Shown one piece after another: positions 1 to 64,000 of a stretch of DNA of 64,000 bases. This DNA comes from Desmodesmus armatus (Eukaryota; Chlorophyta; Chlorophyceae; Sphaeropleales; Scenedesmaceae): positions 1-64,000 of the forward strand of contig VIIQ02000120.1 of NCBI GenBank assembly GCA_007449985.2, read 5' to 3'. Numbering within the stretch: position 1 is the first letter of the stretch; each line of letters starts with the position of its first letter. Position numbers and translations under genes: made by a program. The notes below the pieces were generated by a model. The model made no database searches, was not told where the DNA came from, and saw only the letters and a program-made list of their open reading frames with translations.

Positions 1-608
1 CCCCCCGTCCTCCTGAACTCACCGCTGCATCAATCTGAATCCCCAGCAGCTCCGCCGCCCCGTGAACGTAGCTTGTGACCTCAATGCGGCTGACCACCCC
101 ACTTGTCACACTCATGGTGTCACCACCAATGGGGTAGCCCACCACCGTCACACCCTCCTGCATGCACAAAAAACACACACTTGATTGCATTGAACTCGAA
201 AAAGTGCATGGCATGCAACACATCTTATACCGCAGGCAGGTGTGAATGGTTTGCATGTGTGTTGGCAAATGCTCCCCCTCCCCAATGGGACTGAGGTCAG
301 CCCTTATCAAGGTGTGCCACAACAACGACAGGGTGGGAGGGACTATACTTTGTCCGCACCTGCAGCTGAAGCAGGCCTCCACCAACACCACCGGCTCCAC
401 TTGCCCTTCGCCCCCCCCCCCCCCCCACCTTTTCTTCACCTACCCCGCTCCTTCACCGACCCCTGTGGGCCCCGCAAGCCCCCCCCCCCACACACACAAA
501 CACTGAACACACCTGCAGCTGTGGCAGGCCTCCAAACACCACCGCTCCACGCCCTGCCAGAAGGCATCGTCCTCAACCGTCAACATGGCTGCAGACCAAC
601 GAACATAC

Positions 609-646
<38 letters not shown>

Positions 647-3600
647 GTGAGCAGCTTGGACCAGCTGGCACACAGCAGCAGCAACCACTGGCCAGCAAAC
701 GCAGGGTATCAGCAACGCGATAGCTGCATACGGGCTTGCGCAGAAAAACCTTGATCAGTCAAGACAGGCCCGTAGATGAACTTGAAGCAGTGTAACACTT
801 TCTCACTCACCGATGTCACACTCTGTCCCCACCGCCAGCACTGACGCCACATACTCTTGTCACTGCCACGCCGCTTCACCTTCACCTGAGCAGCCGGAAA
901 GGTGTGGGGGGGGGGGGTGGAGGGTAAGGGGAATGGGCGAACAACCCCAACCAGACAGCAACATCAGTGAAGTATGATGCCCCTTGATTCAAGTTGATCG
1001 GGGTTGTGCTGGCCCTCACCCTCCTTCTCCCCGAAACCCCCCTCCGCTCTCTGTATGGCTGCCTCCCACACCCCTTTCCTTCCCCCATCGGTAGGAGTCA
1101 CCTGTGTGTGGTGGTCCACGCAGTGTGCGTTGGTGAGGATGCGGCGCCCTGTTATCATGAAGCCGCTGCTGCTGCTGCTGTACTGCCGCTTGCGCTGCCA
1201 CGGCAGGCTGAAGTTGGGCTCAGTGTGTATGCAGAACACCTGCGGGGGGGGGGGGGGGGGTAAAGTGGCGCGGATCAGGCAATCGTACCCATTTACAGGA
1301 TGCTTGAGCTGTCTCAGTACAAGAGAGGCTGAAGTTGGGCTCAGTGTGTGTGCAAAACACCTGCAGGTACGAGGCGCAGGGAGGGGGGAGGAGGGGGAGC
1401 AAGGGAAGTTCAACAATCAGGCAACATAACCCGTTTACCTATATGCTAGGACAGGACCAGTACAAGGCAGGCTGAAGTTGGGCTGGGTGTATGCAGAACA
1501 CCTTGGGGGGGGGGGGTAAGGGGGGCAGGTGGCATGGGTCGGCGATCAACACTGTTTGCTTGTAAGCTTGAGCTGACACTGTGGGCTCCTGTTGCACAAA
1601 AACAGCAGCCTGTTGCCCTACACCCCAAGTCTCATACTGAGATGCTGCCTCCCATTTGCTGTTGCTGACAAAATATGTAGTGCACCCCCCCCCCCCCCCC
1701 GCCCTGCACACAAAACACCTGACGGCGTCACACACAATGTAGCTGAGACATACTGACACCAGGGGGGGGGGGGGGGCAAGGGGGCCTGACATCAACACCC
1801 GCAACACGTCACCCCCACACTGCTTTGTCAGTTTGGCACATTGCAAGGTGTCAGAACTGACAAAGCAGGTGTGGGGGTGACGTGTTGCGGGTGTTGATGT
1901 CAGACCCCCTTGCCCCCCCCCCCCCACCAAAACACATACGCGCACCCACACAACAGCTCGTAAAACACTTCAGCTGCAAAAGTGCCGCACCGTTTTCTTG
2001 CCCCACTTTCCTGTCCCGTTCATCACACCCCTCCCACACACGCGCACATACATAGATCAACACAAACTGAGTGCCAGCCTCCGACACCACTCAACCCTCC
2101 AGCAAGTGCAAGACCCCGTGTAGACACACCACCACCTTCACACAGGCTGCTGCTGCTCAACACAAGGAGTCCCCCTCAAGCAACAAGACCGAACGTCACA
2201 CCAATGCCAGCTGGGTCAGCTGCAACCTTCAATTCGCGCAGGCTGACCAAGCTAGTATTGAGGTGGCGTAGTGTGTGCCGATGGTGTAGGGTCTCCTGCC
2301 GACCACGTGCATACCCCCCCCCCCCCCCCCCCCCACCCACACCACACACTTGCAAGCCAAATTCAGCTGCAACACCACCACATCATTACTGCACTGCCAC
2401 AACACGGAAAACATCCACAGCCACATCATTATCTCTGCATCAGCTGCCCTGCGGCGTGGCCACCTCCCCTCCCCCAACACATACGCAGACCATGTCAAAA
2501 TGAGCACCGGCCTTCAGCATAACCCTCAGTCCACCACAACCTTCACCATGAGCAAGGCCCACGTGTGAACACAAACACCAGCACCTCCCCACTTGATAAA
2601 TCATCACAAACTGAGCACCAGCCTTCCAAACTGACCCTCAATCTGCCCAACCCTCAGCATAGGCAAGGCCCCTATGCGACCACAAACACCAGCACGTCTC
2701 CACATGCTGTTGCTGCTCAACACAAGGAGCTCCCCTCAAGCACCGTGACAACATCACAGCATTGCCAGCCGAGTCAGCTTCAACCCTTTTTGAATGTAGA
2801 TGAACTCAGCAGGTGTTGCTGTGACGTTGTGTATACCGATGTTGCCAGGGCACCTGCACCCCCCCCCCCCCCCCCCCCCCCGCACACACAGACACACAAA
2901 GACCGCACCAACGTACAGCACAAGCCGCTCGAACATTTGAAATGCAGCCACGGCCACACCAGTTGGTCTTTGTCAGCTGCCACGACGACGGATCCCCCCC
3001 CCACACCACCACCACTCACCCCCCCCCCCCCCCTGTAACCACTGTCACCTTATGGCGCCGCTGTCAGCAGTGCATCACGCCGACCATGCGATCAACCCAG
3101 AACAAGTCGAGGAAGACACACCCCATCCTCCTTTGGCGCAAGTCTGCCCTCCCCAAAGCTGCCGCCCCCAACCCACCACCACCACCACCACAACCCCCTT
3201 CCCAAAAACAAACAAACGTCAGGATCACTGCTACCATGGACGAGCCCCCCCCCCCCTCTGCAGCAGCTGAGGTGGTGCCACCCCTCATCCACACAGCTAT
3301 ACAAGTTATCTCTGTGACTAACACATTGTGACTTGCATGTTCATAGTATGCTAGCTACACATGCATCATCATGCCAAACACCATCCCCCCCCCCCCCCCA
3401 CCCAAACACACCCACCCACCAGAACCACTACTCACCTTGACCACTGCCTCCAGAATGGCATCACTGCTTCTTACAGCTCCCCACCAGCTGCTCCCTTCAG
3501 CAGTAGCAGACGTGGTGCCCCGCGCCCCTGCAGCCCCCCCCCCCCAAAACACCCCACTCCCCCCCCCCCCCCCCCCCCCCCCCCACACACACACGTATTC

Positions 3601-5316
3601 TCCGTGCCTAACACACACCGTGCACCCCCCCCCCCCAAAAAAACACACTCATTGTGTCTACACACACACCACCACCAAAACCACCCACTCACCTTTACCA
3701 CTGCCTCCATGATGGCATCACTGTCAGCAGTGAACTGCTTCTTGTGGTGGCTAAACGCCAGGGGGGGCTTGCCCCCTGCTGCTCCCGCTGCAGCAGCAGG
3801 GCCAGGGGCCTGCTCCCCCCCTGCAGCAGCAGATGTGGTGCCACCCCCACCCCCCCTGCGGCCTGCCCTGCGCTGCCGTCCACCGGTGCCCGCTGCTGCT
3901 GCTGCTGCATCGTCTGCTCCTGCTCCTGCTGCTGGTGCTTCAGGGCCTGCAGGAAGTGAAACATGCAGGGTACAGGTGACAATGGCAGTTACAACACGTC
4001 AACCACTGTGTCCAAGCCCTACACCCCTGGTGCTTCAGGGCCTGCAGGACGGGACGGCGACATGCAAGGTACACATGGCAGCTGTCAACTGCAGTACATC
4101 AAGCACTGTGTGCCAAAATCCATTAGTAAAATACTTTTCAATAAATAATAAAACCCCGGAATGGAGATTGGATGTGAACACACCCAAGGGTGCAGGACAG
4201 TTGCAGATCATCCGTACACCAAGCTGCTCCCCTGCTGTAGGGCTGCAACTGTCTGGGGAGAAAGTGCTGTAGTGCACATACGCTCATGGTAGAGCTTCAC
4301 TTGTGACTAAGTGCAGAAACAGCTTCAACACAGCTGTATGCGACTGCATACCTTTGGAGGCTCAGTCGGTGAGTGGGTGCCTGTGCATGGTTGTTTGTCT
4401 ACTGGGAAAGGGTGGGGGAGGGTGCAAACTGAAAGGGAGTGCAAGGCCGGCAAGCAATCACCACGACATTGTCTGGAGACAAAGTGGAGGCTGAGTCGGT
4501 GAGTGGGTGCCTGTGCATGGTTGTTTTCTACCACATGAAAGGATGTGTGTGTGTGGGGGGGGGGGGAGCTGAAAGGGAGTGCAAGGCCGGCCAGCAAGCA
4601 CCACAACATTGGCAGCCTGTCACCCTGCCCATTGGGCCACACAGGGAACAGCAAGCTTACGTTCCCTGGCCACCGTGGTTAGTTGGGGTTGAGACTGGCT
4701 GAAGCAATGGTGCCTTGTATGACTGACCTAGCTTGGCTGCCTGTAGTAACACCGCTGCTGTGTCATGTTCATTCTGCAGATGCTGCCACCCCTAAAACCT
4801 ACAACATCACTCCTCATCCCTAGTTGAACCCTACCCTGCCCCTAAACCCTGCGCACCTGCTGCTCTGCTGCCTCTGCCCCTGCCTGCTGCTGCTGCTGGT
4901 TGAGGTGAGGGCCCTCCATCCTCGTCCATCGCCATCTGAGAGTTTGTCTCCGTGGCCTACGTGAATAAAAGCAATCAGGCAGCATTGCAACAGTTACTCT
5001 ACTGCAGCAGACGCGCGAAGTGCTTCCTGTACACTTCAAGGAGCACCGGTGCAAGCTGGTGTTTCGTACTGAACAGATGAAAAGGCTCCAACATACTGGT
5101 TGTGCTTTCATATGAGCACATTGTGTTGAACTGGGTGAATGAGGTAAGCATGGTGTATGAATGGGGATCAGTTCTGCAGCTAACTGGGCTAAGGTTCTGC
5201 AGTGCTGCAGCCGCAGGTGGTAGTGTGCTGCCGAGGGTGCTGCTGCTGACCTGCTCTAGTTGCTCGTCATCAGACTTCTGGCGCTTCCTGGGAGGTGGTT
5301 TCGCTGTTTTGCCCAT
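1..5316 (-). CDS. DEG9: DEG9-type serine protease (HtrA/DegP family), 3' end outside the window
   Basis: ATP-independent Deg/HtrA serine protease of the plant DEG9 type, which in plants is nuclear/nucleolar. Exons on the minus strand: 5316-5251, 4956-4857, 3946-3693, 1239-1102, 885-811, 588-513, 157-23; all junctions are GT-AG and the phases agree. Exon 1 begins [14 protein letters not shown], a basic stretch that looks like a nuclear localisation signal. Exons 2-3 are Ala/Gly/Pro-rich linker ending in a DAIMEAVVK segment. Exon 4 carries [18 protein letters not shown] and the catalytic His in LTNAHCV; exon 5 reaches the catalytic Asp in ECDI; exon 7 has [12 protein letters not shown] and ends at LLGIQIDAA, just before the GNSGGP serine, which lies off the window. 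Exon 5 lacks one A (near 857) and exon 6 lacks one C (near 548) relative to the family frame; probably assembly errors, otherwise a pseudogene. Shares a roughly 430-bp divergent promoter region with the oxygenase. Confidence 0.9.
360..389 (-). repeat. Decoy copy of DEG9 exon 6 3' edge with donor
   Basis: A degenerate copy of the last ~30 bases of exon 6 (GGAGGCCTGC..CAGCTGCAG) followed by GTGCGG, lying downstream of the true donor inside the exon 6-7 intron. Its coding sense would be GGLLQLQ against GGLPQLQ in the true exon. Confidence 0.6.
610..642. repeat. (CAG)n microsatellite, about 11 units
   Basis: Uninterrupted CAG triplets inside the DEG9 intron between exons 5 and 6, about 20 bases upstream of the exon 6 acceptor in the sense direction. 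On the sense strand it is a CTG run in the polypyrimidine position. Confidence 0.9.
1325..1501 (-). repeat. Two decoy copies of DEG9 exon 4 5' edge with acceptor
   Basis: Copies at 1360-1325 and 1501-1465 match the first ~37 bases of exon 4 ([12 protein letters not shown]). Each is preceded in the sense direction by an AG. Both lie upstream of the true exon (1239-1102). They are separated from it and from each other by G/C-run sequence and lose the frame after the NFSL region. Confidence 0.8.
1762..1925. repeat. Long near-perfect inverted repeat (hairpin) in a DEG9 intron
   Basis: Left arm 1762-1831 and right arm 1857-1925, with a ~25-base loop. The arms pair over about 68 bases with one mismatch and one single-base indel by eye. 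The outer ends are the G and C homopolymers. It lies in the large intron between DEG9 exons 3 and 4, so it would be transcribed as a foldback in the pre-mRNA. Confidence 0.88.
2063..2790. repeat. Intron-internal imperfect direct repeats
   Basis: Segments near 2063-2240, 2496-2590 and 2605-2790 share long similar stretches, for example CTCAACACAAGGAG near 2157 and 2715 and ACAAACTGAG near 2063 and 2607. They are separated by poly-C runs. No coding signal was seen; this is the interior of the DEG9 exon 3-4 intron. Confidence 0.65.
3436..3520 (-). repeat. Decoy copy of DEG9 exon 3 3' edge with donor
   Basis: About 85 bases copy the end of exon 3 (sense reading [10 protein letters not shown] then GTGAGT, against [10 protein letters not shown] in the true exon) and its upstream TTSA.AE stretch. 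It sits downstream of the true exon (3946-3693) in the sense direction. A weaker third copy of the TTSAAAE part lies near 3240-3290. Confidence 0.75.
4022..4041 (-). repeat. Decoy copy of DEG9 exon 3 5' edge with acceptor
   Basis: CCTGCAG followed by GCCCTGAAGCACCAG, identical to the start of the true exon 3 at 3946, lying upstream of it in the sense direction. Confidence 0.65.
4355..4620. repeat. Tandem ~130-bp duplication in a DEG9 intron
   Basis: 4355-4488 and 4487-4620 share GTCGGTGAGTGGGTGCCTGT and CTGAAAGGGAGTGCAAGGCC with interstitial divergence; the second copy has acquired a GT/G run. Intronic, between exons 2 and 3. Confidence 0.8.
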
Positions 5317-5745
5317 GTTTGACGTTGCAAGGGAGCAGCCAGTTGCCGGCCTCAAGATCAGAGGCTTCTGACAAGAGCAGTAGATCGATCTGTAACCGCG
5401 AGTGTGTCTGTGTTGCGGCTGTGGACTCACGCTCGGCGGTCGATATGCAGGTGCCGTTTTCATTCTTTTCCAGACATAGCAAGGAAGCGAACCAGTTGAC
5501 AAACCTGCAGTTGGGGTTCAAACTGCTTAAACTGTCGGGTACACGAGTCTGCAGCTCTGATCGTTGATTGAGCAGTTCAGAATAACTGTATGCTTCCTGT
5601 GACACCGATTGCAGCAAGCTGGCAGCTTCACCTCAATCCTCCTCACCACCACAACAGCAACGTTCACCTTCAACGCTCCTGAGCGCTTTCAATTGTGGCT
5701 TTCGGCAGTCATCGTTTGATTCAACACCGCGTGTTCAGCCACGCC
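5317..5745. promoter_or_regulatory. Divergent intergenic region between DEG9 and the oxygenase
   Basis: About 430 bases separate the minus-strand DEG9 ATG from the first in-frame ATG of the plus-strand oxygenase. It must contain both promoters and 5' leaders. No TATA box or other defined element could be assigned with confidence. Confidence 0.5.
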
Positions 5746-8700
5746 ATGCAGCAGCCTCTCCAGGAGGTGCAGAACTGTCCACAGCAGTTGAGCAAGCAGT
5801 TGTCAAACCGTGAACGGAAAAGCAGCAGCAGCGCCTCCATGCAGCAGCCGCAGGCAAGCACGCAGGAATTGCTGCATGTCTTTGATCTGTCTGAGTTTCT
5901 GGGTCTGCAAGGGGGCAGCAGCCTTCTGCTGCTGTGCTGGAGCAGTGCAAGCAGTTGGCAGAGTGCCTGGTCAAAACAGGTTGCCTGGTGGTGAGTCTTG
6001 CTGCAGGATGCAACACAGGCTCATCATCAAATACTGTTTTTTATTTCAACGCAGCTGAGGCTAGGGCCCTTGCAGCAACCAAGGAAGCACTAGCACAGCG
6101 TGCCGCAGCGCAAACTGCCTGTCGTGCTAGCCATCTCTGTTGCAGCGACAAACAGGGTACTGTGCTGTGCAGCAGGCTTGCTAACAGCAGTGGCTTCTAC
6201 TGGCAGCTACTTTGCAGCGCCTGGTCGAGTGTGACGCCCCTCGGACAAGTCCACAGGGCTTGCAGCCCTGCTTGCAATCGCACCATAACAACCCCCGACC
6301 CACCCCTGCTCAACCCATCCCCTTGCTTGCCAGATATGTGACCCTTGTGTTCCTGCGTCGTCCAACAACACCTTTTTGCATTGATGGAGGACCACCCTTC
6401 CTCCCTGACCACTCCACACCCTCCACTTGCTCCCTACCACCACCACTTCTGCTCTGGACCCCCCCCCCCCCCCATGCCCCCTCCCCGCCCTCCCGCCCTT
6501 GCCTGCCAGATCCGTGACCCCCGTGTCCCTGCGTCGTCCAAAGACACCTTCCTGCACCTGATGGAGGACCCCCCTCCTGCTTCCCCCCATTTTTTGCTCC
6601 CTCACCACCTGCAACCACTGCCTCTCCTGCCTGACCCCCCCCCCCCTCCCCACCCTACCCTACCATCACCACCACCACCACCTCCACCACCACCTCAACC
6701 ACTATCAACCCTGCCCCCACTCCCCCCCTTTGCTCTGTAGATCCGTGACCCGCGTGTCCCTGCGTCATCCAACGACACCTTTTGGATTTGATGGAGGAAT
6801 ACTTTGGACGACCTGAGCAGGACAAAGCACCAGACGCACGGCCAGAGCTGGCTTACCAGGTGAAGGGGGGGGGGTGCTTGGGTATTGAGGGGGTGGAGTT
6901 GGGGGGGGGGGGACTTATCCCTCCACTCATATCCACCTATCCCCTTGGGATCTCAGGTGGTGGGTGGGTGGGGGGCAGGGACAGGCCTGCAACATCCTTG
7001 GGTTCTTGGGGGGGGGCAGGCAGGGGGCGAGCTCACATACAAGACAAGGGCAGACGTGTTTCTTACCGCACCAAGGCTGACAAGGCGCCTGACACACGGC
7101 CAGAGCTGGCTTACCAGGTGGGTTGAGGCCTGATGGTGGCCAAGCAGTAGGAGGAGGGGGGGGGTGCAGGGTGCAAGAAGTGGTGGAGACGTTTCATTTG
7201 TTTCATGCATGATGCTGCCGGCTTGGTGGAGCCCTCTGATATCGCCCTGCTGTCCTCTCCCCCTCCCCCCCCCCCCCCCCCTGCTGTGCAGGTTGGTGTG
7301 ACCCCTGAGGGCGTGGAGGTGCCCCGCTGTGTGGCTGACCCTGAGGGGTGCAGGGCAGCAATACCCCACTCCCCCCCCATCACATTTTGTGGGGCTGTAT
7401 GACCCTCCACAACCACTCAGCTGTTGCCCACCCCTGTCCCCCCCCCCCCCCCCCCCGCGCGCATCCACCCACCCACCCAACACGTCCCTGCGCCTGTGCA
7501 GGTTGGTGTGACCCCTGAGGGTGTTGAGGTGCCACGCTGTGTGGCTGACCCTGAGGGGTGCAGGGCAGCCGTTGAGGCATACCCACCAGAGCACAGACCA
7601 ACACTGCCCACAGGACCTGGTAAGTACTCTACCTCACACCTTTTTGGGTGTTTTTATCTTTGCTTTGGAAAGAACGGTCCTAAAACTTGCTGCTGCAAGT
7701 ATTCTCATTCAGGGTCAGGCCAGACGGCTGCTGTAGATTTAGCTGCTGACAATGGGGCCAGCACACCCAGTAGTAGTAGGGCGATGTGCTGTACGCGAGC
7801 CAGTGTTCAATGCAAGGATTCGACACACTGTCATTTTTGAGATGCAGTCAACATTGCTGCTGAGTGTTGCCCAATGGCTGCTGCTGCTACTGCTGCTGGT
7901 GTCGCTGCAGACGTCAAGTGGCGCTTCTTCTGGCGTGTTGGCAGCCGGCCAGAGCAGACTCAGTACCCTGAGCTCAACGCAGCACCAGTGGTGCCACAGG
8001 TGGGTGGAAGGTGTGTGTGGGTGCGTCTTTTTTGGGGGGGGGGGTTCCCCTAAATGGGAAGGGGCGTTATCGTGCCTGCGCATTCATCTACAGCTGCCCT
8101 GGCTTGTCTTCCTCCCCCCCCCCTCCATTCTTGCCTTTATTGTATCCCCCCACACCCCACCCCCACACCCACTCCTCAACCGGGAGCAGACGGAACTCCC
8201 GAGCTCAACGCAGCACCAGTGGTGCCACAGGTGGGTGGGGGGTACATGAGTTGCATCCGTGAAGTACATGACATGATGACCAGTCGTACTATTGACAGGA
8301 TAGTCTCAAAAAAAAGCTATCAGACACGCACAGGTTTTTTTTATCATAATGATGTTTCACCTGATACTTGTCTGATGTCGGTGCATCTCCTGGCACCCGC
8401 CTCCGGTCTCTGGGACCACTGATTGCCGCAGTGTGTGTCCACCGTCCCACCGTCCCTCCCTCGTACCCAGATCCTTTCTCCCCCCCCCCCCCCTCCCCGT
8501 GTTTACACACACTCACTGTCCACCCAAAAACATCCCCCCCCCCCCCCCCCCACACACACACACAAGGTCTGCCCCAGTGGTCATCTTCTCTGGACAATTG
8601 GGGCAGCAGTCTGCTGTCAGTACGGTCAGCACCATGGCAGCTCTGGGCTTTGGCCTGCCTGCCTCCTGCAACCCTCCCCACCTCAACCCCCGTCCATGTT

Positions 8701-9830
8701 ACCATCCTACCCCCCCCCCCCCCAAAGAATATAACCCCTGGCGCCTGCTCCAGTGTCACCAGCCCTGTTTGTCACCCTCCTGTCCACCTCCCCCCCCCCC
8801 CCCCCCCACACACACACAGGGCTGCCCCAGTGGTCATCCACCCTGGACAGTTGGAAGCAGCCACCTACTCTCAGCTGTCAGCACAGTCAGCACCATGGCA
8901 GCTCTGGGCTATGGCCTGCCCCCCCCCCCTTCCACCTCCCTCCGTGTCATCTCTCAACCTCCCACCTGGCTATCACCCCTGTCCTCTGCTCTTGCCCTGT
9001 TTGTCACTGTCTGGTTCACATGTCGCCCCCCCCCCCCCCTCGCCCCCACACACACATCTCTACCCACAGGGTCTGCCCCAGTGGTCTTCAACCCTGGACA
9101 GTTGGGGCAGCAGTCTGCTCTCAGCTGTCAGCACAGTCAGCACCATGGCAGCACTGGGTTTTGGCCTGCCCCCTGATGCCTTCAGCAAGCTGCTGTCTGG
9201 CGGCCCCCACCTGCTGGCCCCTACTGGCAGTGACCTGGACAAACACGGGGCAGTGGGGACGGTGCTGGCGGGGTTCCACTATGACCTCAACTTCATCACG
9301 GTATGGTGTGGCATGCTGTGTTGGGGGCCGGCCGGGCGGGGGGGGGGGGGGCGTCATGTGAACGGGGGATAGAGGGTGTCAGGGGATGTGGGGGTGAAAG
9401 GGGAACGGGGGGGTAGGGGGATGTGGGGTTTCCGGACAGCTTTGACTGGGAGTGGCATGGGGCAGTGGGCATGGTGCTGGCGGGGTTCCACTTGACCTCA
9501 ACTTCATCACGGTATGGTGTGGCAATGCGGGGGGGGGGGGGGGGTGCTCTGATGGTGGTGCTAGGGAGGGTGTTTTGTGAAAGGGGGGGGGGTAGGGATT
9601 GAGGTGGGGGCTATGGTGGGTGGGGGGTGCTAGGTGGGGTTCCCCCGCCCTTAGGGTGCTAGCACCCTATTCAGCATGGGTTTGGGGGGGGGGAGGATTG
9701 ATCTGATGGGGGGGCTCTGATGGTGGTGCTAGGGAGGGTGTTTTATGAAGGGGGAGGTAGTGGGATTGATCCAGGTGTGTGCTTGCAAGCACAGTCCCAT
9801 ACATGTAATAGACAACTGAGTACAAGCGCT

Positions 9831-9867
<37 letters not shown>

Positions 9868-11755
9868 TGCAGATCCACGGGCGCAGCCGCTTCCCCGGCC
9901 TGTCTGTGTGGCTGGCTGACGGCACACGCTGCAGGGTGGCCATACCACAGGGCTGCCTGCTGTGCCAGGTGGGCGGGCGCGGGGGGGGGGGTGTTTCGAC
10001 GTTGCAGTTGCAGGCTTGTAGTTGTTAGCAGACAGTCCAACAAGGCATTCATGGCGTGCAAACGTTAACATGAACTTGCATCCCCAGGGCTGCCTGCTAT
10101 GCCAGGTGCGGGGGGTGTTTCAGCACTGGAGCTGTGTCTGGAGCTTGAGCTTGCAATTAGCAGAAGACGTCACAGCATGGCATCTATGTTGTGCAAGCAT
10201 CAACATCTGCTTGCCGCTGTCAAGCATGAACTTTGATTATGGTTCACTACCTCCAGCACCTTAGGCTCATGCTGATGCCTTATACATAGTGCAGGCAGAG
10301 AGGTTCAGCTTGGATGTTGACCGTCAAGGAACACTCTAGCCCGTGAACTGGATGCCCGTGAACCGGATGCCCTATCACTGCCAGGATAGAGGCCTGCCCT
10401 GGGTCTGAACGGGCCACGGAGGGTTGGCATGGCTGTGCAAATACAACCTGTGAACCCTTGCCAATGTACTGTGCTGTGCTGTGCAGGCTGGCAAGCAGCT
10501 GGAGTGGCTGACTGGTGGGCGTGTGAAGGCAGGCATGCACGAGGTGGGTCCCCAGTGGGGCTGCTAGACCACTTTCGGCGGGGGTCGGGTGGACGAGGGG
10601 TCGCGTGTGTGTGTGTGTGGGGGGGGGGGGTGATGCAACGTGACGTGAAGAAGGAGTACTGACGGCCCTAGCCAACCCAAGTAAGGGGGTGTTTGGTGGG
10701 CCTCATGGGGGCTGCCATACTTGTGTTGCCTAGTGAGAGATGAGGATGCGTGGTGGGGGTGCCACCACGGTGGCCAAGGGTCAGGGCACGGGGGTGGGCA
10801 TTGAGTGCGGGTGCATCAGTGATGGCTTGTGTTGAGCAACATAATCAGTAAACACTATGTGTGTGTAACCCACTGTATTTTCCTCCAGAAAGGGTGCGGG
10901 CACACCATGGTTGAGCGTCAGCCTGGCACTTGAAAGCTTTGTGCAGCTGTTGTGTAAAGTGGCTAGGCCTGCTGGTGACCAGGATTTGTAGTTTACCTTT
11001 TCATAAGTCCCAGCCGGTGGGATTTAGTCTCAGCAGACCGGCCAGGGCAGCACGAACACTCTTCTTCCCATACTGCTGTCAAGCATTCGCTGTCAAGCAT
11101 TCGCTGTCAAGCATTCATGTCAAGCATTCATGACCAGGATTACTGTTGCCGTTGTGTCCTGGTCCCAGGTTGTGGTGACGGAGGCGACAGCAGCAGCAGT
11201 GACGGCAGCCCGGGCAGCAGGGCGCAGCTGCTGGCGTGTTTCCTCGACGCTGTTCTCCCACGTGGCGTCAGATGTGGTGCTGCAGCCGCTGGGGCCCTTT
11301 GCTGCTGCTGGTGGTGATGGTGATGGTGATGTGGGTGAAGACAATGGTGTTGCAGCAATGCAGCAGTACCCTGCTATCAAGGCAGGCCAGCAGGTGGGCG
11401 AAGGGGCAGGACCTAAGCGCTGCTGACAAAAATCGGTTGTGGAATACTTCGTCGCACATGACGTCGGTCAGTGCTTCATGTTCAGTATCAAGCTGTTGGG
11501 GGCTGGTCAAACATCAGTTGCTATTCGATAATCAGTGACAATTCGTGACAACAGCCATAAGTTGCAGTTTGGGCTCAGGTGTTGTTTGCTGCCAGGGGTG
11601 ACATGTCTGGTGGGCCTGCCTGTCAAATTGCTCTGCTGCTGCTGCTCATGATGATGATTTTGATGCTGCCGCTGCCGCTGCCGCTGCCGCTGCCGTTGCT
11701 GCTGCTGCTACAGGTTCAAGAAGAGCTCGAGGCCATCAAGCTGAAGACATCCTGA
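5746..11755 (+). CDS. 2-oxoglutarate/Fe(II)-dependent oxygenase, clavaminate synthase-like fold
   Basis: Non-heme iron oxygenase of the isopenicillin N synthase/clavaminate synthase-like superfamily; substrate unknown. Exons: 5746-5990, 6741-6859, 7502-7619, 7911-7999, 9070-9300, 9873-9968, 10487-10543, 11169-11393, 11714-11755, about 407 aa. Iron ligands are visible: the HxD pair in GFHYDLNFIT (exon 5) and the distal His in KAGMHEVV (exons 7-8), with a candidate 2OG-binding Arg in WRVSSTLFSH. Other family blocks are IRDPRVPASSNDTF, VKWRFFWRVGSRPEQ, GPHLLAPTGSDL and HGRSRFPGL. The start could instead be the ATG at 5839, 13 residues before VFDLSEFL. Exon 1 lacks one base between LQGGSS and AVLEQCKQ (near 5922), and exon 2 lacks one T at the TTTT near 6780; both restore an excellent family match, so I treat them as assembly errors. 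Coding is under a fifth of the span. Confidence 0.88.
6334..6570 (+). repeat. Two decoy copies of oxygenase exon 2 5' edge with acceptor
   Basis: 6334-6400 and 6510-6570, each after CCAG, copy the IRDPRVPASSNDTFLDLMEE-coding start of exon 2 (true exon at 6741). The 6510 copy stays in frame (DTFLHLMED) longer than the true exon, which has a one-base gap there. Separated by C-rich tracts. Confidence 0.85.
7080..7117 (+). repeat. Decoy copy of oxygenase exon 2 3' edge with donor
   Basis: Reads DKAPDTRPELAYQ followed by GTGGGT, copying the end of exon 2 (DKAPDARPELAYQ then GTGAAG) about 260 bases downstream of it. Confidence 0.85.
7292..7361 (+). repeat. Decoy copy of oxygenase exon 3 5' edge with acceptor
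   Basis: After CTGTGCAG this copies the first 70 bases of exon 3 (VGVTPEGVEVPRCVADPEG) nearly exactly, then diverges. The true exon is at 7502 with the same acceptor context. Confidence 0.88.
8182..8230 (+). repeat. Decoy copy of oxygenase exon 4 3' edge with donor
   Basis: Copies the last ~45 bases of exon 4 (the ELNAAPVVPQ-coding end) followed by GTGGGTGGG, about 230 bases downstream of the true donor at 8000. Confidence 0.85.
8567..8923 (+). repeat. Two decoy copies of oxygenase exon 5 5' edge with acceptor
   Basis: 8567-8661 and 8820-8923 each follow a C-run, a CA-run and AG, and copy about 95-105 bases of exon 5 (GLPQWSSTLDSW through MAALGFGLP). The true exon is at 9070. The unit including the C-run is about 250 bases and is present three times. 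Confidence 0.9.
9441..9511 (+). repeat. Decoy copy of oxygenase exon 5 3' edge with donor
   Basis: Copies the end of exon 5 (AVGTVLAGFH..DLNFIT) with a short deletion that removes the metal-binding Tyr-Asp codons' frame, followed by GTATGGTGTGGCA, identical to the start of the true intron at 9301. Confidence 0.85.
9550..9760. repeat. Direct repeat inside the oxygenase exon 5-6 intron
   Basis: GATGGTGGTGCTAGGGAGGG occurs at about 9551 and 9719, each followed by TGTTTTGTGAA- or TGTTTTATGAA-type sequence and a G-run. Confidence 0.75.
9829..9868. repeat. (CTG)n run immediately upstream of a splice acceptor
   Basis: Interrupted CTG/TTG triplets end four bases before the AG of oxygenase exon 6 (9873), where a polypyrimidine tract is expected. 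Confidence 0.85.
10087..10104 (+). repeat. Decoy copy of oxygenase exon 6 3' edge with donor
   Basis: GGCTGCCTGCTATGCCAG then GTGCGG copies the last six codons (GCLLCQ) of exon 6 and its donor. Confidence 0.75.
11075..11130. repeat. Short minisatellite, ~14-bp unit
   Basis: About four units of GCTGTCAAGCATTC (the last ones slightly changed) lie in the oxygenase intron 30-80 bases before exon 8. Confidence 0.85.
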
Positions 11756-12541
11756 CCATTGGTTGTGGCCGCTCAACCCAGCCGACACAAGCAAGAGGAC
11801 AGGCATTGTGTCGTGCTCTGCAGTGATTGACTGGCTCCATGATTTGCAGCGTAATATGTGCAGCTGCATGATTAGCATTCCTTTGGTGCCGCACAGCTGT
11901 TGTGTGCCCTCGTCTGTCTGGCTGGGATGCTAGCGTAAGGTTTGTTCACAGGAGCAAGGGCCGCTGCTGGCCTTCAGTGCTGCGAAGCATGCTGTAGCAC
12001 AACACAAGTTTGCACTACCATGCGCAACTGCTGGTTGGCGTTGTAACTCATGCACTTGCTGGTGCATATGCCTGGGCTTGCTGACCGCTTTTGAAAAGCC
12101 GCAGTGAGAATTGGGCCGCCGCAGGTTTGCCAGGCATATTGGCAATAGTTTTGACTTGTCTCCAGTACCTGCAGCACGGTGCAGCCTGCACCATGTGCAT
12201 AATCTTGCCGTGCCTCTACAGACTGGAGAGGGCACCCACTGATGGTAGTTCGGTTCAGAGCGTGCTTGAAGCTCAAGAGTCAAGCAAATGTACTTTCGGT
12301 GCAGTGCACCGTGGACTATAGGAATCCAGCATCAGTTTCGACACCTGACACACAGTTGGAGTTGGCAGTCCAGGGTGCAAGACTTGCACTGCAAGTAGCA
12401 GATGAGTCCTTACGGTAAAGCGTGAGTGAGGCATTCAGTCTCGCACATCATGCCTTTACTTGGCCCCTTGCGCACTCCTTTTACCCCCTGCTGAGTTCCC
12501 CGCGAACTTGATTCAAAGTCATTCTTTTGTCGTTTGGCATC
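11756..12541. other. Intergenic, oxygenase 3' flank and family member 1 5' flank
   Basis: Tandem gene order. No conserved coding block, repeat or RNA gene was recognised. It should hold the oxygenase 3' UTR and the promoter of the F-box family member at 12542. Confidence 0.5.
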
Positions 12542-13695
12542 ATGGCGGGTCTAGCCACCTTGCCCGTTGAAGTTCTCAAGCTTATCATGCATCATGTGTC
12601 CCTCCAGGACCGCTTGACCAGCTGCTGCCTGGTGAACACGAAGCTGCATGCTGCAGCAGTAGCAGCCACAGTGGACCTAGTGCTCTTCGTGGCTGTTGAT
12701 GAAGGCTGGCAGGAAACGGAGTATAAGTATGCAGCTCACAGCCTTGACCAACTTGGGTTTGTTCTATGACTCCAGCAGCCTCGCAGCCCAGCAGGAATCC
12801 GTCAAGGGCCTGGCAGCTCTCACACAAGTTGACCGGCTTTGTGTGTCTTGCGGCGACGAACAGCTGCCAGTGGCACCCCTTCTGCCCCTCACCAGCCTTA
12901 CGGCCCTGACCCGGCTGTGGGCTGGCAGTGGAGCGGGTGTGCTGAAGTTTGAGGTTGATGAGGTATGCAGGCTGCACGGCCAAACAGCACAAGTCAACCA
13001 ATGTGGCACATACAATACTTGGACCTGATCAGTCAGCATGTGGTCACCAGGGCCTGGTGGCTGTCAGCTGCAGCCTATTCTACTTGTATGCCGTGGCAGT
13101 CATGGTGTAGTGCCAGGTAGCAGTGAATGCCTGAGTGGTGGTGGTGGTGTGGCGGTATGATCAACCTTTCCACAATGCACTGCCACTTTTCATGCAGGTG
13201 CATCATGCAGCCGAGCTGACATGCTCAGTTGTTGTTTGACTGTTTTGCGTGATGCAGGACGCCTCAACTCCTGATGTGTGGCTGCAGCTGTTGGAGCGTT
13301 GTGCCGCAGAACCTGGCTGCCAGCCCACAGCCCTGCGCAGCTTGGCACAGCTGCTGCTGGAGCAAGCAGACACAACAGCCGAAGAACTCTCTGAACAGGA
13401 GCAGCAGATTTCTGGCTTACAGCGGCAGTTGGAAACACTGCAGCAGGTTTCAACACAGCAAGGCGCAGAGATCAGCACGCTGACGGCTGCTTTCTTGTCT
13501 TTAGTGTCCTCACAGCAGCACATCGTGGCAGTGCAAGGTGTTCAGCTGGCCAATTTGACGACGCTAGTCGTGCAGCAGCGGCAGCAATTGTCAGAGCAGC
13601 AGCGCCTTGCAGGGCAGCAGAGTGCTGCTTTGCAGGGTCAGCTGCAGGAGCTGCGCGCAGAGCTGCAGCAGCTGAGGCATCACCAAGGACACTGA
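12542..13695 (+). pseudogene. F-box/LRR/coiled-coil family member 1, internally deleted
   Basis: ATG 12542 starts the family F-box-like region (LATLPVEVLKLIMHHV.. LTSCCLVNTKLHAAAVAAT). After about 60 codons the sequence jumps, out of frame, to the last LRR part (MQLTALTNLGLFYD, then VKGLAALTQVDRL and LLPLTSLTALTRL). Roughly 350 codons of LRR present in the siblings are missing. The donor (GAG|GTATGC, exon end 12962) and the last exon 13258-13695 are intact. That exon encodes DASTPDVWLQLLERCA and a Q-rich coiled coil of about 110 residues. The F-box frame stops at 12769. It is either a deletion pseudogene or a source of a short F-box peptide plus a separate LRR-tail/coiled-coil product from the ATG at 12730. 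Convergent with member 2. Confidence 0.75.
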
Positions 13696-15068
13696 CCTTG
13701 TGCATGCGTGTGCTGGGCCATGCAGCTGCCGGCTTGTGCTGCTTGCACATGACAAGTTTGGTGCAAGGCATTTGTATCTGCTGGCATACGCTGGGGTTGG
13801 AGTTTGTGTGCTTGTTCTGGGTTTTGCACCACATCCCTTCTAGTGCTGGCAGCATGCCCCCCTGGTATGTTTGTCTGGCATTGCGTGCATTTCGTGCCTT
13901 GGGGCGTGCTTGGCCGCCTGGTGTGTGCTTGGTGGTGTTGAGTCATGTATGTGAGACAGTGCCCGGAACCGGGGAGGGAGCAAGATTTCCTGTGGAGACA
14001 CTGGGCACACACAAAGATGGGGCATGTGACAGCATTGCAAGCTGGCATCAGCGTTGTGTATGGATAGTCTTTGGTGTGTGCCAGGTCGGCTTGTTCCAAC
14101 AAGTTGTGGGACAACCTTGGAGTGTTCCAGCAGCTGTTGAAATGTCCATGAAAGCTTCAAGGTGTGTGCACCTTGATATGCGTCTTTACGCGTGTAACGC
14201 GCAATGCGAGCAGCCATGAAGCCATGCGCAATGTTGCATCCTTGTGTGTGGATGTCATTGTATCTCCCGGTGGACTTGTCAGGCACACTGGGGTGGTGGT
14301 TGACTCTGTAATGGCGCTGTATAAGCTGTCTGAAGGTGTTTCCCGGCGTATACCTCTGCTGCAGCAATATTGCCGTCCACTTTTGGCGCGTATAGTGCAT
14401 GAACACCTCCTATGCTAGGTTCAGGGTACAACGACCAGAAGGCAAGGGTATAGGTTCAGGAGTGCAGGGTGCCATGAGCTGCCAGCTGTTGGTGGGAAGG
14501 AGAGGCCCTCCAAGTTTTTCGTAGAATGTCACATGCGTACATGCATTGCAGCCCAACAACAACTAAAGTAAGGCATCCTGGTGCCAACAGGCTACGGCCA
14601 ATCCAGTGTCGTTGACAGACATGCCACACAATCAAATCAAAAGCAAAGTTACACCTTTAGCTATGAAGCTCAAGAGCTCATGCCAGCCATTCACTGACAG
14701 CACGGAGATGGCAGAACAAACCAGAAGAAACCAAACACTGAGGCTCAAACCAGAGGGTTGCTAATGCTCACAACCACACTTTCAACCTGAGCAGCCATGT
14801 CGGCATTATCAATTGCAGCATCGACAAGGCAGCCCCACAGACAACCGCAACAACACACAGCACACAGCAAAAAAAACACAATCATACATACCGATTGACC
14901 TGGCAAGACATAACATGCACCACCAGACTGCTTTTGCACAGATGCACAAGCCAAGCACATCATGCTGTGTAGATGTAGGCTGCAGCAACTGTTAATGTTG
15001 CAAAGGATCACACGCCCGCACGCAAGACCCACCCACGCCCCGCAATTTCGCGCACTGCATGCAGGTGA
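13696..15068. other. Convergent intergenic region between family members 1 and 2
   Basis: Holds the two facing 3' flanks. A stretch near 13790-13835 (GTTTGTGTGCTTGTTCTGGG, then a TTTTGCACCAC stretch) resembles the 3' flank of member 6 near 34548, so the 3' flanks are probably paralogous. No independent gene recognised. Confidence 0.45.
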
Positions 15069-17056
15069 TCACCCATGCTGCCGCTGCAGCAACTCTTGCA
15101 GCTGCGCCTGCATCACCTGCAGCTGCCCCTGCAGTCCAGCGATCTGTGCTCCCTGCTCCGCGACAACCTGCTGCTGTGCTGACAACTGTTGCTGTTGCTC
15201 CAGCATCTGCTGCTGCTGCCGAGCTGTCAGCGCCCTTTGCTCGCCCAGCTGCTGTGCCAGGCTGCGCAGGGCTGTGGGCTGGCAGGTCGGTTGCACAACA
15301 GCACAGCGCTCCAGCAGCTGCAGCCAAACATCAGGGTCAGGGCCTTTCTGCAGCATATACACGATTGGCAGAATCGCAGGACCTTCAGCCAAGCCACATG
15401 CATAAGGGTAACATGCAATTGCACATGCAAGTACTTGACAACTTGGATCCTGAGACAAACTCAGGTGCATTTGTTGTTTGTGGAAGGGTTGTCCTGAAGT
15501 CCCATGTTGCTTGTCAAATGCCACGGCTGCCAACTGTGAAGCATCAAGGTTTCGAATTCGCGCGCTGCGTGGAGACGACAGGCCCGGCGGCGTGTGTGTT
15601 ACCTGAGAGAAGACATAATCAAACTCCGCATCCTTGTCTGCACTGATGTCTTCTGGTGTGACTGACCAGCAGGCACATCTGAGGTCCGTCAGCTTGGTCA
15701 AGCTGGTCAGAGGCAATAGGCCAGCCATCGTCACTTCCGCAGGAGAGTGCGTGTCAAATACGACGTACAACTGCTCTAGCTGTGTGACAGCTGCAAGGCC
15801 CTTCAGGGACCCTTGCATTGCCGACATGCCGCCAGGAACGTAATGTACCTCTAATGCAGTCAAAGCTGTGAGCTGCTGCAGCTGACGAGACACCTGCTCA
15901 CCATGTTGCAAATCCAACGCATCTATCTCCACCACATTAGGGCAGCAGCTGACAAAGCTAGACACGTCCGCTGCACCCCAAGCACCAGACAGTGCAGGTT
16001 CAGCCCCCTCAAGCTCTGGGAGATCGAGCTCAAGGCGTGTCAGCTGTGACAAGCGGCGGTTGGCAGGAAAACACGTGCTGCCAGATGCCTACTGGCATCT
16101 CATGACGGATGCATGCACTGAATTCAACAAGTTGGCTGCTGGCTGTGAGGGCTGAGTATGCAGGACCAGCAGGAGGCCAGTTCAAATCTCCTGGAGGATG
16201 CAGAAGGAGCCGAGTAAGGTGCTGCAGTCGGGCCATGCTTGACAACAGAGAGATGTGCGCCTCAGCAGTACTGCCCACAAAACACCTCAGCACAAAGTCC
16301 TTCAACCCTGCCGGGACCAGCGGAAGTAGCCCAGCCTCCACTGGCGAGCACAGCTCAAGCTTTGTCAGGGAAGACGGAAAGACAAAGCCTGGCACACTGC
16401 ACAGGCCGACTACGACATCGGTGTGCAAGACAAGCTCCTGCAGGTTTGTGAGGCCACCCAGCTGAGCAATGTTTTCAGCAGACAGCGTGCACACCTCCAA
16501 ATGCGTCAGGTGCTTCAGGCAGGGCAGCGTGCTGCCGTGTAAACCCGCAACAAAGTACTCGTATGGTGCACCCGTGGGCACCACCTGCAGGTGCTCCAAC
16601 TGCAACAGCTGCGACAGGTGGTCATTCAGGACAGCACCTGCTGGGGCGTCTATAATGTTGCACCCGCAGCTCTAGCTTCGTCAGCTTGGTGCAGCCCTGG
16701 ATCACACCTGGGGTGCCGTCTGCTGCTGGCCCCAACTGCAGGCTGCAACGATCACTCAGCACCAGCTCCAGTAAGTTGGCACAAGGCAGCTCCTGCAGTG
16801 GCCGGGGGAAGCTGTTCATCTTCAGGTGCGTCAGCTGCTGCCCGTAATGACCCAGCCAAATCAACAGATTGTCCGCCCGGCCAGATACTTCCGTGTCGAA
16901 GCTCCAGTAATCCCAATCAAGCTCCCTTGTGGTAGCTACTGCTGCAGCATGAAACCCCTTGTTCACGAGGCAGCAGCTGGCCAGACGTTCTCTGAGGGGC
17001 ACGTAATGCATCGCAAGCTTGAGAACCTCGTCTGGAAGAGAGCAGAAACGAGACAT
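15069..17056 (-). CDS. F-box/LRR/coiled-coil family member 2
   Basis: Probable SCF-type F-box adaptor. ATG at 17056 (MSRFCSLPDEVLKLAMHYV). Exon 1 is 17056-15603 and exon 2 is 15347-15069 (KGPDPDVWLQLLERCA, coiled coil ending QAQLQELLQRQHG). Exon 1 is 1454 bases: removing one extra G (GGG, near 16662) and one extra T (TTTT, near 16063) gives 484 codons and restores continuous LRR similarity. The insertions are therefore likely assembly errors; taken literally the protein stops after about 144 residues. The 255-base intron is a multiple of three and has no in-frame stop, so it could be retained. Closest sibling by eye is member 6, on the opposite strand (shared SSLTKLELCSPVEAGLL and LKDFVL.CFVG.TAEAH). 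Head-to-head with member 3. Confidence 0.8.
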
Positions 17057-17382
17057 GGCGACTGCCCGACTGTCACACTGGTGATCTGAAGAGATCTGAA
17101 GAGATCAAAGTGCCAATAGGTGAAGGTGAAGGTGAAGGTGTCGACGTCCAAGCATATACGCGTTATGGCATGTATCAAATTTGATCAAAGCAGTCCACAC
17201 ACCCATTCCGCATCCTGCTTGCTGCTCCTGCTGCAACCTGATTTCAAACCAGCATTGCTGGGCTGTACCCTTGCTTTGCTGGGACCTGCCACTCGCCTCG
17301 CTGATTTGACAGTAGAAGACCACATACCGTGCACAGTGCAAGAATTGTCTAATCAAAGCACCTCGTTTGGATCGACCACATC
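17057..17382. promoter_or_regulatory. Shared divergent promoter region of family members 2 and 3
   Basis: 326 bases lie between the two ATGs. It contains short direct repeats, GATCTGAAGA twice near 17092 and GGTGAA several times near 17118-17138. No TATA box is assigned. Confidence 0.55.
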
Positions 17383-19451
17383 ATGTCTGGTCTGACCTGC
17401 CTTCCGGATGACGCACTCAAGCTGGTGATGCAGCATGTGCCCCTCAAGCACAGACTAAGCAGCTGCTGTTTGGTGAACACAAAGTTGTATGCAGCAGCAA
17501 TAGCAGCCACGCAGGAGCTAGGGCTTGGACAATGGTTTGGATCGTTCACAGCCAATGACGTCCGTGTGGCAGCTGTCCCCCAGAATGCCCGCTCAGCTCT
17601 ACGGTGGCTCGATCAGCATGGACAACACCTCACATCCCTGAGGGTGCATCACTTTCAAGAGGCACTACACCAGCTGCCGTGCCCCAACTTGCTGCAGCTC
17701 CACATAGGGCATGGGTGTAGTGTACAGCTGGGGCCAGCAGCAGATGGCAGTCCAGGTGTGGTGCACAGCTGCAGCAAGTTAACAAGGCTGGAGGTCCAAT
17801 GGTGCGACCTCATGGTTAAGGCAGACAGTCTGTCTAGCTTGGTGCACCTGCAGCACCTGGAATGGTTTCCTAATGACCGGCGCTCACTTGCCACGTTGCC
17901 TCGCTTGCACCACCTCACCTTTTTGCGCATGCACGGCTTTTCTGTTGAGAACCTTGGACAACTGGGTGGCCTTACCAGCCTGAAAGAAGTCTGCTTGGAC
18001 GATGGTCTGGTACTAGGCCCCAGCAGTGTGCCAGGTTTGACTTTCCCAGCCTCCCTCACGAAGCTGCAGTTGCGGTTGCCAATGGAGGCCGGGATACTGT
18101 CAGTAGTTCCCACAGGATTGCAGGACCTGTGCATAGATGGTGAGATTTCAGGCCCCGCCGAGGGGCCTGGTTCCTTTTTGTCTGGCATGGCTCGGCTACA
18201 GAGCTTGACTGAGCTGTATGTAGATTCCCACAGGTCTTTGTCCTGGCCTCCTGCTGGTCCTGCATACACAGCCCTCACAGCCAGCAGCAATCTGGTGTCT
18301 CTCGTGCTGTACGAAGTGAAAGCTCCAGAGGGTGTGTGGCCGCATGTATTCTCACACATGCTGCCACACCTCACTTGCCTGCGCGTTGATGATGAGTGCG
18401 CGTACCGCAACCCCGCCCCACCCTCAGCATGGGGTCCAACGGCTATGTCTAGCCTTGTTCGTTGCTGCCCCAACCTGCAAGTGCTCCACGATCTAGCCAT
18501 GCAGCATGGGCCGCATGTGTCTGAGCTGCACAAGCTCACGGCCTTGTCTGGCTTAGGTGTGTTCTACTGCCGGGACAGCATTCCGCGTTTGAGGAATCCT
18601 TGAAAGGCCTGGCTGCCGTGACACAGCTGCAGTACCTGAGCGTGGCTCTTGACAGCGAGGATTTGACAGTGTCGGCCCTACTGCCGCTGACCAAGCTGAC
18701 AGCACTCACTTACTTCAATTGTCAGGGCTGTGACTCTCGCTTGGATCTGGACTCCTTTTACTCACAGAGGTAAGTTACAGAAGATGTACTGCCAGTGAGA
18801 AGGGGGGGGGGGGGGGAACCCGTGCTAACTGATGGCGGATGCAGACCGCTACATTTTCAGAATGTTAGCACCCAAGTCTACCTCTGTGTGCCGGCATGTG
18901 CCATGCAGAGGGTGAATAGGGTCGTTTGCGGCGTCTGTAATGTGGTCAGCCTGGTTGGGTTTTCTTGTCAGCATGTGGGTCGCTGTGTAGCAGGCTCCAC
19001 ATCTGCAACATGCTCAACTCTGCCGCCATCGGACGCGTCGCCTTGACAGGGTACTCCAGCAGTCAACCAGCTTGATAACCATGGCGCTGACAGTCCACTG
19101 TTCTGTCTTCCGGCCTGCTGTGTGCTCCAGACCAGCCCTCACCCTGATGTGTGGCTGCAGCTGCTGGAGCGCTGTGCAGCAGAACCTGGCTGCCAGCCCA
19201 TAGCCCTGCGCAGCCTGGCACAGCAGCTGGCCAATCAAACAGCGGCGTCAGCACAGCAGCTAGCTGAGCAGCGGGCACTGACAGCGCAGCAGCTGGCCGA
19301 GCAGCAGGTACTGATCGTGCAGCAACAGCAGCAACTGTCAGCACAGCAGCATGTCACCGCACAGCAGGGTGTGTTGATTGCTGGCTTGCAAAGTCAGCTG
19401 CAGGAGCTGCATGCGGAGCTGCAGCAGCTGAGGCAGCACCAGCCGCAGTGA
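17383..19451 (+). CDS. F-box/LRR/coiled-coil family member 3
   Basis: ATG 17383 (MSGLTCLPDDALKLVMQHVPL) opens an F-box-like segment of about 50 residues, then LRRs with the family blocks VENLGQLGGLTSLKEV, GPSSVPGLTFPASLTKL, SWPPAGPAY and a CCPNLQ motif. Exon 1 runs to 18769 (GAG|GTAAGT); exon 2 is 19131-19451 (TSPHPDVWLQLLERCA plus coiled coil). The frame breaks at 18584-18590 (one base missing before TTTGAGGAATCC), where the literal ORF ends. A second missing base near 18760 (TAC.CTCACAGAG) is needed for a phase-0 exon end. With both, exon 1 is 463 codons and the protein about 569 aa. A run of G follows the donor at about 18801-18818. Confidence 0.8.
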
Positions 19452-21029
19452 CAGCATGCTGAGAGGCACTCCCCATGGGGTTGTTGTCTGGTGCAGCGCG
19501 GGGGTGTAGCTCCGATGTTAGTGATGGTGTGTGGGTTTTGCAGACAGCTGGTGGTGTTTGCATGGGCTGGTGCAGACTCATATGGCTGCACTGTGCATGT
19601 ATGTTAGGCATTGCTCTTCTCCTGGTGTCTAGGCAGAGGCTGGCTGTCACAGCTGCAGCCTGCAGCAACAAAGTGGCATTGTTTGCTTTGAAACACAAGA
19701 CAGCGTCATATATTCAACCCTTTTGAGTGCCGGCTATCGTGCCTGTGATGCATGCTTCCTCCACACATCAGCTCCCTGTTACTGTTCTTGACAAGGCAAC
19801 ACTAGCATTTGCAGCAGCGACATACCTTTGTTGCTCTGGTGTGATTTTCCCAACGTGGTGCCGCTAACCGTACGTGGAATGCAGTGTGTGAGCCTGTTTC
19901 TGCAGGAGTCTGTGCAATGCTTCCACCAAGATGTAGGGCCTAATGCATGTCAGGGTTGCACCAACATGAGTGCAAAGCGGCTTGCCTAAGTGACATGCTG
20001 ATTGACAGTGTGTCCACTGAACCTGAGGTCAAAATGCAACCAATCAGATTTACAACATGACAGGTATGGGCGCAACATGGGCGTGTGATGTTGCCCCGCA
20101 ACTTGGTGATCTGCAACGGACTTGCAACACTTCTTCCATACCGGCCACTCTTCAATGCTGGCTGGGACCAGCATCATCCTGACGTACACAGCTGCACAAA
20201 CCTCAATAAAAACCCTGACACCTAGCACTAGAAGTTGCCAGCACATTGTACACTTCAAGCCCTCTGAAACCTGTCGACCACACACTTGTGCCACAATGGC
20301 ATGAGCACAAGCCTACACACTGTGTAACTGCAGCACTCATGGCATGAGCACAAGCCTACACACTGTGTAACTGCAGCACGTCAGCAACCCTATTTGCACG
20401 ACAGCATGCTCTCCTGTACACAAATACACACTGGCAGCCAGCTGCCGACAGTGCTTGCACACTGCACGCTGCCTCACTTAGAGCAGAACCTCTCGTATCT
20501 CTGCACTTTGCAAACTTCACACCACTGCACGCAGCACATGGTGTGGCCACTACCCTGTACGGGTAGGCTCGCAACAACGGTGTTGCGTCAAAGCTCTCAA
20601 AACCACGCCACTCAAGCAATGGCACAGCAACAACAGGCGTTGCATTGGCTGTGACTATGAGCAATGCCTGTAGCAAAGGCTTGCACGTCTGCCTCAACAA
20701 GCACCCATGCAACTTGAACGCTGATACAAAGGGAACACATCAGCATAGATAGGCACATACATCCTATACACACGCCACTGTCAATACTGGGGTTGTCAAA
20801 CACAGCACGAAGCTCTCTACTGCTGGATGAATGACTCACGCCACCTGCTGAAAATCAGCTAACCAATACAAGATGCAGATGCGGGCAGCAGGAAGTGAAG
20901 CCCAGACCCAACCCGCCACACACCAAAGCACCAGTTGAGCCCGCCACTCTGTCAACCCCACACCTCAAACACCTCTCAACAAACACCTCCGTCAGCATCA
21001 CTTTTGGGAAAGTAAGTGCATTTATGCCT
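19452..21029. other. Convergent intergenic region, member 3 / PP2C
   Basis: Contains both 3' flanks and the 43-bp tandem repeat at 20296. No coding block recognised; several short open frames have no family features. Confidence 0.45.
20296..20379. repeat. 43-bp tandem duplication containing TGTAA
   Basis: Unit beginning ATGGCATGAGCACAAGCCTA occurs at 20296-20338 and 20339-20379 almost unchanged. Each carries TGTAA, the usual chlorophyte poly(A) signal, on the plus strand, but 870 bases past the member 3 stop, so a polyadenylation role is uncertain. Confidence 0.8.
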
Positions 21030-24000
21030 TCATGCCCCCAGGCGCATGACAACGACAGTGACGTCATCCGTACTGCCGACCTTCACCGCCGTGGACGCGA
21101 GCGTCTTCGCCAGCGCATCGCAGCTGGTGCCAGGCCCTGCGGAGTTGCACAGCTCCGCCACCCCCTCCTCGTCCATGCCGCCACCTCCACCGCGCGCCTC
21201 CTCTGCGAAGAGGCCGTCTGATGCGAGCACGAGGAAGGTGTCTTGTGGCGTGAGTGTGGTGAGGGTGGTGTAGGGGGTGGAGATGACACCAAAGCCTGAG
21301 TTGTAGCTGTTGGAGCGGTCCATGCTGATGCCCTCAAACTGGAGGGAGCCCTGCGGATCACGATACAAGCAGCAGCAGTGCCATGAAAGACACGATAATC
21401 ACTTTGTAAAGGCCGGGGCCACACGATAACCATGATTTGACCCAAGCTCCCTGTCACGTGCCGTAGCTTTTGCTGGTATATTGGTTTGCGTTGAGGAGCT
21501 GCACCGTGCAGTCCAGGGGACTCTCCTTCCTTGTGGAATCAACTGAGACCATGCAGCACATGAAGCCTGGTGACAGAAGCCACTGCCACTATCTGACATC
21601 TGACTCAGAGTCGCAGTAAGAAGCTGATCACAGTTTGCTGGGATGACACCACACCCCCCCCCCACACACACACACACACAAGGTGAACACCTTCCTTATT
21701 ATCTCACTCTTACGACAGCTTTGATGCAGGGATCGCCCTGGTTTTCCGTACTAGCGTCATTGTTTGACTATCCTTGTCGGATGATTGCTAGCCAGCATGC
21801 ATGTGCAGGCATGCAGTCTCTCTGTCGACACACATGCACACGCACACCCACCTTGAGGTATGAGTCCCCGAATGCTCTGCTGAGTGCCAGCAGGCCTCCA
21901 ACGCGCCAGGTGCCGCCCATGTAGCGCACCATGGGCATCTTGGGGTTGGGGTTCTGAGCCTCAATGCGCAGACGCTCAGACTCCCTGCGAAAACAAGCAA
22001 GGGGGTGGGGGGGGGGGGGAAGCACAGAGTGTGTGGTGAGTAAATGGCTACACGTGTGCAGGATCGGCTCAGGCAGGATGCAATGCTGTGGAAACAGAGC
22101 GGCATGTGTGTGTATACGGGATTTACGCGAAGACACAGCAACATCTACAATGACACTCACTTGTTCAATGGCGGTTGTTGAACTTTCGTTGCTGTCTGAC
22201 AAGGGCTCACACCAACTACTCAGTATAGTGTCACATCCCATCCATACACGGCAGCACCCACTTCGACCTCGTGCAATTTCACTATCCTCACAATGCAAAC
22301 TCCACGTGCTACTCACGCGTCAGGCACGTGCTCCTCTGTAAGGCAGACCGCCTTGCCATCCCTGATCAGCAGGATGCGCGCATCACCCACGTTGCTGGTC
22401 AGCAGCTGTGTGGAGCCATCAGCAGCATTGAACATCAGCGCATTGACAGCCGTGGCACCACACTTGCTGCCACCAATGCCACGCTCCCCTGCACACGTGA
22501 ACACGGGGAGCAAGCGAGAGACAAGAGCAGCAAACAGGATGTTGTTTTAGCGGTCATGTCCGTGCAATTTTGATCAGCATTTGTGACTCTGCCCTATGAT
22601 CACTGCTGCGGCCGTACACCTGCCACTTTACAATTGAAGCCTGAGCCTTGGCGGCCGATACCCTCCCATGACCGTGCCCATGGCTCCACAGCCCGGCATA
22701 CAGACCCTGCCCCACTGTGCTGCGTGGTGGCTTGCAGCTGTGCCCGTGAACTTACCCATGCCCTCGCACCCTAGTCACGAGTCACTCTAATTGTGTGGGC
22801 ACACAGACTCCCCACCAGGCATTCATCATGTCCACTGCCCACTCGCCATGCCCTACTTATTCACCTCGGAAGCATTCCCCACTGTTCATAATCACCCATG
22901 CCCCTCTTGCCATCTGCAGCTGAAAGTATGCCTGCAGGTAGCCTCAGTGCGGCCTCAATCCTCCTGCCACCCTCCCGCTGCTTGCTGATGCCCCCTCAGC
23001 TTGTAGCTGCCAACAACAAGCCCCCCCCCCCATTCGTCCCCCACGACCACCCCTCGCCCAGCTGCCCCCCCCCCCAACAAAACCCCAGCGCACCCTTCAC
23101 TCACCCATGCCCATGAATCCCTTCGCCACCAGCAGTTGAGAGTCGGCCTGCAGGTATGCCTTAGTGATGTCAGCCTCAGCCCCCCCCCCCTCTTCCCCCA
23201 CTCCCGCGCTGCTTGCTGATGCCGACTGGGGCCATCTCAGCTAGTAGCTGACAGCAACCGCCCCTCCCTTGCCCCCCTTCCCCCGGTCAGCTGACCCCCC
23301 AACCCGCGAATGCACCCCTCACTCACCCATGCCCATGAATCCCTTAGCCACCAGCAGCTTGGAGTCTGCCTGCAGGTATGCCTCAGTGATGTCAGCCTCA
23401 GGGGCACGACCACCCCAGTTCTTGGCCACCACACCCTCCAGGTTGCTCTCCAGCCACTCAGCAACAGCTGAACCACCTGCAAAGGAGGAAGGATGCATAT
23501 GGAATGGACGAGGAGACAGGCAACTGTTTGTTGGGGCAAGGGCTGCAGGTAAATGACCTCCACAAGAGGGAGTCTATATGACTGCTCAAGGAAATGTGCA
23601 CAGACTGCGCCATGCTGCACAATCAAGGCAGCACGAAAGCAAGTGATAACGTGATGCCCAGTGCTGTAGTGGCTCTAGGCCCCCACCCCTCCCCTCACAC
23701 TACCAGCTGCCCCACTGTCTGCCCAAAATCAGAGCGCTGAGATCAATCTCTTCATTCGTCAATGCTGCACACCGCTGCACGGCAACTCTGTGTTCGGTTT
23801 GCTCGCCCCCCCCCCCCCCCCCCCCCCACCCCACTTGCCCCCCAAACCCCGCCGCCCTGCAACGAAACACGCACCGTGTCCATCGTACACGCCAGCAAAT
23901 GCAAAGATGTCGCCAGCAGCAGCCTTGTTGGCGTCATTGACCTGCAGCAGCAGCAGCGGCAGCGGCAGCAGGGGCGTATTACATGACAAGTCAAACCTCA

Positions 24001-25049
24001 GCAGCAGATGTGTCTCAGGGTGTGAGGGGTGAGATGTATGGGGTGCAACAACGGCATCAAGATGCAGTGAGGTGCAAGGCCAAACAGGTGCGGAGACAGC
24101 ACCAATTTACAACTTTGGGAGGCAAGTTTTGTAGTGTGCTGCTGACAAAGCATGTGTGGTTGGTGTCTCGTAAGTGCAGCTTCTGCACCGCAGCACACAC
24201 CCAGAATGTGCCTACACGGTACCCAAGTACAAAAAGAAACTACACTGCCTTACAGCCCCACAACCAGTGATACCTGATTTTGCCCCACTGCTTCCTGCCT
24301 CAAAGCCGTTCATGGGCAGCTGAGCTGTTCATTGGATGCGTCATACAATGGATACACCCATCACAGTCGACTGTGACAGCACGACTGCACCTAGGGCCAA
24401 AATCCAGCTGCCCGCCCTCACTTGCTGGGGGTCGCTGTGTACCTCTGCGTGATGTTGTTTGCAGCACAGCACACTGCCTGCAACCCCTGTGCAGAGTCTG
24501 CCAGACTCCCAGTGGGCGCATGCCTGTGTCTGCATTGCCCCCTCAAGACACCGCAGAGCTACGTGCTGGTCTGTCCTTCTGCTTCTAGGTTTTTATTCTG
24601 TAAGTTGAAGGCAGCTATAGCTGTTTTAAAGCGGTGCCTGAGGCCAATCGACAAGATGCCTATGAACAAGGTGTGATGCAATGCCGCAGCCCTTCCCCCT
24701 GCACCTCTACTGCTCCAGGCTGGCATTTTCACCAGTGAGCCTAGGTTCCCCTGACAGCCCACCAGACGGAAATGGACATGGCCATCAAACGTTTGACGTC
24801 CTGTCGAAGTCCCAACATAGACAGCACACATCAAAGTGCCTGCACATCCATCCCCACCTTGATGTCAAAGCGATCCTCGTTGACCTTGCGCACCGTGCCC
24901 CTCAGAGACACGCTACCGTGCTCCTTCACGACGACCTTTGCAGCAGCTGATACTGCTGTGGCCCTGGCATGCACCTGCACTGCAGCTCGCCTGGAGCTGC
25001 TGCACACGCGCGCTGATCCAGCATGGGCGCTGCAACGCTGCATCTGCAT
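21030..25049 (-). CDS. PP2C-type protein phosphatase, probably chloroplast-targeted
   Basis: Metal-dependent Ser/Thr phosphatase (PPM/PP2C family). Exons: 25049-24858, 23941-23875, 23476-23327, 22488-22317, 21984-21852, 21350-21030; all GT-AG, phases consistent, 344 aa with no frame problem. The first ~40 residues (MQMQRCSAHAGSARVCSSSRR..) are Ser/Arg/Ala-rich with no acids, like an algal transit peptide. PP2C motifs in order: RGTVRKVNEDRF, VYDGHGGSA, MGMGERGIGGSKCGATA, SNVGDARILLIRDGKA, VGGLLALSRAFGDSYLK, DTFLVLASDGLFAEE and GSTDDVTVVV. The metal-binding Asp residues of the NEDRFD, YDGHG, ASDG and TDDV blocks are present. The ATG chosen is the first in frame with the transit-like segment; no better upstream ATG was seen. 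Divergent from member 4. Confidence 0.93.
23105..23181 (-). repeat. Decoy copy of PP2C exon 3 3' edge with donor
   Basis: Copies the end of exon 3 (ADITEAYLQADSKLLVAKGFMGMG then GGTGAGTGA) with a few substitutions and one deletion, about 220 bases downstream in the sense direction. A further, much weaker copy may lie near 22895-22970. Confidence 0.85.
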
Positions 25050-25416
25050 AATGATTCGAGACTGTGAAGGATAGATGGAGTATAGAGGAGCGTTGGCAAG
25101 AGACGGGATGAGATGCAGCAGCTGCAGAACACCAATGCTGCGAGAGGTTTGCACTTTGCGCGTCAGCAAGTAAGCAACAGCGCAACAGCAAAGTCTCTGC
25201 GCAACAGCATGCAGTGCAACGTGGCAAACGATCCTTGTGCTTACGTAACAACTGCTACAACCACAACCGTCACAACCGCCCTACGCCCCTTCAACTACCT
25301 GATGGACGCTGCATGCAGCTTTTTGCCTTGTGTTCAATTCCCCTGGTGCAAGCAGCAACCTTGGTCCCTCCCTACAGCAGTCCTGGTCCTTCAGCAGTTG
25401 CCTTGATCAAGGCACC
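25050..25416. promoter_or_regulatory. Divergent region between PP2C and family member 4
   Basis: 367 bases between the two ATGs, head to head. No defined promoter element could be assigned. Confidence 0.5.
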
Positions 25417-27691
25417 ATGTCGGCGTGTCTCACATCTCTGCCTGATGAGGTTCTCAAGCTCGTGATGCAACATGTGCCTCTCAGGCAGCGTCTGACCAGC
25501 TGCTGCCTTGTGAATATGAGGCTGCATGCAGCAGCTGTGGCGGCTACAGAGCAGCTTGTGCTTTTGAAAGAACAATCTAGAGACTCCACGTGGCGCCACT
25601 TGGCCAGTATCGATACTCTAGAGCGCGTTCAGTCAGCGCTGGGGTGGCTGGATCACTATGGACATCACCTTACATACCTCAAGATGTCTGGCTTCCCACA
25701 GCCACAGCAGCAGCTGCAGTGTACAAACCTACAGCAGCTCGTCCTGGAGAGGTGCAGTGTGCAGCTGGGGCCTGCAGCAGATGGCAGTCCAGGTGTGGTT
25801 CAGTGCTGCACAAAGCTGACTTACCTGGATCTGTGGTGCGAGATCCTTGACGCCCCAACAGGTGCCGTGCTACATGACAGCCTGTCAGGCCTAGTGCACT
25901 TGCAGAACTTGCGAGTGCTACCAAAGGATAGGCAGGACCGCTGCTACTCGGTGAAGGGTCTGAGCAGCGGCACGCTCCCACGGTTGCGGCATCTCACACA
26001 CCTGCATGTACGCAGCCTGTCTGTTGCCAACCTTGCTCAGTTGGGTGCACTCGCCAACCTGCAGGAGCTTGTCTTGCAAAATGACAGCGATATCGCAGTC
26101 AGCCCGCGCAGTGTGCCTGGCCTAGTCTTCCCTGCCTCCCTCACAAGGTTTGTGGTGTGGTCTGCAATAGACACTGGGTTACTGTCTGTGGTCCCAGCAG
26201 GTTTGAAATGCCTGGACCTGTCTTGTCCTGTGGAGGGCCCCTCGGAGGGGCCAGGCTGCTTGTTGTCTGGTATGGCTCGCCTGCAGCACCTGACGTCTTT
26301 TGAGTTGTTTCCCAGTCGGGGCTTGGACTGGCCGCCTGCTAGTCCTGCATACTCGGCTCTCACAGCCAGCAGCGAGCTTGTCCGTCTGGGCTTGATCCGC
26401 ACTACAGTGCCAGCAGGTGTCTGGCCGTATGTGTTTCCTGCTACCCACAAGCTGCCGCACCTGACCTATTCAAGTGTGAGCTTTGAATCTGCATGGCAGA
26501 ACGTACCGCCCTCAGCATTTGGTGCAGCAGACGTGGTCAGCCTCGTGAGCTGCTGCCCCAACCTAAAGATGATTGTTGCTTTGTCCCTTCGGCATGGCCG
26601 GCACGTGGCTGAGCTGCACAAGCTCACGGCCCTCACAAACTTGCACGTCACGTATGGCTCACGTACTGTTGCAGCCATTGAGCAATCCTTGTTGGGCCTG
26701 GCAGCTGTCACACAGCTGCGGGCTTTGGATGTCTGTGTGTCGAGCGTGGAACTGACAGTGGGTAGCCTGTTGCCGCTGACCAGCCTTACAAATCTGGTCA
26801 GCTTTGACTTTTGCTGCATGACTGGCAATGACGAGGACATTGGCAGCGACGGTGACAGTGATGCCAGTGGCGCAGATTGGGATGTCTACCTGACTGAGGT
26901 AAGCTGCATGGCAAGTGTTACGTGCTAACTGATGCCGTTTGACTTCTAGCATGTTAGTACCCCAGCACAGCCCTTTCCTGCATGGCGACACAGTCGAAGA
27001 TTTACCAGGGTGTCAACTCCAAAGCATGGGCTATGCAGGGACTGACCACTAGGTGTATCTAGGTGTATAGTTCTCCCCGCCTGACAGCACTCAGATGTGT
27101 CACGGCTGACCCAGACTCTGACAGCCGTTGGCTCTTGTGCCCTTGGCTGCAGCTGCATATCACCTGATGTAGCGTGTGCCCTTGGCCGTGCTGGCAGTCC
27201 TGCTGACATCACTCCTGCCAACATGTGTGTAAGACATTACGCTTGATGACAATGTATACGTGTGTGTTGTGCAGGACCAAGATTCAGACTTGCCTGTGTG
27301 GCTGCGGCTGCTGGAGCGCTGCGCTGAAGACCCAGGCTGCCACCCTGCAGCTCTACGTACCACGGTGCAGCAGCTAACTGAGCATAGGGCGCTGACCGAG
27401 CAGCAGCTGTCAGCACAGCAGCGGCAGATTGCTGACTTGCAGGTACAGCTTTCTGGACAGCAGCAGCTGGTTTCTGACCAACAGCAGCAGTTGTTCAACC
27501 ATGAGCAGCTGCTGGGTGCTCAAATTCAGCATATGGATGCACAAGTGCAGCTGCTGAAGAAGCAGCATCGGCAGCTGTCAGCACAGAAGCAGGTCGTGGC
27601 AGAGCAGGGTGTTCAGATTACTGGGTTGCAGGGGCAGCTGCAGGCGATGCAGGCCCAGCTGCAGGAGCTGCTGCAGCGGCAGCAGCAGTGA
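25417..27691 (+). CDS. F-box/LRR/coiled-coil family member 4 (intact)
   Basis: A good reference copy, 632 aa, no frame problem. Exon 1 25417-26898 (494 codons, GAG|GTAAGC) and exon 2 27275-27691. Residues 1-50 are F-box-like: LTSLPDEVLKLVMQHVPL, then RLTSCCLVNMRLHAAAVAAT. Residues ~60-470 are LRRs, including LSVANLAQLGALANLQEL, LDWPPASPAYSALTASS and VSLVSCCPNLKM. An acidic tail (GNDEDIGSDGDSDASGADW) precedes the splice. Exon 2 encodes SDLPVWLRLLERCAEDPGC and a long Gln-rich heptad region ending QAQLQELLQRQQQ. An F-box plus LRR suggests a Skp1-binding ubiquitin-ligase adaptor; the coiled coil suggests self-association. Both are inference. Confidence 0.9.
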
Positions 27692-29265
27692 TTGGGTGCA
27701 TGTCAGTTGCTGCATTGCGAGTTCTGGTTGAGTTGCACAGCTTGACTGCAGGATTGTGTTGAGCCAAGCGGTGTTGTTTGCAGCCTCATCTTTTGTATCT
27801 CTTATTGTCAGTCCTTTGGCAAGGCATGCTGTTGGCATCACACCCCACTCAATTGATCTGTTGTTGTCATGCTGTGTGCTGTTGGTCTGCTGCCAGCTGG
27901 GCTGTCCTGCATCACATCATGTTGAAGCGTCGTAGCCACTCACAGGCTGGCAGCTGCTGTCAGCTGACCATGGTGTGTTGTGTACATCAGTTGTTGATCA
28001 TTGGCAGTATGGTGTTGGCAGAACACAGTGCTGATGAGCTCGTGGCCAGTGTTTGTGGTGTTCTGTGGCCGTTGTTGTCGGCTTTGGGGTGCTTGTGTCC
28101 GGCATGTGGAGGACACTGACGGTGGGCAGGAGGGGGGCGTGCAGTTCTACTACCGCTGCCTGTGTGATTCATTGTTCACCGCCAACTTGTGCAATGTGCT
28201 TGAAGAGCGGGTGGTGGGGTGTTGATGCTTGGGTACATGGGCCCACATTTGGGAGAGCAGGGTGCCCATATGTATGGGCTGCAGCGGCAGCAGCTGCAGT
28301 ACAGGGATGCGCCTGCAAGCCGTACCTTGTTTGCCGCAGCAGCGATTGTGCAGGAGCACAGCCTGAGCCTGCAGTTTTACTTAGTCAACCTGCCGGTGTT
28401 TTGGCAAGTTGCAGCAAGGGGTAATAAAAAAGGGCAGGTACCCCTTGGTTGCGGTCTGGTGTGACTCAGGTTGATGCATTGCAGGGTCCGCATTGGGGCA
28501 GTATGCTGCTCTGGCACTGTCCTTGGGTGTGAGTTCGGAGTTTTGCAGCAGACTATGTTGCTGGCACTGTAGGTACTTCACTGTGTTTGCCATGTGCTGG
28601 ATCCCTTGGCCGTTCCTTGGCCTCCGTAGAATGACAGCATGCACTGTGCGGCACAGCAGTCGCAGCAGAAGGTAGTTCAATGTGTGGTGGTTGATTGCTG
28701 CAGGCTGTTTCACACAATATGGATGTTTGGCAACAAGTGTGTTGCCCCTGTGGGAGGAGTTGGTCAAGCTCTCAGGGTTTGGGTTGGGTGTGGCTGCCTC
28801 ATCGGGTCTGGGAAGTATATTGTATGGGTGGCAAGGTTGTGCTTTTAGGGTGCTTGTGAGATTGTGACACTGTGTGGACGGCCACATGTTCCTGTACAGG
28901 CAAGGGGGCTACATAGGTGTGTGGCCTTGTGCAATCGGGTTACCCGATCAGGTAGCCAACAGTCTGGCAATTTGCAAACCCTCCTGACACGTTTCTTGAT
29001 CTTGCAGTGCCCAAAGTGCGTATGTTCTTTCAACTGCAAGTATTTCAAGTGCAGGTTTGAAACCAGCCTGGTTTCAAACCTGGCAGGTCCCAGCAGCTGC
29101 TGAGCAGGGAGCAGCAAGACACGACGCCGAACCAGTGTGGACCCCGTTCAGCAGTAGACACAAAGGTTTCAAGTCGCTCGCATCCTTACGGGAACGTGTA
29201 CACCTCCTTCTGACCGGTTCTCTTTACGTCAGATCTACTGGAATCAGTAGTACTGCTCGGTCGCC
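27692..29265. other. Intergenic between family members 4 and 5
   Basis: No recognisable gene. Open frames at 28001-28225 and 28219-28464 have no known motif. Contains the 31-bp palindrome at 29052. Probably 3' flank of member 4 and promoter of member 5. Confidence 0.45.
29052..29082. promoter_or_regulatory. 31-bp palindrome upstream of family member 5
   Basis: CAGGTTTGAAACCAG, one C, then its exact reverse complement. It is 184 bases before the ATG at 29266. A related TTTCAAACCAGC half-site lies near 17241, about 140 bases before member 3's ATG, so it may be a shared promoter element. Confidence 0.55.
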
Positions 29266-31380
29266 ATGTCTCGATTGTGCTGCCTGCCAGACGAAGTTTT
29301 GAAGCTTGTGATGCAGTACATACCCCTTAAAGAACGGCTGGGCAGCTGCTGCTTCGTGAACAGAAGGCTGCATGGTGCAGCAGTAGCAGCCACAACGGAG
29401 CTGGATATCAACTCATACTACTGGTGTTTCAGGGATGACGCATCTGACCTGTCAGGAAGCTTGCTCATGTGGCTGCACCACTATGGGCAGCAGCTTACGC
29501 ACCTGACTATGGAGCGCTTTCCCCAGCTACAGCAGCAGCTGCCTTGCTCCAACCTACGGCAGCTGGTGTTGGCTGACAGCTGTGTGCAGCTGGGGCCAGC
29601 AGCAGACGGTACCCCAGGTGTGCTCCAAAACTGCACCAAGCTGACAAAACTAGGGCTGCGGTGCCGCATCAACGACATCCCACATGGTGCTATCATGGTT
29701 GACAGCATGTCCCGGCTGTTGCAGCTAGAGCACCTGTACGTGGCACCCAAGAGCATACCGTTTACCTCTAATTACTCAGTTGGGGGGTTGCACAGCAGCA
29801 CACTGCCCTGTCTAAAGCACCTGACGCACTTGGAGGTGCGCAGCCTGTCTCTTGAAAACCTTCAGCAACTGGGTGGCCTCACGAATCTGCAGGAGCTGCA
29901 CTTGTGGGCTGTTGAAGGCATCACAGTCGGCCCCAGCAGTGCGCCTGGCTTTTCCCTTCCTTCTGCCCTCACCAAGCTTGTGTTGAGTTCACCGGTGGAG
30001 GCTGGGTGGCTGTCCTTAGTCCCGGCGGGGTTGAAGGACTTGACACTCACTTGTCGTGTGGAGGGTGCCGTTGAGGCGCCTTCGTGGTTGTTGTCATGCG
30101 CAGCTCGGCTGCAGCACCTGACACGGCTGTATTTGGATCCATCATTGACGGGGGATGTGCACTGGCCCCCTTCTGGCCCGGCATACTCGGCCCTCACAGC
30201 CAGCAGCAACTTAGTTGAGCTCTGCGTGCAACGCATTTATGGGCTGCCAGTCGGCATCTGGCAGCATGTTTTCCCTGCCAACCGCTGCTTGTCACAGTTC
30301 ACGCGCCTTGAGCTGAACCTTCCAGAGAACCTAGCAGCTGAGTCGCCTGCTCTGACTGGTGCGTGGGGTGCAGCGGACGTGTCTAGCTTTGTCAGCTGCT
30401 GCCGCAATGTGGTGGAGATAGATGCGTTGTATCTGCAGCATGGGGCAGAGGTATGTAGCCAGCTGCAGCAGCTCACGGTCTTGACTGCGTTAGCGGTGAA
30501 CTTTGTCGCCAGTGATATGTCCGCATTCCGCGGGTCTTTGGAGGGCCTTGCAGCTGTCACGCAGCTGAAGCGGCTGCGGCTCAAAGCTGATACCACCTCT
30601 CCTGATGAGGTGTCTGAGGCTGGGTTGCTGCCACTGACCAGCTTGACGAGGTTGACTCAGCTGAGGTATGTCTGCTGGTCCGTCGACCCAGGAGACCTCT
30701 CTGCCAACAAGGGCCCAGAACTGGATGAGAATCTCGAGCAGGTGAATGGTCTTTTTGAGTTTGTGGGTTTTGGGTTGATGTTTTTTTTTGTGGTACGTAT
30801 TGTTGCACCCTCAGGTTGGGTTTCAGACACACCCACTCGTACAGGGTCTGACTTCAGTTGATAGTAGTGGCGCTTGACCAGCAGCATCAGACAGAACACA
30901 CCTTGCACAACCAGTCCGCAACACCTGAGCATCATACAGGACCCTCACTCATTGGGTTGCTCAGCTATTACTGTAACTGTATTACTGTAACTGTATTACT
31001 GTATTACTGTATTACTGTATTACTGTATTACCTGCATGTATTCAATAATACTGGCATGTAGAAATTCATGTGATTCCTGTGCCTATGGCTGTGCTGACGT
31101 TTCTGTGGCACTGGTTCTGCCAATTGTGTGCTTGCTGCAGGAGGGCCCTGAACCTGATGTATGGCTGCAGCTGCTGGAGCGTTGTGCTGCAGAACCTGGC
31201 TGCCAGCCCACAGTCTTGCGCAGCATGGCACAGCAGCTGGCGGCTCAACAGCAGCAGATTGCTGCACAGCAGCAGCAGCTAGCTGTGCAGCAGCAGGTTG
31301 TGGCAGGGCAGGGTGCGCAGATTGCTGGGCTGCAAGCGCAGCTGCAGGAGTTGCTGCAGCGGCAAACGCAACAGCAGTGA
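29266..31380 (+). CDS. F-box/LRR/coiled-coil family member 5 (intact)
   Basis: 571 aa. Exon 1 29266-30741 (492 codons, CAG|GTGAAT), exon 2 31141-31380 (after CTTGCTGCAG). Starts MSRLCCLPDEVLKLVMQYIPL with RLGSCCFVNRRLHGAAVAAT, placing it in the MSR subgroup with members 2 and 6 (YGQQLTHL, GPAADGTPGV). LRR blocks include STLPCLKHLTHLEVRSLS and LENLQQLGGLTNLQEL. The last exon is the shortest in the family: EGPEPDVWLQLLERCA then about 50 residues of QQQ-type coiled coil. Its intron carries a TATTACTGTA microsatellite. Confidence 0.9.
30965..31031. repeat. TATTACTGTA-type microsatellite
   Basis: About seven units of 10-13 bases (ATTACTGT with or without AACTGT) in the member 5 intron. It is strikingly AT-rich against its surroundings. 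Confidence 0.9.
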
Positions 31381-32378
31381 GCATTTGAATGCTGCCAGCA
31401 CCGCATAGCGATAGCTCTGCAGTGGGTCTGGCATGTGTTGTGTGCGGTAGTGCGATTGGTTGTGGCAGTGTTGTGGTGCTGCACAGTGCCTGTTGGCCAG
31501 CCAACAGAGCAATTCAGCCTGAGCCTGCAGCATCGTGTGCTTGCTATATGTGTGGCACATTGAATGCAGTCATTGGCAACATTTATGTGACATCGGCAGT
31601 TTGTGTAGGTGTCTGTGCACTGCGCAGTGTGCTGCTGCTGCACTGCTTGCTGGCTTGCATCGAGGCCTGGTTGATGCAGCATGTTTGGTGTGGTCGCACA
31701 TTCATAACGTCTTGATAGCCATGTGCCATGCGTCATCTGGCTGTTGCTTGACCTCAGGCAGGGAGCATGTGTAGCAGTCACCATGGAAACAACTTCCGGT
31801 ATTGTTTGCTGAGTGTCAGTTGCTTGCCGAGGCTGTGCCGCAACATGGTAGGTTGTGTTGCACAGTTGTCGTGGACACGGTGGGGTGTCGCTGTTGGGTC
31901 ATCAGCCCTTTTTGTGGGGGTGGCTGGCAACATGGACAACCCGCTGCAGATGCAGAGCTGTCCATCTTGTACTGCAGTTGTCGTGAGACGGTTGTGCTTG
32001 CGAGAGAGATATCTTGCCACGTGGTTGGTCACAAGCAAGGGGGCTGTACCTGTTGAAGACGTGCATGTCTGGTGCAGTCAGGTACATCACGTAATTGAAC
32101 TTCTGTATCCGGTCAATTGAAATATGCAGGGTGCACATTTATTTTGTGAACTCTTGTATCAGGGTTGTGCTGCATGTAGCTATCCAAAAGGGAGGGCTCC
32201 TCCTGAAAGTGGGGGGAAACCTTGCAGGTTCTGGACCAGGTTCACCAGGGTGTAGCAAAAGAGAGTTCGGCTTGCGAATACCGATTTTATTAAAGAAGTG
32301 TTGATTTGCCGTGTACTGTCCAGACCTATGCCAGCTTTTGCCAACCTGCAGCACCGATCTCTGCAGATCACAGTCGTC
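31381..32378. other. Intergenic between family members 5 and 6
   Basis: The 3' flank of member 5 near 31471-31526 (GTGGTGCTG..CAGTGCCTGTTGGCCAGCC) is clearly homologous to that of member 6 near 34488-34548, so the duplication unit includes 3' flank. No separate gene recognised. Confidence 0.55.
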
Positions 32379-34419
32379 ATGTCTCGCTTCTCTTTTCTGC
32401 CAGAAGAAGTTCTAAAGCATGTAATGCAGTACGTTCCCCTCAATCAACGGCTGGGCAGTTGCTGCCTCGTGAACAAGGGGTTCCATGCTGCAGCAGTAGC
32501 AGCCACAAGGGAGCTGGATTTGTACTACTGCAGCTTCAAGGCCGAAACACCTGACCGGACAGAAAGCTTCTTATCGTGGTTGGACCGCTACGGGCAGCAG
32601 CTGACGTATCTGAAGATGAACAGGTTCCCCCGGCCACTGCAAGATCTGAATTGCGCCAACCTGCAGGAGCTGGTGCTGGGTTATGGCTGCAGCCTGCAGC
32701 TGGGGCCTGCAGCAGACGGTACCCCAGGTGTGATCCAGGGCTGCACCAAACTTAGGAGACTAGAGCTGCAGTGCAACATCATAGACACCCCAGCGCGTGC
32801 TGTTGTTGATGCCAGCATGTCGCAGCTATTGCAGCTGGAGCTCCTGCAGGTGGTGCCGGGGGGTTTACCACGCGAGTACTTTGTTGGGGGTTTACACAGC
32901 AGCACGCTGCCCTGCCTGAAGCACCTGACACACTTGGAGGTGTACGCACTGTCTGCTGAGAACCTTGCTCAGCTGGGTGGCCTAACCAACCTGCAGGAGT
33001 TACACTTGCATGCTGAGAACCGAGGGAGTGTTGCAGTTGGCCCCAGCAGTGTGCCTGGCTTTGTCCTTCCGTCTTCTCTGACAAAGCTTGAGCTGTGCTC
33101 GCCCGTGGAGGCTGGGTTGCTGTCGCTGGTCCCGGCAGGGTTGAAGGACTTTGTGCTGAGTTGTTTTGTGGGCGGTACTGCTGAGGCGCATATGTGTCTG
33201 CTGTCAACCATGGCCCGGCTGCTGCACCTTACTCGGCTTTCTGTGGTTTCAATATCGGATCTGAGCTGGCCTCCTGCTGGTCCTGCATACTCAGGTCTCA
33301 CAGCCAGCAGCAACCTAGTTGAGCTCAGTGCACACATCAGGCACCAGCTGCCAAATGGCGTCTGGCAGCATGTGTTCCCTGCCAACCGCCGCTTGTCATC
33401 CTTAACGCGCCTTGACCTTGGTCTGGCAGAGCCTGAAGGCGCTGAGCCTGCTCTGTCTGGTGCTTGGGGTGCGGCGGACATGTCTAGCTTTGTTAGCTGC
33501 TGCCCCAATGTTGTTGAGGTAGAGGTGTTGTTCCTGCAGCAGGGGGAGCAGGTGTCCAGTCAGCTGCAGCAGCTCACAGCTTTGACTGCATTGGAGGTGC
33601 ACTATGTCGCTAGCGGCATGTCGCCATTGCATGGGTCTTTGAAGGGCCTTGCAGCTGTCACACAGCTAGAGCAGTTGCGCGTTGTCGCTGACACTCCCTC
33701 TCCTGCGAAAGTGACAGTTGCTGGCTTGTTGCCGTTGACCAGCTTGACCAAGTTGAATTCACTCAGCTATATATGCTGGTCCCCAGTTCCAGAAGACAGT
33801 GTTGACGAGGGTCCAGTGTTGGATGAAGTTTTCTTTCAGGTAAGGGTTAGCCTGACACATCCACTTGGTAGACAAACCCGAACCCTGATGGCATACAGTT
33901 GATAGCGTGGCTACTGACCAGCCCCGTGGGACTTCGGGAACACACTTGCACAACATCTCAGTACACATGAGCACCCTGACGAACCCTCACCAAAAGCTGC
34001 TGATTTACTTGCATGTCCAGATGCTTGCATTTGATCTGCCCACCTGACAGCACCCGTAAGTGCTGAACGTGCTAGCGCAAGGGGTCTCAATCTTGCAGCT
34101 GTTGGCGTATGGCTGTGTTGAAAGTCCTTGCGGCAATGGTCTGTCGATTGTGTGCTTGCTGCAGGAGGGCCCTGACCCTGATGTGTGGCTGCAGCTGCTG
34201 GAGCGCTGTGCTGCAGAGCCTGACTGCCAGCCCACAGCCCTGCGCAGCCTGGCACATAAGCTTGTTGCTCAGGAGCAGCAGCTTGCAGCACAGCAGCAAG
34301 AGCTAGCTGTACAGCAGCAGGTTGTGACAAATCAGGGTGTGCAGATTACTGGGTTGCAGGGGCAGCTGCAGGAAATGCAGGCCCAGCTCCAGGAGCTGTT
34401 GCAGCGGCAACAACAATAA
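32379..34419 (+). CDS. F-box/LRR/coiled-coil family member 6 (intact)
   Basis: 571 aa. ATG 32379 (MSRFSFLPEEVLKHVMQYVPL). Exon 1 32379-33839 (487 codons, CAG|GTAAGG), exon 2 34165-34419 (GCAG|GAGGGCCC). MSR subgroup; very close to member 2 through the whole LRR. The LRR section includes SAENLAQLGGLTNLQELHL, GPSSVPGFVLPSSLTKLEL, LLSLVPAGLKDFVL and a SCCPNVVEVEVL motif. Exon 2: EGPDPDVWLQLLERCAAEP then coiled coil ending QAQLQELLQRQQQ. Useful for calling the two indels in member 2. Confidence 0.9.
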
Positions 34420-35563
34420 TTGCATGCATGGCATGGTTCGCCAGCTGTGGGTGCGTCTGCACACCGCTTTGACGCAGTGCAAGAGTTTGTGGTGCTGAGC
34501 AGTGCCTGTTGGCCAGCCGACACTGCAGGGCAGTGCAGCCTGCAGCTTTGTGTGCTTGGTGTTTGTTCTGTGCACCACATCTGTCATACACCCAATTGGT
34601 GCATGTTGTATCAGCAAGATGATGACACCTTTCTGCACCAGGTCCGTGTATCTTGCACGATTACATATTGTATATACTTGCCTTAATGCACCGTGTGCAT
34701 TCATCAGGTCATTGAGTGGGCCTGGTCAATGTCTTTTTGTTGCAAAGGGTCTGGCAGGCGTTGTCACTTGTGAGGCAGCAGCAGCTGGTCAGTGCAGTCA
34801 ACTGGCAGATCATGGGCATGAGGGTCACTTTCGGTGTGATGCAGCAACTGGCCGTGTTGACTGGGCTCATGCTGCGCATGTTTGAGGGGCCAGGTGGTGG
34901 TCAATGGCATCAGTGAAATCAGGTACAGAGTTCAACAACATACAACTTCTTCAAGCTGTGCCTTGCTGTATGTTCACAACATGACACTTGGGCACCCCTG
35001 GTCACCTCTGCTGGTTGGGGTGTGTGCCTACTAGGCACTTGGCACTGCCTAGGGTGCTGACGAACCCAGATGATGCACAGGACAAAATCGCAGATCGGTG
35101 CAAGCCTATGCCGGTGCAACCACAAGACGAAAGGAATGGCAACTGTTACACTTTTGAACTGGAACCCGGAATGCTGCAGCTAAATCAGTCCCCCCATTGT
35201 ATCTCTGCAGGGGTAGAAAGGGTAACCCTTCCTGTGACCAATTAGTAACCCTTACTAACACTAATCCTGCATTCCTGCTGCGGACATCAGAAGGTTGCTC
35301 AGTCAAGAGAGTGTGTGCCAGTTCCAGAGCGCTTCATTCTAACGGAAGACCTCGCCTCGCCTTTATCTTGCATGATCCGGTGCAGAGATCACAGGCTCAA
35401 CTTCGTCTCTGCCGTTTCTCTCCTCAAATTTCTTCTGCATTGCCGACATTTATCTGTGATCACAATCTGGGCCAATGCAGCTGCTGCAGCCAATACTGTG
35501 CATACTTGGAACATGATCTGACTGCAGGATTCTCCCACTCCCCAGGGAGGGCAGCATCAATCA
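34420..35563. other. Intergenic between family member 6 and the membrane protein gene
   Basis: The first 150 bases resemble the member 5 3' flank. The rest shows nothing recognisable; an open frame at 34716-34916 has no known motif. Confidence 0.45.
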
Positions 35564-37914
35564 ATGGGGACCGATCACCGCTCTCCTGCGGCTGAGTCTG
35601 ACCTCCCAGTCTCCCTCAGCACCCTGCTGACCTTCTTGGACCCCCAGCTCGAGCAGGCCTTCAGGGTGCGGCAACGCAGGCTATGGAGCAGCACAGAGTC
35701 CTGGCGCCTCAAGATCCATCTTTGGACGGCAGCCATCAACGTCATCGTCATCGGCTTTATTAACAGGGTACGAGAGGGTGGGCAGACCGGCAGTCACCCA
35801 GAAACGTCAGCAGTGGGTGCTGTATGGTGCACGGGCAGGTGGCAGCTGTAGCCTTATCTCAGATACTGCCTGACAATTGATAGTGGGTGGGTGTCTACAC
35901 AGGCTGTACAGTACGGCCAGGATACGGTATCACACCCTACACCATGGATGGACAGGGGAACGGGGGACATGTCATCGCTAAGCTACTAGCGCAGTTCTGC
36001 ACTGTACATGGCCTGAATGCAGTCTTCACAGGGCATATTATACTCCCTTTCTGTACTAGCTTCTGCACACATCCTTTCCCCAGCAAAGGGCTCCCCTGCT
36101 GCCATTGCCTGCTCATCACTTACCTGCAGGACCTCATCTTTGTCAGCACCCTGAGTGTTGCCGCCCTGCTGCTGCCGTATCTGGTGGTGTCAGCCCTGCA
36201 CTGCTTCCTGGCACAGCAGCAGCGCGGCACAAGGGTGTGCATCCTGATCAACCACCTGGCCGAGGTGAGGCTGCAAAAAGTCGCCTGCCCTCACCTCTGC
36301 ACACAATAGGTTCCTAGCATGGCTAGCACTTGCTGCAATTCTGGTGGTTCTGCCTTTTTGGTCAACCCGGTGTAGGTGGTGCAAACCACCGCAGGGGAGA
36401 CAACTTATGAGGTTCACCTGGCTCGATCCTGGTGGGCAATGCCATTGTTGTTTGGCGAAAATGTCCATGTAACATACTCCCCCAAAAAGCAAGGGGTGAA
36501 CCGTTCACCGCAGGGGTGACCCCTGCAACACTGAACATAGCAGGGACGCTCATAGTGCAGCAGGGGCGTTGACATGTTTCACATTGCCGCCTTGTTTCCT
36601 GACAAGCTTTTGATGTACCGCCACCCAGCGTTGACAGCAGCAAACCTCCCCACACGGCTTTACTGCTAGTAGGGATGCAGTTGATCAGCACATGTGCATG
36701 CCTGTCAGCATGGCCGATACTAAGGTGCTGCTCTTGCGACAGCGTAATGCCTACGAGCAGCATTGTCATCACACACGCCCAAGTATGTCACTCTTGAATC
36801 CTGCTGACAGTTGCTGCCCTGTCCTTGGGCCCTGCAGGTCTCCTACGGCGTCATCGTGACCCTGTCCGTGCCGGCCTGCATGGGGCCTGCTCTGACTACC
36901 GCCAGTTTGCCCGCAAGATAATCCTGGGAAGCGGCATCATGGCCGCCAGCTGGCACAGGTGTGTTCAACAGCAGCGAAGAACAGCGGGCACGCAGCCGCC
37001 ATGGGCGATTGCATCTGTTGCATTGACACGAGTTGTGGCGACAAGGGCCTGGAAGGCAGGACAGACACAATACTTGCGTGCATGTGACTTGCAGTTGCTA
37101 CAGATGTGCAACACACAGAGGGCGCGCCTCGCATTGCAAAGGCGGCCTGCCATAAGACAGCAGCAACTGCGGTGATGTTGTGTGTGTGGCCAGCCGGTGG
37201 GGGTCCGCCCCTGCTGTGCCTGACAAAGCAAACTGCAGTGCTGTGGCCCACTATCGGATGTGATAGACAAGACCCAGCCACATAGCAATCATATAGAACG
37301 CGTATCCCTTCGCAAGCTGCTGTGTTGCGTGGCTTACAGGGTGGCTGCCAGGGGCAGCGCTTTGCTGTTGTCTGCCACACTCGCTGCTCATGCTTGCTGT
37401 GCTGCCCCACCGCTGCTGCCCTTTTTTGTGTGCTGTCACTGACCGTAGGATGCTGACGCCGGCCTTTTTCTCAGCGGCGTGTGTCCTCACGCCCCTGCAG
37501 TTTGCCTTCCAAACCTGGTTCCTGGCACCCCGCATGTGCAGCGCAGTGCTGTCCAACCCCTTTGGAGAGTCTGCCATGGGGTCGCTCCTTACCAGCCTGA
37601 ACAGCATCAGCACATGGGTCCTGCAAGGCACTTGTGTGACCAACGCACACAGCACCGCCGATGTTATGTGGGGCTGTCACAGGATGGTGTATGTCCTGGA
37701 GCTCTTCGGGGGCGCTGCGTTGCTGTATGGTGTCTACCGTTCGGAGCTGGCTAGCAGGCATGCCTTTTTGAAGGAGCAGCAGAGGGTGCTGAGCAACAGG
37801 TGGCCTTGGGTGCCGCTGCTGGTGCAGGTGCTGCTGCATGTTGTGTCGGTGCTGCAGCTGTTCAGCATGGTGTGGCAGTTGGCCTGGGGCGGTGGTGGAG
37901 GCGGCTGCATGTAG
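35564..37914 (+). CDS. Multi-pass membrane protein of unknown family
   Basis: Not recognised. Exons: 35564-35767, 36130-36264, 36838-36958, 37449-37914 (GT-AG, about 308 aa). Exon 1 is soluble at first (TFLDPQLEQAFRVRQRRLW), then hydrophobic (LWTAAINVIVIGFI). Further hydrophobic segments: FVSTLSVAALLLPYLVVSAL (exon 2), SYGVIVTLSVPACMG (exon 3), and AACVLTPLQFAFQTWFL, MVYVLELFGGAALLYGVY and VPLLVQVLLHVVSVLQLFSM (exon 4), so about six membrane passes. Exon 3 is one base short: the frame shifts in GCATGGGGCCTGCTC near 36885, and restoring it links to DYRQFARKIILGSGIMAASW. The C-terminus is AWGGGGGGCM. An alternative is that an exon between 35900 and 36129 was missed. It interrupts the F-box family array. 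Confidence 0.7.
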
Positions 37915-38145
37915 TACTACTGCTGTTGCAGAAAGCATGCTGCATGGTGTGCTGCTGCTATTGCTGCAGTGGTTACTTGTGTCACCGTTGCAGACAGCAT
38001 GCTGCTGTATGTAGTACTACTGCTGTTGCTGCAATAGGACTGTTGCTGCTTGCAGACAGCATGCTGCATGTAGTACGTCTGCTGGTTGAACAGGCTGCAG
38101 TACTGCCACTGTCACTGTTGCAGACGGCATGCTGCAAGTAGCAGA
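37905..38145. repeat. ~65-bp imperfect tandem repeats starting at the stop codon
   Basis: About four copies of a GCAGACAGCATGCTGC(ATG)TAGTAC-type unit, cores near 37929, 37990, 38053 and 38121. The first overlaps the last codons and TAG of the membrane protein gene, so the duplication spanned the stop codon. Confidence 0.8.
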
Positions 38146-41100
38146 ACTACTGTTGCTGCAGGCCGCACGCTGGTCACAGCTTTAGCTGTGGCTCACCCAG
38201 GGGGCATGTTTGTGTCTTTTGGGGGGGGGGGGTACCAGGGGGGAGGAGGGGTGTATGGTGAGGTGGTGGCGGTGGCGATGGCGCCCCACAGCTCAGGGCT
38301 ATGACCGTATCAAGGTTGATGGATTGAGGTTGGTGACATGCTTCATGGGACCCTTGACATGCACCACCAGTTGTGCTTGACTGAGCCATGTTTGTGAAGT
38401 GTCGGAAATACAGAATTTGCGCTGCTATGTTTCTTGAAGTGTGCCTTTTGGCCGCTGAGCATCTCACACAAGTGTCCTGTCACCCCTTGGCATGTGCTGC
38501 CAAGGGAAGTAGTGATTGCGCCTGGTTTTTGTCAGGTGTGGGGGTCAATTGGTGGCACCATGGTTTGCTAGTGCCAGTACTGATTGAGTACCATGTATGG
38601 GTGCATCTGCACCTGATGAGTGGAAATGAGGGGCCGGGGGTGAAGTTGGAACGCCATGCGATAACTTGTTGGCGCCGCATATGTCAGTGTGTGTGCAGGA
38701 GGCCCTCCTTCTTGCGGCATTCGGCTTTCCGCATGTGGCACACTCTGTATCAGCCCACCTGTGACTTATGAACCCGGCAGGTTGAGCCGCGTCATCATGT
38801 ACAAGAAACACATTGGAACGCCTGCAATCACATTGGCAGACTGTGCCGACACAGGCTGTTGGCACACGTGTTGTTGACTCAAAGCGCAGCGCTGCTAGCA
38901 GCGTTGGTCACAGCTGTGCTGATGCACTGTCTCTGCATGGGTGTGTGTGGGGCGACAGTCAATTCGCTGGTTGCCCCAGGTGTGTTGTTTGCATGTGTGC
39001 AGGACACCCTGTGGCAGCAGGACTTGCTGTTGGTCCATTGCTGTGTTCATTGGTGGCTGGCAGAGCCCAACTGGCCATGCCAATATCGAGCCCAGGCTGT
39101 CTTGCTTGCGTGACGCACTGTGTGAAGCTGTTGCTGTGTTTGCGTAGGGTTCTTTGGTCACCGCCCCTTGCCTGGAGCTGCATTTCCAGGGGCAGGTGCT
39201 GCATGTCGCACTGGCAGTGACTGATGAGCATGCCATGCAGCGCCATCCTCACCAGTGCTGCACATGGCGCCCTGCAGAAGCAGATCCCGGGTATGACACA
39301 CATTCGGGTTCGCTGTCATGCAACAGCGAGCTTTTGTGGGTCCTTTGCAAACTGGTGAGGGTTGTTGGTGAACTGGGTACAGCTGCTTACAGACCTAGTC
39401 AAGTGAGTGAGCACAGCAAAAGTGCAGGCCTAGGCTCTGGTGCTCCTGCCGCCCAGCATGTTTGTGCGGGTGTGCCGAGTGTGGAACACAGCATTGGGCT
39501 ACGTGGTGAGCCTGAGGACATAACTTATGATGAGGGTGCCACCTGACGCATCGGGTTTGGAAGCTGCCTGCAGCCGTGCCCTGAACTGCCGGCTGCACTC
39601 AAGAGATTTACAGATTTTGCGGGTGATCTGCCTACTTCTGTTTTGTGATCTGGCTACCTCTGTTTTGTGTTGAACACACTGCACTGCAATTTGTTGTATG
39701 AGGCAACCGGCAGCTCTTGGTTTGGATTGCCACATGCCCCCTGTCTGTGTGCCAGGCCATCCAGGTTGCTGCCCTTGCTTTTGTTGGAGTGATTGAGACC
39801 GTGGGTGATTTATTTTTCTCAGGTAGACCCACAGTGTCTGTCATGTTCTGTGTGTGACTCAGCGTGCTGAGTTCCAAAGTGCGCCATGTGCAGTGTGGCC
39901 CACAACTTCTTTCCACGGAACGTCCTGCTTCTGATTTATGAAAGGCCATGGTGATGTCGAGGTGTTGAGCACAGGATGCTTGCATACACAGCCCCTAGGC
40001 CGACTGCCATACTGCCAGGCAGACGGTCGCACCAGCACTTGCCTGGCACCTCCATCCACTCCTACCAAGGTTGGTGTGCATCATTGTTGCATGTGGAACA
40101 TCTGCCCAGGCTTCAGTGGCTGCATGAACGCAACACTTGGTTTGTGCAGGCCCGGTCTGTGCTGTGGGCTTCTTGTTCGGAGGGCAGCTGGTGGTTCTGT
40201 TGTGGGCTGATGCTGCAATGCTCTCAGTAGCTGACATGTTGTAACAGAAAATGGGTTGACGTCGTTTTTCTCGCCCCTGGAATGGAACGTCACCAACTTG
40301 CTTGAACGCCGTTTGACTTATTGTTCAGGCGCTTGGTTTTGCCATCATGGCACGTGTTGTTGTGGTTGAACTGGGTGGAATGGAGGCCCATGGAGGCCCA
40401 GGGTGAACGTGTGAATGCGGGGCAGTCCTGATCTCGTGCTGCAGCCTGAGCCTGCTTTGTTGTCTTGGTGATCTGTGCATCTCTTGTGTGTTGGCAACTT
40501 GTCCCAACCGGCTTCTTGTCGCGTTTGTTGCAGCTTTGATGTCGGCATGGTGCTACTTGCCCCCTGCCCCCAGGGTGCAGTGTACTGCCACAGCTGCACT
40601 ACCCTGCGGGTCTGCACTCAGTTTGGTTTTTGCTGTAGCACTTCATGTTCCTACGAAGGGGCCGTGTGAGTATTCTGCTTGCAGCTCTTCACGGCGGGGG
40701 CCAATGACTGTCACGTACCTGCAGCAAAGAACAGCCAGTATGTGCCAACTTGCTTCTGAATGAACTTGACACATCATCGATGTCAGGGTGAGAGACTGTG
40801 TGTGTGTGGCGCATGTGTCTCCGGCAATTTGCAATGAGGTGGCAGTGCATGTGATAAATGCTGCTAGCTATGTACATGTACATGTACCGCACATGTGCGG
40901 TGGGAAGGCTTTGGTTATGGTGGTGGGTAGATGTCACTTCCACATCAAGTTTCGAAAAGGGCAACAGTTGTTGATTATGAATAGGGACACGGTGTGGTGC
41001 AGAGATGATGCCTGTTGGGTTGCCGTGAAGGTGGGTCAGGCAATGAGGGGATCTTCCTCCTGTGCTGGCAGCCATGGTTGTGTCAAGCTTGGTGCTGAAC

Positions 41101-41551
41101 GTTGTGCAACAAACCTTTGCATGTGCTCCTGCGAGGTCTGTCAGTACAAGGCCACTTCCAACCAAGTCCTGCAGCCTCTAATGAGTGGACAGCGGTGGCG
41201 TCAGGCTGGCGTCAAGCTACCACCAGCTGTTCCAGCTGCCACACTGGCAGCAGTGCCATCCTGCCTGCATCACACCACTCTGAAGCTGGCAGGTCACACC
41301 AACTTTGTGCTAGATCGCCTGACAGCACAATCCCTTGGTTCAAGGTGTCAGCTGTCCTTCTTTCAAAAGAAGCAATCAGCAACAGGGTGTAGCAAGAGTA
41401 TGCCCCAGCTTTGCTGAGCAAAGCCAGATGCGGCACAATGCTTTGCTCGTTATCACCCCTCTCAATCACTGCACCCTTCACGTTGAGTCTGCTCATGAGC
41501 TTGATCAAGGGGTCCTGATCTGCTTCAAATCAAACGCTCAGCACTGGCATC
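37915..41551. other. 3.6-kb stretch without a recognised gene
   Basis: After the repeats there is a G-run with GT-rich context at 38221-38270. Beyond it are only short open frames. The longest (about 40788-41417 plus, Cys-rich, no ATG at its start) shows no known motif and no clear exon pattern. I cannot support a gene here, though an unknown or decayed one is possible. Confidence 0.4.
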
Positions 41552-42921
41552 ATGTCGATTCTCGTCTCGTTGCCAGATGGTGTCCTTCAACTCGTGTTGA
41601 AACGTGTGCCCCTGAAAGATCGGCTCACCAGCTGCGCTCTAGTGAGCAGAAGGATGCATGCTGCAGCCAACGCAGTAGAGGAGCTGCAGGTCTTCCCTGG
41701 TGCCTGGCTGGGCAAGGTTCCACCCGCAACCCTCCTGACATGGATATCGAATTGTGCACATCATCTCACGAAGCTGGAGATGAGTGCTTTCGCACACACA
41801 CTGGAGCAGTCGCCCTGCCAGCACCTCCAAGACCTGCGTCTGGAGTTTGGCTGCAGTGTGAGGCTAGCACCAGCAACAGGTGAGATAGGTTGATGGCTGT
41901 TTGATAGCAAGCATCACACTGCTGCGCTGGGATCATTGTCACAGCTCTGCAATGTCTGTGTGTACGTCTGTCTGCAGGTCACCTGCTTGGTTTCATTGAG
42001 GGGTGCACCAATCTCACCCGCCTGGAGCTACGGTGCGACATCAGCGGTTCAGTGGGCATCCTTTCCAACCTGGTCCACATGCAGCACTTGGACATCGCAC
42101 CCATGGCTACTGCAGGCAGCCTTCAGTCTGTGCAGGGGCTGTCCTTTGCCACCCTGCAATGTATGAAGCACCTCACATACCTCAGTGTCAGGAGCCTGTC
42201 CAAGGAGAACCTTGCTCAGCTGGGGGGCCTCACCAACCTGCAGGATTTCACTGTCTGCAACAGCACTGGTCACAAGGACTCCTTCACGGTGGGCCCTAGC
42301 AGTGTGCCTGGCTTGCTGCTCCCTGCCTCCCTCACACGGCTTGCGTTGCTGTCCCCAGTGGAGGCTGGGCTGCTGTCCCTGGCCCCCACAGAGCTGCAGG
42401 CACTGCATGTTGAGTGTGAAGTGGAGGGTGCTTCCTCATGGTCGAATTCCTTATTGTCTGGCATTGCTCAGCTGCAGCAGCTGACACAGCTTCACTTGCA
42501 CACCCCAGCACGCTTTGACTGGCCCCCTGTTAGTCCTGCATACTCAGCACTTACTGCCAGCAGCAAGCTGGCACACCTTGCACTTTATGGCTCTGAGCCA
42601 CCCGGCAGCATCTGGCAGTATCTGTTCTCTGCAACACGCAAGCTGCCGCATCTCACTTCTCTGCTCACCAATTATGCATGGGGTGCTGATGTTAGGCAGG
42701 TAGCAGTTTGGGGTGCAGCGGACTTGTCCAGCCTTGTCAGCTGCTGCCCCAACCTGTGCGCAGCTGACAGGCTGCATGTGCAGAGTGGACGCCTTGTGTC
42801 CCAGCTGCAGCAGCTCACGGCTTTGACCAGCATCAGCATTCGATATGCAAGCACAGAAGTCACTTCCCTAGGGGTTGGTGCAGCGGCAGCAGCCGTGGCC
42901 GCATGCATGCTTGGCAGGTAG
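41552..42921 (+). CDS. F-box/LRR family member 7, with an extra intron and no PDVW/coiled-coil exon
   Basis: 423 aa. ATG 41552 (MSILVSLPDGVLQLVLKRVPL). Exon 1 41552-41879, intron 41880-41977, exon 2 41978-42921 (phase 1). The extra 98-base intron falls in a position where the siblings are continuous (LAPAT|GHLLGFIEGCTNLTRL). LRR blocks are typical: KENLAQLGGLTNLQDF, GPSSVPGLLLPASLTRL, DWPPVSPAYSALTASS, VSCCPNLCAADRL. The end, GVGAAAAAVAACMLGR and stop, replaces the usual VKGLAAVTQL..LLPLTSL blocks and no donor or PDVW exon follows. A coiled-coil remnant lies at 43531. The most divergent member, possibly an F-box/LRR-only form or a decaying gene. Confidence 0.8.
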
Positions 42922-44173
42922 CTGTAAGGTCTTAGTAGATGTGCACACTTTCTTGTGTGCGGCAGTGAAAAGTATGTGGCTCCGCATGGTCCCTGTTGGA
43001 CACAGCAGTCTGAGCCTGTAGCAGCTTGTGCTTGCTGTGTTCCTGCAGCGTCACGAAGTCTGTTGGCGCACCTCATGTGTTGCAAGGTTGAATGTGCGCG
43101 TGTGTGAGACACTTGTGTGTGCGCAGTGTGTTGCCGTTGCTGCAACTAGTGGTCGACTCATAGGGCTGCAGGGACAGCGCAGGCTATGCAGTCGCTGCAA
43201 CAGCTCATAACGTAACAGCAGCAGTGACAACTTGGCATGCAGTGCATGCCCAGTTGAGTGTTTGTGTGGCACCTCTGCCAGTGAATCCTGGCGGGCCGTG
43301 GGTGTGTGGGGCCGAGCAATGCATGGCTGCCGCTGCAGCCACAAGTCTGCAGCAGCACTGTGTGCTTGGCGTCCCGGTGCAGTGTAGCCTGTTGCTGTGC
43401 CTGAATCCCACCAAGAAGAGGTGTTGCTTCTCTTTGTCAAGCAAAGTGCGGCCTATGGCTTTTGATGGTGCTCTTTTGTTTTTGCTGCTTGTGCCACAAG
43501 TGCTTGCTTCAGTTTGCCAAAGCTACCTAGATTGCTGGGCTACAAGAGCTGCAGGCCATGCAGGCACAGTTGCAGGAGCTGCTGCAGCGGCAGTAGCAGT
43601 GAGAGTGCTGCATGCAGGCACGGCACTGAGTGCTGCGGTCGATTTGCAGGACTTGGCACTGAGGGCACTGGTGGGGGCTGAATCTGTGGTTGTCGGTTGG
43701 TGTGGTGCAGGTTCATTGGATGTGTGGAGGGGGGCAGGGGTCTCTGGGGGGAGGCTTCTGATGCTTGTCGACTGCTTCCATGTTGGATGTCCATGTCCAT
43801 GGATACTGTGTAAGCAGCATAGTGTGTGAGTAGACGTGAGAGGAAGCTAGCCTGTGGGGTACATTGCTTTGTCACTTTTTCGCCCGAATACTCCTTCATT
43901 GAACACGTTCCAAAGTATTTGTGGGGGCAACCACTGACAGTGTCTGCAGGCACAGCGGCTGTCTGGGTTTTGAATTGATGCTGTAGCTGCAGCGTTAACC
44001 ACAGCAACTCGAGGCCCTGGACAGAAGCGTCGTCATGCATCCAACGTTGAAAATCAACGCCCGACGACATGTCAGCCCTTGCTTTCTTTGCTTGACCTGA
44101 TACAACTGATCTGTGCCACCCGTCTCAACCAGTCTCTTCTCATAGTCGTTTGTATCGTCCAGACTCTGGTATT
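42922..44173. other. Intergenic between family members 7 and 8
   Basis: Contains the coiled-coil remnant at 43531 and a GGGCTGCAGGGACAG (GLQGQ) fragment near 43163. No other gene recognised. Confidence 0.5.
43531..43596 (+). pseudogene. Remnant of the family coiled-coil exon end
   Basis: Reads IAGLQELQAMQAQLQELLQRQ and TAG, matching the last 21 residues plus stop of the family's last exon. The upstream PDVWLQLLERCA part is gone. It lies 610 bases after the member 7 stop, where its last exon would be expected. Confidence 0.75.
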
Positions 44174-46169
44174 ATGTCTCGCCTCGCGTCCCTGCCAGAT
44201 GAGGTCCTCAAGCTCGTGATGCAGCATGTGCCAGTAAAGGAGCGCCTGACCAGCTGCTGCCTGATCAACAGCAGGCTGCATGCAGCAGCTGTCGCAGCTA
44301 CACAGCAGCTAGGGCTTGGAGGTTACTTCACCATCCCTGCGGTCAACGATGTCCGTGTGACATCTCCTGAGGGTGCACGCTCAGCCCTGAACTGGCTTGA
44401 TCACCAGGGAGAGCACTTAACATCCCTGAGGGTGGGAAGCTTCGACGAGACGCTGCGCCAGCTTCCCTGTCCCAATCTGCTGCAGCTGTACATGGGTCAA
44501 GGGTGCAGTGTGCAGCTTGGGCCAGCAGCAGATGGCAGTCCAGGTGTGATCCAGGCCTGCAGCAAGCTGACAAAGCTGGAGCTGTCGTCGTGCGACGTCA
44601 TGGACGCCCCAGGTGAAGCCGTGGTGGACGGCCTGTCCAGCCTGGTGCACTTGAACTGGTGGCCTACAGGGCAGTGGACCCTTTCAGCGGCGACGTTGCC
44701 TTGCATGCACCACCTGACTTTTTTGCAGTTTTGCAACCCATCTGTTGAGAACTTGCAACAGCTGGGTGGCCTTACCGACCTGCAAGATTTGTGCGTGTGG
44801 GCTCAGGATGATGATGTGGTCCTTGGCCCCAGCAGCATACCTTGGTTTACCTTCCCTGCCCGCCTCACAAGGCTTGAGCTGAAGTTTTTAGTGGAGGTTG
44901 AGGTGCTGTCACTAGTCCCAACAACATTGAAGCACTTCGCTCTCGGATGTAGTATTGTGGGCCCTTTGGGAGCTGAGGGGCTTGGCTCTTCTTTGTCTGG
45001 CATAGCTCGGCTGCAGCACCTGACTACGCTCTTTGTTCGCATTGAGCCTGAAGGTTTGTTGGACTCCGTCTGGCCTCCGCCTTGCCGTGCATACTCTGCT
45101 CTCACGGCCAGCAGCAATCTGGTGGAGTTCAGTTTAGAGTGTGCTGACTTGCCAGAAGGTATCTGGCCGTTTGTGTTTCCTGCTGGGCACAAGCTGCCAC
45201 ACCTCACTTCCCTCATGATTGAGGAGCTTGTCAGGGATCCTGCGCCTGCCCTGTGGGGTGCAGCAGACATTGCGAGCCTTGTCAGCTGTTGCCCCAACCT
45301 GTGCACACTTGACACGATGTATCTGCAGCGGGGCCCGCATGTGGCTCAACTGCAGCAGCTCACAGCCTTGACTAGGGCTGTTGTGGTGTTCGTTATGGAT
45401 GGTGAGGTAGCAGCTTTTGAGCAGTCCGTGAAGGGCCTGGCAGCTGTCACACAGTTGCGGTGTTTGCATCTGTATAAGTACAACCACAGTGTGAGTGTTG
45501 GATCACTGCTGCCGTTGACCAGCCTCACAGCCCTCACTGAGTTACGTTTTCATGATGACGACAATAATGTGTTTGTCCAGTTGACGCAGGTAAGCCCTGT
45601 GTGTCCTTCGGCAACCAATGATAGGGCTAGCTGAGCAGCACATGGCAGTCGTGTGGCACATGGCAGCAGCAGCAGCATGCTTGGCATTTTTCTGCACAAC
45701 AAAGTCACACATGCTACATGTATGCCATATGCGTACACACAGTTGAGGATTGAATGAGTACAGTTGCTTGAGCTTTGCTTGAGTACAGTTGCAAATGCTT
45801 GTGTGAGGAAGGCAAGCCACCTGGTGCTGTGGAGCTGTTGCTGAACGTCCTGTCAATGTGTGCTTGCTGCAGAAAAAAACCAGCGTGGAGGTGTGGCTGC
45901 AGCTGCTGGAGCGCTGTGCTGCAGACCCCAACTGCCAGCCCACAGCCCTGCGCACCCTGGCACAGCAGCTTGCTGAGCAAAGAGCCCTGACAGGCCAACA
46001 GCAGCAGCAGCTTGCTGCTCAGCAGCAGCAGTCGGCCATGCAACAGCGGCAGCTGTCAGCGCAGCAGGAGGTTGTGGCGGAGCAGGGTGCGCAGATTGCG
46101 GGGCTGCAGGGGCAGCTTCAGGCAATGCAGGCCCAGCTGCAGGAGCTGCGGCAGCGGCAGCAGCAGTGA
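44174..46169 (+). CDS. F-box/LRR/coiled-coil family member 8 (intact)
   Basis: 570 aa, no frame problem. ATG 44174 (MSRLASLPDEVLKLVMQHVPV, then ERLTSCCLINSRLHAAAVAAT). Exon 1 44174-45589 (472 codons, CAG|GTAAGC), exon 2 45873-46169 (TGCAG|AAAAAAACC). LRR part is closest to member 3 by eye (NDVRV, ARSALNWLDHQGEHLTSLRV, GPAADGSPGV). Exon 2 reads KKTSVEVWLQLLERCAADPNC, changing the usual PDVW to VEVW, then a coiled coil with runs of QQQ and the common ending QAQLQELRQRQQQ. Confidence 0.9.
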
Positions 46170-46858
46170 GAGGGTAGGATTCAGTGCTCTTTGGCAGCTT
46201 GTGAGTGTGCTGAGGTCTGTTTTGCAGCAGGAGTGTGCTGCTGGCGTTTGCAACCCGTAGTTTGATTGTGTTTTGGCACCTGCAATGTGCTGCAGCTGCT
46301 GAGTATTCTTGGGAGGTTATGCATGCAGTTGACTGTCTGTATGGCTGCCATTCCTTCCAGGTATCAGACTGTCGAGAGGGAGCTGCCGTAATGTTGGCGG
46401 CTAGCATGAGGGTGTGGGGGTGTATCGCACTGTGCTGCCTGGCAGGTGCACCCTTGTTGGCACCTGCCACTTACCCTGTAGCACCAGGAATCATATGTCT
46501 TCTGGTGATGGTTTTTGAACTTCCAAACAGCAGCTGACAGCTGACATGATGGGTGGTGCATCGAGGACCCCAGTGGCCCACCTTGTGGATTCCTGTAAGC
46601 TGTTCCTCTGAAAATTTCATACCAACCAACACGCCGAGTACTCACAGATCAATTTATCGCAACTGAACACAACCACAGACCAGGTGGCAGTTATTTCAAG
46701 TCTGTTCGAACTTCAAGTCTGTTCGAACGTCAATGACGAGGTGGACTACAACCCCCCCCCTTGCGACTCCACTCAACTGGTCATATAATTGTGGCACGCC
46801 GATCACGAAACCGTTTCTGCACCAGCAACAATCCAGCAGCTCCAGTTCCGTGATCAGC
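46170..46858. other. Intergenic between family member 8 and the Tudor-like gene
   Basis: 3' flank of member 8 and promoter/5' leader of the next gene, including the 17-bp repeat at 46695. Confidence 0.5.
46695..46728. promoter_or_regulatory. 17-bp tandem repeat upstream of the Tudor-like gene
   Basis: TTCAAGTCTGTTCGAAC occurs twice in direct tandem, each containing the TTCGAA palindrome, 130-164 bases before the ATG at 46859. A transcription-factor site pair is plausible but unproven. Confidence 0.5.
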
Positions 46859-49800
46859 ATGGCCGAGCAGAACGGCAGCAACGCTCCAGCTTTGCCTTGG
46901 GCTGCCCAGCAAGGAGCTAATGCAGACGTGAAGCCTGTACAGGACACGAATGAACCCACGACGGTTCGACTAGAGGACCTTCAGCCCGTGAGCACACAGC
47001 AGCTGGGCCTTGAGCCAGGAGCAAGGATTGAGGTGAGCTGTAGGCAGCGACGCCCTCAACTCAGGAGTGCGTCTGTCATGTTTCTGATCAGCCACACTCT
47101 TTCCTGCAGGTCATGTGGGAGGTCACAACAGAGGAGGCAGCAGGAGATGCCAGCAGCAGGGTGAGCCCATGCCCACTTGCCTGCCCCGTGCGATTGGCAG
47201 TTGGTCACATGACAGCTGGACACATCTGCGTGTGCAGGACCCATCGTAGAGTGCAGCTTGACGTAGCAGATACCCACTGCCAGGGCAGTGCTTGTGCTCA
47301 GGGCATCACAGTCAACGGCAGTGCACCACTCAGGCCGCACTTGCAGCACATCCCTGTTGCTTTTGGGGGGAGGGGGGGGGATGTGTTGCCTGACAATACC
47401 TACATCAACGCGATCCCCCACTCAAATTGACTGTGCTGACTGTGCTGATTGTGTCCTGCAGTGGTTCCCTGCCAGCATTTCCTGCACTACCTCAGCACAG
47501 GACCCAGTGCAGGACCCCGCCAGCACATCAGAAGCCCCCACCAGCACATCTGGAATTGCGGCCAAGCAGCTGCACCAGCAGCACCGCTGCATACTCAAGT
47601 GAGCACCAGCCCGCCACTGACTGTCTCACTCTTTTAGCTGTACATGCAGCCCCTTCACTACAGGCGCCTTAGCTGCCTTTTCCTGTTCAGCACTCCCACA
47701 TGCAGTTGTACTTCTGAGCTTGGCTTGACTTAGCCCCAGCCAGTCCTGCAGCTGCCACGCAACTGTCAGCCCCCAGCACAGCGTGATAACAAAGTGTCCG
47801 ACTGGCTGGCGCCCACACTAGGTATTGTGCTGCTGTGCATCAGGCAATGCATCCAGCCCATGCTGACTGTACACCTTGGGCCTCTTCTACACCAGGCCCA
47901 CGCCACCAGCTGTAGCAGGCAGCTCGACATCTGATCATGGCCATGCAATGTTTTATGCATGCACTCCTGTGCTGTGCTGAGGCTTTTGTGCTGTCCTGCA
48001 CTGTCTGTTGTGTGCTGCGCAGGTATGATGGCAGCGAGGAGTTCCCAGAGGAGACTGCCACAGTGCTGCTGCTGTCAGAGCGTGAGTGAACCCCCCCCAC
48101 ACATGTACTTCACCCTGGATGCACTTGCCACGCACATTGCTCATGCCAGCACAGACGCTCTGAACCATCAACCACATGAATCCTCAACTTGGACAGTGTC
48201 ACATCGTGGTGTGTCTCTCCTTTGACATAGCTCTCTGCTGCCTCTCTCCTGTCCCGTGCTGTCCTGCATTGCAGACGAGCTGTATGACCTGGAGAGGCGT
48301 GACACCATGGTGTGGCGGCGTGAGGGCGACAGCTTCGAGCCAGCAGAGGAGTCGGATGAAGAGGAGGGGGAGGAGGATGCGGGCGACGCCAGCGACATGG
48401 AGTGAGTGCGAGCTGTGTTTTCAAGGGGTGGGGGGGGCAGCTTTGAGGGTGTTGATCAGCAAACCCTGGAGAATATTCAAGATGGATGCGCAAACACCTC
48501 TGGCGCCAAAGATGTGTCTTGGGATGAGGTAAGGAGTCAGATGAAGAGGAGGAGGAGGACGCGGGAGAGGCCAGCGACATGGAGTGAGCGCTGTGCATTG
48601 TGGCTGTGCTTTCATTAGGGGTAGGGAGCAGGTTCAAGGCCAGCGACATGGAGTGAGTGCTGGCTTTGGCTGCATTGTGGCGAAGAGAGGGAGGGGGGGG
48701 GGGTGAGCAGTTCCGAGGATGTTTATCAGTGAGTCATGTAGGGGTTTGAGTGATGTTGCAGCAGGCACACACCTTGGGCGCCAAATTTGTGTTTTGGAGG
48801 GGGTAAGGTAGGCAGGCAAGGCTCAGTAAGCTGGAGAAGGAGGCGCGGACCAGCAACATGCAGCTAGTGTGGGCTTGCTTTGTCCCAACACCCTCTGACT
48901 GCGAGAATGAGCATGTTGTTTGATGACAAATTGTTTGATAACTCCTGGCAGGGTTGATGGGACGTGTGGGCCAAACTGTTTTGCAAAGGAGCAAAGGGCC
49001 TCGCAGGACCCAGTGGTGGGCAAGGTTGTGCTGTTGAAAGAGAAGCCCTCGTCACTTACTGCATCCCCCCTGCCCCTGTCTCTTCCTCACACTTGTGCCT
49101 TCTCTATGCCCCCCTCCCATTCCTAACAATCGCTGTCCATGTTGATGCACTCCCCCCACCCCCACCCCCCTTACACACCCAGGGTGTCCCCTGAGGAGGC
49201 TGCTGCTGCTGAGGCTGCCATGATGGAGCGGCTCACGTCCCTCACGCAGACGGAGAAGCAGAAACAGGACCTGGTGGCAGGCTACAACGACTTCAAAAAC
49301 CAGTTCAAGTGAGTGACAGAGATTCGCAGCCAGGTTGGCAGAGATTGGCAGCCAGACGTTGGCAGCCAGGAGTGCAAAGCTCAGAATGGCAGACTATCGT
49401 TGGGCCATTGTAATTGATATTCCCACCCAGTGAGCACTTGCTGGCTGGCTATAATGACTCAGAAACCAATGCAACCCAGTTCAGGTGGCGGGGAGCGTCA
49501 TGGTGGCGGGGAGCGTCATGGAATTAAGTTGGTATCACATGGGCGTTTTTCCGGGCGGGCGCGGCGGGCGGGGCTACATGATGCTGGCACACTTCCCTGT
49601 CCCTTCACACAAACCGCCCACACATTCGCACCCCATAGCCCACCCTGCACACCTTTCACCATGTGCTTTGTATGCCCCCCACCCTCTCCCCCTGCAGGGC
49701 GTTCATTGCCGCCAAGGCCTCGTGTGCTGAGGGTGGTGACGTGCTGATCACCACCTCCAACGTGCTCATCAGCCCAACCTCTAGCATTCTCAATACTAAC

Positions 49801-50117
49801 ATAGCATGTGCACGCCCCCCCCCCCCCCTTTGGCCTCGCAGGGCATTCGTCGCCGCGAAGGCTTCGTGTTCGGAGGGTGGTGACGTGCTGACCACCACCT
49901 CTGACGTGCTCATTTGCCCAACCTCTGGCATTCTCAATACTAACATAGCATGTGCCCCTTGCCCCCCCCCCCCCCGCCCCCGCCGGGCAGGGCGTTCATT
50001 GCTGCCAAGGCCTCGTGTGCTGATGGTGGTGACGTGCTGATCACCACCTCTGATGTGGAGGAGTTCAAGGCCATGATGAACACGCAGCGCGCAACAGCAG
50101 GCGCACACAGGCGGTAA
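46859..50117 (+). CDS. Small acidic nuclear-type protein with a possible Tudor/agenet-like domain
   Basis: 266 aa. Exons 46859-47032, 47110-47160, 47462-47598, 48023-48081, 48275-48401, 49183-49308, 49991-50117; phases agree and no frame problem. The middle, GARIEVMWEV.. WFPASI.. HRCILKYDGSEEFPEETATVLLL then HELYDLERRDTMVWRR, has the spacing of a Tudor/agenet-like barrel (V-W, WFPA, YDG-acidic). This is inference from pattern only. It is followed by a strongly acidic block (EESDEEEGEEDAGDASDME), a helical segment (AAAAEAAMMERLTSLTQTEK) and the tail AFIAAKASCADGGDVLITTS ending AGAHRR. A chromatin or RNA-binding role would fit, but I do not recognise the family. The ATG at 46859 follows a Ser-rich in-frame leader without a better start. 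Confidence 0.75.
48533..48652 (+). repeat. Two decoy copies of Tudor-like exon 5 3' edge with donor
   Basis: 48533-48582 and 48637-48652 copy the acidic end of exon 5 (GCCAGCGACATGGA then GTGAGYGC), downstream of the true donor at 48402. The first is long enough to keep the GATGAAGAGGAGG acidic block. Confidence 0.85.
49484..49521. repeat. 18-bp tandem duplication
   Basis: GGTGGCGGGGAGCGTCAT twice in a row in the intron before the last exon of the Tudor-like gene. Confidence 0.85.
49698..49945 (+). repeat. Two decoy copies of the Tudor-like last exon 5' edge with acceptor
   Basis: 49698-49800 and 49842-49945 each begin after CAG and copy AFIAAKASC.(E/D)GGDVL.TTS. Each then carries identical non-exon sequence (CATTCTCAATACTAACATAG) and a C-run. 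The unit is about 145 bases; the true exon starts at 49991 and alone continues into VEEFKAMMN. Confidence 0.9.
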
Positions 50118-50235
50118 CCTGGACGCTTCTTGTGATAATGCCCTCTCCAGCTGGGATGATGAACAGGCAGCGCGCAACTGCAGGCGCACACAGGCGGTAA
50201 CCTGGACGCTTTTGGTGATAATGCCCTCTCCAGCT
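50079..50235. repeat. ~80-bp tandem duplication across the stop codon
   Basis: The end of the Tudor-like last exon (ATGAACACGCAGCGCGCAAC.. GGCGGTAACC) and about 45 bases of 3' UTR are repeated at about 50159-50235 with few changes. Confidence 0.88.
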
Positions 50236-51491
50236 GGGCTGGAGCCAAGAGAACTTCGTCCCAAGGTCACCCTGAGCCAGCACTGAACAGCATCAGCAGC
50301 ACTGAGCAGCATCCAGGCAACCTCAGCTGAAGTGTTGCCCAGTGTTGAGGCTGTCTCAGCTGAGTAAGCAGGGCCGAGCTCAGCAGCTGCTGCTGCTGCG
50401 GCTGCTCACAAGCTTCTATCAGGCTTTTGGGGGGGGGGGGGGAAGAGTTTGGGGAAGCCCCAAGAGGCTGTAGGAGTGCAGACAGCAGGACTTGATGCAT
50501 TGATGTGGTTGCGTCAGCTGCAGTCTGCAGCACGGCAGTCGCATTTGCATGATGTGTAGCAGCACTGCATGCTATGGCATGCTTGCGCCTTGCCAAAGCT
50601 CGTGGGTGCACGTCATTCGTGTGTGTGTGTGTGTGGCCATCTGCTGCCGGCACAGCAGCTGCAGCAGCCAGCGCAGCATACGTGCTTGGTGCTGACATCA
50701 GTCACGCCAACAGCACCAGCACCACAGCAGCAGCAGCAGCAGCAGCTGGAGCAGCGGGCAGGGTCCTGGCTGGAGGTGTCAGGGGTAGCTGATGTCTTGG
50801 GGTGTGTAAGGGGGGGGATGTATGTTAGGGCCTGCTTGGTTCAGGGCTGCTAGCGCAAGTTGGCATTTTTGTAGCTTCTGCATGGTACCAACCCGTGTAC
50901 AGTACACCGTCTGTGCAATATCATTCTCTGTGTGTGGTGGGCCCGCAGTACTCGTCAAGCTAATCATTACAGGCTGTAGCGCCAGCCTGTGCTGCAGTCG
51001 ATGTGGCTTCACAAGCAGACACTCTTCCCAACAGCTGTTGTGTGTGTGCCTCCTTTGTCAATGCATTTGTTGCCAAGTATCAGATGGTGTTGGCACACTG
51101 GGGCTGATGTCAAAGGTCAGCGCTTCAGGTCTTGCTTGTCTTGTTGCCTGTGTGTGACACAACTGAGAGGTTACACTTGTTCTGAGTTCACTGAGTGTTG
51201 AGACAGTTGACAAATAGGTGTATCTCATCATCAAGTGCGCAATAAGAATTGTGCAGCATGTCCCCTGCATGCATCTTCAACCTGATCGATGAGAAAGGAG
51301 GGAAAGGTCACGTTCGCCTTATCTGCGCGTCTACCTAGCGACTCCAGGCTACAACAAGCATAATTCAGCGCTCGATAGGCTCTTCTTTCGTGTGGGGACC
51401 CAGTCGTGGTGTCGAGCAGTGCCGGAAGTTTTGGATCGCACGCTACTGCTGTGCTGCAATTTCCCACAGATCGCCCAACATCCTTAGAGCC
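50118..51491. other. Intergenic between the Tudor-like gene and LANCL
   Basis: Holds the tandem duplication above, a G-run at about 50429-50442, CAG-rich stretches and a short (TG)n at about 50609-50632. No gene recognised. The LANCL promoter should lie in its last part. Confidence 0.5.
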
Positions 51492-51991
51492 ATGGGGCAG
51501 AGTTACTTTCATAACGCCATGGTTATAGGTGCCGAGCTGGACGGGGACGATGTGGACTCAGTCATACTGAAGGCAGCAGCAGCAGCTCTCAAGGTGTGAC
51601 AGTGCTGGGCACTAGGTGCCCCCTGCAGCTGTAGCCTACTGTGACACCAATTATGCAACAGGAACCCTGTTTGTTTTTGGATACCAAACGAACTGTCAAA
51701 GTGGATTGCCTGACATGAGATTGATGCCCCATTGCAATTTGGTGCCCAATCGCCATGTCAGCACCTGCACTGTGCCAGTCATTCTGAGACGTCCATCACC
51801 TTTTATAAATTGCTGATGCTGTTGCTGTCCTGCCAGGAGGTGAAGGCATGTGCGCTGAAGCACCGGGATGTGTCAGGGGGAGGCATCTACGTTGGGCTGG
51901 GTGGAGTGGGCCTCACATACCTGCGCATGGCACAGCAGGTGCAGAGGGGATTCAAGTGAGCGGATATGGGTGACATTGTCATCAACATCAG

Positions 51992-52034
<43 letters not shown>

Positions 52035-52361
52035 CCAGCACCAGCACCAGCAGCACAGCAGCACAGCAGCAGCAGGCAGGGGCAGCAGGGCTTCAAGTGA
52101 GCAGACATGCGATAGCATCACCATCGTCAACAGCAGCAGCAGCAGCAGCACTAGCAGTAGCAGCTGCAGGGCTTCAAGCGAGCAGACAGGGATTGACCCC
52201 TTCACAACCCCACTTCTAGACTGCGCGGCTACGGTGTGAAGGGTAGGGGCTTCGTGGTGAATGGGGGGTTGCCCGTCTAGCAATCATCATCATCAGCACC
52301 AACTGCAGAGCTTCGAGTGAGCAGCACCAGCAGCAGAAGAGCAAGGCATTGATGCAGCACC

Positions 52362-52393
<32 letters not shown>

Positions 52394-55300
52394 GTAGGTA
52401 TGCCCATGGGTCTTACCTGAAGAAGCACTCAGTGTCTCACAGCTTGGCACTGGCCCAGCAGTTTTTTGAGGAGGCAGACAAGCTCATGGCACAAAAGAGG
52501 GTGAGCATGAAAGTTTGCGGTCCTGCTGTGGGTTGGAGCCGACCACTGAAACTGAGGCCGTGTAGCCAGTGATCATCATGCTACAGTCATGCCTCGTCAT
52601 TGATTGGTTTTGGCCTTTGTTTGACAAGAACATGTGAAACCACCCACAGGACCTTGGCAAGTCTGCTTAGCTCTGCGGGAGGTATGGTGGAGAGAAAGAG
52701 TTGCGGTTCTGGGGGTTGCGATGCAGTGTGATGCTCTTGTAAGGGTAAGAAGTTGCATACATGGGGAGTATGACCCTTACAAGAGCATCACACTGCATTG
52801 CAACCCCCAAATTTTACTCCTGGGAAGCCCTGGCCATCCACTCCGGAGGAATTTTGAACGCTTGACATACCCTCCTTGCCCGCCTTTGCTGCATGCCCCT
52901 GCAGGTGACCTTCCTTGAGGGTGCTTCTGGCCTGTTGGTGTGTCGTGCTGTGTTGGCCCACATGAATGGAGATGCAGGCACAGTACAGGGCCTTGTGCAG
53001 GTGAGAGACACAAGGCGCCTCAAGCCGCTTGATGTGCAAATCGCACTTCCCATGTCCTGTGCCTCCAACCCCCCCTCCCAATAGAGTGCAACCCACCCAC
53101 ACAGACAACCCTGGACATCATGTCATGACATGATGTCTTGTCATCAGGTCCTGCAATGCCTGTGGGGCTTATGATTGGTATTTCCAAAGGGGTGGGGGTG
53201 TTATGCAGGGTTGCTAAGACGGCTCAAGAGTGGAGATGCAGGCGCTGTGCAGGGCCTTGTGCAGGTGAGAGGCATCAGGCAATTCATGCTGAACTCATCG
53301 TTATATGGCCTCCCAACACATTGTTGCAGTTCCTGTTGCCTTGGCTTTCCCCAACATTTGGCCCTTTGGGGGAGGGGGAGGCCTGCTTCAATCCTTTCAA
53401 CACCGCAAAAGCTGACTGAGCATCTTGGAAGCCAACGTGTGCACATCCAGGGTGTGCTGCCAGATGCCGCCCACATTACGTCATGCTCCCTTCCTGTGCA
53501 AAGCGGTGTATGCGTATAACATCTCCCCCCCCCCCAAACGGCATGTTTGATCCCCCCATCCTGCATCCAGGGTGTGCTGCCTGGTGGTCCAGGCAGCCTG
53601 CATGGGTGATTGCACATGTCACCTATGCCGGATCACAGCACACATAGATGGAGGCAGCTGTGTCCCTCTTATCCTCCCGCTCACTCTCACTCCCCCTTCC
53701 CCCCCCCCCACCCCCCCCCACCCCCCCCGTAGGAGCTGACAGGGCTGTGGGAGTCTTGCATCCAGGGTGTGCTGCATGATGGCGCCTCAAACACATAGCT
53801 GCGGCCACCCTTCCCTGTCACCCGAACTCCTGCCCCCCCCCCTCCCACCCCTCCTGCCCCCACACCCATGTAATCAACCTGCAGAAGGTTACAGGTCTGT
53901 GGGAGCCGCGCATCCAGGGTGCACTGCCTGTACAGATCCTGGCCCAGCACAGATAGGCAGATGTTGTTGCGCCTCAATGTCCTGCCACCCCGCCCCTTCC
54001 GCAGGAGCTTACTGGGCTGTGGGAGTCGCGTATCCAGGGTGTGCTGCCTGATGGGGAGTGTGAGGTGCTGGCAGTTGCACCCACTAGCGGTGGCCACACA
54101 CAACTGAGTGCCGGTCGAACTCCTGCTGCCCTCCCTCCCACCCCCCTCCCACACCTGACTGTCCACACAGGAGCTTACAGGGCTGTGGGAGTCGCGTATT
54201 CAGGGTGCACTGCCTGATGGGGAGTGTGAGGTGCTCTACGGGCGGTCCGGCTACCTGTACAGCCTCACCTGGCTGCAGCAGCAGCTGGGGAGGGACTTGG
54301 TGCCACAACAGCTGATAAAGGTACGTCAAGTGTGCTTGAGGTTGTTTAGTGTGTTAGCCATTGGGGATGCGTGTGTGTGTGTGGGGGGGGGGGGGTGCCG
54401 CATATACAGTTCAACGTGGCAGCAGCAGCTGGGGTGGGACCTGGTGCCACAAAAGCTGATCAAGGTATGCCAAGCTGGCTTGAAGTTGTAGTGTGTGGTT
54501 TGACACAGAGTTTGCACAGAGTGTGTGTGTGTGTGTGTGGGGGGGGGGGGTGTTGCCGCATACACAGTTCGACGTGGCAGCAACAATTGGGCCAAGGTCT
54601 GGTGCCACAACAGCTGATCAAGGTATGTCAAGTGTTCTTGAACTTGTTTAGTGTGTGTGTGTGTGGGGGGGGGGGGGGTGCCGCAAATACAGTTCGACGC
54701 GGCAGCAGTAAGTGGGCCAATATCTGGCGCCTCAGCAGCTTGTCAAGGTATGTTAAGTGTGCTTGAGGTTTATGTTTATAGTCAGTGGTGGAGAGCAATG
54801 GGTTGGCCACATACATAACAATACGTGGCAGCAGCAATGGGCCACAGCACCTGGTCAAGGTTGGTGCATGGGCAGTAATGGATGAGCCTTCCTGGATGAT
54901 TATGCAGGAGGGGGGTGGCCATCACTGTGGCGTGCGCAAGTGTTGCAGTGGGGTGGATAAACTGTGTCTCATGATGGTGTTTGCCGGGTTGCTTAGTTTG
55001 TCAGCAACACCTGAGCGGTGACCTCACATGCACACCTCAATACAGTGCACTTCCACCTTCGCGTTCCTCTCAGCACACCCTGCTGACATGGGCGTGCCCA
55101 CCTTTCCTGTAGGCTGTCGTGCGGCACATACTCGATGAAGGCATGCGGGGCGCGCGGGAGCTGCAGCAGCAGCAGCAGGCCGGCACCGGCAGCAGCGGTA
55201 GCGGTGGCCGGCCCGCCTCCGTTCAGTGGCCGCTGATGTACAGCTGGCACAACAAACAGTACCTGGGGGCAGCACATGGTGAGAGCATGTGCTTCTTTTT

Positions 55301-58300
55301 GAAATTGAAGAGTTTTTGAATAATGATCAGGTGTGGGATACCACAGAGGGAAGGGGGGGGGGGCTGGATGAGGTGCTTGTTGTGGGCTTTGTCGGGCTTT
55401 GTAGGGGTTAAGCCCTGGTCACTACTGCTGTGTAGTGTATGTCCTCGGCAGTGACTCAGACAGCTAATTGCACATGACAGCTTGCTTGTCGCTTGCAGTC
55501 GTCTGTTGACATCACCGAGTGCTGAGAGCTGTCAGGTGGCCAAGTGTGGTCATCTTGGGTCGCAGTTGCATGCAATGGGCTGACTATGTGCAGACGGACC
55601 CTACCCTGTCTCGAGGTGTGGGCGTTGGTCAGTTAGCTGGGTGGTCGCGGTAGCTTTGACCATGCTGATGTGCAAGAGTCGGGAACAGAGCGCTGAGCCC
55701 AAGCCCCGTCCAGGGGTACAGATATTAGAGTACTGCTCAGCGGTGACAGTATCCACTTGTAACCCCCCCTAAATAATAGGGTACCGCTCAGCGGTGACAG
55801 TATCCACTTGTAACCCCCCCCCCCCCCGCCAATTCAAAGGCAACCACAAGATGGCACCAGAGCCACATTCAACGTCACATGTACAAATCACCTCACAGGC
55901 GGCCGGTGTTGCACTCTGCAGGTATTGCAGGCATTCTGTACGTGCTGCTGCATCAACTGGGGGCGATCAAGCAGCTAGATTCCGAATGCGGCAGCAGTGG
56001 TGGCAGCAGTGGCGGCTACATGGCAGCAGTGCGGGGCACTGCTGATGCACTGGCGGCAGCAGCACTGCCCAGTGGTAACCTGCCAACAAAACTGGGCGAC
56101 TCGGAGGACTTGTGAGTGTGGCACTGGGGTTGCGTTGGGGTGTTGACGTTTCATTCTCCCTGTGGGTGTCTTGTGTGGTGGAGGGCTGTTCGAGGGCTTG
56201 CTGACATTTGCTCCTGTAGCTCAGTGGTCAAACGGAGAGTGAGGCACAGTTGTGCACGCGCTCCCTCACCCCTCCCCAAAGTCCCTTGATAGGTCAGGCG
56301 GCAGTAGTGGCAGCACTGGCGGCTACATGGCAGCAGTGCGCGGTGATGCCCTGGCGGCAGCAGCACTGCCCAGTGGCAAGCTGCCGACAAAACTTGGCGA
56401 CACAGAGGACGTGTGAGTTTTGCGCTTGGGTTGCATTGGGGTCTCATTTCCCCTGTGGGTGTCTTGTGTGGTGGAGGGCGTTTTGAGGGCTTGCTGACAT
56501 TTGCTCCCGTGGCTCAGTTGTTGAACGGAGAGTGAGGCACAGTTGTACACCCCCCCCCCCATGCCCCTTGACAGGTTGGGCGGCATCTGTGACAGCATCG
56601 ACAGTGGCAGCAACCTCAGCAGCTGTGACAGTAGCATGTGCCTTGTCTGGCACTGATTTATACTTCCCTTTAATGTACGTGCAGGCGTGTTGCGTGGTGT
56701 CACGGTGCTGCTGGTCTGGTGCTGGTGGCTGCAGGCTTCTGTTGCATTTTCCCCCTGTTGTACAGAGGCGCTGCTGCATGTGTCTCCTGGCTGGTCTAAG
56801 GTCCCCCCCCCCCCCCCCCCCCCATGGGCCAACTTCTCCGAGAAGGGCCCCCCCTGTGCATACATGCGTGTTGCATGGTGTCATGGCGCTGCTGGTCTTG
56901 TGCTGGTGATGCTGTGCGCTGCTGATCCCCCCCCCCCCCCCCACCCCCACCCCCACCCAGCCCACCCCACCCCCGGTGCCCCTTGACAGACCCTGCGGGG
57001 CAGCGGTGTCAAGGGCAGCAGCAGCTGATTTGAAGGGTGCAGGGAATGCTTGATAATACCATGCGCTGCCACATCCCTGTTGCTGCAAATGCGTGCAGGC
57101 GAGTTGCGTGGTGTCACGGTGCTGGTGAAACCGGGGCCCTTGGGTCGAACAGTGCCCTCGAACATCGCCCTTTTTTGAAACGGCTCTACTTATTGGCTGG
57201 TTTGCTTGAGCATCACCCCCTCCCCCTCAAACTGCCCTCCTTGTACGCATGCAGGCGTGTTGCGTGGTGTCACGGTGCTGCTGGCCTGGTGCTGGTGATG
57301 CTGAGGGCTGCTGACGTGCTGGGTGACCCTGGTGGGCGATACATGGCAGCAGCACGTGCAGCAGCAGATGACATCTGGCAGAGGGGACTGCTGCGCAAAG
57401 TGAGAAAAGAGGGGGGGGGGGGGCGGAGAAGGAGGGCATGTCTGCAAGGCAATGCAGCCACCGGGGGGCAGGGGGGGGTGAAGGGAATGAGAGCAGCAGC
57501 AGCAGACCACATCTGGAAGCGGAGAGTGTTGCGCAAGGTGGGGAAGAGGAGTGTGGTGTGTGTGGGGGGGGGGAGACTGACTTGCAGGAGACGATACATG
57601 GCACTCTGGTGGGGCGTGGGGCGGCGTGATGGGGGTGATTGGTGGCAATGGGTGAGCATAGGGTGACCGTCACATTCTCAAGATAGATATGTGCTTCATT
57701 TGCATCTCTCCTCCTCACATCTGACGTCTTGAGCCATGTTGGGCTGTGCGATGATACAGCCGGCAACGGGTCTGCATTGCCAAGAGTCTGGTGCCTCTTT
57801 GCTTTCCCCTCTTCCCCGCCGTCCCCAACTATGACAGGGTGTGGGTCTGTGTCATGGCATCTCTGGCAACGGCTACGCCCTGCTGGCCATGGCCCGGGCC
57901 ACCCAGGCCCCACACTACCTGAGGGCTGCCCGGGCCTTTGCCATGTACGCCGCACAACACTGGCAGGAGCTGTATGATGGGCCTGACAGGCCGGCAAGCC
58001 TGTTTGAGGTGGGTTTTCTTGATTGCCATGTGTGTGTGTGGGGGGGGGGGGTGAGGTGGGTTGGGCTTTGGGTGAGGAGGAGGGGAGTTGTTTGAGTTGT
58101 AGGTTGCTTGCAGGAGATAGCAGGGACTGGGCCCATGCGGGACAGGGATGTGCCACATGCATGACAGGACAGCAGTGCTCGAAGTGTGGCCGTGTTTCTT
58201 CCGAGATGGTTGGGTGCTGGCAGGATCTGTATGATGGGCCTGACAGGTCGGCAAGCCTGTTTGAGGTAGGTTGGGGTTGGTGGGAGCAGGGATGAGAAGG

Positions 58301-59361
58301 GGGGGTAGGGTGTGTGTGCCGTGTAGCTAAAGGATATCAACTCCCTGCAGCCGGGCTGGCAAGCATGCAGGACAGGATGAGCTGCTACATGCTGGGTGCT
58401 GGCAGGAATTGTGTGAAGTGGGTGGCGGGCCGGCAAGCCTGTTCGAGGTGGGTTGGGGGGAGATGAGAGCAGTGTGTGTGTGCGGGGGGGGGGGGGGGGG
58501 CGACGTGGATTGTTTGCAGGAGACAGCAAGGATGGGGGGCATGCAGGGCAGGATGTGCCACATGCATGCATGACAGCAAGGCTACAGTGTGTCGCCATGT
58601 TTGTAGCTGGCAGGACTGGGTGCTGGCAGGAGCTGTATGATGTGCCTGACAGGCCGGCAAGCCTGTTTGAGGTGGGTTGGGTGAGAGCAGGGAGGGGGGG
58701 ATGTGGTAGGGATGGGGGGGGGGGGGATTGGTTGCAGGAGTGAGGTGGGTCGGCGCGGACAATCAACTTCCTGCGCCAGGGGTGGGGGGCATGCAGGACA
58801 GGGTGTATTGCTACAGTGTGTGGCCGTGTTTTGCTGGGTTAGGGTTTGGAGGGTCGGGTGCTGGCAGGAACTGGCTGGCAGGAGCTGTATGACGTGCCTG
58901 AAAGGACAGCTAGTTCTTTTGAGGTGGGTTGGGGGTATGTGAGAGCAGGGAGGGGGGGGGGGCGCTGTGTGTGTGGGAGACTTTTTTCCTGAGGTGGGTT
59001 GGTTGTAGTTGAGGGCAGGGATGGGGGGCATGCAGACAAGAATGTGCTTCCGCAGGCCCCCGGGGAGGGGGGGGGGGGGGGTGATTGCTTGGGGCGGGGG
59101 AGGGGGGGGTGCTTGGAACAGGAGCATGTTGACGTCTCTAGGTTTGGATGAGTGTGTTACCCCGTGCAAAGGGTGCAATGGCTCTTTGGTGTTTTTTGTG
59201 GGTGCAAGTATCGAGTGGCACTTACACCCCCCCCCCCCCCGCATTGACTAATCCCGTCTGTGCTATGCTTGGTCGTGCTGCAGGGTGTGTCTGGTGCCAT
59301 CAACTTCTGGCTGGATGTGTTGGACCCGCAACACAGCAGGTGGCCAGGGGCAGAGCTGTGA
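51492..59361 (+). CDS. LANCL: LanC-like protein (LANCL), complete
   Basis: Eukaryotic relative of bacterial lanthionine cyclases; animal LANCLs add glutathione to dehydrated Ser/Thr in damaged proteins. Ten exons: 51492-51593, 51837-51955, 52398-52500, 52905-53000, 54171-54320, 55113-55278, 55922-56111, 57255-57399, 57838-58008, 59284-59361; 1320 coding bases, 439 aa, every junction GT-AG and in phase, no indel. Family landmarks: GIYVGLGGVGLTYLRMA (exon 2), FLEGASGLLVCRAVL (4), YGRSGYLYSLTWL (5), GIAGILYVLLHQLG (7), VAWCHGAAGLVLVMLRAADV (8), GLCHGISGNGYALLAM and YDGPDRPASLFE (9), GVSGAINFWLDVLDP (10). The zinc ligands are present: Cys in AWCHG and Cys-His in LCHG. A Gly/Ser-Ala insert in exon 7 is unusual. 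Introns make up five sixths of the gene and are full of exon-edge copies. Not a bacterial lantibiotic cluster. Confidence 0.95.
51993..52033. repeat. (AGC)n microsatellite, about 13 units
   Basis: Pure AGC triplets followed by AGCACC-type variants in the LANCL exon 2-3 intron, 38 bases after the donor. Confidence 0.9.
52085..52315 (+). repeat. Three decoy copies of LANCL exon 2 3' edge with donor
   Basis: Near 52085, 52166 and 52295 the sequence GGGCTTCAAGTGAGCAGAC or a close variant repeats the exon 2 end and donor (GGATTCAA|GTGAGCGGA). The second has GC instead of GT and so has lost the donor. CAG-rich repeats lie between them. Confidence 0.8.
52362..52392. repeat. (TGC)n run before LANCL exon 3 acceptor
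   Basis: About ten CTG/TGC units end five bases before the TAG acceptor at 52395-52397, taking the place of a polypyrimidine tract. Confidence 0.9.
52711..52808. repeat. Near-perfect 36-bp inverted repeat (hairpin) in a LANCL intron
   Basis: Arms 52711-52746 and 52773-52808 with a 26-base loop. The only mismatch by eye would be a G:U pair in RNA. It lies in the exon 3-4 intron, about 100 bases before the exon 4 acceptor. Confidence 0.92.
53114..53137. repeat. Perfect 24-bp palindrome
   Basis: GACATCATGTCA followed directly by its reverse complement, in the LANCL exon 4-5 intron. It also carries ATGTCATGACAT internal symmetry. No known site assigned. Confidence 0.85.
53231..53264 (+). repeat. 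Decoy copy of LANCL exon 4 3' edge with donor
   Basis: GGAGATGCAGGCGCTGTGCA.. CTTGTGCAG then GTGAGAGGC, copying GDAGTVQGLVQ and the donor of exon 4 (true donor at 53001). Confidence 0.88.
53441..54070 (+). repeat. Five decoy copies of LANCL exon 5 5' edge
   Basis: Copies at 53441-53470, 53561-53587, 53733-53783, 53885-53931 and 54005-54070. All contain the ATCCAGGGTGTGCTGCC-type core; the last three follow a recognisable acceptor and encode (E/K)(L/V)TGLWES.IQG. They get longer and more exact toward the true exon at 54171. C-rich tracts separate them. Confidence 0.9.
54416..54859 (+). repeat. Four decoy copies of LANCL exon 5 3' edge with donor
   Basis: Copies at 54416-54464, 54573-54622, 54698-54747 and 54823-54859 match the LTWLQQQLGRDLVPQQLIK end. 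The first three are followed by GTATGY, the last by GTTGGT. The first three are each preceded by a (GT)n-G(n) run and GCCGCA.ATACAGTTC.ACG. They lie downstream of the true donor at 54321. Confidence 0.92.
56297..56412 (+). repeat. Decoy copy of LANCL exon 7 3' edge with donor
   Basis: About 115 bases copy GGSSGGSSGGYMAAVRG.. PTKLGDTEDV then GTGAGTTTT (true end at 56111). A weaker copy of the GGC-AGC part follows at about 56577-56645. Confidence 0.88.
56685..57126 (+). repeat. Three decoy copies of LANCL exon 8 5' edge
   Basis: 56685-56735, 56864-56925 and 57099-57126 copy RVAWCHGAAGLVLVML (true exon at 57255). The first and third follow GTGCAG exactly like the true acceptor. C-runs separate them. 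Confidence 0.9.
57492..57537 (+). repeat. Decoy copy of LANCL exon 8 3' edge with donor
   Basis: GCAGCAGCAGACCACATCTG.. TTGCGCAAG then GTGGGG copies the ADDIWQRGLLRK end of exon 8 with a few substitutions. Confidence 0.82.
58218..58923 (+). repeat. Four decoy copies of LANCL exon 9 3' edge with donor
   Basis: 58218-58265, 58398-58447, 58624-58671 and 58875-58923 copy WQELYDGPDRPASLFE followed by GTRGGTTGG. True donor at 58009. Spacing is about 180-250 bases, and G-runs lie between several of them. Confidence 0.93.
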
Positions 59362-60570
59362 GGGAACTTACTCAAAGATGGGGTTTTAAACGCCAGGGGC
59401 AGCAAGGAACAGCGGAAGCCTCTTGCAGGATCCCAAGGCTTGTTGCGCAGCTACCTCTTGGTGTCAAGACCTAGCATGTGGCGATTTTGTTGACTGACGC
59501 TCGAGATTTGGCTGATTGTGTGTTGAGTTTGAGCAGAGTGTTGGATTGGAAACACTGACAGGGGAGCCAGCACTCAGCAGGCTCATTACTCTCCACCCCA
59601 GAGGATGTCTGTCAGTTTTTGCAGATTGGTTCAGCCGTTCTTGTGAGGCAGCATTGTTGCGTATCTGCATTGTAGTGCTGGTGATGGTTGGAAAGAAAAG
59701 AAGGAGGCACCAGTAATCAGAGATTGCTGCCTGGTCGCCCCATGTGTTGTGGAGTTGTGCCCATTGTGCATACGCAAGTTCAATTCCAAGCCATACTGCC
59801 CAGCAGTGCGGCAGTTGAATGCGCCCATATCACACATCAGGCAGGCCCTTCCAGGGAGATATCACACGCAGATGCTGGAGCAATTCGCAAGAGTGGACAC
59901 CCCACACCAGCAATGAAGCCGGCAAACCTGGCCAACAGCCACGACCCTATGCACGAGCTTCAGCAGAACAACCATCAGCACATGCACATTTTCCAGGGCG
60001 GCCGCTACTGCAGCAGCTGGCCTTCAAGTGCAGCAATGCATGTACCCTGCTCTGCCACAACTTGCTGCAGGGCTGACGCGCTGCACAGGCACACAGAGCA
60101 ACTACACTGTAGACTGAGACACATGACGGTGGCACCTACATGGAACAACACACATGACACTACCGGGGTGTTCAAAAATCCCAATCCAGCAGCGCACACC
60201 ATGCGGCAGTGGCTGCAGAGCACAAACTACACGACAAAGCAGGCCCAGAGCAGTATGCACCCCACCTGTGCCATGTTTATGATGATGCTCCTCTTGCCAA
60301 CCTCAACCATCAAATACCAGCTGACAACAACTTGGTGCCTGCCTGTGGGCCAGCATGATGCGTGCGTGTCCTCCCATAGGAAAGATTGAACCAGACACTT
60401 AAACTTATGCACCGACAAACAACACGTACGTGCAGGGCAGGGCATGCATCCAGTCCTGGACCCAACCACAGCATTTGCAGCCAGTCTGAGACCTAATCTG
60501 GCACCCTGCCACAACACAAACCACAACTCGTGCATAACTGTGCCGCTGCCAGCGCAGTACAGGCGTGCAC
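59362..60570. other. Convergent intergenic region, LANCL / family member 9
   Basis: Contains a remnant of the family coiled coil at 60005. No other gene recognised; an open plus-strand frame across 59688-60389 lacks any motif and overlaps the remnant in antisense. Confidence 0.5.
60005..60075 (-). pseudogene. Orphan remnant of the family coiled-coil exon
   Basis: Minus strand reads ALQQVVAEQGTCIAALEGQL and LQ then stop, matching QQVVAEQGAQIAGLQGQL in the last exon of members 2, 5 and 8. It is 500 bases beyond the member 9 stop on the same strand, so a tenth family copy may once have been here. Confidence 0.7.
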
Positions 60571-62785
60571 TTACAACTGCGGCCGCTGCAGCAGTTCTTG
60601 CAGCTGCGACTGCAAGGCCTGCAGCTGCTGCTGCAGCCCAGCAATCTGCGCTCCCTGCTCCGCTGATACCTGCTGCTGTGCTGCCAGCTGCTGCTGCTGT
60701 GCTGCGCTCTGCTGCTGTTGAGCAGCCAGCTGCTGTTGATGCTCTGATAACAGACAATCTTTCGCCACCAGCTGCTGCTGCTGTGCCACAAATAGCCGCT
60801 TTTGGACAGCCAGCTGCTTCTGTTGCCGTGTTATCTGGCCTTGTTGGCCCCATATCTGGTGGTGTTGCGCCCAGTTCTGCGTCTTCTGCGCATCAAGCTG
60901 CACCTGCTGATCTGCCAGCTGCTGCTGCTGTTGTGTGCTCAGCGCCCTTTGCTCAGCCAGCTGCTGCGCCAGGCTGCAAAGCGCTGCCGGCTGGCAGCTG
61001 GAGTCGTCTGTGGCACACTCCCGCAGCAGCTGCAGCCACACATCAGGGTCTTGGCTGGCCTGCAGCACACAGCATGTTGACAGCAGTTTCAGCACAGACT
61101 TGTGAGTGCATGGCTGCGTGAAGGCATGCCAGAAATGCAGTCATGGAAAAAATGTCACAGGGTGTTGCCATACGTACTTGCCCTGTGCTGGACAGTGTGG
61201 CTATAGGATGGCTTGCTGTGCCGACATGCTACGCATGCCCAACCTCAAACCCATGCTGCTCCCACATGGACTCCGTGGTACGGGTACTGCCGCTGGCCCA
61301 CAACAGGTGCATGCCAGTTCCTGAGGAACTCACATATGACTTTGACAGGAAGACGGCCAAGCCTCCAAGATGCGCCCCATCGTCTGCACCGTCATCATCA
61401 TCGCTGCCATGACCGCTGCCAGGCCTGCTGACAAACCTGAGTTCCGTCAAAGCTGTGAGCCCAGTCAGCGGCAACAGCGACCCCATGCTCACGTCGCAGC
61501 CGTGAATGCAGCCAGTCAACTGCTCAAGCTGTGTGATTGCTGCCAGGGCAGACATGGACTCATTGACTGAGCCCCACCCTTCAACTGGGCCGAACATCAC
61601 GTGCATGCTGGTCAAGGCTGTGAGCTTGTGCAGCTCAGACACATGCGGACCATGCTGCAAGGATATTGCAGAAATGGTGCGCAGGTTGGGGCAGCACTCC
61701 ATAAGGTGAGATATGTCAGCTCCATCCCAAGCTAAGCCCACAGTATATTCGTCACGATACACATCATTGAACAACTTGAGGGAGGTGAGGTGCGGCAGTT
61801 TACGGAGGGGCCAAAAGGCAACCATCCAGACATCCCTCGGCAGCCCCGCATCACACATGCTGAGCTCAACTAGGTTGCTGCTGGCCATGAGAGCTGAGTA
61901 TGCACGACCAACAGGCGGCCATTCAAGATCGGTGTAGTCGATATGCAAGCACGTCAGGTGCTGCAGCCGTGCCATGCCAGACAAAAACACCCCAGGAGCC
62001 TCAGCAGGGCCCTGAACCACACACTTTAGCTCAAGGTGTTGCAAACCTGTTGGGACACTCGACAGCAGCCCAGCCTCTACTGCAGACGACAGCACCAGCT
62101 CTGTAAGGCAGGCAGGGAAGGCCATACCAGGGACAGTGCTTGGGCCAACTGTGATGCTACCCTCAATGTCTAGGTGCAGCTCTTGCAGGTTTGTGAGGCC
62201 ACCCAGCTGCTGAAGGTTGTCAACAGACAGCCTCTGCACATCCAAGTGCGTCAGCTGCTGCATGCGGGGCAATGTTGCACTTGACAACGTGAGTTGATTG
62301 GTTTCACACCATACAAAGTGCTGTAGGTGCACCAAAGTCGACAGACAGTCGAGCACAGGTGCATCCATGACATCGCCCACCACATACTTGCACACCTCCA
62401 GGCGAGTCAGCTTGGTGCAGGCATGAATCACGCCTGGGTAGTCATTTACAGCTGCTGGGCCCAGCTGCAAGCCGAACGGGGTGTAGTCACCATCCAGAAA
62501 CAGCTCCAGCAGATTGGTGCAGCTGCGGGGCAGCTGCAGCAGTGCTTTCGGGAAGTAGGTGAACCCTAGGTACGTCAGCTGCTGTCCAAACTGGTCCAGC
62601 CATGTCGACCAAGAGTCTACCCGTTCCGTCCCGAAGTGATGCAGATGCACCTCTTGTGTAGCTGCCATTGCTGCTGCATGCAGCCTCTTGTTCAAGAGAC
62701 AGCAGCTGGTGAGGCGGGTCTTGAGCGGCACATGCTGCATGACAAGCTTCAGAACTTCGTCAGGAAGGGAGAGGAGACACGACAT
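60571..62785 (-). CDS. F-box/LRR/coiled-coil family member 9 (intact)
   Basis: 646 aa, the longest member. ATG at 62785 (MSCLLSLPDEVLKLVMQHVPL, then RLTSCCLLNKRLHAAAMAAT). Exon 1 62785-61334 (484 codons, TAT|GTGAGT), exon 2 61059-60571 (GCAG|GCCAGC). LRR blocks: SVDNLQQLGGLTNLQELHL, GPSTVPGMAFPACLTELVL, LEWPPVGRAYSALMASS, MECCPNLRTISAI. An Asp/Gly acidic stretch (GSGHGSDDDDGADDGAHL) precedes the splice, as in member 4. Exon 2: ASQDPDVWLQLLRECATDDS then about 120 residues of Gln-rich coiled coil, visibly expanded relative to siblings. Convergent with LANCL. Confidence 0.9.
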
Positions 62786-64000
62786 GATTCTGGACGGCAA
62801 GGTGGTAAGATCAGATCAGTAACTCAGCGTTTTGAAACCGTTACACCCTGTTTCCTTGTGTCAGGGGTGGAGTTGCTCCCCCGGGGGACCCTGCTTTTCA
62901 CAGCAAGTGCTCCTTGCTCCCCCCCCCCCTCTCTTTCAGCACGTTCTCCCTGCAAAGTGGCCGGATCGCAGTTGCCCCCCCCCCCCCCGAGCTGCCTCCA
63001 GGCTGATTCCGCTCCTTGCTCACCCCCCCCCCCCCTCAAAGAAACAGGGTGTACCGGTTTCGAAAAAAAACGCTACCCCAACTCGACTGCAACTAGCTCC
63101 ACAGCGGTGTGTGGCTGACAGGGACAGAGGTAGTGGCCAAGTGGCTGTTTTGATCATTGAAAAACCAATCCAAACCAAGCGACGGAATTGGTCTTAGGTA
63201 GTAAGGTTGGTGCTCCGCCAGAGATCCAAGTGAACTGCATGCCAGCCATGGCACTGGCCACATGCAGCAGCACAGCAGCAGCTGATGCCAAGTTGGACTG
63301 CAGCACCAGGCCACCTACAACAGCGGCCACATGCAACATCGCAGCAGCAGCAGATGCCAAGTTGGACTGCAGCACCAGGCCACCTGCAACAGCGGCCACA
63401 TGCAACATCACAGCAGCAGCAGATGCCAAGTTGGACTGCAGCACCAGGCCACCTGCAACAGCGGCCACATGCAACAGCACAGCAGCAGCTGATGCCAAGT
63501 TGGACTGCAGCACCAGGCTCAGGTCCTGAAGGGGCATGTGCTGGTGCATGTGTTGTCACAACACACAGTGTGGTGGCAGCGCAGCACATATTCATGCTGC
63601 CCCACTGTACCCTTTGACAAGCAGCTTGCGGCTGCACTAATATCGTGTAGCCCAGGATGCCATGCCTTGAAGGGCATGCTGACTTGATAATACGTCAAGT
63701 TTAACCCTCCTTCCACTTATAAACACCGACAGTCTTTTTTGTGTGTTTTGTGGAAAAAAGTAATGAAACAAAAGGCAAGGGTTGCAGGAAGATCAGCAAA
63801 ATGTGGGAGTGTGCCACAACCTGAAACAGATATGGCACACAGGAACTGAAACACCACCTGCAGGTGTTCCTGCTGGCACACCACCATTGTGTTGCTGGGT
63901 TGTGGGTTGAGCCCAGCAGCTGCGCCAGAATTAGCACCTTCAGGGTGGGCAGTACCAGTGCACTTGAGTGCAGGTCAGGTGTTCACAGGCCAGGCATCAG
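62786..64000. other. Right-edge region: C-run repeats, 69-bp repeat, no recognised gene
   Basis: 62890-63040 has three related segments, each with CTCCTTGCTC or similar and a C-run of 10-14 bases. On the minus strand these are G-runs, so a 5' UTR intron of member 9 is possible. The 69-bp repeat follows. 63530-64000 shows nothing recognisable. Confidence 0.45.
63240..63530. repeat. 69-bp tandem repeat, four copies
   Basis: GATGCCAAGTTGGACTGCAG recurs at 63284, 63353, 63422 and 63491, exactly 69 bases apart. Copies differ by only a few bases. 69 is a multiple of three, so long frames stay open on both strands: a 23-residue repeat with DAKLDCSTRPPATAATCN on plus and LVLQSNLASAAAV on minus. Confidence 0.93.

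Follow-up and report, generated by a model that had tools for sequence, protein, structure and literature searches.

Introns of six genes in the analysed stretch of 64,000 nucleotides (the window, C116:1-64000, of a genome assembly of 115.8 Mb in 831 contigs) contain partial copies of the adjoining exon edges. Very probably these copies arose by tandem duplication of short units, some 120-300 bp in length, across exon-intron junctions, with the outermost splice site predicted to stay in use, the intron lengthened and the protein unchanged. The genes were DEG9, an unnamed minus-strand gene located at 3.7 kb (the 3.7-kb gene below), an oxygenase, a PP2C, a gene at 48-50 kb and LANCL, presenting 48 exon-intron junctions. 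Junction positions were derived from homology, frame and the splice consensus, with some (3.7-kb gene, DEG9 donor 513) placed by eye alone. The last or first 50 nt of the exon edges served as probes. Both strands were searched over 2.5 kb in each direction, or up to the window edge where this was nearer; a match had to score at least 30 and higher than any of 60 dinucleotide-shuffled versions of the intron-side sequence. Thirty-six sense copies were located on the intron side and one on the exon side, antisense matches numbered zero on the intron side and one on the exon side. Both exon-side matches traced to the probe of acceptor 49183, of which they shared one 20-nt part. Intron-side copies were present at 22 of the 48 junctions, 14 of 24 donors and 8 of 24 acceptors, with zero to four copies per junction. 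The side bias was highly significant per copy (36 versus 1, binomial p = 6e-10, the members of an array being non-independent) as well as per junction (22 versus 1, p = 6e-6). Direct orientation and proximity to the source, with 36 sense and no antisense copies on the intron side, are the attributes of a junction-spanning tandem duplication. An earlier note on this DNA had stated that copies of 3' edges lie only downstream and copies of 5' edges only upstream of their exon. This rule held without a convincing exception; equal numbers of 3'-edge copies on both sides would have contradicted it, the 48 junctions were strongly one-sided instead. The number of about forty copies given there is near our count, and sub-threshold remnants are readable by eye, e.g., at 58055, 58744 and 58994.

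The copies shared 77% to 98% identity with the exon. Within three bases of the expected place, GT was present in 17 of 20 donor copies and AG in 14 of 16 acceptor copies; the remaining five of the 36 copies included a doubtful, CAG-rich match in the 3.7-kb gene at -961. The copies, termed decoys below, were distributed over the first five genes as follows (the repeat self-comparison named in the list dropped CAG-type repeats):

357-407, minus strand: DEG9, decoy of exon 3' edge with GT (GTGCGG), downstream of used donor 513, 85% identity
1326-1503, minus strand: DEG9, two decoys of exon 5' edge with AG, upstream of used acceptor 1239, 94% and 90% identity
3406-3466, minus strand: 3.7-kb gene, decoy of exon 3' edge with GTGAGT, downstream of used donor 3693
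6319-6649, plus strand: oxygenase, two decoys of exon 5' edge with AG retained, upstream of acceptor 6741
7079-7120, plus strand: oxygenase, decoy of exon 3' edge with GT (GTGGGT), downstream of donor 6859, at +258
7284-7359, plus strand: oxygenase, decoy of exon 5' edge, upstream of acceptor 7502, 96% over 76 bp
8184-8238, plus strand: oxygenase, decoy of exon 3' edge with GTGGGT, downstream of donor 7999
8530-8923, plus strand: oxygenase, two decoy units comprising C-run, AG and exon 5' edge, upstream of acceptor 9070
9456-9539, plus strand: oxygenase, decoy of exon 3' edge with GTATGG, downstream of donor 9300
10082-10114, plus strand: oxygenase, decoy of exon 3' edge with GT, downstream of donor 9968
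22892-23179, minus strand: PP2C, two decoy units of exon 3' edge, downstream of donor 23327, spacer homology for the first only
48532-48681, plus strand: 48-50 kb gene, decoy of exon 3' edge with GTGAGC (probe search) and a second, shorter one with GTGAGT (repeat self-comparison), downstream of donor 48401
49440-49490, plus strand: 48-50 kb gene, diverged decoy of exon 3' edge, downstream of donor 49308, 77% identity, also seen by eye
49675-49908, plus strand: 48-50 kb gene, two decoy units comprising C-run, AG and exon 5' edge, upstream of acceptor 49991

In LANCL, decoys and coding exons were located at:

53225-53280, plus strand: decoy of exon 3' edge with GTGAGA, downstream of donor 53000
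53712-54069, plus strand: three decoy units of exon 5' edge, upstream of acceptor 54171, spacer homology in one of three
54419-54770, plus strand: two decoy units of exon 3' edge with GTATG and a third, sub-threshold one from the repeat self-comparison, downstream of donor 54320
56297-56597, plus strand: 307-bp decoy unit (3' part of the exon, GTGAGT, intron), downstream of donor 56111, spacer identity 84%
56674-57127, plus strand: three decoys of exon 5' edge, two of them with AG, upstream of acceptor 57255
57496-57549, plus strand: decoy of exon 3' edge with GTGGGG, downstream of donor 57399
58211-58958, plus strand: four decoy units of exon 3' edge with GTGGGT or GTAGGT, downstream of donor 58008, spacers repeated in four of four
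52905-53000, 54171-54320, 55113-55278, 55922-56111, 57255-57399, 57838-58008 and 59284-59362, plus strand: coding exons with the outermost sites, placed by homology, frame and splice consensus

We infer that duplication was the event, that purifying selection acted as a filter and that the decoys go unused. The unit duplicated head to tail would consist of an exon end with the intron start, or of an intron end with the exon start. At a donor, the first copy would stay joined to the exon body, and its donor alone would restore the old mRNA; at an acceptor, the last copy would be the one joined to the exon. The unjoined copy would become intron and drift free of constraint. More rounds, including the duplication of whole array segments, would build the arrays. 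The positional rule would follow from tandem duplication and selection for an intact protein, no special mechanism is needed.

The sequence between the copies reveals what was duplicated. Each spacer was compared with the sequence after the next copy (200 shuffles, p<=0.01). Homology was detected in 17 of 36 comparisons, with 68-91% identity and mostly in matching order; since the between-copy sequence itself repeats, exon edge and intron were duplicated together. For the two units at 8530-8923 of the oxygenase, none of 200 shuffles was as good as the repeated spacers. In the other 19 comparisons no residual homology was detected at p<=0.01. Successive steps measured 120-301 bp in 34 of the 36 copies, the median of all was 196. 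In several arrays the repeat was as long as the offset, approximately so or longer (e.g., 55990-56597 with an offset of 307; 22892-23401 with an offset of 209), a mark of head-to-tail duplication of a junction-containing unit. The repeated spacers and these lengths supported the proposal of the earlier note that tandem duplications had spanned the junction. Spacer homology was missing beside some copies that resembled the exon by 90-96%, namely at LANCL acceptor 57255, at oxygenase donors 6859 and 7999, and for the farther copy at 49991. Such a loss is not predicted from plain duplication with equal decay. Fast intron turnover by insertions and homopolymer change, or gene conversion from exon to decoy, would explain the loss of spacers beside well-kept copies. 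Alternatively, break repair or polymerase template switching may have placed a short exon edge together with unrelated filler into the intron. Such templated insertion would account for the 19 of 36 spacers lacking detectable homology despite alike exon copies, and several repeat blocks terminate almost at the splice site, only a few bases away. It is nevertheless unlikely as an explanation of the arrays, for 17 spacers are homologous and most keep the matching order. In one case on another contig (L027) the lost spacer homology was found displaced by about 150 bp (4704-4788 versus 5097-5182, beside 4982 versus 5225), as expected from a duplication followed by a later insertion.

The decay of the copies was less regular than the earlier note had anticipated. 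The nearest copy was the most similar one in only six of ten arrays, in the other four the identity did not fall steadily, which gives poor support to a graded decay of the decoys. In LANCL, the copy at 58623 differs from the used edge in 1 of 56 bases, GTGGGTT included. The best LANCL copy (98%) is 663 bp away and flanked by copies at 84%, and a 209-bp segment is repeated at an offset of 406, so whole array segments have also been duplicated or exchanged. Substitutions and indels were analysed in 34 of the 36 copies, two with unassigned frame being dropped. Twenty-one of 22 indels were not multiples of three, therefore the copies behaved as unconstrained, non-coding sequence. Where at least two copies agreed against the exon, all seven sites were at third codon positions, which indicates that the exon side stayed constrained. 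The raw excess at third positions (34/23/84) was rejected as a proof of decoys having coded, because 21 of the 22 indels break the frame and shared exon changes were counted repeatedly. Changes assigned to the copies retained a mild third-position excess (21/16/35, p 0.018), which stands against duplication with unconstrained drift.

Decoy sites are probably not used in splicing, as judged from frame, homology and orthologs. Only five of the 36 decoys, if put in place of the outermost site, would preserve the frame and introduce no stop. The outermost-site models of LANCL and the oxygenase were collinear with orthologs over the whole query. The claim that only the outermost site serves is thus backed by homology, i.e., by the orthologs of these two genes, and by the low number of frame-compatible decoys (five of 36). 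Many decoys equalled the used sites in splice-site score: 11 of 17 donor decoys with GT and 6 of 14 acceptor decoys with AG scored at least as high as the used site, in a donor and acceptor scoring built from the used sites themselves and hence favouring these. The high scores, and the GT in 17 of 20 and AG in 14 of 16 copies, would also be compatible with decoys selected as splicing regulators, e.g., as decoy exons or in the control of intron retention. To judge from the sequence, such a role is quite improbable. The retention of GT approximates the neutral expectation (about 15 of 20 at a mean donor-copy identity of about 0.87), the copies carry frameshifting indels, and their number varies between zero and four across junctions. 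Duplication across junctions may even be the main engine of intron length here, a tentative reading to which we give somewhat less than an even chance: exon edges would be turned into intron by a one-way ratchet, and introns would accumulate splice sites, of which roughly every second one (17 of 31 intact ones) scores like a real site. If the ratchet reading is true, what decides site choice is position together with the context of the exon, as exon definition would have it, rather than the sequence of some 50 bases around the site, and dozens of natural matched pairs are at hand for testing it. If decoys are ignored by the cell, the genome holds pairs of used and unused sites sharing exon edge and site, on which exon definition versus local strength is directly testable.

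The gene models differed in their affiliation to known proteins. One DEG9 exon matched Protease Do-like 9 (PDB 5ila, E 6e-24), and PP2C had a clear Pfam match (E 6.2e-32). The 48-50 kb gene, called Tudor-like in the earlier note, has an open frame, yet no Pfam match was obtained and the label is unconfirmed. The oxygenase model, built with outermost sites from after the frameshift in its first exon, comprised 201 residues and matched isopenicillin-N-synthase-type dioxygenases in full length with up to 62% identity (best 120 of 616 matches). Among the matches listed, one transcript-derived protein (eukprot) shared 69% over 86%. A version of 148 residues had no Pfam match of its own. The frameshift, one base in a T run of exon 6741-6859, is absent from the decoy copy 6496-6649 (by eye) and is either a sequencing error or a real lesion. 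An oxygenase intron also harbours an inserted dispersed element (approximately 8244-8433) with at least 40 or so partial matches genome-wide among the matches listed.

The LANCL protein was assigned to PF05147 (E 3.5e-53). Its outermost-site model shared 63% identity over 100% of the query with relative P0001 and was aligned to six relatives without insertion at the exon joins; the best relatives bearing an organism name were Monoraphidium and Raphidocelis, so that the DNA likely stems from a green alga of the Sphaeropleales. Edge copies may mislead gene annotation. In relative P0003 the gene model skips the exon matching 55113-55278, and the next exon begins inside, at about the window decoy unit at 56297; possibly this model is a mis-annotation led by a decoy-like copy. 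Two further repeats were observed in LANCL introns: in an intron without detected exon-edge copies, a 51-bp unit occurs about twice at 93% (55722-55820), and an inverted repeat at 52710-52809 has arms of 37 nt that are 97% complementary.

Intron growth is mostly ascribed to mobile elements and small insertions. In the window, much added intron sequence is traceable to its source. Lengths were compared for 20 introns of four genes with both ends modelled; DEG9 and the 3.7-kb gene were thereby outside the set, as were two oxygenase introns, one at 7620 and one after 9968. Eleven introns with copies measured 438-1275 bp, nine without copies 77-643 bp (p 0.0006). Array span was taken from the used junction to the junction of the farthest copy, and arrays occupied 5420 of 9403 bp, i.e., 58%, of the 11 decoy-bearing introns. 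The phrase of the earlier note that introns are built from copies was thus an overstatement for the set, copies being present in 11 of the 20 introns. Subtraction of the arrays gave a mean of 362 bp for the 11 introns and of 364 bp for the nine decoy-free ones (p 0.82), that is, array removal restored the length of the neighbours. The claim that repeated rounds lengthen introns was supported by this agreement, which fits ordinary introns grown by added units; but long introns also give copies more room. Homopolymer runs were associated with the arrays. Runs of nine or more were present in all 11 introns with copies versus 5 of the 9 without (p 0.026), and in 20 random regions of the genome, CAG-type matches and a satellite in L027 being dropped, runs and arrays correlated with rho 0.61 (p 0.004). 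On the sense strand of the 20 introns, 22 of 27 G runs of at least nine were in the donor half and 16 of 21 C runs in the acceptor half. This is an association only; in some window arrays read by eye, duplication breakpoints had no steady placement relative to the runs. Long G and C runs also form the ends of an inverted repeat at 1764-1925, with 57-nt arms of 98% complementarity.

The type of mutation is known. Gao and Lynch reportedly described in 2009 a ubiquitous internal gene duplication, in which exons and introns are retained or newly formed; this is the same mutation class, covering splice sites. Tandem genomic duplication is a well-described source of new introns, including an intron-exon unit in potato (PMC3443670, PMC4974935). 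The AGGT model of intron gain and its ATP2A1 case (PMC3443670, PMC4974935) have in common with our arrays that a head-to-tail intragenic duplication makes extra splice sites and that the added sequence can be concealed by splicing. In that model the doubled piece is exonic and bears AGGT, with a new intron between the copies; here an existing junction is doubled, the old intron grows and the copies have one site type. In the measured introns a duplicated exonic AGGT supplying both sites of a new intron was not observed, the copies being donor or acceptor edges inside the adjoining existing intron. The potato RdRp gene shares a unit spanning the intron-exon border with branch site, pyrimidine tract and 3' site (PMC4974935), but gained a new intron and extra exon sequence once, whereas here 22 of 48 junctions follow a polar rule and no new intron was seen. 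Thus the known outcome in these reports is a new intron, here it is a longer old intron full of presumably unused sites, repeated across many junctions. Decoy exons in intron retention likewise are unused splice sites within introns (PMC12017769); in comparison, the copies here appear, by their sequence, to bear no sign of selection. Mutually exclusive exons comprise a whole exon with both sites and an open frame; we found single-edge copies with many frameshifting indels, a pair at the PP2C-family locus L030 being a possible whole-exon case. Introner elements similarly cause a mass change of intron content, yet form dispersed families (PMC9860276), whereas the decoy units of 8100-9600 were present only at their own locus; dispersed were the element at approximately 8244-8433 and C/CA-rich stretches. 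Dispersed introners were rejected from this one 1.5-kb query only, in which no intron sequence common to many unrelated genes was detected by a search that skips very common words. In the parts of the open-licence papers covered by our literature search the pattern was not found described, a weak hint of novelty, and the available parts of two green-algal genome papers (PMC5966456, PMC8226300) did not mention it. Within this literature, density and polarity at many junctions represent the new aspect.

The pattern was not restricted to the window. An assembly artefact yielding false repeated units is hardly credible, for although G and C runs of 10-26 bases abound in the stretch and a 1-base frameshift was seen by eye in a T run of one oxygenase exon, the copies differ by 2-23% and their flanks differ where false joins should give near-identical copies, and similar pairs occur on other contigs. 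In the F-box genes of the window, which according to the earlier note lack the pattern, 13 candidate junctions, pattern-picked and some of them doubtful, yielded one putative intron-side match, none on the exon side and two putative antisense ones. The BLAST self-comparison, which overlooks some tandem pairs of very short offset, gave in the F-box stretches no direct pair closer than 1.2 kb, save a 69-bp array at 63256-63518. A separate tandem listing contained further short arrays in these stretches, among them one at 20296, a 43-bp pair missed by the self-comparison. Twenty random 10-kb regions of the same genome were screened with a strand-blind rule, that coding continues outward of a repeat pair and not between the copies; CAG-type pairs, overlapping pairs and pairs less than 100 bases from a region end were dropped. 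Coding potential was higher outward in 21 of 30 pairs, not so in the remaining nine; the window gave 33 of 43. At a score of at least 8, a cut picked after seeing the scores, 15 pairs were outward and three inward, two of these three also scoring outward. The 15 outward pairs were in six of the 20 regions (L012, L014, L017, L022, L024 and L027), and splice-site-bearing edge copies were plain by eye in L012, L014 and L027. Many regions had few or no repeat pairs. Eight PP2C-family loci elsewhere (11.9 kb), a gene set not picked for copies, included five without copies. Locus L033 had one donor-edge copy on the expected side with GT now AT, by reading a likely case. L030 had CAG-type matches beside its pair, and L035 one short pair. 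The random regions and PP2C loci together place the pattern on other contigs, but in a patchy manner. The satellite in L027 extends over 7191-10000 with a unit of about 242 bp, the copies of which are 97-98% identical.
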